From NCBI GenBank assembly GCA_963575745.1, contig CAUYUJ010003569.1:1-64000 (forward strand): a stretch of DNA of 64,000 bases, given 5' to 3'. The notes beneath the pieces are model-generated. The model saw only the letters and a list, made by a program, of their open reading frames with translations, was not told where the DNA came from and did not search any database. Positions 1-64,000 of this stretch are shown here, in pieces (the stretch's first letter is position 1; every line of letters starts with the position of its first letter). Source of the stretch: Prorocentrum cordatum. Its lineage: Eukaryota > Sar > Dinophyceae > Prorocentrales > Prorocentraceae. A program made the position numbers and the translations under genes.

Positions 1-50
<50 letters not shown>

Positions 51-219
51 GTGCTGGTGGTGATGGTGGTGGTGATGAGGAGGAGGAGGAGGAGCAGGAG
101 GAGGATTATGATGATGATGGTGATGGTGATGCTGATACTGATACTGATACTGATACTGATACTGATACTGATGCTGATGATGATGATGCTGATGCTGCTG
201 ATGATGATGATGCTGATGC

Positions 220-289
<70 letters not shown>

Positions 290-345
290 CGTGATGCTGA
301 TGATGATGATGAGGAGGAGGAGGAGGAGGACGAGGAGGAGGAGAC
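1..345. repeat. ATG/TGA trinucleotide array grading into GGA
   Basis: The window opens inside a nearly pure (TGA)n array. It is interrupted by CTGATA hexamers at about 130-170 and by CTG triplets at about 225-240, and it decays into GGA triplets after 310. The long Met/Leu-rich ORF that reads through it is a by-product of the repeat and not a gene. Confidence 0.95.
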
Positions 346-612
346 CGAGGAGGCTCGTGGGAGGAGGAGTGAGGACGGGGAGGGGAGGGAGGATGGAGGG
401 AGGGGGGCCTGATAGTTTCTGGTGGCGTGGGTGCTTCAGGGGATTTCCACCATTGTTATGATGTTTCGAGGGGTCTCTGAAACGGGAAGAGGGCGGCAGC
501 ACGAGGGTGACCACAGTGAACCCAAGATGCATCACCGATGTTGCAGTACAACCTCCCGTCCCGTGGCTTGGGTGGTGACCTAGCTAGCACCCGATTGGGC
601 AGAGGAGGGGGA

Positions 613-768
613 GGATGACAAGGAGGTAGTGGAGGAGGAGGAGGAGGAGGAGGAGGAGGAGGGGAGCGGAAGGAGGAGGAGGAGGAGGAGGAGGAGGAGG
701 AGCAGGAGGAAGGAGGAGGAGGAGGGAGCGGGGCGCGGACGGCGGGGGAGGAGGAGCGGAGTATACCA
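613..768. repeat. (GGA)n purine tract
   Basis: This is an almost pure GGA/GAG trinucleotide tract with a few AGC interruptions. ORFs of poly-Glu, poly-Arg or poly-Gly/Ser on either strand are shadows of the repeat. No gene was recognised between the first array and about 4.7 kb. Confidence 0.9.
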
Positions 769-978
769 AACATGCAGCAGCGATGCTGTCACACCTCCTC
801 CCGCAAGAGGCCCCCTCCTCACAGGTCCCCCGGGGGGCATTCTTCACCACCGTGGCGCCCCCCTCGAGGGGCCAGCACCCCGCCGGGCCTGTCCCTCGGG
901 CGAGGGCCCCGTGCTGCGAGGAGAGCTGCGCCTCGTGCCTGCAGCGCATGCTCCGGACTTTGGAGGGCTGTGGACATA

Positions 979-1345
979 GTGGAGACCCATGCCAAGAAAC
1001 ACCCTCCTCCCTCCTTCCTCCCTCCCTCCCTCCTCCCTCCCTCCCTCCTCCCTCCTCCCTCCTCCTCCTCCCTCCTCCTCCTCCCTCCTCCTGCTCCTCC
1101 TCCTCCTCCTGCTCCTCCTGCTCCTCCTCTTCCTCCTCCTCCTCCTTACAGTGGGGGCCCATGCCAAGAAACACCCTGCTCGCCTCCAGGGTGCCCTGGG
1201 TTTCTTGGGTTTCGCTGGCTTTGCTATGGAAGGCGTGACGCTCCCACACCAGAAATCCATGGGCGTCCTGGGGTCTCGGGGTCGGGTTTCTTGTGGAAGG
1301 TTCCTTGTGGACTGGCCCCCACTGTGCAGTTCAACGAGTTGCCCA
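979..1345 (+). repeat. Dispersed repeat F, copy 1, split by a TCC tract
   Basis: A 27-29 bp sequence (core CCCATGCCAAGAAACACCCT) occurs at 979-1005 and again at 1151-1179. A TCC/CCT tract lies between the copies, and TTACAG immediately precedes the second copy, which resembles a polypyrimidine tract plus 3' splice site. The second copy continues into about 165 bp related to 16205-16350 and 20283-20450. A second split copy is at 14242-14520. This fits a dispersed repeat family, possibly intron-derived. Confidence 0.7.
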
Positions 1346-1539
1346 GCGAGATGGTCGCTTGGACACATCGCCGCCCACCATCCGTGCAACTGCGGCACAG
1401 GCGTACGCCGCTGGTCACGAACCTCGAGGAAGTCTCGCGCGAGAGCCCCACGCTGAAAAGCAGCGGCCTTCCGCGTAGCTGCTACGTGCTACATCTTCTT
1501 GTGAAGAGATGGTTCAATCGGAAGCCCCATGCGAAGAGA

Positions 1540-1735
1540 AACCCTTCTCCTCCTCCTCCTCCTCTTCCTCCTCCTGCTTTACCTCCTCTCCCTCTCCTGC
1601 CTCCTCCTTCTCCTCCTTCACCTCCTCCTCCTCCTCCTCCTCCATTACCTCCTCCTCCTCCTTCACCTCCTCCTTCACCTCCTCTCCCTCTCCTCCCTCC
1701 TCCTCCTCCTCCTCCTCCTCCTCCTTCCCCAATCG
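1540..1735. repeat. (TCC)n pyrimidine tract
   Basis: This is an imperfect CCT/TCC triplet array, in the opposite strand sense to the tract at 613-768. No coding potential is supported beyond low-complexity shadows. Confidence 0.85.
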
Positions 1736-1769
1736 AAAGCCTCGTTTCTCGTAAGCGTTACAGGTTTTT

Positions 1770-2330
1770 GGTGGCGAGTGTGTGCGTCGCTAAGGTGGGA
1801 GCCCAGTGTTGAGCATGAGCCGCCCTCTATCCTTGTAGCACCTGCAAGAGTTGAAGACGAAATTGCGCGGCGCTAAGGCGGGCGCCCAATGTTGAGAAGG
1901 AACCGTCGTTTCATCGTTTCAACGTTTGCACAGTTTGAGGACGAATGCGTGATGCGATACGGCGATACAGTCAACGCGCATGGTAGGGTTGAGTGGTATC
2001 TCCAAGAGTACCTTTCTATCCATGTCTCGTCTGCCTGTCAGTATGCAAGCCTTGTTCAAGCAACTTGAACTTGGTTGTTTACCGCGCATCCTTATTATAC
2101 GGGTTGAATGTAGGTAAACAGCGAAGCTGGCCCCATTATATCCAGGTAGATGCTGCCAACTTTAAAGACGAGGTGCGTGGCGAGGAGGAGAGAGCCTCAT
2201 TTTGAAAACGACCTGGCGAGGAGGAGAGAGCCTCATTTTGAAAACGACCTGTGCTCTATCCTTGTAGCTGCTGCACTTGTTTCAGACACGTGTGCGGCGC
2301 CAAGGCGTTGCTCCATTTTGAAAACGACCC
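1770..2330. repeat. Degenerate tandem repeat, unit about 80 bp
   Basis: Units carry the motif GCGGCGCTAAGGCG followed by GAGCCCA and TTGA(A)AA. Clear units are near 1785 and 1865. Partial units with CATTTTGAAAACGACC are at 2198, 2231 and 2310. Related units recur near 30740-30900, so this is a dispersed satellite-like family. Confidence 0.6.
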
Positions 2331-2619
2331 CCCTTTTTGACCGTGCAGCTGCTGCGAATTTCAAGCTCCATGATCATAGCGGTCAGGAAGTCTCAGGCGA
2401 AATGCTTGGCCCGCCTTATCAACACGCCTGGGGGTGTGACATGGAGGAATTATTTAGAAGGACAGTTGAGGGAAATAGGCAACATTGGGGCGAAGCGGAA
2501 CGAGGAGAGAGGAGGGGGAGGAAACGTGGTTCAAGGTAGAGTTTCCCGGGGAGGAGATGATGGAGAGGGTGGGGCGGCGGGGGGAAGGTTGTGTGGTGGG
2601 AGGCGGGCGTACCTGAGGT

Positions 2620-2735
2620 GGACGAGGAAGAGGCGGAGGAGGAGGAGGAGGAGGAGGAGGAGGAGATGTTGGAGGTTGGCAGAGGCGGGGAGGAAGACGA
2701 CGAAGACGTCGACGGCAGCGGCAGCGGCAGCGGTT

Positions 2736-2773
<38 letters not shown>

Positions 2774-2850
2774 GAGGAGGAGGAGGAGGAGGAGGAGGAG
2801 GAGCAGGAGGGAGGAGGAGGAGGAGGAGGAGGAGGAGGAGGAGGAGTTGG
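2620..2850. repeat. GGA and GAC trinucleotide arrays
   Basis: A (GGA)n stretch is followed by GGCAGC and by an uninterrupted (GAC)n stretch at about 2736-2770, then more (GGA)n. Repeat only. Confidence 0.9.
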
Positions 2851-3154
2851 ATGAAGGGAGTGGGGGCTGAAGGGAATGTTGGACGGGGAGAGGGAGCGAA
2901 GGATCAGAGGGATGTGGGGCCTTCCTCAGCAGCGAGCGCGTTGAGAGCGCGTTGGTGTTGTGATCTCTGGCCAGGTCTGAGCCAGAGCCAGTCGGGTTAG
3001 AACTGCGAGCCCAGGTCCAGCAGCGCGGAGGAGAGGGAGATAGAGAGAGAGAGAGAGAGAGCGAGAGATCACCTAAAGTGATCGGCCGTGGCAGTGGCGC
3101 AACGATACCGCGGCGCGGAGACGCGCAGAGGCTGGTAGGCCGCCAGGCCAGCAT

Positions 3155-3782
3155 GATATGGAGGAGGAGGAGGAGGAGGAGGAGGAGGAGGAGGAACAGG
3201 AAGGAGGAGAGGAACAGGAGGAGGAGGAGGAGGTGGAGGAAGGAGGAGGAGGAGGGAGGAGGGAGGAGGAGGCGGAGGAGGATGCGAGAAGGGGGGAGGA
3301 TGAGAGGAGGAGGAGAAGTGGAGGAGGACGGGAGGCGGAGGCGGAGGCGGAGCGGCGGAGGGAAGGAGAGGAGGAGGAGAACGTGGGAGGAGGAGCGTGG
3401 AGGAGAGGAGGGCGGACTTGGAGTAGGATTTGGAATAGGAGTAGGAGTATGAGGATGAGTGAGAAGGAGGAGGAGGAGGAGGAGGAGGAGAGGAGGAGGG
3501 GCAGGGGGAGGCCGACGACCGAGAAATGTTCCTAATCCGACAAGCACGAGGAGGGCGACTACGCGGGGAAGAGGTCGGGGTCATCCCAATCCTCCCTCCT
3601 CGCGCGCTGCTAGGAGGACGAGGCGGAGGAGGATGACGATGCGGAGACTGAGGAGGAGGAGGAGGTGGAGGAGGAGGAGGAGGAGTTGGAGTTGGAGTTG
3701 GAGTTGGAATAGGAGTAGGAGTAGGAGGAGGAGGCGGAGGAGGAGGAGGAGGCGGAGGAGGAGGAGGAGGAGGAGGAGCATT
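3155..3782. repeat. Long (GGA)n-rich block
   Basis: This is a purine-rich block of GGA, GGC and GGAGTT units from 3158 to 3520, and again from 3640 to 3780 with a short (GGAGTT)n run near 3685. Apparent ORFs in both directions are repeat shadows. Confidence 0.9.
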
Positions 3783-4529
3783 GAGCAGAAGGAGGCCCTC
3801 GCCGCAGGCGGCTTCGCGGGAGAGGCCTTCGAGCCCGACAGCCCGCGAATGGCGGCCCCCTCCCCCGCCCTCGCTCTGCGACTCTGGGCCCCCCCCCGTT
3901 GTTGTCGCCCTACAGTCAAGACGCTGAAATAATCGAAGAGGCAAACGCGGCAAAATAATCGAAGAGGCAAACGCGGCATACGGTAGGCTCGCGTCGTGTC
4001 GACAAGCGGTGTCCCCACTGGCGGCGTTCAACGTCGAACGCCGGCGGCGACCCAGAATCGGTCGATGTTGAACGATCGGGCATTTCAGAAGCGGCCGATC
4101 GTTCAAGGTTGAAGGATCCCCGCGGTGTCAGCAACCAATGCCGAAGTCGTCACGACACGGACCTGTCACAGTCATAAACTCTCGGAGTTCCGCGGGGAGT
4201 TCTTGGATCGGCGCTGGGCCCCCCTTGGCAGCGCCTCTGGCGCACGCGCGCCGGGGCGTATGTGCGGAGTTTCTAAGTTTACGTGTATGCCGCTTTCTCT
4301 CCCTCTCAATACAGCCAACCCCCCCGCCCATTTCCCCCTCTTTGGGCCTCCTGGGAGGCCCTCGTCGCCACCGCTGGATTAGCCTCGAAGTTGTGGTCAG
4401 AACGCACCCCGAGAGAGGTCCGGGGAGTAGCGGATTCGGTACCTCTTGGTTTCCCCAAGAGCGTCGACTTGCCCGTGGCCATCCTCCTCGGGGGCCGCCG
4501 TCTATTTCCCCCGCATCTCCTGTTTCTCC

Positions 4530-4675
4530 CCGTCTCCCCCTCCTCCTCCTCCTCCTCCTCCTCCTCCTCCTCCTCCTCCTCCTCCTCCTCCTCCGCCCCC
4601 TCCTCCTGCTGTTTCTCCTCCTCCTCCTCCTCCTCCTCCTCTTCCTTCTCCTCCTCCTCCTCCAGCCATTTCCAG
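4530..4675. repeat. (TCC)n tract upstream of LINE ORF1
   Basis: Two (TCC)n runs end about 80 bp before the ORF1 start codon at 4757. They lie in what would be the 5' UTR of the non-LTR element. Confidence 0.85.
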
Positions 4676-4756
4676 GTTTTGAGCAGGCACAACCTTTGAG
4701 GCAGCGCACTTGGAAGTGGCGCAGCTGCCTCGAGCCAAGATTTCCTCTTCTCGCCC

Positions 4757-5782
4757 ATGTCCGCTGGCCGCGATGCTGTGGGAGGCAAGCAGTTCCAAAC
4801 TTGGGTCTGCAGCGACTCCCATTGTCGATATGCCAACTTCATGTGGCGAACCCACTGTCGCGAATGTGAAAAGATCGGCCCGCCCAGAGCCCAGAACATC
4901 CAGAGGCGACCTGGGGACTCTCCCCCTTGGGCAGAGCGCCTCCAGGGTGACTGGGCACGAGGGCCTCCCCGATGTGCGAAATGGGGCGGAGACCAGCCTG
5001 GGGGCTCGAACCGTTCCAAGGGAGGCGGCGGAGGCAAGGACAAGGAGCGAGCCCCAGACAATGCGATCGTTGTCCAGATACTCCGTGCGTTCGAGAAGCA
5101 CTCGGGAAAGTCTATGGATGACGTGGTGGCCTTTGCGGAGAAGCCCCCCGCGTCAGAGGAGCCCCAGCCTGCAGACCTCAGCACGAAGTCCCTCCAAGAT
5201 CTGCTGGGTAGAGAGTCGCGGAAGCAGACGCAGATTGATGCCAGTCGGGAGCGCGTCCAAGAGGCTGAAGCAGCATTCGAGACCGCCAGAACGTTCGCAG
5301 AGGAGCAGATCGCCCAGCTGGCGGCCCACGAAGGCAATCTCAAGAATATCAAAGCAGCCATCACCGCCAAGCAGGCGGAGGCTGTCATCCCCGACCAGTC
5401 AAAGGTCGGCGACATCAACAGTGGCATCGAGCTGCTGGAGAACTTCGGCAGGATGCTGGACGCGATGGGAGCACATTTCGGCGTCGATGTGGCAGGGATG
5501 GCCAAGGAGACCGCGGAGAAGCTCGAGGAGCAAAAGCAGAAGGCGGCCGAGGCTGCCAGCGCTGCTAATCATGATGCTCCTCCTGCTGGTGCTGGGGGCG
5601 CCGCGGCTTCTTGCGTGGACGTACCTGCAGGTGGCTCTGACGTCGATGTCGAGTTCGACCCCGCAGACCCTGCCATCCAGGCTTGCTTCAAGGAGGCAGG
5701 AGTGGACACCGACGACCCCGCCAAGGCCAAGAGGCTCCTGGAGGCCCTCGGCAGCGCTGCCAAGAAGCCCAAGCGTCTTTGA
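4757..5782 (+). CDS. LINE ORF1-like protein with RanBP2-type zinc finger
   Basis: 341 codons from ATG at 4757. Residues 16-37 read W-x-C-x4-C-x10-C-x2-C (C18, C23, C34, C37), with an Asn between the knuckles. This is the RanBP2/NZF zinc-ribbon pattern, known in other proteins for RNA or ubiquitin binding. Residues of about 150-275 are rich in Ala, Glu, Lys and Gln and look like a long helix or coiled coil. The C-terminus is acidic, then basic (KKPKRL-type end). The ORF sits directly upstream of the endonuclease-RT ORF and overlaps its open frame, the usual place for a LINE ORF1. RNA binding and oligomerisation are inferred from position and composition. The zinc pattern itself is seen directly. 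Confidence 0.75.
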   Translation: MSAGRDAVGGKQFQTWVCSDSHCRYANFMWRTHCRECEKIGPPRAQNIQRRPGDSPPWAERLQGDWARGPPRCAKWGGDQPGGSNRSKGGGGGKDKERAPDNAIVVQILRAFEKHSGKSMDDVVAFAEKPPASEEPQPADLSTKSLQDLLGRESRKQTQIDASRERVQEAEAAFETARTFAEEQIAQLAAHEGNLKNIKAAITAKQAEAVIPDQSKVGDINSGIELLENFGRMLDAMGAHFGVDVAGMAKETAEKLEEQKQKAAEAASAANHDAPPAGAGGAAASCVDVPAGGSDVDVEFDPADPAIQACFKEAGVDTDDPAKAKRLLEALGSAAKKPKRL

Positions 5783-5789
5783 TCGCATG

Positions 5790-8700
5790 CGGGGCCTTAG
5801 TGGAGCGCAAGTGGAGCTGCAGCAAGGTGGAGCTGGAGCGAGCATTGGCCATTGGTGCTGGTGTGCAGCATGAGATAAGTTTATGGTCGGCCAATTCTAC
5901 GAGCTGGTCGTCGGCGCAAGCGTTGTTGGAGTGGGCCCACGACAGTGCTGATCAGGCGCTGCCAGATGTGCTCTGTTTGCAGGAGCATCGCATCGAGAGC
6001 GGTCCTCTGTTGGAGTCGGCTGCGCGCTGGGCTAGCAAGCGCACCTACTACATGTACGCGCGCAAGGCGGAGTCGACAGGAGGCGGACCTCTGCAATCGA
6101 GCGGGGGTGTAAGCGTTCTCAGCAGATTGGCGGCCAGTAGGGAGCCGCAGATCCTTGGTCAGCCGTTACTGCCATCGCACCGAGTGGAGTCGGTGCGCCT
6201 CGACGTGGGTTTGGCGGTGCCGCTGCACGTGGTCTCCCTGTATTTGGTCACGAGCATAGGCCTGGCCAAGCATAACATCGACATCCTGACGCAGCTCATG
6301 GAGTACCTAGGCTCGCTTCCTGGGCCATGGATCGTGCTCAGGGACTTCAACATGCTGCCAGCGGAGGTGCACGAGTGGGCGCTGCGCGCTCAAGCGATAC
6401 TGTTGACAACGGGTGCACCAACGTGCGGTGGCAGGGAAATCGACTTTGGCGTCTGCTCGCGGGCGCTGTCGGGCTTCATTCACGCGGTGGTGCCGATCGA
6501 GGGTTCGACGCTGCAGACGCACATCCCTGTTCACGTTTGGCTCCGAGGCCTGGGGAGGCAGGCGCGTGTGACGCGCCCCGTCTTTCCGCTCAAGTTACCG
6601 ATCTGCAAGCCGCCCCCTGTGAGGCCTGCACCACAGATGGCTTCAGGCGGAGAGTGGCCCTGGACGATTGGAGAGGCTCTCCCTGGTGACCTCGGCGAGG
6701 CGTGCGCTGCGTGGTTTCGTCATGCCGAAGCCTATCTGTCGGAGTTTCATGACCTGTCCGACTGGGCGCAAGGTGCCTGGAGAGGGCGCGCCGAGGGTTT
6801 CAAGACAGCGAACGAACCGTTCATTCAGGCTTGGGAGCGCTCTCTCAAGCAGCATTCTAGCAGTGAGTACAAAGTCTGGGCAAGGTTTTACTCGGCGGCC
6901 TTTCGCCTGTCGGAGTTGGGCGCAGCAGCCAGAGCTCGTCGATGCCCGTCGTTGGCTGCCCTGCGTAGACAGAGGGATGTTGTCAGTCGCATTGTTCTTG
7001 ACGCTTGGCCTGAGTCGGGCTCGCTCAGCAGGTGGGCCCAGACCCCGCGTCAGGATCTGGTCGATTAATCGCGTCTAGGGCTGATGGGGACTTGGCCAGG
7101 GCCTCGCAGTTCATGGAGGCTGCGAGGCAACGCATGGCCAGTCTCCAGAGGGCGTCGAGAGCCGAAGCAGCTAGCGCTTGGCGTGAGTGGGCCCAGGCGG
7201 CGGTTCTTAACGGTGGCAGCTGCGCCTTTCGTTTCGTCCGTGACGCTGTGCAGCCCTCTGTCACGGAGACGGCGGCAGAGCCCAGCGCCCCTTCGCTTCC
7301 TGTAGCAGGCCAAGAGGCCCTTGAATTGATCATGCAGACCTGGACGCCACTCTGGGTGAATGCTGAGCGGGAGTGTGAGCCGCACCCTGCGTCGTGGGAG
7401 ATCTCTCGGCCCTCTACTGGAGGCGCGGGCGTCGGTGGAAGCACGCGCCCGCGGCGGGTCCTCCCGAGGGCCGGCGGTGGCGGAACGCCGAGGGGAAGGC
7501 TTGACGCGTGCGCCGAGCTCCCTCCAATCACTCCAGAGTGCTCCAGAGTTACCCCGCCAATGCAGGATTGGGGTGGGGTAAGTTTCACCCCAGGCAGATG
7601 ACTTATCTCCCAGGCTCGCATCGGCAGGCTTTCCTGGATATCCTGCATGCGTGGGAGAGAGCTCCAGAAGATCAGGATCTTTGGACGCTTCTGGTTTTCT
7701 TTTTAAGCAAGCCCAATCCCCCAGGGGGTGTGAGGCCCATCGTCCTGTTCTCCCTCTGGACTCGTGCGTGGTCGAGGTGTCGTCAGGTCGTTGCTCGTCG
7801 CTGGGAGAAGTCTCTTGCGAATGCCGCCTTCTGGGGTGATGCTGGGCACACCTGTGACAGGTCAGGACTGGTGCATAATGTGCTTCAGCGTCTCGCTCGT
7901 CTGAAGGGGTTTTCGGCGGCCAGTGGGCTGCTGGACCTCTCGAAGTACTAAGAATATATCTCACATGAGGAGCTTAGGAGGGAAGCCATCAACACTGGTT
8001 TCCCGCTAGCCCTTCTTCGCAGCCTCTGCTCGGCGTATAGGCTTCCTCGGCGTGCTGTTTGGCAGGGAGCAGTTGCGCCTGCGGTGGAGGCAAACGGGAC
8101 TGTGGCTGCGGGCTGCAGCTGTGCGCTGGCACGGGCGAAACTGCTAGTGCACACGCTACTCGAGAAGTTGCAAGCCAGGTTCCCCGCGGTGCGGTTTCAA
8201 AACCTTGCGGACGATTTTTTGCTCCAGGCGCTTGGCACTGCCGAGCAGGTTCTTTCCCAGTTCCCTGAGGCCATGATGGCCTTGGTCCGAGGGCTCCATG
8301 AGAAACAGCTGCGGGTCAACTGGGATAAGGCTGGCTATTTAACATCCTCAGCAGAGCTGGCCGTGCAGCTCAACGCCAGATGGTCCTTCGGCGATGAGGA
8401 TCTACTCATCGGGACCAGGTGCTTGGGCACCGATGCTAATGACGGGTCGGCGCGGAGGGTGGGGGAGCAAGATAAGCGAATCGCCAAGGCCAAGAGAGTC
8501 TCGGCGAGAGTTCAGCAGCTCAGAGCTGCAGGCGCTGCTGCCAGCACTATTCAGAGGGGGTCTCCTACGGCGACGGCGGTGTGGGGGAGCGCGGTCACTG
8601 GTCTGTCAGACCTCAAGTTGCATGGGCTGAGAGTGTCGGCCCTTCGTGCGGAGGGCCGCCACCCTGCAGGCACCTCGGTAGGTCTTCGACTGCGCGCGTC

Positions 8701-10027
8701 TCCCAGAGGCTCCTTCAGGGACCCCTGGGTTGTGCATGCTGTTGAAGTGGCTAAGCAGTGGGCTCTTTCAGCCCTCTCGGAGCTGCCAGGGCGTGGCCCC
8801 ATGCAGGGTTGCTGGGAGGCTGGTAAGAACCTCCTCGGCAAAGCCAAGCCCTGGGCGCATTGCATCGATCCCAGTCAGGTTGCGCTGCTTTGCATGGCGC
8901 GCATTGGCATTGCTATGCCCACGGCCTTCTCTTTAATCTTCCAGGGCCTCGAGTATTCCATGCTGGAATTCACTCCAGGGTTTACAGGGGGGCGTGCGAA
9001 GGAAGCTGCGCTGGTTTCCTCTGGCGTTCTTGCCCTGGCTAGAATTGAAAAAGGGTGGCAGGGGGCTCTGCACCGGGGGCCTCTCAATCACCTCCTCTCT
9101 CGCGGTGTCACGGACACCTGGGCGCCGCACCACAAGGCGGCGCTGCGGAGCTTGGTGGGTGGACTCCACTGGCCACAAGCGCGGCTCTTCCGTCATGGCA
9201 AGGCCCAGCACGCTCGATGCTTAATCTGTGGAGGGCAGGGCACGCTGTTTCATCGGTTGTACGAGTGCCCGTGTATCGAGGCACACAGGCGTGAGGAGTG
9301 CCCGCCACACGTGCGGACAGCCGCCAGAAAAGTGAGCATGCTGGCTCCAGAGGTAGTGGACATGTTTGCTCGATGTCTGTTTCCGTCTCCAGCCCGTTGT
9401 TTCCCCATCCAGGAGGCCAACCTTGGAGGCCAGTTGATCTGGATTGGGGTCCCCGGGGGCTGGAAGTTTTCGGGGAAAGTTGTTGTGGACGGCAGCGCGT
9501 TTAACTCTCGGTTTTCTGGACTCTCTCGCGCTGGGTGGTCCATCGTCCAGATTAATGAAAGCGGGCGCCTGGTGGCAAGCGCCTTCGGAGTGGCCCCTCT
9601 CAGCTACGCGCCCAATCAAACGGCGCGAGATGGAGAGGATAGAGCCTTTCAGGTTTTGGCTGAGTTCTCGGAGTGGAATGCGGACGATCCCCTCGCAGTT
9701 TATTCAGATTGTGCGAGCTCGATCGAGTGCGCGGTGAATCCAGGCGTGGCGCTCGACCCCATGAATTCTAGAGGGCACTTTTGGGTCCGCTGGTGGGAGG
9801 GGATCGGCCACCAGGCGTCGGTTGTCAAGGTCAAGGCGCACCGCGCGCGCTCCTCGGCCACCAGCTTCGAAGATGATTGGCTGATCCTCGGCAATCAGAT
9901 GGCGGACCGCTGGGCGAATAAGGGTGCCTTGAGGTGGTCGCCCCCCCACAGCAGTGCGCCTTTGCACGGGGGGCCGAGGCCATGGCCCACGATGTCTCGA
10001 GATGGCATGCGAGGGCCCAACAGTTGA
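5790..10027 (+). pseudogene. LINE ORF2: endonuclease, reverse transcriptase, RNase H (frameshifted)
   Basis: The order of domains is clear although the frame changes. At about 5870-6540 (frame 1) there is an EEP-type endonuclease: LWSAN start, LQEHRI, then RDFN where GDFN is usual, and an ending THIPV where SDH-x-PV is usual. The frame is lost near 7060 and resumes in a second frame to about 7600. The RT then runs in a third frame from about 7580: RPIVL, LDLSKY, and the catalytic-box equivalent LADD near 8207. An in-frame TAA at 7949-7951 interrupts the RT. A CLICGG...H...C finger lies near 9220. RNase H follows, with VDGSA (9488), a Glu near 9636, YSDCAS (9702), KAH and a final Asp in NQMAD (9895). 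Two frameshifts plus a stop indicate a decayed copy unless they are sequence errors. No ATG precedes the endonuclease in its frame, so the ORF2 start is undefined. Confidence 0.85.
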
Positions 10028-10140
10028 TGGTTGATGGGGGGGTTCGTCGACTCTGAGGGGGTTGTTGGGACTTCGGATATCACTTCGAGTTAAGCCCTCG
10101 CGAGTGGGAGTGCCTGGCCAGTGCGGCATGTGAGGAGGGA

Positions 10141-10821
10141 GTGGAGCTGTTCGCGACTGTCGCAGGCGTGGTTCCTGTCAGGGGAGCTGCGTCCGCGGCC
10201 TCCCTGCCGCCTCCTCCGTCGCCGCCGCCCCCTCGCTCCTCCCCTTCTGCTGCCGCTGCGGGAGGGGATGAGGGCCCCGATCTTCAGGAGTGCTCTGGGG
10301 CGCCGTGGGCTCTCAATTGCCACTCGGTCGCCATGGCGTCGGTCGTGCCCCTGATCGAAGGGGCGGAGCCAGAGCCTGACGTCTTATTTTGTAAAGTTTG
10401 TGGGTCCTCGGTGCACAAGTTAGTTCGGTCGGGGGAGGGGCTGGACGGGGTGCGTCGTGGGAGGGGGGCCCCTGGTCTGCGGACGCAGCGCTCCCTCCTC
10501 CGCCGAGGGCTCATGCCAGGGCGCCTCAAGGCGCGGATCGAGGACGTCCACGCCCCCACAGGCGACGACATCGCGTCCTGGGCCCCCCGCTCCCCCTCCC
10601 TCGCTGGAGGCGCGTGGGGGCAGGAGGCAGGAGGTGGGGGCGATCAGTCGGTGCGTGCTCCGACGGCCTGTGAGGGCAGATGCGGCACCAACGTGCCGCA
10701 ACTTGACGACAGACAGGTCGCTTTGTTGCACGGTTTTGATTCCCCCTCGGCCGTGGTGGACTTTTCCAGGTCCCTGGGGAGGGGGGAGCCCGAGTTTTAT
10801 GAGGAGCCTGTCGAATGGTAG
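10141..10821 (+). pseudogene. Probable C-terminal segment of the LINE ORF2
   Basis: 226 codons directly downstream of the RNase H domain, in a different frame. It contains CKVCG, an LLRRGLMPGRLKARI stretch and CEGRCG. From memory, dinoflagellate LINE ORF2 proteins often end in such Cys-containing tails. The assignment is inference from adjacency and composition. It could instead be a chance ORF in GC-rich DNA. Confidence 0.4.
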
Positions 10822-10867
10822 GCCTGTTGCTCTGAGGAGAGGGGGCCTTGCCCCATGTAGTCAGCAC

Positions 10868-11455
10868 TCCTCCTCCTCCTCCTCCTCCTCCTCCTCCTCC
10901 TCCGCTCGCAGAGCGCCGACATGGCCCTCCAAGGCCCTTGCATCCTTATCGTGTCTCTTCCTGTGCGCAGGGGCCGCGTCGGGCTCGGGCCAGGGCTCTG
11001 TGGGGCTCCAGTGTTCGGGCCGCTCTCCTCAGGCCTGGGTGGGAGGAGCTGTTCGTGGCCGTCCTCCTCCTCCGCCGCCTCCTACTTCTCCTCCTGTCTC
11101 TCCTCCTCTTCCTCCTCCTCCTGCTCCTCTTCCTCCTCGTCCTGCTCCTCCTCCTCTTCCGTCTCCTCCTCCTCCTGTTCCTCCTCCTCCTCCTCCTCCT
11201 CCTCATCCTCCTCTTCTTCTCCTCCTCTCCTCCTCCTCCTTCCTGCTCTTTTAACTCTCCTCCTCCTGCTCTCGTCCTCCCACCTCCTCTTCTGTCACCT
11301 CCTCCTCCTCCCCTTCCTCCAGTCATCCCTTCCTCCTTCTCATCCTCCTCCTTATGTCCTCCTCCTCTCCTCTCCTTTCTCGCTCCTCCTCCTCGCTACC
11401 TCCTCGCTCACCCTTCCTCGCTCCTCTCCTCCTTCTCCTCTCCTCTCTCTGGCGA
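10868..11455. repeat. (TCC)n tracts
   Basis: There is a short pure (TCC)n at 10868-10903 and a longer imperfect TCC/CTC block at about 11060-11455. Nothing else was recognised here. Confidence 0.9.
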
Positions 11456-12480
11456 ATTAAATCGGAATAGTGTTCTTTTGCAGGGACAGGGTGTGACCAA
11501 CTTTATTGTATACTGTGCTTCTTTCCGTCATTCGATCTCGAGGGCGCCGATATAGTGCGAGGTGTTGCACCCCGTCTCCTCTGCTTTTTCGTGCTTCCGT
11601 AATAACCACGCAGATTGTTGTCGCAGCGGCCAGGTGTCCAAGTAGCTTTTTGTTTTTTATATTTAGTTTCTCCGTTGACTTGCCGAATCGTTATGGCGTG
11701 CACGCATTACACAGTGATTGATGGAAGCAGGCTTTCGCGCGTCCGCATTTGCGTTATACTTTTCAAAGCAACACTTCGAAGACATCCAGGCTAGCTGAGC
11801 AGGGCGGCAAGCGTAGCGCCAAGCAACAAGCTCTTGACATTGTAAGGCCTCCGCGAGCCAAAGGAGCGTCGATATCAGTAGACCAGTTGTGTCCAGTCTC
11901 TGCGTTCTGCGCTTCATCGATTTTTAGAGGTTAGTATATTTGTGGTGCGCGCCAGCCTATGTTTAGCAAGACTGCATAACCTCAAGGAAAATGGAAAAGA
12001 GCTTTGGTTGTTTTTTAGGAGTGTGGTGGGGGGTTATCGTTGTGGTTATGGTCTTTTATTTTTTTTTTTATTGAGTGTGTTTTATGTCTTGTTGTTTGTT
12101 TCACTGGTTTTTTCCTGTTGTAATTTGTTTTTTTTTTGTTTTTTTTTATTCTGTAATGATGTTGCAGGTGTCAGGGTTTTACGTCCTTGATTCGAAAAGA
12201 AACGACTGGTTGAACTCCCCCTGTTTTCTTCTAATTAGCACGGACGGGATTCATTATAGGCCCCCTCCTGGGCAAAGGGTGCATCTCGGGGATGGTTTTC
12301 TCACGAATTTCACGTTTTAAGCTATAAGTCGCGTTTAAACCTTTGGTTTTGCATTGCGTGCGGTTGTTTTACGTCTCAGCGAATCCGACAACTGGTCACT
12401 AAGTGCGACTTAGCCGCTTCAGTCATCAGTAACCGACACTGTCGCCACACCCAGGGCTCCAGATCTCCCCAACGGCAGCA
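11456..12480. other. Spacer, partly T-rich, no gene seen
   Basis: GC drops here. Poly-T runs lie near 12060 and 12130. Short ORFs have no recognisable motifs and no shared features with neighbouring genes. I see nothing functional. Confidence 0.5.
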
Positions 12481-13345
12481 CGATGGCCCTGCTCTGCATT
12501 TCCGGCGGGGCCGCGCCCTTCTTCTGGTGCTGGATGCTTGCTCGACGCGGACTCGACTCGGTCTCGTGCATTCGGCGCGACGGCGCGACGCGACGGGGCG
12601 CGCGGAGCGGACGTCGTCGCCGCCGCCGTCGCCGCCGCCGTCGCTGTTGGGCGCTTCGTGGGCTCCAGCAGGGCTCGGGAGGCCTCGGGGCAACGCTCGT
12701 TGTCGTGCGCCAGCGTCGCCGTGCGTCCTCGTCCTCCCTCTCTTCCTCGATCCTGCCGTGCGTGCCGAGCTTCTCGATGAGGAGGCTCTGCGGGGGCAGG
12801 CCCCTCGTTCTTGGGCTTGTGACTGCTGGGCCCCTGGGTTCGGCCTCATTCCACCTCCTCCTCCTCCTCCTGCCCTTGTCCTCCTCGATCCTCCAGGGCC
12901 GAGGGTTCGGGGATAGAGTTGATCGTCCTTTTTCGCCGTCCTCCTCCTCCTCCTCCTCCTCCTCCTCCTCCTCCTCCTCCTCCTCCTCCTCCTTCCTCTC
13001 CTCCTCGTCCTCCTCCTCCTTCCTCTCCTCCTCGTCCTCCTCCTCCTGCCCTTCTTCTCCCGATACTCCTCGATCTCCTCCCTTTCCTCCCCCTCCTCCT
13101 CCTCCCGCCTCTCTCCTCCTGCCTCTCCCCTCTCTCCTCGTCCTCCTCCTCCTCCTCCTGATCCAGTTTACCACCCTGAGGATGGTCTTCTTGAACCTGG
13201 TATCGGAGGCCTTCTTGGGGACGTGGGGAGCCTGCTTGATGGTGGGCCTGGCCTGCCGCCTCCTGCGATGGCGCAGCCGCGTGGCGCGGCCGTGCAGGCC
13301 CTGAGGCGCACCGCTGTCGGGCCCGACTCGTTGAGACCCAGGCAC
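12480..13345. other. Spacer with (TCC)n core, no gene recognised
   Basis: A pure (TCC)n run at about 12942-12992 and imperfect TCC to 13160 lie in the middle. Long ORFs exist on both strands, including a minus-strand one containing a short basic segment near 13200. All are dominated by repeat-encoded Ser, Pro, Glu or Gly, and I do not recognise any. Confidence 0.5.
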
Positions 13346-13359
13346 CGGGCGCTAGCATC

Positions 13360-13517
13360 AAGTCGGGCCTGTCCCTCTACAGGGGGGAATGTTCAAAAAT
13401 TGGGAAAAAATAATCAGGGGACGACTTTTTGAGCATTGTTTGACCATTTGGGGGTATTTGGGGGGGTATGTTTAATGTTTCGTCGAAAATCCCCCGAGAG
13501 AGGGACAGGCCCGACTT
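13360..13517. mobile_element. MITE-like element, family A, copy 1
   Basis: A 158-bp element bounded by an inverted repeat of about 27 bp (left AAGTCGGGCCTGTCCCTCTA, right end its imperfect complement ending CCCGACTT). The interior is AT-richer and contains TTTCGTCGAAAATCCCCC. TAGCATC lies directly left and again 6 bp right of the element. Further copies are at 13878-14031 and 22756-22920, with a half copy near 38568. Confidence 0.8.
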
Positions 13518-13877
13518 AACATTAGCATCCAACGCTGCGCTGTCTCTGCTTGGATCTATTCTCTACCTGTGTGAGGTGCGGGGCCCATGGCCGCAGCTGC
13601 TGTCGAGGGTCCACTCTGTTTTGCTCGCCAGGCCCCGTGGAGGCCACAGACCGATGGCCCTTCTGACGTCGGCCTGCCAGGTCTGGGCAGCTAGGGGACC
13701 ACATGCGAACCCTGCCCCTGCCCCCCTCCACGCCCCCCCCGGGCGCCCTGCTATCCGCGTCTGTCAGATTGCCCCTCAGAGCCAAGAGAAGGTGGGCAGA
13801 TGGGAAGCTGGAGCGGGTGGGGCTCACTTCGCATGTGGGTGGCATGGGGTAGGGTTCGCGTGTGGCCCCCTAGCATT

Positions 13878-14031
13878 AAGTCGGGCCTGTCCCTCTACAG
13901 GAGGAAAATTCAAAAATAGTCGAAAAATGGTCTGGGGACTATTTTTCTGTATTTTTTAACCATTTTGGAGTATTCTGGGGGTATTTTTATTTTTCGTCGA
14001 AAGTCCCCCTGTAGGGGGACAGGCCCGACTT
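13878..14031. mobile_element. MITE-like element, family A, copy 2
   Basis: It has the same terminal inverted repeats as copy 1 and the same TTTCGTCGAAAGTCCCCC interior end. TAGCATT precedes it and TAGCATC follows it. The 30 bp to its right (TAGCATCCAACGCTGCGC...) is also found right of copy 1, so the pair may derive from a larger duplicated segment. Confidence 0.8.
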
Positions 14032-14241
14032 AACATTAGCATCCAACGCTGCGCTGTCTCTGTTTGGACCACGCCCGAATCCCGTCGGGGAAGGGGCCGG
14101 TCGGCCCCGGAGGCCACGGCCTGCGCTCGGGGCTCAGGCAGCGACGACGGGGCGCTGCCGCGCGCCCCGCTCGTTCCAGGGCGAGGTCGGCAGGGTGCCC
14201 GCAGGCGACTCCGGAGTCGCGGCGCACGGCATCGCGGATGT

Positions 14242-14520
14242 AGTGGAGGCCCATGCCAAGAAACACCCTGCTTGAGGACTCCCTCCTCCCTCCCTCCTCC
14301 CTGCCTCCTCCCTCTTCCCTCCCTTCTCACCTTCCCACCATATCCTACCACTCGACTTCCCTCTCCCTCCTCCTTTTCCCTACCTCCTCTCCCTCCCTCC
14401 TCCCTCTCCTCCCCCTGCCCTCTTCCTTCCTCCTCCTGCTCCTCTCCTCTCCTCCTCCTCCCCCCTCCTTCTCCTCTCCTCCTTACAGTGGGGGCCCATG
14501 CAAAAAAACACCCTGCTCGT
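14242..14520 (+). repeat. Dispersed repeat F, copy 2, split by a TCC tract
   Basis: The core CCCATGCCAAGAAACACCCT-type sequence occurs at 14242-14270 and at 14488-14516. A TCC-rich tract ending in CCTTACAG lies between, exactly as in copy 1 at 979-1179. The second core has an A-run expansion. Confidence 0.7.
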
Positions 14521-14879
14521 CATCGTCGTCGGTGCGCGCGGGAGCGGCTTGGCACAAAGCTTGAATGATGTACACTGCAACTTCATAACAGTGCACATAT
14601 GTGGAAATGCTTCCTTTCCTTTCTGCCTCCTCTCCCTCTCTCCTCCTTGCAAGTCTTCTCTCCTCTGCCTCTACCTCCTCTTCCTCCTATACCTTCGCCC
14701 TCCCTCAACCTCTCCCTCTGGCTCCTCACCTCCTCTACCTCCTCGTCCTGACATCAGCATAAGATCCCCAGGGGCGCGCTGCCGGCCGGTTTCGGACGGG
14801 AAGCCTCCTGCCAGCCGGCGCAGAGGGGGGGGCCTGGGCCTCCACTGGTATCTCATGGGAGGGGGGGGGGCTGTGCGTT

Positions 14880-15110
14880 CGTTTTTTTTGGTCTTCGCTC
14901 TCTATCTCGTTCTTTATTTCTTTTTTTTTTTCTTTTTTTCTGTCATATTTCCCTTTATTTTTTTGTTTCCCTTGTTTTCTTGTTCTTTTCTTCGTGCTCT
15001 AGTTTTCATTTTTATTTTTTTTTTTTCCTTTCTTCATTTTCTTTTTTTTGTTTTTCTTTTTTTATTTTTATTTCTTTTTTCTTATTTTTTTCCTTTCCTC
15101 CAGGATCGCC
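14880..15110. repeat. T-rich low-complexity tract
   Basis: More than 200 bp of poly-T with C, A and G interruptions abut the 3' side (minus-strand sense) of the LINE remnant at 15068-16123. On the minus strand this is an A-rich tract directly after the LINE coding remnant, as expected for a LINE 3' tail. Confidence 0.6.
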
Positions 15111-16123
15111 TTGCGTATGGCGACGGCCCGCCACAGCAGGCCGGCGTCCACCTCCTTCCTGCGTTTCAGGCCGGTCGGCCAGAGGAGGCGCCGCTGCAGC
15201 GCATCCTGTGGCTGGCCTACGGGCCTGATCTCCGCCTCGCAGCGCCAGACCACGTGCTCGAAGTCCGGCGCCTCGTTCCTCCCACAGCGGGGGCAATGCT
15301 CCTGCACTGCTGCTCGCCCTAAACGTCGTTGTCCTCGTCCTCCTCCTCCTCCTCCTCCTCCTCCTCCTCCTCCTCCTCCTCCTCCTCCTCCTCTCTCCTC
15401 TCTGCCCTTCGCCGCCTGCAGGTGCGCCGGCGAGACGAAAGCTCCGGACATCACGCTGGCCGCGTGCGTGCTGCCCTCTGCCAGAAGCCTCGCGGCCTTG
15501 CAGCGCCGCTCGTCGTACTGCTCGAATCGGCACAGAGACGAGTCGATGCGGCTCTGCCCCCGCCACCTCCCGAAGAGGTTCGCGCGCCAGCCTTCCCGGA
15601 GCACGTGCTCGAGGCGTCCTTTGCACTCAGACCAGTGCTCGCTGCCCTTGCGCAGGCTGAGAATGACGCCCGAGACTGGGTGCCTCCATTCCCACTCGGC
15701 GCGTTCCTGCCAGCCGCAGCCCTGCAGGAGAGCGTGGATCCGGCCAGAGCATCCCTCCTGCCTCCTCCAGGTTCCCAGCGTGGCCCGCCGCTGGTCCTTG
15801 CGGAGGGTGCGCCACGCTGCCATGAAGGCAGTCGTCAGCAGGCGGCACCTGACACTGAGCCAGTGGCCACGGAAGATGGCCCGGAGGTGGGGGCTCCCTG
15901 CTTTGGGCTCATGTCTCGCCCTCACGATCGCCGCCTGTAGCTGCGTCTCGTCCCTCTTGTTCATCTGCCTGTCGATCCAGCCGTACTCGGCGACTGCCAG
16001 CGCCTTGCTCGCCATCGTCGCCTCCGTCATCCTTCTGCAGACTGGCAGGCTCGCACTCTTTTCGAGCATCACCTTGGCCCTCCTCAGCCTCGTCCGGGCG
16101 CGGCTTTGGTGCCGGAGCCACAC
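15068..16123 (-). pseudogene. LINE ORF2 C-terminal remnant
   Basis: 351 codons on the minus strand. The N-terminal part is basic and helical (RLRRAKVMLEKS, ALAVAEYGWIDRQMNK). The C-terminal part has CPRCGRNEAPDFEHVVWRC, a C-x2-C...H...C finger of the kind found after the RT domain in dinoflagellate LINEs. A (TCC)n expansion at about 15338-15396 encodes poly-Gly in the middle. No RT catalytic motif is left, so this is a 5'-truncated copy. An A-rich minus-strand tract follows it directly. Confidence 0.65.
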
Positions 16124-16204
16124 GGCGGGGGGGGGCGTTACGTCATGCCCTCCCCCCCCCCCCGCCCCCTCCCCCCCCCTCCACTGACACCCCTCATCGC
16201 CGAA

Positions 16205-16350
16205 AACAAGTAAGCGCTCTCTCGGGTTTCGATGGCTTTACTGTGGGGAAGGCGCGGCGTTCCCACACCAAGAATCCATGGACGTCCTTGGGTCTCAGGG
16301 TTGGGTTTCTTGCGGAAGGTTTCTTGTGGACTGGCCTCCGCTGTAGTGGG
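16205..16350 (+). repeat. Dispersed repeat F, copy 3 (partial)
   Basis: It shares with 1195-1320 the series GGGTTTCG-TGGCTTT, CCCACACCA-GAATCCATGG-CGTCC, GGGTTTCTTG-GGAAGGTT and CTTGTGGACTGGCC. It lacks the split CCATGCC core. Confidence 0.7.
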
Positions 16351-19118
16351 AAGTGCTTTGATCGAGTATCTTGGGCCATGTTGCTGGCCGCGGCGGAGGC
16401 GCACGGCTTTTCCAGGGCAGTGTATGGGATTGGCGGTTCATGGCGGTTCGGAGGCATACGAATGTTCGGAGGTTTCTTTGGGACGGTTGTTTCTATTCGG
16501 CGGCCTAGGCTGATCACGGAGTGTTTCCAACGTATGCCTTCGCCATGGTATGCTTGCAGTGCATGATGCTCACGCCGCTCGACTCGCTGCATTCACATAC
16601 CATGCGTACCAACCGGTCGCTCGACATGCATGCCGCCGACATCACCGTGCCCCGCCCGCTGCCCGACCGTGCCCCCTCCTTCCCCCCCCTCGCCTTCCTT
16701 CGCAGGCCTAGAGGTTGACACCAGCACCAGGACCGGCCGTGTGCCTCCACCGAGGGAAGAGGATCCTGATCTCGGTGATGGTGGTAGTATCCTGGCTTCC
16801 AAGGTGGCCGAAAGATTGCCACCAACACCGAAATCTCGGAGCATCTTCCCCCGGTGGAGGCACCCCCCTGTGTTGGTGCTGGTGCCCATCTCCGGGCCTC
16901 CCGTTCCTCCAGACGACCGCGGCCCGCCGCCCTCCCCCCCGCGGCCCCCACTTTCGCCTTCCCCCGACCGACCGTGCCTCCCCCCCGGGCCCCCCCTCGG
17001 CTGCCCGACCGTGGCTCCCCCCCCCCCCTAGCCGCCCTCCCCCTTCTCCCTCCCCGCCCTCCTCGCCTTCCTCCCCGTCCTCCTCGCTCTCCCCGCCTTC
17101 CTTCCCCGCCCTTCCTCGCCCTCCCCGCCTTCCTCGCCTCCCTCCCGACCGGCCGTGCCCCCCTCCCTCGACCCCCGTAGCTCCCCTGCGCTTTAGCCCG
17201 CCACGGCCCCCCGCTCCCTTCCCCTCGCCGCCCTCCCCGTCTCCCTCCCCGCCCTCCCCGCCTTCTTCCGACCGACCGTGCCCCCCGTCCCTTGCCCCCG
17301 TTGCTCCCCTGCCCATGCCGTCGAGCTTGATTAGTAGGCCGACCATGCCAAATCGAGGGTGCCCTTGTGTCCTGTCTATCCCGACCTATGCGGCCCGCAC
17401 GTCCCCTGGCGTTCTGGGGCCACGCTGCCGTCGGAATTGTCTTGTGTTCTCTCGCGTGTCCTCCCCTATCAAGCCCGACTGTTTTCCGACCGACCGTGCC
17501 CCCCTCACCGCTTCCCGACCGTGGGCCCCCCCGCTCCCCTTCTTCTATCCCGACCGACCGTGCCTCCCCTTCCCCCCCGTGGCCCTCGCCCCTTCTACCG
17601 ACCGACCGTGCTGTCCGACAATGGCCCCCCGCTCCCCCCCCCCTCGCCCCTGTCCATTGATTCCGACCGACCGTGCCCCCTGCTCCTCCCCCCGTGGCCC
17701 CCTCTTTTTCCCCAGCTCAGCTTGCCTCAGGGGTTCCCATTTGGCTAAAGGTTGGTGCCTCGGGCGGCTGCTGTGCCCGTTCCTCGGAGGTTCCCCGGGT
17801 TCCTCGGAGGTTCCCCGGTTTCTTCGGGTTCCCCGGGGTCCTCGGGTTCCTCGGGTTCCTCGGGTTCCTCGAGTTCCCCGGGCTCCTCGGGTTCTTCGGG
17901 TTCCTCGGGTTCGTCGGGTTCCCCGGTTCCTCGGGTTCCCCGGGTTCCCCAAGTTATGCCAAACAATGCCAGGCAATGCCAAGCGATGCCAAGCACAAGC
18001 AAAGCGCATCAATGCGAAGCAGTGCCAAGCAATTCCAAGAGCTGCGCTCATGCAAGAGGAAGCTTTCCCCCACTTGGGGTCGCGCGCCCGGTTCCTTTTG
18101 CAACGACCGTGCTTCCCCCCGTTGCCCGTCCGTGGCCCCCCGCCCACCCACCCCCGCCCCCTGCTGACCATGCCTCCCCTCCCGCAGCCCGGCCGCGGCC
18201 CCCCGCCCGCCCCCCGCCCCCTTCCCTTCGCTTTTTTTCTTGTGTTCCGACCGACCCCGCGGCACGCCGTGCCCCTCGTTTCCCCCCCCCCCCCCCCCCC
18301 CCTCCTTCCCCCCTTCCACCCCCCCCCGCCGCCCCCTTCCTTTCTTCCGACCGACCGAGCCCCCCGACCTATGCCCAACCCGGGACCCCCTTTCGCATAT
18401 ACGCCGTGGCCCGGCTTTCCATCCTTTCCCCCCCCCCCCCCCCCCCCCCTCGCTGCCCTCCTTCCCCTTCCTCCCCGTGGCCCCTCCTCTTCTTCCGAGC
18501 GCCTTGTGCCCCCCTCCCCGATTAACGATCGTGGCGCTTCGCCCCCCCACCCCTCCCGGCCCCCTCTCTTTTTCCATGCCGACGACCGTGCCCCCTTCTC
18601 CCCCGTGGCCTTCTCCCTTGGGCCGACCGACCGTGTTCGCCCCCCGCTGTCCCGACTTGCACTGCAGGGCAGCCCGCTCCCCTCGCTCCCGTCCCCTTAT
18701 GTCGCCCGTGCCCTCCCCTTCTCCCCTCGTGGCCCGCTTCGCTTTCTTCCGACCGACCGTGCCCCCTTCCCCGCTGCCCCCCGACCGTGTCCCACCGCTC
18801 CCCTCGTGCTATTCCGACCGACCGTGCCTCCCCCTTTTCCCTCCGCGACCCCCTTTCTTTTATTCCGACAGACCGTGCCCCCCCCCTCCCCCAGTTGTTG
18901 GACCGTGGCCCCCTGCCCCCCCCCCCCCCCTTTCGCCACATTCCGCACCAGCCCTTCCGCCCCGCGGCCCCCCCTCTCCTTGCTTCCGAACACCGTGACC
19001 CCCCCGCCCTGCCCGCGGTGCCCCCATCGCTCCTTCTCCCGCCCTGTCCTTTTCACTCGACCGACCGTGCCCCCCTCTCCTGCTGCCCGACCGTGCCCCC
19101 CCCCCCCCCTCTTCTCAT

Positions 19119-19357
19119 GGCGCCAACACTGCAGAGCGGATTTCGTTAGAACAAACGTAGGATGGGCCCAGGCTGTCCTGGAGAATTTCGCTCCGGGTTT
19201 CGACGCGAATTTCGTGCGGACTTTTTGGCCAGGAATGAAGACTAGAAACAACTCACGTGAAATTCACTTCGTATTTCGCTCGAGGATGCGGGGTTCTGCG
19301 TTGACAGGAATCCACGCAAAAATCCGCTGCAGCACGTCTGCAAGTTCGGTGCAATGA
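19119..19357 (+). repeat. 240-bp dispersed block, copy 1
   Basis: It runs from ATGGCGCCAACACTGCAGAG to CTGCAAGTTCGGTGCAATGA. A diverged second copy is at 19718-19962. Both end in TGCAGCACGTCTGCAAG-TCGGTGCAA. It is not C-rich, unlike its surroundings. No coding frame is conserved between the two copies. Confidence 0.7.
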
Positions 19358-19717
19358 CCCTTCTGCTCGACCGTTGCCCCCCCCCCCCCCCCCCCGCTTC
19401 CCTCCTCCCGCCTCCTCCCTCGATTCCCATCGACCGTGCCCCCATCCCTTTCCCCGTGCCCCCCCCCCCTCTCCTCATTCCGACCGGCCGTGCCCTCCCG
19501 TGGCCCCCTTCTCTTCCTTTTTTTTTCCTTTTTTTCTTTTCGTTTTCATTTTTTTTTAACTTTTTTTTCTTTTTCGTGGCCCCCTCTCCCGTTGTTCCGG
19601 CCGACCTTGCCCGGCCCCACCCTTCCGGGCTGTGCCGCCCCCGCCCTCTCCCTCCCGCCCCCCCTTCATTCCGACCGACCCTGCCCCCCCGCCTTCCCCC
19701 CTATGGCCCCCCCCCTT

Positions 19718-19962
19718 TCATGGCGCCAGCATCGCAGAGTGGATCTCGTTCGGAAAACGATGGGAGGGGCCTGGAGTGTCCTGGAGAATCTCGTTCTGGA
19801 TTTCGAGGTGGATTTCGCGCGGATTTTTGTTCCTGGGTCAGGAAAGAAGTGTAAACAGCATCCGGGCGAAATGAACTTCGCTTCTCGCTCGCCGTGTCGG
19901 CATTTCGCATGGACAGACAGCCATGCAGAAATGCACTGCAGCACGTCTGCAAGGTCGGTGCA
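19718..19962 (+). repeat. 240-bp dispersed block, copy 2
   Basis: Diverged homologue of 19119-19357. Shared blocks include CTGTCCTGGAGAAT-type sequence, GATTTCG-G-GGATTTCG and CTGCAGCACGTCTGCAAGG. Confidence 0.7.
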
Positions 19963-20091
19963 AGTACCCCTCCCCTTGCTCCCGACCGACCGTGCCCCCC
20001 CCCTCCCCCCCCGGCTGCCCGACCGTCGCCCCCTGCTTCCCACGCCCGCCCCCCCTCCCTTGCAGTGGAGACCCACACCACGAATCGGGCC

Positions 20092-20282
20092 GAGCGAGAG
20101 GGGGGGGGGATAGGGAAAGGGGGGGGTACGAAATCTGCTGCATGCAGCTGGTTTCGGCCCCACCGAGAGGCCCCTTCCTCGATACATAGCCGCCTCCGGC
20201 GCCGGGAGGCGCCGGGAGAATCAGCTACGTGAGCTGATTCTCAACCCCCCCCCTTTGCTATCCCCCCCTTCGCCCGACCCGA
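20092..20282. mobile_element. MITE-like element, family D, copy 1
   Basis: An element of about 190 bp whose ends are an inverted repeat: TCGGGC-GAGCGAGAGGGGGG at left and CCCCCCTTCGCCCGACCCG at right. The interior is TGCATGCAGCTGGTTTCGGC, then CCTCGATACATAGCCGCCTC, then the hairpin AGAATCAGCTACGTGAGCTGATTCT. Copy 2 is at 39740-39932 and is highly similar throughout. Confidence 0.8.
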
Positions 20283-20450
20283 ACGAAGCACCCTGCTTGC
20301 CGCCAGGGTGCCCCGGGTCTCTTGGGCTTCGACGGTTATGCGGTGGAAAGCGTGGCGCCCCCACACCCAGAGTCAAGGGACGTCCTGGGGTCGCAGGGTT
20401 TGGGCTTCTTGTGGAGTGCTTCCTGTGGTCGAGCCCCCACTGTTACTCCG
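20283..20450 (+). repeat. Dispersed repeat F, copy 4 (partial)
   Basis: It begins GCACCCTGCTTGCCGCCAGG and follows the order of blocks seen at 1170-1330. It abuts the right end of the family D MITE, which may have inserted into it. Confidence 0.65.
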
Positions 20451-20640
20451 AGCGACCGTGCCCCCGTAGCCGCAGGCCCCCCTCCCTTTCTTCCGACGGA
20501 CCGTGCCCTCTCCGCCCCCTGCGGCCCCCCGCAGACGGCCCCAGGAGGCCCCCAAGGGAGCCCCTGGACGGCCGAAGCCTGCCAAGACGCCCGAAGAAAG
20601 CCCCAAGGAGCTCCAGAACGACCCACAAGGGCACCAAGGT

Positions 20641-20856
20641 TCTGACGTTCCTACTACCTGCTTTAGCCTTGATCACCGGAAAGAATTTCGAGCGCCAGAA
20701 CAATACCCCCAAGCTCAAGGGTTTTCACGTGTCGGGCCCTGGGAGGCACTCTTTCGACACTGTTTCGACACTCTTTCGACACTCTTTCGACACTTTTCCA
20801 GGTGCTCGAAATTATTTCTGGGATGTGGTCCTTAAGTACGATGGGAGCAACATAAC
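20641..20856 (+). repeat. Dispersed repeat E, copy 1
   Basis: It contains GAAAGAATTTCGAGCGC, GTGTCGGGCCCTGGGAGGCA and a short tandem of TTTCGACAC(TC) at about 20750-20800. It ends TGCTCGAAATTA...GGGATGTGGTC-TTAAGTAC. The homologue is 23528-23727. The coding potential is not conserved. Confidence 0.75.
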
Positions 20857-21179
20857 ACCAAGGATGTTCAGAAAGGCCCCAGAAAGGACCCCCAAGAAGT
20901 CCTGGAGACGCCAAACAACACAGGCTCCGAAGAGCGCACAGTGACCAAACGCTTCGCTCCTTACGGGGGTCTGTACTAGAAAACACGCCACTGAAACCTC
21001 GCAAACCTCTCCCATCAGATTGAGATCGCCTTCGGATCGACCCCGTGCGCTGCATTTACACAGCCATGCTGCAATTCGCCGCTCCCTCGTGATGGTCACT
21101 CGCTGGCCTTTCGCAGCAACCGCGCGCTTCTTCACAACTACCAGAGCTTGGCGCTATCACCATCTCCCAGTGTCCCGCA

Positions 21180-21560
21180 TCCGTGATTGTATGATCGTTG
21201 GCGCGCGTGCTTCTTGTTCCAAGTGATGGAATTATGTTTGCTATTCGTAGTATGAGTCGTGGTATTGTTCTTAGTCGTAGAATTAATCGTTTTTAGATGT
21301 ACCTTATTAGTAGTATAGGTATTGTATGCGTTTTCATCCTTATCATGCTGCGCGGTGTTTTTATATAGTATTGTGTTTTGTTCGCATCGCGACTAGTGCT
21401 TGTAACAGTTATTATTCGTATGTGTGCCATGTGTGTGTGCTAATGTCCGTACTTTCTGCATTATCATTACATTAATGTGGGGTAAACCTAAAATTGCTTG
21501 TAGTTGCTAGAATTGTGTTTGAACGTCATAGTATTATTCGGAAGTTTGATGTTCTCTCTC
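21180..21560. other. AT-richer spacer, no gene seen
   Basis: Unique-looking sequence with many GTA and TAGT words. No ORF, RNA motif or repeat was recognised. Confidence 0.5.
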
Positions 21561-21564
21561 ACCC

Positions 21565-22080
21565 TCCTGCTCCTCCTCCTTCTCCTCCTCCTCCTCCTCC
21601 TCCTCCTCATTCCTCCTGCTTCCTCGTCCTCGTCCTCATCCTGCCTCGTCCTTCTCCTCCTCCTCCTCCTCCTCCTCCTCCTCCTGTCTCCTCCTCCTCT
21701 TCCTCCTCCTCATCCCACCCTTCCCTCAGCCAACACCTCTTGGGGCCACCTAGATACCCCCCGCCCCCGACGTCGTACGTAAGCCCTCCCCTCTTCCTCC
21801 GCCTCCTTCCTCCTCCCTCCTCCTTCCGTCCTCCCTGTTCCTCCTTCCCATCCTCCTCCTCCTCCTCCTCCTCCTCCTCCTCCTCCTTCTCCCTCCTTCC
21901 CTCTTTCCTCCTTCCCTCCTTCTCTCATCCTCCTCGTCCTCCTCCTCCTCCTCTTCTCCTCCTCTTCCTCCAACTCCTCCTCGTCCTCCTCCCCCTCGTT
22001 CTTCTCCTCATTATTATTCTCCCTCCTTCCTCCCTCTTCCCTCCTCTTCCTCCTCCTCTTTCTCCTCCTCCTCGCCCTCC
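21565..22080. repeat. (TCC)n-rich block
   Basis: TCC/CTC/CCT triplet repeats with a short non-repeat gap near 21720-21780. A further pure (TCC)n run is at 22218-22264. Confidence 0.9.
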
Positions 22081-22564
22081 CCCCGCGGCGCTGGGAGGTG
22101 GTAGCCTGTGCCCACGCGGGCACCGCCGCCCTGGCGCCAGGCTGGGTGGTTTGCGAGGAGTTCGGTGAGTTCGGGCCCGCCGCCGAGGATGGCGGGGCCT
22201 CCCTGCCCGCTCTTCGCTCCTCCTCCTCCTCCTCCTCCTCCTCCTCCTCCTCCTCCTCCTCCTCCCACCCCAGACCTCCACCGGCTCGAGAAACTCGGTG
22301 CGGAGGGCTTTCGGTGCCTGCGGTCTGCGGGGCCCCCTCGCCAGGCCCCGGGGCCATCCACGGCCGACTCGGGGCCCTCGCCGGGCCCCGGCCCCGGGGA
22401 CGAGGTCCAGACGGCGCTGGCGCTCACGGCCCTGGGGGCGAGGTCCAGACGAGGCCCCCACAGCCCGGCTCTGGCGCTCCGCGAGGCGAGGGAGAGAAGA
22501 GAAGGCCAGGCGTGGTCTTACGATGCCGGCAAATTCCCAGCACGCGTAACGGTGGTCAGCCAGA

Positions 22565-22715
22565 GCGCCAGATCTTGCAGGATCTTGCAGGATCTTGCAG
22601 GGCCAGGCTCCCACTGGCCCGGGTTTGGGCGCAGGATCCTGCAGGATCTTGCAGGATTCTGCAAGGCTTGGCTGACCCGGGTCTGGATTGACCCGGGTCA
22701 GACGATCCCTGACAG
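22565..22715. repeat. GATCTTGCAG 10-bp tandem and GACCCGGGTC palindromes
   Basis: GATCTTGCAG repeats three times in tandem from about 22569. Variants (GATCCTGCAG, GATCTTGCAG, GATTCTGCAA) recur at 22635-22665, followed by two CTGACCCGGGTC-type palindromes. Confidence 0.75.
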
Positions 22716-22755
22716 ACCTCCCGTGGCCCCGTATGGAGATTCAAAGCCTGACATT

Positions 22756-22920
22756 GAGTCGGGCCCGTCCCACTACAGGGGGGAATATTCAAAAAGAGAC
22801 AAAACAGAGTCTGGGGATTATTTTGGGGATACTTTTGGGCATCTCTGGGGCACTTTTGGGGTACTTTTCATTTCTCGTCGAAAATCCCCCTACAGGGAGA
22901 CAGGGGGACAGGCCCGACTT
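22756..22920. mobile_element. MITE-like element, family A, copy 3
   Basis: Inverted ends GAGTCGGGCCCGTCCC and GGGGGACAGGCCCGACTT. It is flanked by a 9-bp direct repeat GCCTGACAT at 22746-22754 and 22923-22931, a convincing target-site duplication. Confidence 0.85.
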
Positions 22921-23527
22921 ACGCCTGACATCGGATGTCTGGGACAGCCATCGTGCTACCGCGCGCGGAGCGCCTCGACCAGGAGGCCGGGCGCGGGCGC
23001 GCCCCGGCAGCGAAGAGCTCTCCTGGTCTCCCTGGCCCAGACTTGAATCAGGAGGCAACAAAAACACAGACACAATCAATCGTCGATTCCCCAGAAAATA
23101 TTGGAAACTATGGGAAGTGGGGGGGAAGACAAAAACCCAGAAAATATGGGAAAATAAGGGGAATCTTTTTATTTGTGTTCATTTATTTGTGTGTCCCAGG
23201 GCCCCTTCATTGAGGAGGGGCCCGAAGGTCTGAGCCCCTCTCGAGCCCAGGAGGGCCTTTCTCTCGACGGGTCGAGCCTTCTCGCCTTCGGCGTTTGGTC
23301 GAACCCCTTCGCCCTCGGCGTTCGGTCGAGCATTCTCGCCCTGCCGATTTGCCGTGCAAGCGCCCGGCACACCTGACCTGACCTGATCTCGGCCCCCTGG
23401 CCAGGGCCTCCCTGGGCCCAGGAGCTGTGTACACGCCCTCCTGGCCAAGCCAGGAGGGCGTGGCGTATGCGCCGCTGCGGGGTTCGGGATGGGCCTGGCC
23501 AGGGAGCAGTGCATGTGTATAGACTTG

Positions 23528-23727
23528 TGATGTTCCAACCGACTTTAGCCTCGACCACCAGAGAGAATTTCGAGCGCAAGGAGATTACCGAAATCGGGGC
23601 GGGGGTCACATGTCGGGCCCTGGGAGACACTCGTCCGACACTGTTTCGACACTCTTTCGACCACTTTTCCGGGTGCTCGAAATTAGGTCTGGGATGTGGT
23701 CTTTAAGTACATTTGGAGCAACAGAAG
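23528..23727 (+). repeat. Dispersed repeat E, copy 2
   Basis: Homologue of 20641-20856. It contains TTTAGCCTCGACCACC, GAATTTCGAGCGC, TGTCGGGCCCTGGGAGACAC and GGGATGTGGTCTTTAAGTAC. Confidence 0.75.
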
Positions 23728-24485
23728 TATAGATTTCGTCGCCCCACGTCCGTGTCTGGCGGCGGGGCTTGCGACTCCCACCCAGAGCCTGAGCCGCGCA
23801 GCACCAGCGCTGAGCACTCCGCGATTTGAGCGCCCCGCCTCATCTCGGACCCCTCTCTGCGGCCTGCGGCCGCCCTCCTCTCGCGCGTCCTCCTTGGTGC
23901 AGATCTGCCACAGCGCACCACGTTCAGACCTGCCCGCGCGGAGTGGGCGCGCCACTTGGGCCAGCAAAGGCCAGCAAGCCACCCAGAATCTGCGCAGCCC
24001 CCGCGTGCGTTCGATCTGCACGAACGAAATGGGTACGGAAAGAATGGGTACAATGTCCAACAGCAGTTCCTGTTCATTTCGAACAGGACTCGCTGTCCGC
24101 GCCGCCGCGGCCTGTGTCTACTCGAGACAGAAGGCCGCCTGCCCAACAGCGGCCGCTGTTGGTTTGGGACAACATTTGTTGCTGGGCACTGTGCACTTTT
24201 TTTCTGCACCCATCTCGGGCGTCCAAATTCGAGACGGCCAAGATGGCCCAAGATGGCCCCCAGCACGGCCCGAAAAAGCACAGGGAATGGACGTCCGAGC
24301 GATGGCAGGACGAGGCCCCTCGGGCCGTCTTGGGGGCCTCCAGAGCCACTCGCGGCTCCCCGAGGCCGTCCTCGGGCCCTCGGGGAGGCCCTCGGGCCGT
24401 GCTGGGCTGTGGAAGGCATGGGAGGGGGAGGTGGCACATATGTTAGCTTGCGTGGACTCCAAACGGTGTGTTCCCAGCAGTGCAT

Positions 24486-24735
24486 TTCGGGCTCTCTCTT
24501 TCTCTCTCTCTCTCTCTCTTTCTCTCTCTTTATTATCTATATATATATATATATATATATACGTACACATGTAGCAGTATGTGTAATGCAATCTACGTTG
24601 CGCAGTCTATGTGCCGGAGTATATGCTGTGCATTCGATATGGTGTGATATGTGTCCATGTGTACATACACATATAGACATCTGTATACGCACTTATATAT
24701 ATATATATATATATACACATATATACACATATGTG
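24486..24735. repeat. CT, TA and CA dinucleotide microsatellites
   Basis: (CT)n at 24496-24534, (TA)n at 24536-24562 and again at 24692-24717, then ACATAT variants. Confidence 0.9.
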
Positions 24736-24904
24736 TGTGTGATGCAACCTGTGTGCACTGTTCAATTTATGCTGTGCCAATCTGTGTGGTGCGACCTATG
24801 TTGTGCGCTCCACCTCCACCAAGGCACCGGGTCCGGGGGCCCCGGGCCAGGTCACCGACCACAGAGGTGTGGATTTGGTTGCCCGGGGAGTCGAAGAAAA
24901 AACT

Positions 24905-25061
24905 GCATAAACATAAACTTTGAGCGCTCCGCGCGGATTTCTTTGATCCGCGCTGGCTCCCCCTTGCGGCACCTCCGGCGCCGCCCCTGGCGCGCTCCGC
25001 GCGCCAGGGAGAGCCAAGATCCAAGAAATCCGCGCGGAGCGCCAAAAGTTAATGTTTATGC
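24905..25061. mobile_element. Foldback element, family C, copy 1
   Basis: A 157-bp near-perfect palindrome. The outer arms GCATAAACAT-AACTTT / AAAGTT-ATGTTTATGC flank inner arms GAGCGCTCCGCGCGGATTTC / GAAATCCGCGCGGAGCGC, and the middle is CCTGGCGCGC/GCGCGCCAGG. No ORF lies inside. Copy 2 is 38861-38981. Single arms occur near 4193, 33416 and 39064. Confidence 0.85.
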
Positions 25062-25310
25062 CATTTCTTCTTCGTCCAACACGCCCCAAGAGGCCTCCAA
25101 GAGGCCTCCCAAGAGTCCCCAAGCGGCCAATATCATGGATTTTCCACTCGGCTTTCTCGCCTTTTCGGCCCCCCGACGACCCTAGAGGCCCCAAAGGTGG
25201 CTCCAAGACGGCCCAAGAGTGCCTCCAAGAGGGTCCTACAACGCCTCAAGAGGCTTCCATGACGGCGCACGAGGCGCCCAAGACCGCCCAAAAGGCCCCA
25301 GAGACGGCTT

Positions 25311-25331
25311 CCGTGGCAATTTTGGCTCAAG
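25311..25331 (+). other. Diverged relict of the dinoflagellate spliced leader
   Basis: CCGTGGCAATTTTGGCTCAA plus a final G matches the 21-nt DinoSL core at 19 positions. It lies 61 nt upstream of the ATG at 25393, on the same strand. This is the expected position if the gene was copied back from a trans-spliced mRNA. Confidence 0.75.
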
Positions 25332-25392
25332 CTGTATTGCGCCCATTCAATCTTCCCTCAAGCCATTTTCAAACTACCCTTCGGAGCTCGCC

Positions 25393-26004
25393 ATGGCATT
25401 CTCGATGCAGCCCATGAACCACGCTGGCGGTCTGACCTTGAAGGGCCAAGGGGGCATGATGGCTCAGGGACACGGGGTTGGTTCCGCGATGCCACTCATC
25501 ATCACCGTGAAGCCAAAGCTGCAGCAGGGAGCAACGCTGAAGGTCTGGGCGACTGCCGCCGGCGCGCATGGTCTTCCCAGCGAGTGCGGGCTGAAGGCGT
25601 CGCCGTCCACGACGACCGAGGACGTGTACGCGGCCCTGGAGGCCTTTGCGGCCGCCGAGTGCAAGAAGGCTGCGGATGGTCTCACGGGGCAGGCGCAGGC
25701 GAAGGCCCTCGGCGTGAGGGGCGGCAAGCTTGGCATTGAGGTGCAGTGGACTCCGAGGATTCAAGCTCTGTCGTTTGACGGTGATGACATTCCGCGCTCT
25801 CCCTCGGACACAGTCGGACGGTTCCTCAAGGACGGGGAGGCCTTCCAAGCCACAGGGACTCTCAACCAGAGCGTCGCCATGGCTTCACAGTCAGCAGTGG
25901 CTGCGAGGCTGGACCCCACTGGAGCTCAACTCCAAGCTCAGCTGGACACTCTCCAAGGTAGGACGAGCCAGCCCAAAAAGAATGGTTGCTGCGCCTTGAT
26001 GTAG
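25393..26004 (+). CDS. Uncharacterised protein ending in a CaaX box (probable retrogene)
   Basis: 203 codons from the first ATG after the relict spliced leader (25393), with no intron apparent. I do not recognise the family. The body is a Gly/Ala-rich start (about residues 1-35), a beta-like stretch PLIITVKPKLQ, then a region with charged and hydrophobic alternation. It ends Lys-Lys-Asn-Gly-Cys-Cys-Ala-Leu-Met. Cys-Ala-Leu-Met fits a CaaX prenylation signal (final Met favours farnesyl), and the adjacent Cys and the Lys pair would support membrane attachment. The lipid modification is inferred from the motif only. Just upstream (25080-25300) is a CCAAGAGGC-type low-complexity repeat. Downstream lies a spacer with no gene. 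Confidence 0.7.
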   Translation: MAFSMQPMNHAGGLTLKGQGGMMAQGHGVGSAMPLIITVKPKLQQGATLKVWATAAGAHGLPSECGLKASPSTTTEDVYAALEAFAAAECKKAADGLTGQAQAKALGVRGGKLGIEVQWTPRIQALSFDGDDIPRSPSDTVGRFLKDGEAFQATGTLNQSVAMASQSAVAARLDPTGAQLQAQLDTLQGRTSQPKKNGCCALM

Positions 26005-26579
26005 ACGCGAGCCTGACAAACATTGAATTATAGCTTGCCTGCCCGGTAGGCAGTGCAGTTCATGATTCGTGATTGCACCCCACTGCGTGCACAGCGAAGT
26101 GGTGGCTTCTGCAGCCAGGCGTGCTACTTGGAGATTGTTGACATGTGGATCAACTGTCATATTTTATGTTTGTCCGCCTGTCAGTGGCACATGGCGGCCC
26201 AGACACGGACACGTTGCATATTTTATTGTTACACTGGTCGCTGGGAAAGCCGGCCAGACATTTATACGCTAATTCGTGGTCTGGTGGCGTCTCTACGAAG
26301 CCCCGCGGAGCAGGGCTCGGGTACCTCAATGTAAATGCCGGCCGCCGCGGCGCACGCGGTTCCCACTGCGCTCTTCCTCACGCGCTCGGCCGGCGACTTT
26401 TCATACGGCTCGGTGTCATGGTTGCCGCCGCGTTTTTTTTTTTTTCGCGAAGATTCAGAAGATAGAAAGACAATGGCGAGTGCGACGGTTATAAAGAGGA
26501 GGCCCCACCCATGTTGCAGAGGCTAATATTAGTAGTGATGGTTGTTTTCACCACCACCACCACAAGTTGGAGGGGGAGG

Positions 26580-26742
26580 GGGTCCTCCTCCTCCTCCTCC
26601 TCCTCCTCCTCCTCCTCCTCCTCCTCCTCCTCCCCCCTCGCCCGCTCCTCCTCCTCCTCCTCCTCCTCCTCCTCCTCCCACTTCTCCTCCTCCTCCTCCT
26701 CCTCCTACTCCCCCTTCTCCTCCTCCTCCTCCTCCTCCAGCC
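26580..26742. repeat. (TCC)n tract
   Basis: Mostly pure TCC repeats with single-base interruptions. Confidence 0.95.
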
Positions 26743-26817
26743 ACGCCGGTCGAGCCAGTCACGCAGGTCGCCCCGGTAATGCCGGTCGCTCTGGTCACGC
26801 GGGTCGCCCTGGTCTCG

Positions 26818-26926
26818 GAGGCGACGATAGGAGCGAATAGCCCAGTGGAGAGCAATACATGTATCCAGGGGCGCCGATGATTCATGTCTTCGACAGGGCT
26901 ATTCGCCCTTTCGTCGCCGCAGATGG
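26818..26926. repeat. Inverted repeat around the TCC tract's 3' flank
   Basis: GGCGACGATAGGAGCGAATAGCCC at 26818-26841 pairs imperfectly with GGGCTATTCGCCCTTTCGTCGCC at about 26897-26921. The longer arms include GGTCACGC-type repeats on both sides, so this is a foldback of about 110 bp. Confidence 0.65.
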
Positions 26927-27002
26927 TCACGCCAGTCGCGTGACAGGGTCTGCGCGTGATCGCATGTTTGCGATGCCATGCGCAGGGGCTGGGGGCGTGT
27001 TG

Positions 27003-27245
27003 CCTTTATCACCGTCGGCTCAGCATCGTTTTCTTCGTCGTTGGGGTGTTAGTACCTTGGCGTTGGCCAGGAAGGGCGGAGCCCATTTACTGCCAAGAGC
27101 TCCTTGGCAGCGACGGAGTGTATATGCTTATCATCACGCTGCCAGCTTAACATCGCTTTTTGTTCGCCGTTGGGGTGTTCGTACGGAGGCGCTGGCCAGG
27201 GAGAGCGGAGCCCATGTATTGCCAAGGGCTCATTGGTAGCGATGG
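27003..27245. repeat. Tandem duplication, unit about 125-150 bp
   Basis: Two diverged units share CGTTGGGGTGTT-GTAC, GCGTTGGCCAGG, GCGGAGCCCAT-TA-TGCCAAG and GGCAGCGA. No gene was recognised between 26005 and 31680. Confidence 0.65.
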
Positions 27246-27584
27246 TGTCTATCAATGCTGTGTGACAAAAGACGGCCCAAGATGAGTCCAAGGGCACTCC
27301 AACGACGACCCTAAGATACAGCATCCATCGCTTGTTCATAGGCTTTTCGTTTCGCTATTCCGCCTTTTAGGCTTTTCCGCGCTTTTCTCGCTCCTGATCC
27401 TCCCTCACCCGTCCTCTCCCACCCCTTGCATCTTCCATGATTTCTCGGCAGCGGAAATTCTTCAGCGTGTCAGTCGATCTGCCACTCGCGCTTGGGCGTG
27501 TTGGGCTACCAGGCAGGGTTGCTGATTCGTCTTGCAGGTGTTGCGCAGGGGGGAGAACAAAAAGGAGGTCCCAGAGACGGCTCC

Positions 27585-28058
27585 AAGAGGAGGAGGAGGA
27601 GGAGGAGGAGGAGGAGGAGGAGGAGGAGGAGGGGGAGGGGGAGGGGGAGGAGAGGAGGAGGAGGAGGAGGAGGGAGGGAGGAGGAGGAGGAGGAGGAGGA
27701 GGAGGTGGAGGAGAGGAGGAGGAGGAGGAGGAGGAGGAGGAGGAGGAGGAGGAGGAGTTGGGGGAGGGGAGCGGGGGGGGGAGGAGGAGGGAGGGGGAGG
27801 AGGAGGAGGAGGGAGGAGGAGGAGGAGGAGGAGGAGGAGGAGGAGGAGGAGGAGGAGGAGGAGGAGGAGGAGGAGGAGGAGGAGGATGGAGGAGGGAGGA
27901 GGGAGGAGGAGGAGGGAGGAGGGAGGAGGGGTGGCGGGAGGAGGAGGGAGGAGGAGGTAAAGGGAGGAGGAGGGAAGGAGGAGGGAGGGAGGAGGGAGGG
28001 AGGGAGGAGGAGGAGGGAGGAGGGAGGAGGCGGAGGAGGAGGAGGAGGGGCCCAGATG
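27585..28058. repeat. Long (GGA)n purine tract
   Basis: About 470 bp of GGA/GGG triplets, the longest such array in the window. All long ORFs on both strands are repeat shadows. Confidence 0.95.
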
Positions 28059-28868
28059 GGAGACCCGAGCGGACCCTTCGAGCCGTCGGTCCCGAGGCCC
28101 CCCAGGAGGCACCAAGAGGCCTGCAAGAGGCCCCCCAAGGAGCCCCAGCGAGGCTCCCAAGAGGCCCAGAAACTGCCCCCAGAAAAGGCCCCCGAGAGCG
28201 CTCCCGAGAGGCCCGAAGAGGCCTCCGAGACGCCCTGTGCCCTCCAGGCCAGGACCTCGATTAGACATGTGTATCTATGACATATATATATGTATAGATA
28301 GATAGATATATACACATAATATGTGTGCTGATATCGATACGTATGTATGGTGCCCCCCCCCAAGCACCCCCAACCACCAACAACAACAAAACAAACACTG
28401 ATCGTTATGTGTGTGTGTGTTTGCCTGTGGTGGGGGGGGATTTTTGGCCTCTGAGACGGCGCAAAAGGGTTTCCGAATCTTCTGGGCGTTCAGGGTGGAC
28501 TCTCGTGGCTACGGCTGGGCACATTCAGAAATTCAAGTCCGAAGGCCCCCCCAGCGGTTTGGGGAGGGACTGCCGTCCCACCACCTGTCCATTTTCCTCT
28601 TTCTCCCTCCGTTCTCCGTCTTCGTTATCATCGTCCTCTGAGCATGGGTGTTGTTACGGGAGGGGTCCCGATGGCTGCCACAAGTTGGCAAGGGCGCTCT
28701 TGGTCTCCTCAGTTGGGCTCCGAGGGCTTCTCCTCACTCGGCCTCCGAGGATACCCCCCCAGACTGGCCCAAGACCGCCTTGCGGGTTCAGCAGATCGGA
28801 GACGGCCCCAGAGTGCTTCAGCATGGCCCCAGAAGCGCCCGCGACCTTCCGAGAATCAGAAGGCGGAA

Positions 28869-29053
28869 AACCCACCCCCACCCCCAGTCCCGACGCCCAT
28901 CCCCGAGCCGGCGATTCAAGGGGCCGGGACTGGGGGTGGGGGTGGGTTTTCTCCATTCCTGGACCCCCAAAACCCACCCCCGCCCCCCGTCCCGACTCCT
29001 TGAATCGCGGGTTCGGGGATGGAGTTGGGACTGGGGGTGGGGGTGGGTTTTCG
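28869..29053. repeat. Nested foldback with GGGTGGGGGTGGG arms
   Basis: The outer arms are about 28869-28922 and 29002-29053 (AAAACCCACCCCCACCCCCA against its complement, with GCGATTCAAGG/CCTTGAATCGC at the inner ends). A second, inner foldback is at about 28922-29000. The GGGTGGGGGTGGG runs have G-quadruplex potential. Confidence 0.75.
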
Positions 29054-29257
29054 CCTTCTCAGAGAAGGGAGCAAGATGCGCCCCAGACGGCCCCGGAGAG
29101 GCCCGAGGCGGCGCAGGAAGAGTCCGAGAGGGCCTGCGACGCCTCCACGGGAACCCACGGGTGGGCGCCACGGGCGCCGACACCACTGGCAACCCCCTGA
29201 GAGGCCGCCAAGAGGCCCCCAGGTTAGGGGTCCACATGCGAACCCTACCCCTACCTC

Positions 29258-29419
29258 GGAGGGCACCAACTATACACCTACACCGATCCAGCCCAGGCCG
29301 ATCCTAGGCCCAGGATCGGTGTATATGCATTCTGCCCATGGCAGGAGGGCATATACACCGATCCTGGGCCCAGGTTGATCCTGGCCAGGATCGGTGTTGG
29401 TGTATAGTTGGGGCCTCCC
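29258..29419. mobile_element. Palindromic MITE-like element, family B, copy 1
   Basis: A 162-bp palindrome with ends GGAGGGCACCAACTATACAC and GTGTATAGTTGGGGCCTCCC. Inner blocks of ACACCGATCCTGG and CCAGGATCGGTGT repeat four times in alternating orientation. Copy 2 at 36924-37087 is nearly identical in structure. Confidence 0.85.
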
Positions 29420-29441
29420 TACTACCCCCCAAGATTTCTGA

Positions 29442-29505
29442 GGGGGAGGGTGGGGTTCACTTCGCTCGGGAGCTCCCGAACGAAGTGAACCCCACCCTCC
29501 CCCCC
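29442..29505. repeat. Hairpin of 32-bp arms with essentially no loop
   Basis: GGGGGAGGGTGGGGTTCACT...CGGGA is followed directly by its reverse complement, with one mismatch. It lies 22 bp from the family B element. Confidence 0.85.
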
Positions 29506-29689
29506 AGACCCCCAGGTGCCCTGAGACAGCCCGACATTACAGTGCTGTTTCTAATACATGCTCCGCGTGCGGATCGTGCATTAAAATACAAGCATTTAGT
29601 AGTAAAAGCAATGATGAATGTATGCAATGATTTATCAGTAAATTCATCATGGATTAAAATCCAATGTATTAAAAATCCTATGGATTAAA

Positions 29690-30440
29690 ACCTGCCCTGT
29701 ACCTCGAAGCGGATCCAGAAGCCGCCGCGACTTTCTGGGCAGGCCCCCAGAGGGCTGCCAAGAAGGCGTCCATTACCAGGCTCCGGACCGCTAGGGTGGC
29801 CCGGGAGGCCTCCGGGACCGCCCCGAGTCTCGGCCCAGGAGGCTTCGCAAGAGTCCGCACGACGCCTCCAGAAGAACCCGGAGAAGGGCCCCACATTCGC
29901 TGGCACCGCCGGCCAGCCCCCAAGGGGCCTCCACGAGCCCGAACGCCCCCCCGTGGCCCTGCGGGCTTCCGAAGCGCTTTGGGGCGGTCCAGCGTTGCTG
30001 GAGGATGGCTCCAGGCGCCCCCCACGACGCTTCGACAGGGCCCCGAGGGGACCCCCAAGAAGACGCCAAGAGGCAACCATCAATGATCTTAGAGTTGTTG
30101 TGTCCTTCCAAAGCTGTTGCAGGACTTCTGAAGGGGCTCTGGAAAACTGCCGAGAGCCTTCGAATCTCTCCGAACACGTCAGAGCACATCCCCACTCCTC
30201 CGTCCCCAAGCCGGCCCAACGACACGTAGGACGGACCGCAGCAAGCGCCCAGATATTCTCCAGGAGCATCCGAGCGATGTTTTCAGAAGGTTCTACAGGA
30301 GCATCTACATCGATGCGCCAGAAGATGTCCCGTGATAACGTCCAAGTGGATCATCCGAATCACACAGCAGGAGCCAGAAGAGGAGGAGGAGGAGGAGGAG
30401 GACGAGGAGCACCAGTGCAAACCCAAGAGTCATCATTGAT
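29690..30440. other. Spacer with CCAAGAGGC-type low complexity, no gene seen
   Basis: ORFs occur in several frames on both strands with no motif. The composition (CCAAGA, GGCCTCC, AGGCGCC words) matches other non-coding stretches at 28080-28250 and 34400-35450. A short (GGA)n is at 30380-30405. Confidence 0.4.
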
Positions 30441-30739
30441 GTTGGAATAAACCCTCCCTCCAAGCTCCCTCTGCATAGGCCCCTACAACGGTTCATTTCC
30501 ACTGAGGGAACTGCCTCGTTGGAAGGCAAATGTTTGAAGACCCCGAAGCATGCCAAAACATTGGTCTCGGGATTCCAACGCCACGGATAAACTTGACTGT
30601 TGCGTCTTGACGATCCTGAGTCGTAACAGAACGCATTCTTGGGACTTGAACACCGCGAATCAACTGAGCTGTTGTCCTGAATCCTTCCAAAACGCAATTT
30701 CTGGTACGCTGATCATGGGACTCCGTGAAACCCTTGCAA

Positions 30740-30900
30740 GTTGTAGAAACGAATGTGCGCGGCGTTAAGGCGAGAGCCATATGTTGAAAAGGAACCGCTT
30801 CAATCCGTGAAGACCTTGCAAATGTTGAAAACGAATGTACGCGGCGCTGAGGCGAGAGCCACATTTTGAAAACGGGCCGCCCTCAATATGTGAAGTGTTT
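30740..30900. repeat. Degenerate repeat related to 1770-2330
   Basis: Two units with GCGCGGCG-TAAGGCGAGAGCC and TTGAAAA(G/C)G. It is followed by GGTGAGGAAGTCTCACGCGAA, similar to 2381-2400. Confidence 0.6.
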
Positions 30901-31302
30901 ATACTTGTTTCAGCTTCAGGGTCGTAAGCGGTGAGGAAGTCTCACGCGAAACGCCTGGCCCGCCCTACAGGGAGAAGTTCTTGATAAGGAATTGGAAAGG
31001 AGGAGGAGGAGGAGGAGAGGACTCTTGGGGGTTCTGCGGTCTCTTGGGGGGGAGGGCTTCTGGAGGCTTCCTGGGCGTCTCTTGAGGCCTCCTGTGGGCC
31101 TCTCCTGGGGTCTCTTGGGGTCGTCATGGGTCGGACACGTCCTGGGCGTCTGGCCTGAGGCCCCGGGAGCACACAGGAATTCTGGCACATCAGTGATCTG
31201 GATTTGTACCGACTTGTTGGAATCTTAGAAATTCTATACGACATGCAATGCAGCTGTGTGAGCTTTGAAGCACACCACTACGCGCTCAAGTCACGGCGGA
31301 TA

Positions 31303-31306
31303 TATC

Positions 31307-31333
<27 letters not shown>
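31303..31333. repeat. (TA)n microsatellite
   Basis: About 30 bp of TA dinucleotides. It is followed by a segment (31340-31420) similar to 24825-24890 (CACCGGGTCCGGGGGCCC). Confidence 0.9.
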
Positions 31334-31337
<4 letters not shown>

Positions 31338-31580
31338 CGGCGCACCGGGTCCGGGGGCCCGGGGCCCGGACCCCGACCACAAATGTGGGCCCCGGGGGGC
31401 CCGGAGGCTCGTCGGACCGCCGGACGCCGTCCAAGATCGTTCGCAAGCGGCTTCGGAACGCGCTCCGATGGCTCCAGATGCCTTCCAAGACGCCTGTCAT
31501 GACACCAAGAAGGTCCCAGAAGCCTCCAAGACGCTCCGAGAGGCAGCCCAAGAGAGGCCCAAGAAGCACAAATCGTGCCA

Positions 31581-31602
31581 ACCGTAGCCATTTTGGCTCA
31601 AG
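31581..31602 (+). other. Relict dinoflagellate spliced leader (full length)
   Basis: All 22 nt of the DinoSL consensus are present (begins ACCGTAGCC, ends TTTTGGCTCAAG), 78 nt upstream of the ATG at 31681. At 31620-31634 the last 15 nt of the leader occur again (GCATTTTGGCTCAAG), each time followed by GGCCGTTTGGGCTTA. The block CATTTTGG...GGCTTA is therefore a 32-bp tandem duplication, or the trace of two rounds of leader addition and reinsertion. Confidence 0.9.
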
Positions 31603-31680
31603 GGCCGTTTGGGCTTAAGGCATTTTGGCTCAAGGGCCGTTTGGGCTTAGGCGAAGTGTGATACATCTTGTTAAAGTCAA

Positions 31681-32652
31681 ATGGGTTTGGCACTCAGCGA
31701 CATGCTGCGCAGTCGTAGGGGAAACGCGGCTGCAGCCTTGGCTGCAATCTTTGTGCTTTCGGCAGCGTGGGGCAGGTGCCCGACATCGAGCTCGAAGAGC
31801 ATGATTATGTCAATTGGTCTTCGCATTGGCTCTTCAGTTGGTCGAAGTAGTTCGCAGCGGTGCTGGAAGGCCAGCAACTTGTGCGAAAACATGAAGGACT
31901 ATATCGATCGGAACGGCCTGACTCACATTTTCGTTGGAACTTCAAGTAAAACTGGTGGTTCGACAACCAAGCATTTTTTTTCACCTGGTCCATGTGTCGG
32001 ACTTGAGTGCGACCAGCATTTTCTTAAAGTGCTGAGCGCACGTTGCCAGTGGGCCATAACCGTCTCTCACATGTGGAGGGGTCTCAAGCCTCTTCTGAAT
32101 GAGTCCTGCTCACGGAAGACGCTTTTCTTGCTTCCGGTGCGTGAGGAAGTGTCGTGGATGAGGTCTGCGCTCAAACAAGTGTGCTGGCACCTGGGCTGGG
32201 AGGCGGGCCGAAATTCGTGTGAGCCGAAAACTTGCCCGAAGACATGTGGGAATCAAACTTGGCTGCAAGAAGCCCTTCGACTCAAGCCAGACGAATTACG
32301 CTTTGGCCCTCACAAGTGGATCGCTGAGTGGATGGTTCGCAGTCAAGAATTTCACACCTTCTTGTTTGATTACTCTGTTACCGAGGACGTGCTACGCTGC
32401 CTTCCGCCGAAGGGCTTGAGGATCGAGAATTTGTCCAGACTTGCGCGTCATGTCTACAGACGGGACGACCCAATCGAGTCTGCCAACAATGCCGAGTCGG
32501 ATCACCTCTTTAGACCCGTCATCAACATCTCGAACCATGCCATGCTCGCCGGGTACAACGCACCCTACTGGGTTCAGCCTTACGCCACGGCTGCCAAAGC
32601 GTCCGACTGCGCGGTGGCTTCTGCGTTGGGACTCCAGGTCGTAAAGCGCTGA
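31681..32652 (+). CDS. Sulfotransferase-like protein, intronless retrogene
   Basis: 323 codons from the first ATG after the relict spliced leader. Residues 16-30 are hydrophobic (AAAALAAIFVLSAAW) after a basic start, which suggests a signal anchor. Residues 88-96 read S-S-K-T-G-G-S-T-T, like the 5'-phosphosulfate-binding loop of PAPS-dependent sulfotransferases. Residues 152-163 read P-V-R-E-E-V-S-W-M-R-S-A, with Arg154 and Ser162 at the spacing of the RDPxxRxxS 3'-phosphate-binding motif. Six Cys lie between 145 and 200. A Golgi sulfotransferase acting on glycans is inferred from these motifs, since the rest is not recognisable. A partial duplicate follows directly. The absence of introns and the upstream leader support retroposition. 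Confidence 0.6.
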   Translation: MGLALSDMLRSRRGNAAAALAAIFVLSAAWGRCPTSSSKSMIMSIGLRIGSSVGRSSSQRCWKASNLCENMKDYIDRNGLTHIFVGTSSKTGGSTTKHFFSPGPCVGLECDQHFLKVLSARCQWAITVSHMWRGLKPLLNESCSRKTLFLLPVREEVSWMRSALKQVCWHLGWEAGRNSCEPKTCPKTCGNQTWLQEALRLKPDELRFGPHKWIAEWMVRSQEFHTFLFDYSVTEDVLRCLPPKGLRIENLSRLARHVYRRDDPIESANNAESDHLFRPVINISNHAMLAGYNAPYWVQPYATAAKASDCAVASALGLQVVKR

Positions 32653-32668
32653 TGATCAGGGGAGCAAG

Positions 32669-33336
32669 CGTGAGGAAGTGTCGTGGATGAGGTCTGCGCT
32701 CAAACACGTGTGCTGGCACCTGGGCTGGGAGGCGGGCCGAAGTTCGTGTGAGCCGAAAACTTGCCCGAAGACATGTGGGAATCAAACCTGGCTGCAAGAA
32801 GCCCTTCGACTCAAGCCAGACGAATTACGCTTTGGCCCTCACAAGTGGATCGCTGAGTGGATGGTTCGCAGTCAAGAATTTCACACCTTCTTGTTTGATT
32901 ACTCTGTTACCGAGGACGTTCTACGCCGCCTTTCGCCGAAGGGCTTGAGGATCGAGAATTTGTCCAGACTTGCGCGTCATGTCTACAAACGGGACGACCC
33001 GATCGGGTCTGCCAACAATGCCGAGTCGGATCACCTCTTTAGACCCGTCATTTACCAGCCTTGAACAGATGCCTATCTTTATGATTGAAGTCACCCGATC
33101 TCCATGCCGATCTTGAGGATTCCCTCGACTTCTGAGGGCCCATCCAGAAGAGTATTTGAGCTTGGCAATCTTAGGGGTAGAGATAAGATCGAGGCTGGTG
33201 ACCGTCAACATCTCGGACCACGCCATGCTCGCCGGGTACAACGCACCCTACTGGGTTCAGCCTTACGCCACGGCTGCCAAAGCGTCCGACTGCGCGGTGG
33301 CTTCTGCGTTGGGACTCCAGGTCGCAAAGCATTGAT
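32669..33336 (+). pseudogene. Partial tandem duplicate of the sulfotransferase-like gene
   Basis: 32669-33047 matches 32142-32520 with few changes. 33208-33336 matches 32522-32650. The two parts are separated by about 160 bp (33048-33207) that the first copy lacks. The inserted piece starts in GTCA and is followed by GTCA, so a 4-7 bp direct repeat flanks it, but it does not have GT...AG, GC...AG or GA...AG ends. The N-terminal half with the first binding motif is missing, so this copy is not expected to work. Confidence 0.75.
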
Positions 33337-33581
33337 GATCAGGGGAGCAAGCAATGGCATACACATGAAAACATCGGAGGCCAATTGGCACTTACACAAG
33401 TACAAATTGGCGACGATCCGCGCGGATTTATTGGATCGGCGCCGCTGGCTGTCTCTCGGGAATGTCTGGGGCGTGCTCAGGTTTCAAGCTTCTTAACCTG
33501 GGGCTGACCCGCACACTCGCGGGATATAATACTTACGGTTTCAGTGTGATGGGCCATGTTACTCAATTCTACTCGCCCATT

Positions 33582-33934
33582 GCAGAAGCTTACCGTCTCG
33601 AGAGAGAGAAGTTTTTCAGTCCTTGGTCATTGCTCCCCATAGTGTTCTCTCCTGTTCTCTGTTCATACTGTACTCGCCTGGCGTACACTCTGCGCCCACT
33701 GCAGAAGCGTACCGTCTCGAGAGAGAGAAGTTTTTTCAGTCCTTGGTCATTGCTCCCCGTAGTGCTGTCTCCTGTTCTCTATTGAAGTCTGCCAAGGAGT
33801 CTGGTCTCCCTGTTGAGGCGAGGTCGCTGGTGTGCATGGCGCAGGCTGCTCAGTACAGGTGCGCTTTCTATACGAAAGCCTTCTTCGATATGGGTCATCT
33901 CCTCGACACGATCGGGGCGTTTGACGAGGCGTGA
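33582..33934 (+). pseudogene. 119-bp tandem repeat and gene fragment
   Basis: GCAGAAGC-TACCGTCTCGAGA begins at 33582 and again at 33701, period 119 bp. A short open frame to 33934 follows (ends FDMGHLLDTIGAFDEA) with the look of a helical repeat protein fragment. I cannot name it, and no start codon or upstream exon is evident. Confidence 0.35.
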
Positions 33935-34376
33935 GTCACTCACGAAACCGACAAATACACGGGGACGGGAAGCTGCTGGGAGCGAAGGTCGCAGGCGGGC
34001 CAGGGAGCAACCGTCGCAGATTTGTCCCCTCGGTCTGGGTCACGGGCTGCGGCTCGCAGGCCAGGAGGGATATTGCTCCACAGCAGTGGAAGCGTGTGGG
34101 ATGCACGGGGACTGGGCGTCCGAGCGATGGCAAGCCTCTGCGGCGCGGCCGCCGGGCTTTCTACATGCTGCTTTCTGCACTTCTCTGGCGCGCCCGCGAA
34201 GTCTTTTCCCATTCTGAGCGGCCCTTGCTTTCCCCGTCCTTCTCTCTCTTCCCGCATCCCGGCGTGCCCCCGTTTGTTTCCCGCGCGTCCCGCTCGATCC
34301 GCCACCAGCCTCGGCCCGCTCGCGCCCACTGACGCAGAACAAGTTTCAGAGGGCCACGAGCAGCGCAAAAAAAAAA

Positions 34377-35450
34377 AGCACAAATCGTGCCATTCCGATG
34401 GGAAAACGTATATTTTTCGCATGTTCGCCTCTTGGGCTTTCGCCGCGTCCAAGACGGCTCAAGAGGCGCCCAAGACGGTCTACGAGGCCTCCGGGAGCGC
34501 TCCAAGGCTGCGCACGAGTGGCCCAGGACGGCCCCAAGACGGCCCAAGAGAGCCCCAAGACGAGTTCGAGAGGGGTCCCAGACGGAGAAAGCCAACCTCG
34601 AATTCCGAGCTTCCGGCCCAAGAGGCTCCAGGAGGCGCCAAAATGCCGCCAAGAGGCGCCAAAAGGCTCCCAAAAGCACCCCAAGACGTTCCGAGAGGCA
34701 CCCCAAGAGAGGTCCAAGAAACAAAAATCGTGCCATTCCTATGGGAAAACGTATATTTTTCGCATGTTCGCATCTTGGGCTTTCACCGCGTCCAAGACGG
34801 CCCAAGAGGCCTCCAAGACGGCCTAGGAGGCCTCCGGGAGCGCTCCAAGGCTGCGCACGAGTGGCTCAGGACGGCCCCAAGACGGCCCAAGAGAACCCCA
34901 AGACGACTTCGAGAGGGGTCCCAGAAGGAGAAAGCCACTCTCGAATTCCGAGCTTCCGGCCCAACACATCCCAGGAGGCGCCAAAACGCCGCCCAGAGGC
35001 GCCAAAAGGCTTCCAAAATCAGCCCAAGACGTTCCGAGAGGCACCCCAAGAGAGGTCCAAGAAGCAAAAATGGTCCCATTCCTATGGGAAAACGTATACT
35101 TTTCGCATGGTCGCCTGTTGGGTTTTCACCGCGTCCAACACGTCCGAAGAGGCTCCCAAGACGGCCTAGGTGGCCCCCAAGAGAGTTCCAAGACGGTTCA
35201 CGAGGCGCCCAGGACGGCAAAATTGGACTCCAAAATGGCCTAAGAGAGCCCCAAGGCGTGCCCGAGAGGGGTCCCAGAGGGAGAAAGCCACTGTAGAATT
35301 CCGAGCTTTCGGCCCCAAGAGGCTCCAGGAGGCGCCAAGAGAGCTCCAAGAAGCCCCCACGAGAGACCCAGGACGCCCCAAGAGGCTCCAAAGGCGGCCC
35401 AAGAGAGCCCCAAGATGGGCCCGAGAGGGGTTCCACGCAAGTTGTTATTG
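34377..35450. repeat. 343-bp tandem satellite, three units
   Basis: The word CATTCC-ATGGGAAAACGTAT begins at 34391, 34734 and 35077, a constant period of 343 bp. Each unit is mostly CCAAGACGGCCC/CCAAGAGGC low complexity with a unique stretch (CGCATG-TCG-CT-TTGGG-TTTC). The third unit is more diverged. Three reading frames stay long in it by composition. I see no gene. Confidence 0.85.
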
Positions 35451-35464
35451 TATCGCTCGGGAAA

Positions 35465-35640
35465 GGACGAGGATGAGGAGGAAGACGAGGAGGAGGAGGA
35501 GGAGGAGGAGCAGGAGGAGGACGAGGAGGAGGAGAGGAGGAGGAGGAGGAGGAGGAAGATTCCTGGGTCTGTGACTCGACAGAACCTAAGCGCGCGCGAA
35601 GCGCGCGCGTGGTTCTAGTATATATATATATATATATATG
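35465..35640. repeat. (GGA)n and (TA)n microsatellites
   Basis: GGA/GAC repeats at 35467-35558, then GCGCGCGAAGCGCGCGC and (TA)n at 35618-35639, directly upstream of the NmrA-like gene. Confidence 0.9.
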
Positions 35641-35717
35641 TGTCCCTTCATACAGAAGCGTTTTGGCTCTCGGGTGGGTGGTCAATGCTACACCAGAAGG
35701 GCTGACCAATATCGCCC

Positions 35718-36770
35718 ATGAGCAAACCCACTGTTGCTATTATTGCTGCGACCGGCCAGACAGGGAAATGGGCGCTCAAAGGCGCTCTGCAGCGGGAATA
35801 CCCAGTAAGGGTGCTGGTGCGCTCCACGGATAAGCTCAAGAAGGTGCTGCAGGATCTGCTGCCAGAGAAGACGGAGGAGGCCGTGAGCGAGATGCTAGAG
35901 AAGGACATCACCGTAGTGGAGTCCCCCGCGCTCGAGCAGACCAAGCTGGTGGAGCTGTTCACCGGCGCCGACGTCGCGATGAGCTTCTTGGGCATGGGAC
36001 CCGACAAGCAGCCGATCGTGGCGTCGGGGGCGAGGAAGATCGTGGACGCCCTCAGGAGCATGGACAGCCCCCCGAAGTACCTTCACATACGCGACGCAGA
36101 AAAAGGGTTTCGATTGCGCGGACATTCGCTCGTAAGCTGCCCGCGTGAGCTCGCGCGTAAGCGCCCTCATCTCCAATCTGGCGTGCCGCGCTGGCGGTCC
36201 GCGTAGGCCACGTCCTCTTGTGCAAGACCCGTTTTTGATCGTCGCACACATGTCGAGCATCTCGCTCAACGACGGCGCAAAGCACGGGCAGAAAGCCTGG
36301 GGCTGCTGCGTGGTGGGGCTAGCGCTCAAGGTGTTCCTGAAGGCGTGCTTCGACGACCTGCGAGCGGGCGAGGACGTGATCGTCGCCGCCCAGGACGAAC
36401 AGCAGTCCGCGGGTTACGCGGGGAAGCGCCTGAGTCTGACAATGATCCGAGCGACGATCCTCGCAGACAATCAGGGGAGGAAAAGGTACTGATACTGCTC
36501 CCCTTGCCTCGATTTCGCCTGTTTTGCCCTCACGGGAGGTCCTCGTCGCCACGGCCAGGTTCGGTACCTTTGGCTTCCCCAGACAAGAAAGATTACCTCA
36601 AGGACTTCACAGCGGGCGACAAAAGCTACAAGCTTGTCAAGGTGGGCGGCGAGAAAACGAGCGGGAAGCTCTCCTTCCAGATCGACCGGCAGCATGTCGC
36701 AGAGGCGTTTTTGGACGTTGCCAGGGACTTCGACTACGACGGCGAGAACGTGAGCGTCTTCGAGAAGTAG
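35718..36770 (+). CDS. NmrA/SDR-like NAD(P)-binding protein, about three exons
   Basis: Exon 1 starts at ATG 35718 and encodes PTVAIIAATGQTGKWALKGA, a Rossmann nucleotide-binding loop of the atypical SDR/NmrA type, then VRVLVRS and a stretch ending SMDSPPKYL near 36085. Exon 2 lies at about 36235-36485 (VAHMSSISLND, then GQKAWGCCVVGLALKVFLKACFDDLRAG and SLTMIRATILADN). Exon 3 runs from about 36583 to the stop at 36770 (DYLKDFTAGDKSYKL...RQHVAEAFLDVARDFDYDGENV). The exons are in different frames. Likely introns are about 36090-36235 and 36485-36580, the latter with GGTACTG early and TTCCCCAG at its end, but exact splice points did not resolve. Substrate and pathway are unknown. The family is fairly secure from the loop and the SSIS segment. 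Confidence 0.75.
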
Positions 36771-36923
36771 CCTCCGCTGCAAAGCGGCAGTGCGCCCGCA
36801 CAGCGCGCGATATAGTCGGGGCGAGGGGCTCGGTGTTCCTTGATTGTTTTACAGTCTGCCTTAGGTCTTCCATGGAACATCGAAGTTCAACTTATGGGAA
36901 AAAGGGGCCTCGTTCCTTATTTC

Positions 36924-37087
36924 GGAGGGCACCAACTATACACCAACACCGATCCTGGCCCAGGATCACCCTGGGCCCAGGATCGGTGTATATGCCTTCT
37001 TGCGCAAGGCAGGAGGGCGTATACACCGATCCTGTGCCCAGGGTGATCCTGGCCAGGATCGGTGTTGGTGTATAGTTGGTGCCTCCC
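36924..37087. mobile_element. Palindromic MITE-like element, family B, copy 2
   Basis: 164 bp, ends GGAGGGCACCAACTATACAC / GTGTATAGTTGGTGCCTCCC, with the same internal alternation of ACACCGATCCTG and its complement as copy 1. It sits about 150 bp after the stop codon of the NmrA-like gene. Confidence 0.85.
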
Positions 37088-37229
37088 TATTGTTTAAGGC
37101 TCCTTCGGCCCACGCCCCGACAGCATGCAGAGCAACCCGCGGAGCTCCAACGTGGGCTTCTCGGGTCGGCGCGCGGCGCCCCGCCCCCCACCCGACGGCG
37201 CCGTCGGCGCCGCCGGCGCCGGCGGCGCC

Positions 37230-37430
37230 GAGGGGTCCTCCTCCCCCTCCTCCCTCCTCCTCCCTCCTCCTCCTCCTCCTCCCTCCTCCTCCTCCTCCTC
37301 CTCCCCCTCCTCCTCCTCCTCCTCCTCCTCCTCCTCCTCCTCCTCCTCCTCTCCCCTCCTCCTCCTCCTCCTCCTCCTCCTCCTCCCCCCTCCCCCTCCT
37401 CCCCTCCTCCTCCTCCCCCTCCTCTGTGCG
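37230..37430. repeat. (TCC)n tract
   Basis: Nearly pure TCC repeat with CCCC interruptions. Confidence 0.95.
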
Positions 37431-37507
37431 CGCGGGGGCCCGGTGCCCACCCGAGGAGGCCGCGCGGCCCTCGGGGGCGGAAAAGAGGGGGGTAATGACT
37501 AGGGGGG

Positions 37508-37660
37508 GGTGGATATCATGGCGGGGGCCATGATATCATGGCGGGGGTCATGATATCATGGCGGGGGTCATGATATCATGGCGGGGGCCACCTGGGGGGG
37601 TGGATATCATGGCGGGGATGGATATCATGGCGGGGGTAATGACTAGGGGGGGGGGGATAT
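37508..37660. repeat. 20-bp tandem repeat ATATCATGGCGGGGGTCATG
   Basis: Four units in tandem from about 37513, then degenerate copies (GGATATCATGGCGGGG) to 37660. ATATCATG...CATGATAT makes overlapping palindromes. Confidence 0.85.
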
Positions 37661-38567
37661 TTCCCCAGATCTCATGGCGCCTCTTCTTCTCTCATTGCGT
37701 CCCTGGTCCCCCCGCTGGGGCGCGCACGTGCCGCCGGTCATGATCTGCCCCCCCCCCCCCCCCCCTCTTGGACACCCCCCTCCTGGCCGCTCTCGAGGCC
37801 CCCCGGCGCTCCGCGCCTCGGCATCGCTCGGGCGTGCGCACGTCCTCCTTCGCAGGCCAGCCACAAGCTGGGGGAGCTGTGGTCCTCACCCCCCCTGGGG
37901 GGCCCATCGATTCCCATCGATTTCGACATCCCCCTCGAGAGATCGTCGATGCGATGGGTTCCCCCAGGGGGGTACGGGCCACAGCTCCCCCAGGTTGTGG
38001 CTGGTCGGCTTCGGCGAAGACAATCGAGGAGGATCCTGGATCACCTGGCGGAGAAGCCACGCGCGAGACGGAAGCCATGCACGGGGAACGGGCGCCGGAG
38101 CGATGGCGAGGTGCAGAGGCAGCCTTCCTGTTGCCTTCTGGGCGCAGGCGCACCACTATGATCTCGGCGCGCGGCCGACGAGCCTTGTCTGCCACAGCCC
38201 CGAAGCGGGGGGCACCTTGCAGTCAGGGCTCGTACACGACCGTTCATATTCTCCGACCTTCTGGTTTTCAACACGCAGCCCGTACGTCCAGCCTCGAGGC
38301 ACACGCCGGAACGGTCTGGACGGCCTACGCCTGCATCGACAGAGTTGTAGTACACGCCAATGCGCTTTGCACCCTGCGTTGTGATGCAATCTTTCTGCCT
38401 ATGCGCTGTTCAGCGCCTGGCTCTGTCACGCAGCCTTGGACGTTCTCGGGGGGCCTCCCTGGAAGTTCTGGGGGGCACCCTGGGCCAGAGAGGCACCCTG
38501 GGCCACGCCCGCCTCTGACCGCCCGGGGGGGCCACTGCCTCCGCGCGCCACGACGGGCCCTGAGCTC

Positions 38568-38830
38568 AAGTCGGGCGTGTCCCTCTACAGGAGGAGCATC
38601 CAGAAAACATAAAAACATGAATTTGCCTGGGGACGGTTTTGCATTGCACTGCGTTGCATTTTTGCATATGCATTTGCATTACGGTTTAGCCTTTCTTCGT
38701 TAATACGAATATCGTTAGCCGATATTACCTGGAGGTCGTTTTGCATTACGGTTTTGCATTGCATTCGAATTCTTGTGTTCATTTGCATGTTTGCATATGT
38801 TATGACTCATCGTGAATTTTCGTCGAGGGG
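38568..38830. mobile_element. Family A MITE, half copy with internal GCATTT repeats
   Basis: The left end CAAGTCGGGCGTGTCCCTCT is at 38567. The matching right-end word TTTTCGTCGAGGGG is at 38817. Between them are many TTTGCATT/GCATTACGG words (about 38640-38790), possibly a later expansion. Confidence 0.5.
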
Positions 38831-38860
38831 AACGAAGAGTGACACAAACAGAACAACTCG

Positions 38861-38981
38861 GAGGTCCGCGCGGATTTCTCGGATCGGCGCTGGGACTCTC
38901 CTCCCTGACGCGCGGAGCGCGCCGCGCCAGGGGCGCCTCCGGGGGGCCCCATCGCCGATCCGAGAAATCCGCGCGGACCTC
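38861..38981. mobile_element. Foldback element, family C, copy 2
   Basis: Arms GAGGTCCGCGCGGATTTCTC and GAGAAATCCGCGCGGACCTC, with GGATCGGCG/CGCCGATCC inside. A single arm of the same family lies at 39064-39105. Confidence 0.85.
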
Positions 38982-39529
38982 GTTCCCCTGCAGGCGGATT
39001 TTGGACGAAAAATAAGCATAGTCAAAGAAAGCAGTAAGAAAACAATCGAAAAATAATTGTGGAAGACTCCGACGCGAGAAGCCCGCGCGGACCTCCGAGC
39101 TTTTATGTTTGTTGTCGCTCTTTGCTCCCCCCAGGTTTGTCGTCCAACACCCGCCTGCAGGAGGGCGCGCCCGACCTCCGCGCGGCCGGGGCCGAGCTCC
39201 CCGGCGGAGCGCGCGGGGCTTTGCGGCGCCCCGCGCCGCTCCCGCGTGGGGGGGGGGGGGAGGGGTGCGGGCCTCGCCCCGCGGCGGGCCCGCGGGGCCG
39301 CCGCGGGGGCGGGCCGAGGGCCGGCCAAGGCGCGCGCGGGCGGCGCGGGCCAGCCAGGCCCCCGCGCGCTGTGAGCAGGATCGCGACGGGAGGTGTTTCG
39401 CTGTTTCCCTACCTGGGCTCTGCCTAGAAGGGTTCTTACTCGCTCAGCTGAGAGGGCCGGGCAGTGCAACTCGCCCCGGGCGGTTCCCCCGGCATCCGCT
39501 CCGCGGTTCCCCCAGCGACGTTCCCTTCG

Positions 39530-39600
39530 CTTAGCGTTGCTTATCTCATCTTAGCTTAGCTTATTTCATCTTAGCTTAGCTTAGCTTCATATAGATGTTG
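39530..39600. repeat. AGCTT pentanucleotide repeat
   Basis: TTAGCTTAGCTTATTTCATC-type repeats over about 60 bp. Confidence 0.8.
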
Positions 39601-39739
39601 CTTTCCTAGATCCTCCAACTCCTAGGTAGGGTCGCGCTGGGATAATTTCGGGCTCTGGGGGCCCTTGCTGGGCCTCGGGACCGTCAAAACACGACGGGGG
39701 ATGAAAAGCTGGTCCCCGGGAAGGGGTCCGGAGCTCTGC

Positions 39740-39932
39740 CGGGCTGGGCGAAAGGGGGGGATTGGGAAAGGGGGGGTTACGAAATTTGCTGCATGCAGCT
39801 GGTTTCGGCCTCACCGAGGGGCCCATTCCTCGATACATAGCCGCCTCCGGCGCCGGGAGGCGCCGGGAAAATCAGCTACGTGAGCTGATTTTCACCCCCC
39901 CCCTTTGCTATCCCCCCCTTTTGCCCGACCCG
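39740..39932. mobile_element. MITE-like element, family D, copy 2
   Basis: It has the same ends and interior as 20092-20282, including CTCGATACATAGCCGCCTCC and the AAAATCAGCTACGTGAGCTG hairpin. Confidence 0.8.
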
Positions 39933-40819
39933 ACTCTGGGGGTCGACGTCGTGTGAGAAACACGGCGTCGGGGGTCTGGGAAGGGCGGGTTCGATGGTGC
40001 CCGCGCCGTGCACGCTTATTATCAAGCAGTGGCGGAGCGTGCCTGTAGGCCTACCAGACACTGTTCTGTTCCAAGAACCTTTCGTGGTTTCCACGACACG
40101 TTCTTAGAACATTTCTGGTTGAGACCGTCTTGTTTTAAAACACCGGGTTAATGTTCTAAGAATTGTTGTGTTATTCGAACTTTTTGGGGTTCTAACAACA
40201 TTTTGCGGTAAGACTATAGGAATGCCGGGACGGTCGGTCCCTGCTCAATTTACAGTGGGGACGCGCATCGAGAGGACTGTTTGCAGCAGTGCGTCCTGTG
40301 GGGGAGGCTCCACCTGCTCGAAACGGGCGCCCAAAACAGCAAAGATCTACTCCATGGGGGAGGAGGAGGGGGGGGCGAGGGAGCGGAACGAGATCCTGGC
40401 GTCTAGAGCTGTTTGGGCCCTTCGCATTTTTGCCCCCCAGGACCCTCACTGGTCGATCCATCTCTCGACAAGTGACGCAGATAGACGGGGTTCAGGGCTC
40501 CGGGCGCGATTGTTTCCATGCTGCAAGTGAGAGTTTGAGCGTGCGTAAAACGTAAGGTTTCAGGGAGTAAGTGCCTGGTGAGGGGGAAGGGTCTCCTCCT
40601 GCTTTCTGTCCCTTTCCCCCTCTCCGCGGCCCCTTTGGGGCTCAAGTTTCTCCTCGGGCCCTTGAGGGGGCGACTCGCGCGGGGGAGCGCGACCCGCCCC
40701 GCGGACCAGGGTCCGCACAGGGGCCGAGAGCCATGTGGAGGTGAGGCGCGAGGAGTGGCGGTGCGCCAGCCCAGTGCACACGAGGCGCTGGCAGTCGGAG
40801 GCGGCGCAGCAGCTCCCAC

Positions 40820-41695
40820 ATGATGGCGTTGCTGCCCATGCTCATCGGGGCCGTGGCAGCTGTCGAGATCGGCCGCAGGTGGCGGGCGCAGCCGGCGACG
40901 CCGGCCTTGCCCCCGGCGGCCCGCACCGCGGACAGGTCGCTGCCCGCGGAGGCCGAGCTGGCCAACGGAGGGGCGTACGCGCCTCTGCTGCGGGCGCTGG
41001 AGGAGGACCAGCGGCGCCGTGGCACGGCGGCGGCAATTGAGTTGCCGCAGCGCCAGCCCCCCCCCCCCAGCTGGGCCCGCACCCGCTGCCGGAAGGGGAG
41101 AGGAGGGCCCGCGGGGCCAGCGGCAGTCCCGCCCTCGGGAGGCAAGGGGCGCCAGCAGCCGTCGATGGCGTCGGCATCGGCCCAGCCACCCGTGGAGGCA
41201 CCGCCATCAGCCGCCGGCGACGGAGGTGAGGAGGGCCCACGGCGCCGCGGGAGCGGGATGTGGAGCTGGTTCGCGGGTCGTCGGCGGGACCCCCCGCTGC
41301 GGCGAAGTCCTGAGAGCGCTGGCGGCTCGGAGGAGGCGGAGGAGGAGATGCGAGGCTGGTTCAGCTTCGGGGGAGTCAAGTTCGGAGTGAGCTGGCTCGG
41401 AGGTTGGATCACTGACCTGCCGCCGACGGAGATACAGTGGTCGGATCTGATGTGGGGCGGAGGTGGCCTCGTTGGGAGCGGGCTCAACACGGTGGGTTAC
41501 GCGGCGTTCGGCACGGGTTGGCCCTTGCTGTGCTGGACCACCCTCGCAGGGTTGATCGTGGCGCTTGTCATCGGCTTGGGGTATTCACTCCATCGCCTCG
41601 GCAGTCGACGTGCTGGTCTGCGCACCCCTCCGCTGCCTGGGTCGGACGCTGGGATTGTGCTGCCCGACAGCGAAGCCCCAGGTCACGGCCGCTGA
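40820..41695 (+). CDS. Uncharacterised protein with C-terminal membrane segment (frame 2 part)
   Basis: ATG at 40820. The N-terminus is hydrophobic (MALLPMLIGAVAAVEI), followed by a Pro/Gly/Arg-rich middle. A Trp- and Gly-rich segment from about residue 185 leads to the hydrophobic stretch WPLLCWTTLAGLIVALVIGLG near 41517-41580. The frame then runs into Arg-rich nonsense, while the next frame takes over with IASAVDVLVCAPLRCLG. The switch fits a one-base change in the GGGG at about 41577-41580. I therefore read 40820-44355 as one gene or polyprotein in three frames. The family is not recognised. Confidence 0.5.
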   Translation: MMALLPMLIGAVAAVEIGRRWRAQPATPALPPAARTADRSLPAEAELANGGAYAPLLRALEEDQRRRGTAAAIELPQRQPPPPSWARTRCRKGRGGPAGPAAVPPSGGKGRQQPSMASASAQPPVEAPPSAAGDGGEEGPRRRGSGMWSWFAGRRRDPPLRRSPESAGGSEEAEEEMRGWFSFGGVKFGVSWLGGWITDLPPTEIQWSDLMWGGGGLVGSGLNTVGYAAFGTGWPLLCWTTLAGLIVALVIGLGYSLHRLGSRRAGLRTPPLPGSDAGIVLPDSEAPGHGR

Positions 41696-43778
41696 GGAAG
41701 GAGTGGTCCCAGAGCTGAGAGGACCAGCCACCGCCATTGCCGTGGAGGACGAGTTCTACGCCCAGCTCCGCGCAAAAGGGGCCGACAAGGTGCCACATCA
41801 CCTGATCATCAAGGTGGGCGACACCGCCGCGAGGCTGGAGAGGCCACCTTTGAATACTGGGATTAAGTATAAGAAGGCAGGAGTGGCATGGCCGTACCGC
41901 GAAGTGCTGGCTACCACGTCAAGGCGACTGCGCGACCTGCTGGAGGATTCCCAGGACAAGGTGGTGCACCTGTGCAGAGACACGCCCTGCACGGACGAAG
42001 GCAACTACGCGGTGCATGCCCCGGCGTGCGGGTGCGTGACAGCTGAGACGGACACCAACATGGAGGCGCTGGTGGAGGCGGCGCCGAAGCTTTGTTGGGC
42101 CGGCCGGGCAGTGGGGGCAGCGGCTGCATCGTGTGGGCGGGGTTGTGCCGCGTTGGGGCTCAAGGGGTGTGCCAGGCTCTGCGGGTCCCTCAAGCGCTGC
42201 GGCCAGAGGGGTTGCCAGCGCGGCCGGCGAAGCAGAGCAGACATCCCCGCCGCCCTGATGAAAGACCCGAACTCGGAGACGGAGTCGGAGCCGGAGCACC
42301 AGCGCTGTATGGCCAACGAGGTGCTGTACCAGGAGGGTGGCACGATATTCCAGCTGTGCAAGGAGAAGTGTCGAGATCGAGCCCGAGGTGCCCCAGTCCG
42401 CCTGGTCAAGGAGGATGGCGAGAAGTCGAACGTCAAGGGGGCGGAGAAGGTGGTCAACCTGTGCTGGCAGCACACGAACGCCTACGAGCGCGAGAGAGGA
42501 GTGAAGAAGTGTGCGCACCTCGGCTGCCATACGTTGGGTCGAGTTCTGAACCGTGGGGTGCAGACGTGTTTGGAGCACGACCTGGCGAATGAGGAGACCG
42601 CACGACTTGTCGCCGTCGCCGAGGGACCGGCGCCCGTGGTGGCCGGAATGGCATCCGAGCAGCCCACGCGTTACAGGTCGAGGTCGCCTACGCCGACGGC
42701 TGGGAGACCACTCCTACCCTTGGTGTCGGCCAGTGGGGCATGGCTAACGGCCCTGGTGCGAGGCCCACGGGGTACGGAGATGGCGAAGAAGTACTATTGC
42801 TACGGGTGCCAGCTGGCGGTCGAGGAGGAGGGCTGGACTACGCATCGTATCCCAGGGCTCGAGGCCCAGGCGACTGTCCCATCCAACCTGGGGCCGGTGA
42901 TCGACGACCGGGTGCGTGCCGAGGCTGCCACCGCTGGAGCGCCCGCCATCATCGTGCGGACGGCGAACCAGATACCCGACGGAATGGACGAGTATGGCCA
43001 GACAGCTAGCCCGGTGGCTCAGGCGCTGGCGCGGGGCGCGACGGGGAGGGAGGACCATCCCCTGTGCATTCTGACGCGGGGGATCGAGGAGGCAGGAGGG
43101 CGAGACGAAGGACGCGCTCGGAGGCACCCGCCCCCGACTTCCCCGACGTACCCAACGCAGCCACCGTGGGTGGACACGATAACTCGAGGAGAGCTGGGGG
43201 GCCTACTGAATGGGGCGGCCCGGGAGCGCTGGCGTCGACGAGGGGAGGCGGCCTTGGCGCTGGAGTTCCTGAAGGCAAGGGCCAGCGGAGAGGATCACCC
43301 GCTGGACGTGGCAGAGAGATATCAGCACTCCGAGGGTTTCGATGATCTGGGAGAGGCGTGCGACGCGATCGTTGAGTCGCTCGAAGCCTTGGAGAGGGAC
43401 CGCGGCTCCTTCATGACGGACGACGAGGTGGAGAACCTGCAGCGGCTAGCTGAGGTGCTGAGAGAGAGGCGCGGCCTGAGCCAGGCACATGAGGAGGAGG
43501 TGGCGGGAGGAGCATGGCGGGAGGGCCTGGCACGGCCGGTCCCTGGCCCTGCGCGGCCGCCCACGCCTCCCATGGCCCGCCCATCGGCGGTGGAGATGCC
43601 ACCCGGCTTGGGAAGGATGCCCGAGCCAGGCCGGCCAGCCAGGGAGGAAGGGGTCAGCTCGAGGTTGGGAGCCCAAGCGGCGGGCAACCGACTTGGGCGG
43701 TCAAGGAGTCGACCTGCGGGGCAGCACCGTGCGGGCCGAGCTGGGCCGAGGCCCACCGACGGGTCGACCAGAACATGA
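41580..43778 (+). CDS. Uncharacterised Cys/His-rich protein (frame 3 part)
   Basis: About 730 codons with no convincing ATG at its start, which supports continuation from the previous frame. It has two or three zinc-finger-like clusters. Near 41990-42050 there is C-R-D-T-P-C...H-A-P-A-C-G-C. Near 42310-42590 a series of Cys ends with a treble-clef-like C-A-H-L-G-C...G-V-Q-T-C-L-E-H. A later segment (42780-42830) has YYCYGCQ. Then come a Pro-rich region and helical charged segments. Nucleic-acid binding is possible but is inference. This could be the structural part of a dinoflagellate retroelement or a host gene family. Confidence 0.5.
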   Translation, partial: GIHSIASAVDVLVCAPLRCLGRTLGLCCPTAKPQVTAAEEGVVPELRGPATAIAVEDEFYAQLRAKGADKVPHHLIIKVGDTAARLERPPLNTGIKYKKAGVAWPYREVLATTSRRLRDLLEDSQDKVVHLCRDTPCTDEGNYAVHAPACGCVTAETDTNMEALVEAAPKLCWAGRAVGAAAASCGRGCAALGLKGCARLCGSLKRCGQRGCQRGRRSRADIPAALMKDPNSETESEPEHQRCMANEVLYQEGGTIFQLCKEKCRDRARGAPVRLVKEDGEKSNVKGAEKVVNLCWQHTNAYERERGVKKCAHLGCHTLGRVLNRGVQTCLEHDLANEETARLVAVAEGPAPVVAGMASEQPTRYRSRSPTPTAGRPLLPLVSASGAWLTALVRGPRGTEMAKKYYCYGCQLAVEEEGWTTHRIPGLEAQATVPSNLGPVIDDRVRAEAATAGAPAIIVRTANQIPDGMDEYGQTASPVAQALARGATGREDHPLCILTRGIEEAGGRDEGRARRHPPPTSPTYPTQPPWVDTITRGELGGLLNGAARERWRRRGEAALALEFLKARASGEDHPLDVAERYQHSEGFDDLGEACDAIVESLEALERDRGSFMTDDEVENLQRLAEVLRERRGLSQAHEEEVAGGAWREGLARPVPGPARPPTPPMARPSAVEMPPGLGRMPEPGRPAREEGVSSRLGAQAAGNRLGRSRSRPAGQHRAGRAGPRPTDGSTRT

Positions 43779-44355
43779 CCCCACACCACCCCCCATGGAC
43801 CTGTTCGAACATCGGGCTGGCCCGACCTTTGGGGTCCCGGCGAGGAGAGCGCGAGTGAGTTTCGACGAGGAAGATTACGGCCCGTCGGAAAAGGTTCGGA
43901 GGTCAGCGGGAGCACTCGGCGACCCTGAGGACAAGGGCAGCGAAGGAATGGTTAAGGTCATGGCGGACATCGCGTACAACCTCGACCTAACGAACAAGCG
44001 GGCGGAAGACGCAGCGGCGGGGAAGGTGGGCACCCTCCAGTCGATCACGAAGGACCACGAGTTGCTTGTCCTGGCGGCGCGTGGATGCGGGCGGTTCCGG
44101 GTGGCCATCTGCCCGGACGACTTGGGCCGTGCGCTCGTCAAGGCACTCCTGCGCATGGCGGAGCATTCATCGGCGTTGTTCAAGCACCACCGCTGGCCCA
44201 CCCTGATCAACTACCGGATCGCCTTCGGCATCGCGTCGGGGTCATGGGGAGGCAAGTCGGTCGAGACGCTGGCCGCTCACGCGCTCAGCGTGGCCGACTG
44301 GGTGACTTGCCCAGAGGAGTTGTTCGATGACTACGTAATCCAGAAGCCGCATTAA
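43700..44355 (+). CDS. Uncharacterised helical protein segment (frame 1 part)
   Basis: It continues from the previous ORF in the next frame, probably joined near 43700-43760. It contains MDLFEHRAGPTF, an acidic stretch SFDEEDYGPSEKV, and a helical domain MVKVMADIAYNLDLTNKRAEDA...DHELLVLAARGCGRFRVAICP. The natural C-terminus is DDYVIQKPH with a stop at 44353-44355. CTCTGTGACAGAG palindromes start 20 nt later. The composition and the clean end argue for real coding. The function is unknown. Confidence 0.5.
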
Positions 44356-44373
44356 AGTGATCATTTCCCCCCT

Positions 44374-44482
44374 CTGTGACAGAGGGGGTGTTTTTCGGAG
44401 GCCCTCTGTGACAGAGGGGGTGCGTTCGGAGGCCCTCTGTGACAGAGGGGGTGCGTTCGGAGGCTCTCTGCGACAGAGTTGC
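44374..44482. repeat. Tandem array of the CCTCTGTGACAGAGG palindrome
   Basis: Four units of about 31 bp: CCCTCTGTGACAGAGGGGGT followed by G(C/T)GTTCGGAGG. Each has a 7-bp stem with a one-base centre. It lies 20 nt after the preceding stop codon. A second, more variable array is at 56310-56550. Confidence 0.9.
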
Positions 44483-44906
44483 TCGTCATCCCGTTCCTCG
44501 TCATCCTGCTTCTTGATTTCGGATATGTCATGCTACCACTGCGCTCATCATCTTTGCGTCTGTGATCCTCGTCGTGTTTTTCCATGCGTCCTTTTCACAA
44601 TTTCCACCACATTATCCTCCGTTGCCGTTCTGGCCCGCCATCTACCTCGTCACTCTCTTTCGTCTGCATGTCCTTATTCTCTTCCGCTCTTTTTTCGCCC
44701 CCCCCCCTCTGGTTCGATTTCCGCTCTTCGTCCACTTCGTTCATCCGTTTCCAACCCCCCTTCCTTTCAAGTTCTCCGCCGTCCAATCACATCGCGTCGT
44801 CCGTCGCCGCTATGCTCAAACCATCCCGCGCCCGTGGGATCGCCCGCGAGCACCGGTGCAGCTGGGCCCGTCGCGGCCTAACGCGCGCCTGCGCCATCGT
44901 CTTGCA

Positions 44907-45350
44907 ATGGGCGATGCAGGCGGATACACATGGGGTGGCGCGGGAGGATGGTGGGATAGCCGCAGCAGCGGCTGGCGTGGCTGGGAGGACGGCCATGATT
45001 GGTCAGCGAGGGGTTGGAGAGACTGGCGACAAGACGGGCACACGCCAACGGAGGACGCCAAATGGCGCGATGGCCCTGCCGCCGCAGCAGCGGCGGCGGT
45101 CTCGCCTCAACGGCCGTCTCGCTTCGCCGCGCTTAGCGTTGTGAGCCCCCGCGCCCCTGGTCTCGGCATGCCCGAATTCGATAATTTCGCGAGGGCTGCC
45201 CTCCGAAACTCACCAGAACCTGGGAACACAGTTTCAGGAGAGGGGTCGGGATCCCGAGCCGCGCCTGCGGCGCAGGAGCCCCGCGCCACCGCAGCGGCGG
45301 CGGCGCGCGGGCCCCAGGATTTTGAGAAGTTTGATGTTAATTATTTTTGA
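44907..45350 (+). CDS. Gly/Trp/Asp-rich protein, N-terminal part; likely continues at 45347
   Basis: ATG at 44907. The first 60 residues are low complexity in Gly, Trp, Arg and Asp (WRGWEDG, WRDWRQDG), then poly-Ala from a hairpin element, then Pro/Ala-rich. The frame ends FEKFDVNYF-stop at 45348-45350. The -1 frame starting at 45347 reads straight on (LSYEERLGTSF...). The switch is at a T5 run. A single gene with a -1 frameshift, or a missing T, is the simplest reading. It resembles Gag-like N-termini in composition only. Confidence 0.55.
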   Translation: MGDAGGYTWGGAGGWWDSRSSGWRGWEDGHDWSARGWRDWRQDGHTPTEDAKWRDGPAAAAAAAVSPQRPSRFAALSVVSPRAPGLGMPEFDNFARAALRNSPEPGNTVSGEGSGSRAAPAAQEPRATAAAAARGPQDFEKFDVNYF

Positions 45351-45353
45351 GTT

Positions 45354-46096
45354 ATGAAGAGAGGCTCGGCACTTCGTTTAAGCAACACAATCAAGCGTTG
45401 AAATGGTGGCGCCATCTGAATGAAGACCCAACTGCCCCGTTCGAGTCAGAAGCCAAGTGGTTTGACAATGCGGAGCCCACCATGGTCGCTGTTTGCGACC
45501 ACGGTGCGAGGGCGAGCTTTGGTTTCAAAAGCGACGAGGAAGTCCCTTGGCGGTGGCAAGAGATGGCGGCGACGCTCAGGGAGGAAGATCTCAGGGAGGT
45601 CGTGGGGGGGGCCCGCAGCAGCGGGGCTCTGATCGGCTGTTCCCTCGAAGTCCGGCCAAACAGCTACGACCACATGCGTCAGAGTATTGTGCGCGCGCGA
45701 CAGTTCGCGGGGCAGCGGGTGAAAGTGAAGCTGCCGATGTGGGATTTCGTGTTGCACCGCGACGACGGGACAGGCGCCCGTTTACACCCGCTCTGGGGCG
45801 ACAGGAAGGTCGAAGCTCTGCCCCTCGTCCCCCGCGCGGACACGGTGAGGCCACCAGCCGCGGGTTTGGGCGGGGGCGACGGGTCAGGAACTTGCCGCCG
45901 GCACAAGGACCTCGGTGTGGAGCGCAAGGTCAAGTTCGACGCCGCCAGAGAGAAGGGGAGGCCGACGCCTTCTCAGGGGCCCCGCAGCAGCGGGGCCGCG
46001 GCGTCCAGCACCAGGCCCTCGGCGTCCGCAGCAGCGGCTGGCAAACCAGTAGTTTTGGGGCCGAATAGCTCCCCAGACGATTTGGTTGCGGAGTAG
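45354..46096 (+). CDS. Uncharacterised protein, C-terminal part of the gene at 44907
   Basis: Open from 45347 in the -1 frame relative to the upstream ORF, with stop TAG at 46094-46096. The first ATG in this frame is not at its beginning, so the part probably depends on the upstream ORF. It contains HNQALKWWRHLNEDPTAPFES, a middle with RPNSYDHMRQSIVRARQFAGQRVKVKLPMWDF, and a basic-to-Ala-rich tail in which three hairpin elements are translated (RSSG, RSSG, SAAAAG). The family is not recognised. Confidence 0.5.
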
Positions 46097-47037
46097 ATGG
46101 CTCCGCAGCAGCGGGGCTCGAACGAAGGGCGCGTCGCATTTCGGCAGGGGCGCGCGCGTCGGCCGCCGAGATCGGGAGCGCGCGTGCAGGCGCCGTGGCG
46201 CGATCTTCGTTAAGAAGTCTTCCCTCTCCTCCCTGTCCCCCCATCCCGCCGCCCTCAACGTCGGCTCCTCGCCGCCCGTTCCTCGTCGCTCCACGCCTGT
46301 TCGTTCTCCTCCAATTTCCTCTCCCGCTTCCTCGTTCTCTCCTTCCCATTTTTCCCTCCATCCCATTGCATCCCTGGCACCCCAGCGAAGTTCGCAGTTC
46401 GAAGTTTGAAGTTCGGAGTTCGAAGGTCGCAGTTTGAATTTCGAAGCTTCGCACTTCGAGGTTCGATCTTCGAACCTTCGTCATCTCGTCGTCGTAATCG
46501 TCGTCCTCGTTCGTCGTCGTCGTTCCTCGTCGGCGTCGATTGTCGTTGTCGTCGTCGCTCGTTGTCGTCGTCGCCGTCGTCGTCGTGGTCGGCGTCGTCG
46601 TCGTCGGTCGTCGTCGTCGCTAGTCGTCGTCGCTGGTCGCCGTCGTGGTCATCGTCCTCGTCGTCGTCGTCGTGGTCGTCGTCGTCCTCGTTGTCGCCGT
46701 CGTGGTCATCGTCCTCGTCGTTGTCGTGAAACGCCCCACGTAGGAGGAGCAGAGAAGGGAGCAAGGAGAAATGAGCACGGTGGAGGGAGGAGGGAGGATT
46801 GAACAGGAAGAGGAGGGTGCAGATGGAGGTAGAAGGGATGAGGTAGTTCAGAAGTGGGAGCAGCAGACTGGCGCAATGGGAAAAGCCATGTGAGTGCAGG
46901 GAGGGATGGAAATGCGATAAAGTGAAGCCGCAGCCGTTGCAGGTCTGCCTCCCGCCGCGCCCGCCCGCCTCCGCGACGGAACCGCGCAGGAGCCTCTGCC
47001 GAAGTCTCCGCAGCAGCGGGGGCTGCCAGAGGAGGCT
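46049..47037 (+). repeat. About 1-kb direct repeat, copy 1 (5' flank module)
   Basis: It begins TTTTGGGGCCGAATAGCTCC and ends in CCGAAGTCTCCGCAGCAGCG-GGGGCTGCC. It matches 47891-48945 closely, through a hairpin, a TCGAAG-rich stretch (46390-46480), a (GTC)n array and a G-rich GGAGGAG leader. Copy 1 lacks a 36-bp piece, present in copy 2, that carries the ATG used by the gene at 48862. Confidence 0.85.
46480..46735. repeat. (GTC)n trinucleotide array, copy 1
   Basis: CGTCGTCGT with TGG and CTC interruptions. It is part of the 1-kb repeat. A second copy is at 48325-48597. Confidence 0.9.
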
Positions 47038-47059
47038 CCTTCGCGGCCTTTGCGCCGCT

Positions 47060-47359
47060 ATGGCGAGCATCGCGGGCAAGTGCGACGTCGATGACTTCGA
47101 GCTCATCGCGACGGAGGGCAGTGTTTGGAACTGGGCGACCATGGTGGTGCGGTTTTTCCAGTGGCGCAATCGTTGCCGCCATGCACGCGCCGTTGGAGAG
47201 AAGGGCCAGATGCTCGTCGACCAGGCGCGGCAGATGATGGAGGAGGCGCGCCGTACCGAGGAGAAGGGCAAGATGATGCTTGAGATGTCGAAGAAGACGG
47301 TGAAGGACATCCCAGGCAATATTCGGTACTTTTGCCGCCAGCCGCACCAGGAGAGCTGA
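47060..47359 (+). CDS. Small coiled-coil protein, uncharacterised
   Basis: 99 codons from ATG 47060. The N-terminal half is mixed (MASIAGKCDVDDFELIATEG) with an aromatic segment WNWATMVVRFFQWRNRC. Residues of about 50-85 are a highly charged helix rich in Met, Glu, Lys and Arg (QARQMMEEARRTEEKGKMM), probably a coiled coil. The upstream frame is open without ATG. The 5' flank is the 1-kb module also found before the gene at 48862, and the 3' flank (47552-47770) is the module also found after the gene ending 55801. Confidence 0.5.
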   Translation: MASIAGKCDVDDFELIATEGSVWNWATMVVRFFQWRNRCRHARAVGEKGQMLVDQARQMMEEARRTEEKGKMMLEMSKKTVKDIPGNIRYFCRQPHQES

Positions 47360-47551
47360 GCGGCGATCGGAGCTGGGCCGATAGAGGAGGATGAGGAGGA
47401 AGAGGAGGGAGGATGAGGAGAGGAGGAGGAGGAGGGGGATGAGGAGTTGGAGGCAGCACGCGCACCCGCACAAAGAGCCGCCAGCCGCGCCCGTCTCCGA
47501 GCATGAAACCCGAGCTTGGCTGGAAGCGGGGAGGGTGGTAGCAGAAACAGC

Positions 47552-47770
47552 GCAGGACAGGGATGGGAGAGGTCACGCATCCGCCGCAGTAGCGGCGGTG
47601 GTACGACAGTTCTCATGGCGGCGCGGCGGTCGCTGAGAAATGGAGCACGTGCGTGGGCCTGCGTGCGCTTAATTATGGGTGCCTCTGGTCCCCTCCCCTC
47701 CTCTTCCTCCATGAGATCTCTCTCCTGGTGCATATCCCCTGCCAGGTCTCGTCCTGCTCCTCTATCCGCC
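47552..47770 (+). repeat. 3' flank module, copy 1
   Basis: It runs from GATGGGAGAGGTCACGCATC through CTCATGGCGGCGCGGCGGTC to ATCCCCTGCCAGGTCTCGTC. It is nearly identical to 55966-56175. It includes a hairpin of the AGTA type at 47580. Confidence 0.85.
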
Positions 47771-47786
47771 CCCCCTCGTCCGTTCC

Positions 47787-47888
47787 TGCCACCAGCCACA
47801 TGGGGCGTTCTCAATCAACACCACATTGAGTGTCCCCATGTGAAGGTTGCCCTTGTCATGAGGGCGGACTCGCAAGAGCCGAGTGGCT
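47787..47888 (+). pseudogene. 100-bp fragment of the 53309-55801 gene
   Basis: It matches 54277-54378 (CCAGCCACATGGGGCGTTCT to CGCAAGAGCCGAG), internal coding sequence of the 830-codon gene. Several substitutions and a stop (TGA) after the match mark it as a stray fragment lying between a 3' flank module and a 5' flank module. Confidence 0.8.
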
Positions 47889-47890
47889 GA

Positions 47891-48945
47891 AGAACTAGTA
47901 GTTTGGGGTCCGAACAGTTCCCCAGACGATTTGGTTGTGGAGTAGGTGGCTCCGCAGCAGCGGGGCTCGAATGAAGGGCGCGTTGCATTTCTGCAGGGGC
48001 GCGCGCGTCGGCCGCCGAGATCGGGGGCGCGCGTGCAGGCGCCGTGGCGCGATTTTCGTTATGAAGTCTTCCCTCTCCTCCCTGTCCCCCCATCCCGCCG
48101 CCCTCAACGTCGGCTCCTCGCCGCCCGTTCCTCGTCGCTCCACGCCTGTTCGTTCTCCTCCAACTTCCTCTCCCGCTTCCTCGTTTTTCCTTCCCATGTT
48201 CCCTCCATCCCAGTCCATCCCTGGCACCCCGGCGACGTTCGCAGTTAGAAGCTGGAAGTTCGGAGTTCGAAGATCGAAGTTTGAATTTCGAAGCTTCGCA
48301 CTTCGAGGTTCGATCTTCGATCCTTCGTCATCTCGTCGTCGTAATCGTCGTCCTCGTTCGTCGTCGTCGTTCCTCGTCGGCGTCGATTGTCGTCGTCGTC
48401 GTCGCTCGTTGTCGTCCTCGCCGTCGTCGTCGTGGTCGGCGTCGTCGTCGTCGTCGATCGTCGTCGTCGCTAGTCGTCGTCGCTGGTAGCCGTCGTGGTC
48501 ATCGTCCTCGTCGTCGTCGTCGCGGTCGTCGTTGTCCTCGTCGTCGCCGTCGTGGTCATCGTTCTCGCCGGCGTCGTCGTCGTCGTCGTTGTCGTGAAAC
48601 GCCCCACGCAGGAGGAGCAGAGAAGGGAGCAAGGAAAAATGAGCGCGGTGGAGGGAGGAGGGAGGACTGAACAGGAAGAGGAGGGAGCAGGCAGAGGTAG
48701 AAGGGATGAGGTAGTTCAGAAGTGGGAGCAGCAGACTGGCGCAAGGGGAAAAGTCATTTGAGCGCAGGGAGGGATGGCATTGCGATAAAGTGAATCCGCA
48801 GCCGTTGCAGGTCTGCCCCCCGCCGCGCCCGCCCGCCTCCGCGACGGGAGCGGCCCGGGGCATGGAGCAGCAAGGCGCGACTGGAACCGCGCAGGAACCT
48901 ATGCCGAAGTCTCCGCAGCAGCGGGGGCTGCCAGAGGAGGCCCCT
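47891..48945 (+). repeat. About 1-kb direct repeat, copy 2 (5' flank module)
   Basis: Homologue of 46049-47037. It contains the (GTC)n array at 48325-48597 and, at about 48849-48884, an extra 36 bp with the start codon of the next gene. Confidence 0.85.
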
Positions 48946-51469
48946 GATGCAGTTCCGCAGGGACTGGCAGATTCAGCACCAGCCTCCGCAGCAGCGGGGG
49001 AGGAGGGTGCAACGAGACTTCGGACATTGCTTTCGTCGCTGTCTGGTGCCCAGGAAAGCGTTTCGCGGAGCCTGCTGGTCGCTCAGGAAATGATGGAGAG
49101 GGGCGAGATCGAAGAGGCGCGGAAGTTAACGGCCGCCGCCAACCTCCTTGTAGCCACAACGGCTAAGGAGGCGGCTTCCGCAGCAGCGGGGGCATCCGTG
49201 GAGCCAGGCGCCGCCACAGTGGTAATCGAGCCTGGACAGAACGCCGCCCGCTCCGATGACCCGAGACCGAGATCTCCCTGCACGACTAATTGACGACAAC
49301 GGCAGGCTCTGATCGCAGCACGCAAACTGCGTGACAGCTCCCCCGCAGCAGCGGGGGCCCGCGTGACCAAGCCTCTCGCCCTGACCTCGAAGGCGCGGTC
49401 GCCAGCGCTTCCTGTCCAAGAGGGCTTCCCAGAGGAAGGCCGCCCGCACTTCCCATCGGAAGAGCGCTGCCCGAGCCATTCCAAGCCTCTTGTGCCCCTG
49501 CTGTACGACGACGAAGACCAGGTGCAGGAGGGGCAGGCAGAGGCGCGCGTGAATCTGGCTTTTGCTTCCCTCGCCCTGCGCGCGGGCGCCTCCCTGTCGG
49601 ATTGGGTCGCAGCTGTCAGGGACAGGCGCGAAGGGGTCGTCTTAGTCTCCTTCGAGCCTAGTGCACCCATCAATCGCGATCAGCGGAAGCAACATCTCGA
49701 CGATCTCATCCGCCAGAGTGGCTTCCACGGGAAGGTCGCGCGCGAGTGCGTCGGGGCTCTCCTCTGGGTTCCCGAGCGCGTCGAGCAGTGCGAGGTGCTT
49801 CGCGCGCACTCCCACGGGAAGTTCCTGGTTCAGGCCTGGTCGGTGACCCTGGCAGCGGTGGCTCACAATCCGAAAGCAAAGGAAGGCCAACTCTCCATAG
49901 CAGTGGGGGGCGTGTTCTTCCGACACCAGACGAGCCTCGCGGGAAACCCGTGGCCCGAAAACTTCCGCAACGGGCTGCGGAACCTGGCGTTGTGGCACCG
50001 AGTGCGTATTCTCGCCGGGGTCTTCGACGCAGACAGGGACGATCTTTCGGAGCTGCTCAGAAGTTGCGGCGCGTCTGGTACAGGCGTACTCGGCTTGGCT
50101 TTGTGGTGTCCGAAAAAAGATTGTCACGTGACGCGCCCGCACTACATCGTGATTCTTGGCCCCGCTCAGGTTCGCGAGTGCCCTGCGAGCGAGCAGCCGG
50201 ATCTGCCGCACTGGTGGAATCGGGTTTTCCAGCCTCCGCAGCAGGGGGGGCTCCTCACCAGGCTGGAGCACCGCCAGTTGGATTGGGCGGCGCGTCCGGC
50301 CTGGGTCAGGCTCACGGACGCGGAGCGCAAGGAGCAGGATACATATGACTGGCCGCACTTGCACAGGGTGATCCACAAGGCCCAGGATGCGAACCGCCTC
50401 ACGGAACACTGCCACACACAGTTCGTTTTTTTTTATAGAAGCCAAGAACAGGAAACCTGGCAAAGGCGCCGCGGCCAGGAAGAAGGATCGGAAGCGGGAA
50501 GCCAAGTGGGAAAAACGGCGGGGAAAGTGGGCGGAGACAGAACCCGAAGCAACAGCCTCCGCAGCAGCGGAGGCGCACGGAGACCAGGAGGAGGCGGAGA
50601 CAGAATCTGAAGCAGCAGCCTCCGCAGCAGCGGGGGCGCACGGAGCCCAGGAGGAGCTTGAGGGCGACGGGCGCGACGCCGTCGACTCCTGCAGCCCCGC
50701 GCCGCCCCAGGACGAACAGAGCAACCCTGACAGAGGTGAGAGGGAGGAGAAGAAGGAGAAGGAGAAGAAGAATAAGAACAAGAAGAAGAATAAGAATAAC
50801 GATATCAGGAGCAGAACCCCAAAGAGGACGAAGCCCTCGCAGCAGCGGGGGGGCAGCCGTTCCACACGCAGAGAGCGGGAGCAGAGGAGCAGAGACCGAA
50901 TGAGGAGAGTGCCCTCGCAGCAGCGGGGGCGCAGCCGCTCCAGACGCAGAGGGCAGGAGCAGAGGGGGCGCAGCCGCTCCAGACGCAGTGGGCAGGTGGA
51001 GGGCGGCGACCGCAGGGCGGCGTGGGCAGGGTGGCTCCTGCCCACGCCGCCCGCGCACCCACCCCACACAGGTCAGGCGGTGCTGATGCCGAGAGGATGG
51101 CGCCCGCTCCTCCCAGGCCGGATATGCCGTCCGCCAGGCATGCCGCCAATGATGCCACCACCACGGCCACCTCCCCCGCGTGGAGGAGGACGCCGCGGGC
51201 CCCCCCCGCTGGAGGAGACACCGCACCCTACGGCAGCGCGGCTCGTCCCGAGCCAGCCGCCGCACCCTCCGCCGAAGCGGCTCCTGCCAAGAGAGTCGCA
51301 GACGCCCCCCCCTCTGGCAGCGCCGCTCGTCCCGAGGCCGCCGCCGCAGCCTCCCCCGCCGCAGCTCCTCTCCAGGGAGTCGCCGCCTCCTGCGGACCCG
51401 TTTGCGTTCAGTGACGCGTTCGAGGCATTGCAGTCGCGGCGCCGCAGCCCTTCAAGCGACTCCAGCTGA
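48862..51469 (+). CDS. Large uncharacterised protein with Arg/Ser-Pro-rich tail; in-frame TGA and one frameshift
   Basis: The frame from ATG 48862 stays the same to about 50430, except for one TGA at 49291-49293 (codon 144). The stretch 49294-50430 contains no ATG at all, so it cannot be an independent gene, and I join the two. The domain at about 49560-50170 is globular (GVVLVSFEPSAPINRDQRKQ, LLWVPERVEQCEVL, ILAGVFDADRDDLSELLRSCG, ALWCPKKD, YIVILGPAQV). At a T9 run (50426-50434) the sense switches to another frame: EAKNRKPGKGAAARKKDRKR, an Ala/Glu region with hairpins, a Lys/Asn-rich stretch, RS-like repeats (SRSRRRGQEQRGRSRSRRSG) and a Pro-rich end with stop at 51467-51469. The function is unknown. 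The tail suggests RNA or chromatin binding. Confidence 0.55.
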
Positions 51470-51679
51470 CGGCGCGCGGCTGCGGAGACCTCCGCAGCAG
51501 CGGGGGTGGTCTCCGCAGCAGCGGGGGTTATCATAAGAGATCTGAGGCGCGGGCTCGGCGCGCGCGCGCGAGGAGCCAGGCGCTCGCATTGAGCGGCTGA
51601 GGAAATCGTCGTCGTTGTCGCCGTGCTCGTCGTCGTCGTTTGCTTTTTGCTGGGGGGGAAAGGAGGGCGAGCAAGAGGA

Positions 51680-51950
51680 GGAGGAGGAGGAGGAGGAGGA
51701 GGAGGAGGAGGAGGAGGGGTCCTGCAGGGACCAGGACCGACACCGGGACCGGGACCGGGACCAGGGGAAGAGCGGGACGGGGACCAGGACCGGGACAGGG
51801 ACGGGGAGCCCAGGACGGGCAGCAGGACCGACCACGGGACCGGGACCGGGACCGGGGCCGGGACCGGGAACGGGGGTGCTGGTCCCGGTCCCGGTCCCGG
51901 TGTCGGTGCTGGTCCCGGTCCCGGGCCCCCGGTCCCGGTCCCGCTCCATG
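51680..51950. repeat. (GGA)n followed by (GGGACC)n foldback
   Basis: GGA triplets at 51678-51718, then CCGGGA/GGGACC hexamers (51725-51880) that turn into the complementary GGTCCC hexamers (51880-51945). The block can fold on itself. Confidence 0.85.
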
Positions 51951-52011
51951 TGTCAGCTCTTTGTCCCGCTCCCGATCTCTGCCGTGCCGTTTGGGTTCGA
52001 GATCGCCAGCC

Positions 52012-52482
52012 ATGAAGGTTAGGAAGCCCGGCACAAGGATCGGGCGATGCCGCATCGGCGAGAAGAGGAATAGGAAACCCGACACAAGGACGGGACGATG
52101 CCGCGTCGGCGAGAAGAGGGCTTTTCGGAAACCGGACCACAGACCTCATTCGAGCAAGCGCGCTGGGGCGGCGGCTCGACCCACGGCAGCGTCGGCGAAG
52201 GCGGCCGCGCGGCCGCTAGCTCGGCGCAAGGCGAGCTCCAAGAAACAAGCCCTCGCAGTAGCGGGGGCTGCTGTAGCCCTCGCAGCAGCGGGGGCTGCTG
52301 TCTTGGAGCGCGGTGGGTTGTGGGATGAGAAGACTGCTCGGAGGACAGGCGTGGAAGATGACGATCCATTCGATCAGGCACTTTGGTACCGCGACCATTG
52401 GGGCAACTGGTGCAAACTAGGGTCCAAGATGCCGCCAGTCGGCAGCTCCTGGCAAGAAGGCGCCGACCCCCTTCGGATGTAA
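52012..52482 (+). CDS. Small basic protein, uncharacterised
   Basis: 157 codons from ATG 52012. The start is two copies of a basic repeat encoded by an imperfect tandem DNA repeat of about 54 bp (RKPGTRIGRCRIGEKR, then RKPDTRTGRCRVGEKR). An Ala-rich helix made partly of two hairpin elements follows (AVAGAAVALAAAGAAV). The conserved-looking C-terminus is WDEKTARRTG...DPFDQALWYRDHWGNWCKLGSKMPPVGSSW. The end is Trp-rich and looks folded. The family is unknown. Confidence 0.55.
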   Translation: MKVRKPGTRIGRCRIGEKRNRKPDTRTGRCRVGEKRAFRKPDHRPHSSKRAGAAARPTAASAKAAARPLARRKASSKKQALAVAGAAVALAAAGAAVLERGGLWDEKTARRTGVEDDDPFDQALWYRDHWGNWCKLGSKMPPVGSSWQEGADPLRM

Positions 52483-52978
52483 TTACGGGGCGGATGAACA
52501 CGACAGTGCCCCCAGATGGTTGACTGTACGGTCCTCAGGATGACCGCGACATCCCGAGCGCACAAGGGGAGCGCCCCTCCGCAGCAGCGGAGGGATGTCG
52601 CGCGAATTTCGCCGAGGGGGGGTGACCTCGGCGGAGGGGCGCGCGCGCGCGCGGGGGAGCGCGGTTTCGCGCGTCGCGTGCGGCATCGCATGCGGTGTGG
52701 GGAAAAACACGACATCTGTGCTGTCATCTGTGTCCTGCTCTCTCCTTTGCTTCGCTTCCCCTTGCACTCCCTCCTGCAATCCCCCGCCCGCCATTATGTC
52801 TTTGTAGTGATCATCGCTTCCATTCACGCAACTCACACAGCGCCCCCTTCTCTCGCAGATGGGTTCGGGGTGGGAAATCGTTCTCTCACAGAGGGGGGGC
52901 CGATGTATCAATGATTCTCCTGTTCAGGCGGATGTGCGCGTATCGAAAAACTGAGAAGGCCGCGTCGACCCGCCGTTC

Positions 52979-52979
<1 letters not shown>

Positions 52980-53064
<85 letters not shown>

Positions 53065-53074
53065 TCTCTCTCTG

Positions 53075-53116
<42 letters not shown>

Positions 53117-53125
53117 CCTCTTTCT
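52980..53125. repeat. (CT)n microsatellite
   Basis: More than 130 bp of CT with a few GT interruptions, between the hairpin-bearing genes. It lies about 190 bp before the next start codon. Confidence 0.95.
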
Positions 53126-53308
53126 GCCTTTCCTCTCCTTCTCCTTTTGCTCAAGTGCGGGCAGGCCGCGGATCCGTGAGGCCCCTCCTTCTGTCCGCGC
53201 GCGCGACAGGCACTCGCGCTTCAAGCGGGGCCCCGCAGCAGCGGGGGCAACCGTCGCGGAGCATCTGTTTTGGAAGCTGCCCCCGCAGCAGCGGGGGCGC
53301 CTGGATAG

Positions 53309-55801
53309 ATGTCCGAGGACATCAAGTCAGGTCCCCTGAATGATGCCGCCACGTTGCGCAGCCGCTATGCCTTGAAGGACTCCGAGGGGCAGCGGTTGAA
53401 GGCCAAAATCTCCTTGGAGGATATCTGCGTCCACCCGCAGAACAGAGGTGGGACGTGCCCCTCCGCTGCCAGAGTGGTTAATCTCCTGTGTGGCATTCTG
53501 AAAGACAGGTTCCTCTTGAACGAGGCGCAGCACGAAGCAGTGGTTGTTCAGGAACTCCCTGCGGGGAAGAAGGCCGATTACGAGCGCCTCCATGGCAGGC
53601 CGTGCACGGCGCACGCGGACCACAACTTGCAGAAAACGGAGTCCGTGGAGGCTCTACGCTCGGCGTACACAAGCTTGTCAACGTTCAACTACGGGGCGCT
53701 GAGCCACTGCACCCTAACCCTTGGTCTGCTGAGCCTCAAGCACGGCGCAGTGTGGGTCATTCCCGAAGACCACAAAGGATGTGGTTTGGAGGAGTTCCAG
53801 ACAGGTACAGGTGGCTCCTGGGATATCCCAAAAATGCGTCGCGCACCGAAGTTCACAGAACTCATGGACGTGCTCGATAACGGTTTGCTTTGCGAGGTGC
53901 TCTCGTGGGAAATTCACTTCGATGCCGTCTTCGCGCAAGGCCCCGCGATCATTTCCGCGGCCCTGAACGACCCACAGGGAAAAGGTGTGACCTCTCACGA
54001 AATCGAGGTCCTGACGTCCGTCGCTGATTTCGTCGCCACCGCAGCAGCGGCGGGCAAGAAAGCATCGTGGGGATCTGAGACAGGACACCCCGTGAATATC
54101 TCGTACGACACTGTTCTCAAGGCTTGCGCGCAACGACATCCCGAGTACGCCAAGGCCAAATGGTTCGAGGACATGTTCACTTTCGTCATCAACGTGGGGG
54201 CCGCATCAGGGCAGCTCATACCGCAAATTCTAGATTATGATAGACGTTGGGTGGATCACAAAATACGCTCCCTGGCACCAGCCACATGGGGCGTTCTCAA
54301 CCAACTCCCCATAGATTGTCCCCATGTGAAGGTTGCCCTTGTCATGGGGGCGCACTCGCAAGAGCCGAGGTGCGGACAATGCCCCGCGCCGGAAACGGCT
54401 TGGGGACACAGCGAGGGCAGCAGTCGGGTACAGGAGCCCAATTCTTTGTTGGGGTATGTCCGTCGCATATTGGCCCCCGCAGCAGCGGAGGCCCACGGGG
54501 AGGAGAAGAGCGCGATTTTGACCGCGGGGGCGGTTCTGACTGCGACGGACACCTTCTACCAGGCGTACGTAAGGGTGAAGGCTAACAAACCTCGTCTGGA
54601 GGCAGTTGTGGAGGCCGTGTGCGAGACAGTGCGTCCGTACTATGCTGAAGTACGCGAGGCCTGGCAGAAAATGGAAAAGAACGCACAGAAAGAGTTCCCG
54701 CTCCCTCCTGCGCCGTGGACCGACAAGTTGCCCGCGGCCCCCGAGAACCCCGCTGGCCCTCGCAGCAGCGGAGGTGGCGAGGGCTCTCGCCCGCAGCCAG
54801 TATTGATAGAGTTCAACGAAGAAGACAAGCCTCTGAACAGGCAGATGTCTGAAGTGTCAAAGCCCGTGAACAGCCTGATGGTGGTCCCAGTGAAATCGTG
54901 GCACGCTTCGGCTCCGTCTGGCAATCTCGACACAGACAGGTGGCACCAAGCAAGCATCGCGGAAGTCATGACTGGCTTCCATCGTCGCGCGGACACTTGC
55001 GCCCAACCCGTCCAGATGCAATATGACGTTCAAGCCAAGAGTGTCCATGTGGTGGCTACTGAGGACATCGCCGAGGGGAAGCTGATGCTCTTCCCTTGCT
55101 GCCCCACCGCGAAGATTTTCCCGAAAGTCTCGAGCAACCCGCGGGCAGTGGAGGTGCTAGTCGGTGAGAAACGTCCGACTCCTGTCGAGAAAATGGAAAA
55201 ATATTGGGCACAACCTGATTTCAAATTACCAGAGCTGGAGCTCAAGCCCGCGCCGCAGGAAGCGGCCTCCGCAGCAGCGGAGGCTGCGCAGGGCGAGGCG
55301 CCCGTGGGTCCGCAGCTCGACGGGGCGGCCCCCGCAGCAGCGGCGCCTGCACAGGGCGAGGCCGAACAGGCAGAGAATCCGTACCAGTTTAAGTTCGGAG
55401 GTACCGAGTCCTTGCACTTCTTTTGGGGAGTTGAGAGGATGACACCAGAAGAACTTGCCCGAGCCCAGCTAGTGCAGGGACAGGAGCACTGGAAGTTCAA
55501 CGTTGCACTTCGACCGCACGAGTTCCAGACAATGACAAAGTGCCAACCAGCCGCCCCCCTCCGCGTCTGCAGCGTGCTTGTCCCGTGCATGCACAACGCG
55601 GTGCCGCTGGTGCGCGGAGATCGGCTGATGCTGCAGATCACAAAGGAGAAGAGGGCCACCGACACCCAAAAGGAGAAGCAGGCATGGCAAAAGGAGCAGA
55701 AAGAGCAGGAGAAGAAACGGAAGAAGGACGCCGAGGAGGGACGGAAAACCCCCAAGAGCGGCAAGATGACAATCCCTGGCCAGGGGGCCCACTTCGTGTG
55801 A
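53309..55801 (+). CDS. 830-residue uncharacterised dinoflagellate-type protein
   Basis: The largest intact ORF of the window, ATG 53309 to stop 55801. Residues of about 28-330 look globular: ICVHPQNRGG near residue 36, a HADHNLQKTES segment, EVLSWEIHFDAV, HEIEVLTSVADFV, then FTFVINVGAASGQLIPQILD and WVDHKIRSL, and after these CPHVKVALVMGAHSQEPRCGQCPAPETAWG. From memory, proteins with this order of motifs are common and unannotated in other dinoflagellates, often near transposase-like genes (not verified). The second half has Ala/Glu linkers with hairpin-encoded AAA runs, a domain with WGVERMTPEELARAQLVQG, and a Lys/Glu helix at the end (KEKQAWQKEQKEQEKKRKKD). Two hairpins lie within 85 bp before the start. 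A 100-bp internal fragment recurs at 47787. Confidence 0.75.
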   Translation: MSEDIKSGPLNDAATLRSRYALKDSEGQRLKAKISLEDICVHPQNRGGTCPSAARVVNLLCGILKDRFLLNEAQHEAVVVQELPAGKKADYERLHGRPCTAHADHNLQKTESVEALRSAYTSLSTFNYGALSHCTLTLGLLSLKHGAVWVIPEDHKGCGLEEFQTGTGGSWDIPKMRRAPKFTELMDVLDNGLLCEVLSWEIHFDAVFAQGPAIISAALNDPQGKGVTSHEIEVLTSVADFVATAAAAGKKASWGSETGHPVNISYDTVLKACAQRHPEYAKAKWFEDMFTFVINVGAASGQLIPQILDYDRRWVDHKIRSLAPATWGVLNQLPIDCPHVKVALVMGAHSQEPRCGQCPAPETAWGHSEGSSRVQEPNSLLGYVRRILAPAAAEAHGEEKSAILTAGAVLTATDTFYQAYVRVKANKPRLEAVVEAVCETVRPYYAEVREAWQKMEKNAQKEFPLPPAPWTDKLPAAPENPAGPRSSGGGEGSRPQPVLIEFNEEDKPLNRQMSEVSKPVNSLMVVPVKSWHASAPSGNLDTDRWHQASIAEVMTGFHRRADTCAQPVQMQYDVQAKSVHVVATEDIAEGKLMLFPCCPTAKIFPKVSSNPRAVEVLVGEKRPTPVEKMEKYWAQPDFKLPELELKPAPQEAASAAAEAAQGEAPVGPQLDGAAPAAAAPAQGEAEQAENPYQFKFGGTESLHFFWGVERMTPEELARAQLVQGQEHWKFNVALRPHEFQTMTKCQPAAPLRVCSVLVPCMHNAVPLVRGDRLMLQITKEKRATDTQKEKQAWQKEQKEQEKKRKKDAEEGRKTPKSGKMTIPGQGAHFV

Positions 55802-55954
55802 TCCCGCCGCAGCAGCGGAGGGTGCGCGAAACGGGGCGGCAGATGACAGCGGCCGATGATCCACCCGTCGCAGCCCGCAGCCGTCAGCTGGAGGGGAGGA
55901 GGAAAAGGGCGGGGAGAGGAGGTCGAAGAGGGAGGGGGGAGGGGGGCAGCAGAA

Positions 55955-56175
55955 ACAGCACAAGACAGGGATGGGAGAGGTCACGCATCCGCCGCAGTAG
56001 TGTCGGTGGTACGTCAATTCTCATGGCGGCGCGGCGGTCGCTGAGAAATGGGGCAAGTGCGAGGGCCTGCAAATGCGGAAAATGTGAGTGCCTCTCGTCC
56101 CCTCCCCTCCTCTTCCTCCATGAGATCTCTCTCCTGGTGCATATCCCCTGCCAGGTCTCGTCCTGCTCCTCTCCC
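55955..56175 (+). repeat. 3' flank module, copy 2
   Basis: Homologue of 47552-47770, beginning about 150 bp after the stop codon at 55801. Its hairpin at 55992 is degraded (GCAGTAGTGTCGG). Confidence 0.85.
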
Positions 56176-56309
56176 TCTATGTTCGTCCTGCCCTCCCCTC
56201 ACGCCTCGCCTCCGTCTCCGTCCCCCCTGTCCGTTCCTGCCTCCCTCCCGTGTCCTGTTTTCCTCTCTCCGTGCTCATCGTCCTGTTCATCGTCCTGCCG
56301 TCCTGTTCG

Positions 56310-56550
56310 CGGGGCGCTCTGTGGGACAGAGGGGCGGTCGAAGCACGCAAGGCCGAACCCCTCTGTGACAGAGGGGGGTCGCGCTTTTCCGCCCCACCCC
56401 CTCTGTGACAGAGGGGTGGCGCGTTTTTCCACGCCCCCCCCCCTCTGTGACAGAGGGGGGGGGTCGTGCTTTTCCGCGCGCCCTCCTCTGTGAAACAGGG
56501 GTGGTCGTTCGATCAGGACGCCCCCCCCCTGCGGGACAGAGGGTCGGTCA
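56310..56550. repeat. Array of CCTCTGTGACAGAGG-type palindromes, copy 2
   Basis: Five or six units: CTCTGTGGGACAGAGGGG, CCCTCTGTGACAGAGGGG (three times), CTCTGTGAAACAGGGG and CTGCGGGACAGAGGG. TCGCGCTTTTCC-type linkers separate them. They lie between two genes, like the array at 44374. Confidence 0.85.
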
Positions 56551-56817
56551 GAGCACACAAGGCCCCCCCTCAAGGGGCAGAGGAGCGGTCAAGGGACAGG
56601 GAAGGCAGCTGTGCTCGTTCGGAGAGAAGGAGGGGGATGGGTTGGATGAGATGGAAAGAAGCTCGTGGAGGGAGCATGATGCTGATGAGGAGTAGGAGGA
56701 TCTGTTCGAGACGAGGAGTCCGCTTTCCATAGCCGTTTTCAGGCGGTTCACTTGTGAGGGGAGCCGACACCTAGGACGCGCGCGCCTTCGCAGCAGCGAG
56801 GGCTTGCGCACGGCGGC

Positions 56818-57755
56818 ATGAAACGCAAGGCAGAGGAAACATGGCGGGAGGTCGCTGTCGGGAAAGCAGCGCGCCAAGATGGCGCGAGCATGGGGGTGCT
56901 CTGCGTGACGGGCGGGCTGTGCCGAAATCACGAGGGAGCAGCGGGATTTGTTCTGGAATGCGAGGAGCGCTGTGTTGTCTTGGGCGGCGAGGAAAGCCTA
57001 GAAGCCTTCGTGCCCGTCGGAAAGCACCGCCTGTGGATGCTCAAGGTGGTCGGTGGTCACAGTGCCGTGAAGGGCGCCTTGAGCGAAACAAACTTGTTAG
57101 AGCAATTGCATGGGAAGTTTCGCGCTGGAGAAGGATACAACGTGGATGAAGCGGCGACTCCTGTGAAAGAGGCCCCCGCAGCAGCGGGGGTTGCAGCAGG
57201 GTCTCCCGCAGCAGCGGGAGAAAGGTCGGGATCCCATGGCGGATCTCCTCGGCACCGTCAAGGCCGCATCGAAAGCGAAGAAAACCCCTGAGAAACAGAA
57301 AGGGTTTCCTCGTGGCACGCTCTGCAGAGTAACCGTGCCGATGTCTCCTAAGCCAGATGAGGCCGACACGAAAGAGGTTAGTGTGTATGAGAACAAGTAT
57401 GGGCAACTACTCGTTCAGAGTCAGGACCTGCCTTGGCTTCTGTATTACCTGTGCGAGGAGAGCCAGGGCAAAAGCGTCCCCGAACCCAACGACGACGACG
57501 AGGACGACGCTTTGGACCACCAGGTGGTGCCCCTCTGGGATGTGGACACTGGAGGTCAAAGGAGGGCCAATGGCAGGCCGAACATGGGCCTCCAGGATTC
57601 AGGATCTGAGCGAGGAGAAATGGTCCACAGGCGTGGCGTTGACGGAAGTGACGACGCCCTTGAAACAGTCCACCCGTGCGCAGCAGAAGCAGGTTCTTCT
57701 AGCGTTCTTGGAGGACGTGGTCCGGAAAGCCATCAAGCAGGAAACAGAGAAGTAA
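56818..57755 (+). pseudogene. Paralogue 1 of an uncharacterised protein, two frameshifts
   Basis: The start ATG 56818 (MKRKAEETWREV...) is shared with the paralogue at 58624, as is 125 bp of leader. Near 57224 it lacks two bases relative to the paralogue (GAAAGGTCGG against GAAAGAGGTCGG), which shifts the frame and gives a stop at 57291. The sense continues in the next frame (DPMADLLGTVKAASKAKK...YENKYGQLLVQSQDLPWLLYYL). It seems to shift again near 57540 and ends at 57755 (QVLLAFLEDVVRKAIKQETEK). Two hairpins at 57175 and 57205 give APAAAG and SPAAAG. The domain LQVQ-PWLLYYL suggests a folded core, but the family is unknown. Confidence 0.6.
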
Positions 57756-58168
57756 TGTCCTCGTTATCCGCTCGCTGGCGCGCGCCGCAGCAGCGGCGCG
57801 CTGACCGCTACAACGGCTTTTTTTATGCAAATAGACTCGGTGTATGCACCGCGCCAGCGGCGCGCTGACCGCTGAGGTGGATGCCTGCGGGTTCCCGTCG
57901 ACTGGACAGGGGTTAGGGCACGCGCGGGGGATCGCGAGCCTGCGGCTCTCCAGCGCTCGCGCGCTAGAGGACAAAAGGAACTCGCGGAATCTGGCGAGGG
58001 CGGGGCGGAGGGGGGGAGGAGAAGGAGGAGCAACAGCAGCAGCAGCAGCAGCACCCGCAGCAGCACCGACAGGAGGATCATTGCGAGGATGCGGCCGTTT
58101 GCTTGCCCTGCGGCGCTGGGCTCGAGACAAGAGGGCGGCCGCGTGTGCGCGCGCATGGCTTCGGCATC

Positions 58169-58294
58169 ATGGCCGCCGCAGCCGCTCCGCCCCCAGACCC
58201 AGGCGACGCTCGCCCTGCAAACGCGCCTCTGCGGGTCGGGCACGACCGCGAGGTCAACGAATGTGGAGTTTTTATATCAACAAGACAAAACTAA
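58169..58294 (+). pseudogene. Broken copy of the small protein at 60065
   Basis: ATG 58169 gives the same MAAAAAPPPDPGDARPANAP start as 60065. Two bases are missing after GAGGTCAACGAA relative to that copy, giving an early stop at 58292. The downstream part (DPDRVLMNPRKL...IFGFG, then a hairpin) is still recognisable in the shifted frame to about 58440. Confidence 0.7.
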
Positions 58295-58623
58295 AGACCC
58301 CGACAGAGTGCTCATGAATCCACGGAAACTACAGAGGCCAATCTTCGGATTCGGGTAGTTATGTTATGCGCCGCAGCAGCGGCGCGGCTTGCCATTATGA
58401 ATCTGGCAAACGCATATGGAAGAATATTCATTTATGCTCGCAGTGGCCGTGGAAAAGCGACCACAAGAAGTGGTTAGGTTTTGGAGTCCGATGAGAAGTA
58501 GGAGGATTTGTTCGAGACGAGGAGTCCGCTTTCCATAGCCGTTTTCAGGCGGATCACCAGTGAGGGGAGCTGACACCTAGAACGCGGGCGCCTTCGCAGC
58601 AGCGAGGGCTTGCGCGCGGCGGC

Positions 58624-59160
58624 ATGAAACGCAAGGCAGAGGAAACATGGCGGGATGTCGTTATCGGGAAAGCAGCGCGCCAAGATGGCACGAGCATGGG
58701 GGTGCTCTGCGCGGCGGGCGGGCTGTGCCGAAGTCACGAGGGAGCATCGGGATTTGCTCTGGAATTTGAGGAGCGCTATGTTTCCTTGGGCGGCGAGGAA
58801 AGCCTAGAAGCCTTCGTGCCCGTCGGAAAGCACCGCCTGTGCATGCTCAAGGTGGTCCGTGGTCTCAGCGCCGCGAAGGGCGCCTTGAACGAAACGACAA
58901 TGTTAGAGCAAGTGCTTGGGAAGCTTCGCGTCGGAGAAGGGGGCAACGTGGATGAAGCGTCGACCCCTGTGAAAAACGCTTCCGCGGCAGCGGGGGTTGC
59001 AGCGGGATCCCCCGCAGCAGCGGGAGAAAGAGGTCGGGATCCCATGGCGGATCTCCTCGGAACCGTGAAGGGCGCATCGAAAGCGAAGAAGGTGGCGGCG
59101 CGTCGCCAACCGGAGAAAACCCCTGAGAAACAGAAAATATTGTCTCGAGGCACGCTCTGC
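58624..59160 (+). CDS. Paralogue 2 of the 56818 protein, 3' part replaced
   Basis: ATG 58624. It is intact across the site where paralogue 1 is shifted (ERGRDPMADLLGTVKGASKAKK), with an 11-residue addition before TPEKQK. Homology to paralogue 1 stops at RGTLC near 59158. The frame then runs through a (TA)n microsatellite to 59571, which is unlikely to be native protein. Either an intron starts near 59160 or the gene is truncated. The hairpin at 58592 lies 14 bp before the start and two more lie inside (58980 degraded, 59010). The family is unknown. Confidence 0.55.
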
Positions 59161-59224
59161 CTCTCGCTCCGTGCGGTCGTCTTGGGCGGCGTCGGGCCTC
59201 CGCTGACTGATTACATGATGCATA

Positions 59225-59312
59225 TATGTATATCTTGTGTATGTATGGTGTGTCGACGTATATGTATGTATATACGTATATATGTATATATATATATATA
59301 TGTATATATAAC
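59225..59312. repeat. TA/TGTA microsatellite
   Basis: TATATGTATA repeats. It breaks the reading frame of the preceding gene's 3' part into low-complexity Tyr/Ile/Cys. Confidence 0.9.
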
Positions 59313-60064
59313 ACGGACGCAGGGGCGTGGCCCGCGGCCCAGGGCGGGGCCCGAGACTCTGGGACAGGACACAGGGCCTCATCATCGTAGGATGCTCATC
59401 ATTCTCATCATCGCTATGATGGGGGGGAGGAGGGGACAGCTACCAGCTGCGCGCTGGCGCCACCGCCGCTCCCCCGCGCCCGCTGGCGCATCCGCAGCGC
59501 GGCTGCGGGAGGGGCTGCGCCTCAATTCCTGCAGAGGCGGCCTGCAGGAATGTTGCACTTTTGGCGTCTAGTACAAACGCCCGAGCGGCCCGCTTTTTTT
59601 TTGGGGGGGGCTCTTGGTTCACGGTGGAAGAGGAGACTATCATCATCCCCCGTGCCGCGTTCGCCTTCCCTCGACGACGATGTCGACGACTTCCCACATT
59701 CTGGCCTTGTTTTCTGGGGGGTGTTCTCGGAGTCGTTCGGGGCGTTCGTTCGTGTGTGCATGCTTCTGAGTTTTCTGCGCGTCGTTCGGGCCGCTCGTCC
59801 TGGTGTGAGTCGTTCGGGCCCCTCCTCACCAGCCCATCTCACAGCAGCAACCCTCGCGAAGCATGCCGACGGTCGTGTGTTTTTGTTTTTTTTGTTTGTT
59901 GTTCAGGCGTGTGTCCGCTGGTCCCCGCATATCTCCCTTGTTCCTCGTTCCTCTCGCCCCCTTGTACATCCTCCTTGTGGGGGGATGCGGCCGTTTGCTT
60001 GCCCTGCGGCGCTGGGCTCGAGACCAGGGGGCGGCCGCGTGCGCGCGCGCATGGCTTCGGCATC

Positions 60065-60346
60065 ATGGCCGCCGCAGCCGCTCCGCCTCCAGACCCAGGA
60101 GACGCTCGCCCTGCAAACGCGCCTCTGCGGGTCGGGCACGACCGCGAGGCCAACGAATTCGTAGAGTTTTGGTACCAAGAAGACAAAAAGAAAGACCCCG
60201 ACAGAGTGCTCATGAACCCACGGAAACTAAAGGGGACAATATTCGGATTCGGGTACGTTATGCGCCGCAGCAGCGGCGCGGCTTGCCATTATGACTCTGG
60301 CAGACGCATATGTAAGAAGATTCATTTCTGCTCGCAGTGGCCGTAA
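60065..60346 (+). CDS. Small uncharacterised protein
   Basis: 93 codons from ATG 60065. The start is Ala/Pro-rich. The core is FVEFWYQEDKKKDPDRVLMNPRKLKGTIFGFG. It is then YVMRRSSGAACHYDSGRR, where RSSG is encoded by the hairpin at 60263, and ends KKIHFCSQWP. The last codons overlap the open frame of the OTU-like gene (from about 60337), so it may be the first exon or an upstream ORF of that gene. A broken copy is at 58169, and about 350 bp around both copies are similar. Confidence 0.5.
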   Translation: MAAAAAPPPDPGDARPANAPLRVGHDREANEFVEFWYQEDKKKDPDRVLMNPRKLKGTIFGFGYVMRRSSGAACHYDSGRRICKKIHFCSQWP

Positions 60347-61698
60347 CAGCGGAGGCGTCCGTAGGTCCTGCTGGCGCGCATGGCGCCGACGCTATCGCCG
60401 AGGCCGCTTCCGCAGTGGGGGCTGCCCTGAAGGACTCCGCGGCAACAGCAGCTCTCTCAGCAAAGGGGGTTGCCCCTGTCGCTTTCCCCCAACCCGCCCC
60501 GCTTGCTGTTCGCGACATAGCGGAACCCGTGCTTCCAGGGGCGGAAGTTGCTGCAGTGACCGCTTGTGAACAGACAGCCGCGAACGCAGGCGCTGCGGTT
60601 GCCCCGCCCGCGCCTGCAGGGGCACTTTCAGAACAAGGCCAGAGGTGCTTCGAGAAATTGATGAAGTTGTCGCGCAGTATTCGCGGAAGGCCGGGGGGAG
60701 GCCGAGAGTGGATAGGGTATTCTGCTTTCGTAATCTTTGCGCTTCTGCGGAAGGTGCGCGTCTACGTGTGGGAAGGACGGAACGGAGTCGACCTTTGCAA
60801 AGCTGTCTTGCCGCCGTGGAAACTGGAGGAGTTAACCCGCGAGCCTGCGGTGGACGCGATCGCGTGTTGCGCAGTCCCCCGAGAATCGGGGCCACCGGAC
60901 TGGGCCCCCGTGTCGGAGGAGTATCCTTTGTTTCTATGCAATCATTTTATCGCAGGCGTCTCCACCGACTTTGTGGATTTCACGGGAGATGCTTCGACGG
61001 TGGACGGTTTCTATTCGGCTCTCGGTGTGTTCGTCGTGTCCACAGTCGCAGACGGGGACTGCGGTTTGGATTGCATGTTGCGGATGACCCAGGAGGTTTC
61101 CACGCGAGAGTCTCGCAGGGAGCTCCGCCAGGACAGTTGCTCTCTCCGACCACCCTGATCCTTCGCTTCCATCTCTGCTGCCCCCACATGCTCTCCCCCT
61201 CCTTCTCTCCCCATTTTGCCTTCATGCCTCTCCCATCGCGCCCCCCTCTCCCCTCGTGCCCTCCCCACCGAGTCTCCTTGCCCCTCCTCCATGCCCGCCC
61301 GCCAGGACATCGCGGACTACATCGTGCAAAGGGTGCGTCTGGCGTGGTTCCTCGACGCGATGGTCCTGACACAAGAAGTCACGCAGGATGACGTCCAGGA
61401 GCTTCGTCGCCTGCAGAGCGCCTTAGACGACGAAGAACTTGTCCCGCAGCCTGGCCACGCCGCCCCTCCGAGAGCACAGGGCGTTGCCGCCGCAGCAGCG
61501 GCGGCGCCACCTGAGGACTTGGCAGTGGTGGAAGTCGACGCCGAGGCTGTCTGTCAGGAGCTCGTGCAAGCCATCCAATGGTGGACAGGACTGACAGACG
61601 CTGCGTGCGCCCTGGACGTAGCTCGGGAGTTGATGCCCGCAGAGCGGGAGGAGCAGCTCTTGAGGTTCGCCGCGGTGGCAGAGCAGATTTGCTTCTGA
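60337..61698 (+). CDS. OTU-like cysteine protease with one intron
   Basis: The frame is open from 60337, but its first ATG is 60661. The true start may be upstream in another exon. An Ala-rich N-terminus precedes a domain with REWIGYSAFVIFALLRKVRVYVWEG and then VVSTVADGDCGLDCMLRM. Asp-Gly-Asp-Cys is the nucleophile motif of OTU deubiquitinases (Cys codon 61060-61062), followed as usual by a helix and R-x2-LR. A pyrimidine-rich intron, 61132-61305, joins RRELRQ to DIADYIVQRVRLAWFLDAM without loss of frame. Without splicing the ORF stops at 61158. The 3' part has a hairpin (61488, VAAAAAAAP) and a C-terminal helix. The catalytic His is not identified. A ubiquitin-directed role is inferred from the family. 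Confidence 0.7.
61132..61305 (+). other. Introner-like intron flanked by an 11-bp direct repeat
   Basis: CCGCCAGGACA occurs at 61125-61135 and at 61299-61309. Splicing within the repeat (after CCAG) removes 174 bp of pyrimidine-rich sequence with GA...AG-type ends and joins two OTU-gene segments in frame. Direct repeats at both splice sites are the signature of introns that arrived as transposons. Confidence 0.75.
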
Positions 61699-61754
61699 TT
61701 TTTTTGGTTTTTCGGTTTTCACATTGCAAATGTGGCGCGCGCCTGGTGTCCAGA

Positions 61755-62130
61755 AGGTGCGCTGGGGGCGACCAAAACAACGCCAGGAAGAGCGCCTGGG
61801 AGCGCGCTGAGGCGAGCGCCCGGGCGAGCCAAGAAGAGCGCCGAGAACAGCGCCCAGGAAAGCGCCATCAAGAGTGCCCAGAATATGGCCCAGACGCGAA
61901 TCTGGAAGAGCGCCCGAAAGAGCGCCCGGAAGTGCGCCCAGCAGCGACCGATTTTGCGACCGATTTCGCTTCCGATTTCGCGTCCGATTTTTTGTGTGTC
62001 GATTCAATACTAAAACAAATCAGACGCAAATCGGATTTAAAATCGGACAAAAACCGGACGCAAATCGGACGCAAAATCGGACGCAAATCGGACGCAAAAT
62101 CGGACGCAAAATCGGATGTAAAATCGGACG
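61755..62130. repeat. AAGAGCGCC and ACGCAAATCGG short tandem repeats
   Basis: 61775-61940 is made of (A)AGAGCGCC(C)GG units. 62025-62125 is made of GACGCAAA(A)TCG units of 10-11 bp, with the complementary GATTTCG-type words at 61955-61995. No gene. Confidence 0.8.
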
Positions 62131-62404
62131 CTGATGGCGTCGACCATTTCTGGGCGGATGAGGCAGCGTATCGCGGTGCATCATGGCGAGGTCTGGTAGG
62201 GTGTGTATTGCGGACCCATGCGCGCAATTCAGCGTTGGAGTTTTAGCGATGTGGCGAACGACAAACTGCGATATCGCGTTGTGTCCAGGTCGGGCCAAAT
62301 CGACAGAAAAATCAGATCGCCGCTTCAGGAACCGCGGCTGCGAGCGCAAAGCCCCCGCCCAGAACAAGTAGCGCGTGGTGGTCCCGTCGCTCCTGTGCTC
62401 GAGG

Positions 62405-64000
62405 ATGGAGATAGCGGGTGCTTTCGACGAGCACATGCGCTCTTTAGGCTGGGCGCCTGGAGACCGCTTTCCGTATGGAGGGGCGCGTTCATTCATGGAT
62501 GCGTGGGACTGGGGTTCCATGTCCCGTCTCTCTCTCAGGAAGCGCACGCGCTTTGTGCGGCGCTGGCGCAAGGCTTTTCTGTCGTCGAAATACGCCTCCG
62601 CAGTAGCGGAGGCTGTTCGGCATCCGCGGGGACACGAGACGCAGCACGGGCAGGGGCGCCTCCTGAAGTGGAAAGGGCGGAAAAGGATACCACAACAGGG
62701 ACAGGGGCCAGCTCGAAAATGCCCCTGGCTGCGGCAAGCTCTGTTTGAATGGTGGAGTTCCTTTCGGCACAGTGTGGATTGGAAGATGATCACAAGTGGA
62801 ATGCGAAGTACCCAAAGAGAGCCAGCGAAGATAACAAGGTTCACGCAAAGCATGCTCCAGACCAAAGCGTTGGAGCTCATGAGCGAGTGCGTCGCGCAGC
62901 AGCTGCGGATCGGGCAGCGACCCGCCGCCGTGGAGTTGAGGTCGCGCTGGTGGGCCTCCTGGCGCAAGGAATACGGCCTCAGCATGCGGTACCCGAACAG
63001 GAAGTACAAGTGCCCGCTGCCCGTCTTGGAAGAGCGCCTCGAGCGAGGCTGGCTGAACGTGTTTAGGGTGCGCGCCGCGTGCGTGCTACTCAACGAGCAG
63101 GATCCCGAGATGGAGAACTTCGACCAGTCGCCTTTCCACCACAATGAAACAGGATCAGCTGGCGTGAGGACCCTCGCAGTAGCGGGGGTCGAAGTGCCAC
63201 TGGTGGAGTGCCACGGCGCGGTGCGGGAGCGGTGGACGGCCAATTTCATGACAATGAGCGACAAGGATCGACTGCGGAGAGAAGGCCCCCCACCGATGGA
63301 GTGCATGTTCAAGGCGGAGGGGGGAGGAGAGAAGTTGAGGCCGCGCCTGCTCGAACACCTTCGGCGCCGAGGGTTCGGCAGATGGGTGTCGGCGACCACC
63401 AGCACCAAGGGGTCTTACCGGACACCGTGCGTGCTCGCGTACCTGGACCGCCACCTCCCTCATCTGCCAGAGCCTCCGCAGCAGCGGGAGTGGAGAATTA
63501 TGATGGCGGATGATCATGGCCCTCACTTGTCCCCGCTTGTGAGTAAGCTATGTTGGTCTCGAGGGTACGTGTTCATCCCGCACGGGGGCGGCGTAACCCC
63601 AATCCTCCAAACTGTGGACACACATCTGAATCAACACGCCAAGCGCGAGTACATGAAGAGAGAAGGAGCCGCGCTGCTGAGAGCCATGAGGCTGGGCCAG
63701 TGCGTCCCACAGCTGGACAAGTTAGAATGCATTGACTTGATGGTGGAAGTGATGTCCCAAATGAGTCTTCACTTGGCTGCGGCAGACGGGTACTGGGAAA
63801 CTGGTTTCAAGGCAAATCTGTGGGATGCGGACTTGGACGCGCGCATATGCAAGGAGGCAGGCCATTTCTGGAGAAAGTTGGGGATGCGTGAGAAGGTCGC
63901 CGCCGCAGTAGCGGAGGTCGAAGAAGAGGTGCAGGCGGGGCGCTTGAGATGGACTTACAAAGACATCATGCGATTGGTCCTCCCGCACCCTCGACGCGGC
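62405..64000 (+). CDS. DDE-type transposase-like protein (pogo/Tc1-like), runs off the window
   Basis: The frame is open from 62372 to the window end with ATG at 62405, at least 532 codons. No stop is reached, so it is easily missed by ORF callers. The N-terminus is WAPGDRFPYGGARSFMDAW. A basic region follows, then helical DNA-binding-like segments (WASWRKEYGLSMRYPNRKYK, RLERGWLNVFRVRAACVLLN). The catalytic core has NFDQSPFHHNETGS (Asp240), then RERWTANFMTMSDKDR and ECMFKAEG. It continues with MMADDHGPHLS (Asp369/370) and IPHGGGVTPILQTVDTHLNQHAKREYM (Asp405). This matches the D...D(about 35)D order of the pogo/Tc1 DDE superfamily. Three hairpins (63171, 63475, 63902) and one at 62595 are inside the ORF. 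It could be an active transposase or a domesticated one. Confidence 0.75.
   Translation, partial: MEIAGAFDEHMRSLGWAPGDRFPYGGARSFMDAWDWGSMSRLSLRKRTRFVRRWRKAFLSSKYASAVAEAVRHPRGHETQHGQGRLLKWKGRKRIPQQGQGPARKCPWLRQALFEWWSSFRHSVDWKMITSGMRSTQREPAKITRFTQSMLQTKALELMSECVAQQLRIGQRPAAVELRSRWWASWRKEYGLSMRYPNRKYKCPLPVLEERLERGWLNVFRVRAACVLLNEQDPEMENFDQSPFHHNETGSAGVRTLAVAGVEVPLVECHGAVRERWTANFMTMSDKDRLRREGPPPMECMFKAEGGGEKLRPRLLEHLRRRGFGRWVSATTSTKGSYRTPCVLAYLDRHLPHLPEPPQQREWRIMMADDHGPHLSPLVSKLCWSRGYVFIPHGGGVTPILQTVDTHLNQHAKREYMKREGAALLRAMRLGQCVPQLDKLECIDLMVEVMSQMSLHLAAADGYWETGFKANLWDADLDARICKEAGHFWRKLGMREKVAAAVAEVEEEVQAGRLRWTYKDIMRLVLPHPRRG

What the first reader, a model, noticed from the sequence alone, without database searches (positions are those of the whole stretch)
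44959..63920. Swarm of about 45 short hairpins inside and between genes, confined to one gene cluster
The palindrome CCYCCGC-AGCA-GCGGRGG (core CGCAGCAGCG) occurs about every 420 bp from 44.96 kb to the window end. I found no full-stem copy in the preceding 44.9 kb of the same high-GC DNA. Stems vary together (CCTCC/GGAGG, CCTTC/GAGGG, GCGCC/GGCGC, TCCC/GGGA) while the loop stays AGCA, or AGTA in a few copies. That pattern is expected of a mobile or structurally selected element, not of a codon repeat. I know of no described eukaryotic nuclear element with this form. The nearest analogies are bacterial REP sequences and mitochondrial GC clusters.
Basis: seen in the sequence. Interest (0 to 1): 0.9.

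Follow-up and report, generated by a model that had tools for sequence, protein, structure and literature searches.

The report
Giant algal transposon carrying RNA hairpins
A 24-thousand-base jumping gene, present in roughly 240 places in a dinoflagellate alga's genome, carries some 55 tiny look-alike hairpins, all facing the same way, through all of its genes, apparently as marks that something in the cell reads on its RNA.

Summary
The hairpins are real: 43 exact cores (38 AGCA-loop, 5 AGTA-loop) from 44,961 on, all on the + strand. They are not scattered over host genes. They lie in one copy of a 24.3-kb DNA transposon (window 44,336 to the end; contig 44,336-68,624) with 30-bp inverted ends, a Mos1-like transposase and a TA target site. 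There are about 240 copies (479 ends; 0 in control). Five copies hold 285 hairpins on the coding strand and 0 on the other; 119 kb of flanking DNA holds none.

They look selected as sense RNA. Stems covary; G-U pairs outnumber A-C mismatches 32 to 8; cores vary 3.3 times less than other columns. In homologues known only as proteins, residues flanking A-V-A covary as base-paired codons would (50 of 128, 30 expected, 0 of 5000 shuffles). Two tests gave no support: sense against antisense folding, and recent stem changes.

Best reading: dispersed recognition tags on a mobile element's RNA, like the AXXA packaging stem-loops of STNV and MS2; the reader protein is unknown. A self-moving palindrome is disfavoured.

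The parts
44336..64000 (+). Transposon copy, first 19,665 of 24,289 bases; continues outside the window to contig position 68,624 (L023)
   Evidence: Sharp shared ends in 5 copies; ~240 copies from 479 ends
44336..44365 (+). Left 30-bp terminal inverted repeat; its first TA is the presumed target-site copy. The right repeat (outside the window) has one mismatch in this copy
44370..44478 (.). Subterminal palindromic repeats CCCTCTGTGACAGAGGG
48715..51466 (+). Region equivalent to the 916-aa ORF of copy C114 (in this copy split over frames); homologues P0083, P0084; RS-rich end seen by eye
53309..55801 (+). 830-aa ORF, fold unknown, 11 homologues P0001-P0011, 5 hairpins in this copy
62372..64000 (+). 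Transposase ORF (876 aa stop to stop, continues beyond the window), RNase H-like fold closest to Mos1/SETMAR, 71 homologues
44956..44975 (+). hairpin AGCA
45078..45097 (+). hairpin AGCA
45609..45628 (+). hairpin AGCA
45978..45997 (+). hairpin AGCA
46022..46041 (+). hairpin AGCA
46099..46118 (+). hairpin AGCA
47004..47023 (+). hairpin AGCA
47580..47599 (+). hairpin AGTA
47948..47967 (+). hairpin AGCA
48909..48928 (+). hairpin AGCA
48982..49001 (+). hairpin AGCA
49174..49193 (+). hairpin AGCA
49339..49358 (+). hairpin AGCA
50555..50574 (+). hairpin AGCA
50618..50637 (+). hairpin AGCA
50833..50852 (+). hairpin AGCA
50911..50930 (+). hairpin AGCA
51488..51507 (+). hairpin AGCA
51509..51528 (+). 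hairpin AGCA
52249..52268 (+). hairpin AGTA
52276..52295 (+). hairpin AGCA
52575..52594 (+). hairpin AGCA
53229..53248 (+). hairpin AGCA
53279..53298 (+). hairpin AGCA
54035..54054 (+). hairpin AGCA
54473..54492 (+). hairpin AGCA
54756..54775 (+). hairpin AGCA
55265..55284 (+). hairpin AGCA
55328..55347 (+). hairpin AGCA
55803..55822 (+). hairpin AGCA
56784..56803 (+). hairpin AGCA
57172..57191 (+). hairpin AGCA
57202..57221 (+). hairpin AGCA
57781..57800 (+). hairpin AGCA
58367..58386 (+). hairpin AGCA
58590..58609 (+). hairpin AGCA
59008..59027 (+). hairpin AGCA
60261..60280 (+). hairpin AGCA
61486..61505 (+). hairpin AGCA
62594..62613 (+). hairpin AGTA
63170..63189 (+). hairpin AGTA
63472..63491 (+). 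hairpin AGCA
63899..63918 (+). hairpin AGTA

Best explanation
Shown: the hairpins belong to a 24.3-kb, about 240-copy, Tc1/mariner-like DNA transposon. Each of five complete copies carries 54-62 of them (about 20 nt: 8-bp stem, loop A-G-C/T-A), all in the orientation of the element's transposase and 830-aa genes. Inferred, well supported: they are kept because they fold in the element's own sense RNA. Inferred, less certain: they work as dispersed recognition tags. An RNA-binding protein, element-encoded or host, reads the AGYA loop on a freely variable stem many times along each transcript and so marks the element's RNAs for assembly into a particle, export, translation or protection. New tags arise in conserved genes mostly in place, by substitution or short conversion at near-palindromes, where the protein tolerates Ala-Val/Ala-Ala, Arg-Ser-Ser or Gln-Gln.
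For: 285 sense and 0 antisense cores in 128.7 kb of five copies, 0 in 119 kb of flanks. Stem covariation 0.892 against 0.721 +/- 0.021; G-U 32, A-C 8 (p 9e-5; all 59 hairpins 42 and 9). Core columns variable 10 of 601 against 1299 of 23,413, GC-matched control words 1093 of 19,518; in 16 copies of the right end 3 of 160 against 399 of 4699. AGYA loops make up 37 of 66 four-base-loop strong hairpins in copy C114. Even spread over the element. Homologues of three genes keep the signature. A-V-A occurs 229 times against 60 V-A-A and 82 A-A-V in 84 homologues, and its flanking residues covary as paired codons, 50 of 128 against 30.4 +/- 4.0 (z 4.8), while 18 other tripeptides give z -1.7 to +1.7. 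Copy C18742 has a perfect hairpin where 15 of 15 other copies have a shorter near-palindrome.
Against: Sense folds are not significantly better than antisense folds (41 and 33 of 56, p 0.16), and recent stem changes break pairs about as often as they keep them (5-copy alignment 11 paired to unpaired, 13 paired to paired; 16-copy right end 5 and 2). Outer stem columns are only modestly conserved (23 of 568 against 1004 of 17,860 elsewhere). The A-A-A class in homologues shows no codon covariation (z 1.0). No transcript or binding data exist here; no RNA-binding protein was identified. The direction of the C18742 difference is not certain.
Confidence: 0.5

Rival explanations
1. RNA hairpins that serve host processing of the transcript (splicing, decay, small-RNA production), for the host's and not the element's benefit.
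For: The same RNA-level signs.
Against: Kept in homologues of three genes across divergent relatives, hard to explain if the tags harm the element. 8-bp stems are short for Dicer-type enzymes (general knowledge).
Confidence: 0.13
2. A self-propagating micro-palindrome inside the transposon, like REP, Rickettsia palindromic elements or mitochondrial GC clusters.
For: Several hairpins lie in tandem or segmental duplicates; one hairpin present in 1 of 16 copies replaces a near-palindrome; in linkers of homologues gaps are common at motif sites.
Against: One orientation only, 285 to 0; no hits above background outside the family by totals; ungapped substitution at conserved positions; G-U over A-C asymmetry.
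Confidence: 0.12
3. A polar duplex-DNA signal of the transposon (for example for replication, packaging of DNA or transposase loading) in which only the double-strand sequence matters.
For: Fixed core with one orientation.
Against: Stem covariation and G-U over A-C and codon covariation need a folded single strand; a folded single DNA strand is not excluded.
Confidence: 0.12
4. By-product of mutation: near-palindromes made perfect by template switching and spread by gene conversion, without function.
For: The C18742 difference looks like such an event.
Against: Fixed AGYA loop, one strand, low core variability.
Confidence: 0.08
5. Protein-level feature: Ala-rich linkers coded by chance as palindromes.
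For: Frame 1 (A-A/V-A) is the commonest, 12 of 19 in three ORFs.
Against: Frames 2 and 3 also used, specific codons, occurrence throughout the element, codon covariation.
Confidence: 0.05

Closest known systems
Dispersed RNA packaging signals of STNV and MS2 (PMC3593212, abstract and passages)
   Same: Many short stem-loops through the genome, AXXA loop, stem sequence largely free
   Different: There an encapsidated RNA genome and a known coat protein; here a DNA transposon and no known reader
Tc1/mariner transposons (Mos1, SETMAR)
   Same: Catalytic fold, inverted ends, TA target
   Different: 24 kb with several further ORFs and hairpins; typical members are far smaller (general knowledge)
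Giant eukaryotic transposons such as Teratorn and Polintons (PMC6431247, passages)
   Same: Large multi-gene DNA element with inverted ends
   Different: Another transposase; the passages seen name hairpins only for Helitrons
Rickettsia palindromic elements (PMC2229807, passages)
   Same: Palindromes inside ORFs and between genes
   Different: 105-146 bp and inserted; these are about 20 nt, one orientation, confined to a transposon
Dinoflagellate introner elements (PMC10666404, passages)
   Same: Short inverted repeats in a dinoflagellate
   Different: Introners are introns with repeats at both ends; here the arms are 4 nt apart and many lie inside open frames

Membership tests
Tc1/mariner superfamily (carrier element) | RNase H-like DDE/D transposase | tested here: met
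Tc1/mariner superfamily (carrier element) | Terminal inverted repeats | tested here: met
   30 bp in 5 copies, 479 ends
Tc1/mariner superfamily (carrier element) | TA target-site duplication | tested here: met
   TA at both ends in 5 copies with unrelated flanks; removing the window copy and one TA gives a 2798-aa open frame across the junction. An unoccupied site was not found (searches not answered)
Dispersed packaging signals | Many stem-loops with AXXA loop and free stem | tested here: met
Dispersed packaging signals | Bound by a coat protein that packages the RNA | not testable with these tools
   no transcript or protein-binding data; 830-aa protein without a fold match
REP / Rickettsia-type mobile palindromes | Dispersed over the host genome in both orientations | tested here: not met
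REP / Rickettsia-type mobile palindromes | Precise insertion relative to empty homologous sites | tested here: inconclusive
   186 ungapped and 124 gapped comparisons over 37 site groups, one complex difference among 16 copies
Introner elements | Intron bounded by inverted repeats | tested here: not met
   Arms 4 nt apart; many sites inside open frames

The most novel reading that the evidence does not exclude
The transposon's RNA carries a dispersed assembly code of the kind known from small RNA viruses: an element-encoded protein binds the AGYA loops cooperatively and gathers its transcripts into a ribonucleoprotein or virus-like particle, so that a DNA transposon would have an RNA-packaging stage or a self/non-self RNA mark. 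The hairpins are re-created in place in divergent lineages, with a loop shift from AGTA to AGCA in this one.
Probability: 0.15. Interest if true: 0.95.

Novelty: categorically new. Interest (0 to 1): 0.78.

Why it matters
My ten answered literature searches (open-licence papers only, listings seen) showed no DNA transposon described with a dense, one-orientation, covarying set of RNA hairpins through all its genes. If confirmed, it is a new way for a mobile element to label its own RNA and a natural case of a second code kept inside protein genes. It would also help explain how giant elements amplify in multi-gigabase dinoflagellate genomes. It is directly testable with RNA pull-down and existing transcriptomes.

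Tried and rejected
Rejected or empty: codon repeat or Ala linker; Rfam at gathering threshold, 0 hits; tRNA, 0; dispersal over the host genome (totals and 100 listed places only). Relatives in viral contigs: none of 25 and 76 stretches that matched a pattern; in prokaryote contigs: none of 13. Two viral contigs with the 18-mer (L001, L002) were read by eye as unrelated, one hit each; the 12 contigs were not examined. One isolated 14-mer hit (L015) has no similarity to copy C114. Pfam: 0 families for 10 ORFs of the second half and 6 ORFs of copy C114; only weak single hits in alignments A1 and A2. PDB by sequence: 2 weak unrelated hits and 0. Fold of the 830-aa protein: no match below E 1, model pLDDT 60, inconclusive. 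Sense against antisense folding and recent stem changes gave no support. Alignment A2 holds 17 of the 71 transposase homologues; searches used all P proteins held at the time (82, 84, 84). The homologue searches scored only the 7,987-7,995 candidates sharing most words. Not reached: number of copies with the C18742-type difference, an unoccupied insertion site, and loci with pairs of AGTA hairpins a few kb apart (C12336, C7792 and others).
Full report
What was checked. CGCAGCAGCG occurs 38 times and CGCAGTAGCG 5 times on the + strand, between 44,961 and 63,913. Neither form, on either strand, occurs in window 1-44,335. An order-3 Markov model expects 0.8 AGCA cores in the second part.

What it lies in. 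The genome (G000, 4.13 Gb, 21,875 contigs) is held; the window is the start of a 77,968-base contig. A 14-mer core has 3578 hits genome-wide against 401 for the reversed control. Of the 100 listed places 97 fall into clusters on seven contigs with recurring internal spacings, and 3 are single. Comparing the window contig with four of these contigs showed one repeated element with sharp ends: contig 44,336-68,624 here (24,289 bp) and copies of 24,094, 28,114, 24,321 and 27,896 bp, aligned blocks about 94-99% identical. Both ends carry the same 30 bp, inverted (one mismatch in the right end of this copy), with unrelated flanks. The first 27 bases of that end occur 479 times with up to 2 mismatches, 0 times in the control, so there are about 240 copies. 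Of 54 best-scored transposase matches 53 have no stop inside.

The hairpins belong to the carrier. Five copies hold 285 sense and 0 antisense cores in 128.7 kb; 119 kb of their flanks hold none. The genome-wide excess of the 14-mer (3578 minus 401, 3177) is close to 13 per element (the count listed for copy C114) times about 240. This is arithmetic on totals, since only 100 places are listed. The AGTA 16-mer has 245 hits against 25; some listed AGTA places, such as pairs on C12336 and C7792, could not be read and may be a second family.

They are kept as structure. In 39 non-redundant hairpins the five outer pairs form in 0.892 of cells against 0.721 +/- 0.021 when shuffled. G-U pairs outnumber A-C mismatches 32 to 8 (all 59: 42 to 9). 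That is expected if the + strand folds as RNA, and not if only the duplex or the other strand matters. Pairing beyond the eighth pair is near the independent expectation, so the unit is about 20 nt. In the five-copy alignment 10 of 601 core columns vary against 1299 of 23,413 others and 1093 of 19,518 columns of GC-matched control words. In 16 copies of the right end it is 3 of 160 against 399 of 4699. Results that do not support it: outer stem columns are only modestly conserved (23 of 568 against 1004 of 17,860). Stem changes among five copies go from paired to unpaired 11 times and stay paired 13 times, in the 16-copy right end 5 and 2. Sense folds are not significantly better than antisense folds (41 and 33 of 56 with mean pair probability above 0.5; p 0.16).

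They are not codons. In three ORFs of copy C114 the 19 hairpins use frame 1 twelve times, frame 2 twice and frame 3 five times. Ten of 18 A-A-A tripeptides use GCA-GCA-GCG, for which codon use outside hairpins predicts 1.3%, and 3 of 4 A-V-A use GCA-GTA-GCG.

They are old and keep being remade. Homologues of three element genes carry the same signature peptides. In 82 homologues the peptide pattern occurs 219 times against 11 in shuffles. In 84, A-V-A occurs 229 times, V-A-A 60 and A-A-V 82 times. A hairpin coded GCA-GTA-GCG requires the codon before and the codon after to pair. Among 128 thinned A-V-A contexts 50 are compatible against 30.4 +/- 4.0 expected (0 of 5000 shuffles; z 4.8), while 18 other exact tripeptides give z from -1.7 to +1.7. 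One of these is A-A-A (z 1.0), so that class is not shown for homologues. Of two wider patterns, RA. gives -0.2 and A.A, which contains A-V-A, 3.7. Over 37 motif-site groups in alignments A1 and A2, sequences without the motif are ungapped in 186 comparisons and gapped in 124 (my tally). Conserved domains are mostly ungapped (for example KVAAAVAEV to VVDKEIKNV), linkers mostly gapped. At TLAVAG the script counts 11 gapped because one sequence opens a gap beside it. So in conserved domains the motif arises by substitution; in linkers insertion is not excluded. Among 16 copies one, C18742, has a perfect AGCA hairpin where 15 of 15 others have a shorter near-palindrome. C18742 is among the more diverged copies, so loss in the others is possible but would need a compound change.

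How it most likely works. One strand, a fixed AGYA loop, a free covarying stem, many copies along the element and maintenance over long divergence are the features of a repeated RNA recognition site. The nearest worked-out parallel is the AXXA stem-loop that STNV coat protein prefers, with about 30 potential copies in its genome and indifference to stem sequence; the MS2 operator loop is also AXXA (PMC3593212, abstract and passages). I infer that a protein reads these loops on the element's RNA. Which protein, and whether for assembly, export, translation or immunity, is open. The step from structure to function is inference.

Novelty. Giant transposons, dispersed packaging signals and palindromes in ORFs are each known (PMC6431247, PMC3593212 and PMC2229807, passages). 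Their combination in a DNA transposon did not appear in the listings of ten searches of the held library, which lacks most subscription papers. The carrier alone would be a new variant of a known kind; the hairpin system is what I rate as new.

Noticed in passing
window 61667-62325: Stretch of about 660 bp, with CAAATCGGACG tandem repeats at 62016-62131, not aligned in the four other complete copies compared.
   Followed up: no
window 56358-56543: Internal cluster of the same palindrome (CCCTCTGTGACAGAGGG) that repeats near both transposon ends; possibly a buried old end.
   Followed up: no
C303 copy, after window-equivalent 45,341: Nested insertion of about 3.9 kb; the long ORFs listed in it carry no hairpins.
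   Followed up: no
C3538:56662-56878: Two opposed transposon ends only 217 bp apart, a MITE-like derivative; not read.
   Followed up: no
C12336:940991-944073, C7792:495272-498326, C9691:164021-167858, C12830:305917-308210: Pairs of AGTA hairpin cores a few kb apart, possibly a second family or altered copies; letters not available.
   Followed up: partly
window 43489-44335 and contig 68625 on: The copy interrupts a long host open frame; its translation is unidentified (weak UreF hit below cut-off).
   Followed up: partly
window 31587-31649: Repeated relict resembling the dinoflagellate spliced leader (leader recalled).
   Followed up: no
window 5683-7068: ORF with an endonuclease/exonuclease/phosphatase domain (PF03372, E 5.4e-6).
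   Followed up: no
window 34382-35338: 343-bp tandem array, 2.8 copies.
   Followed up: no
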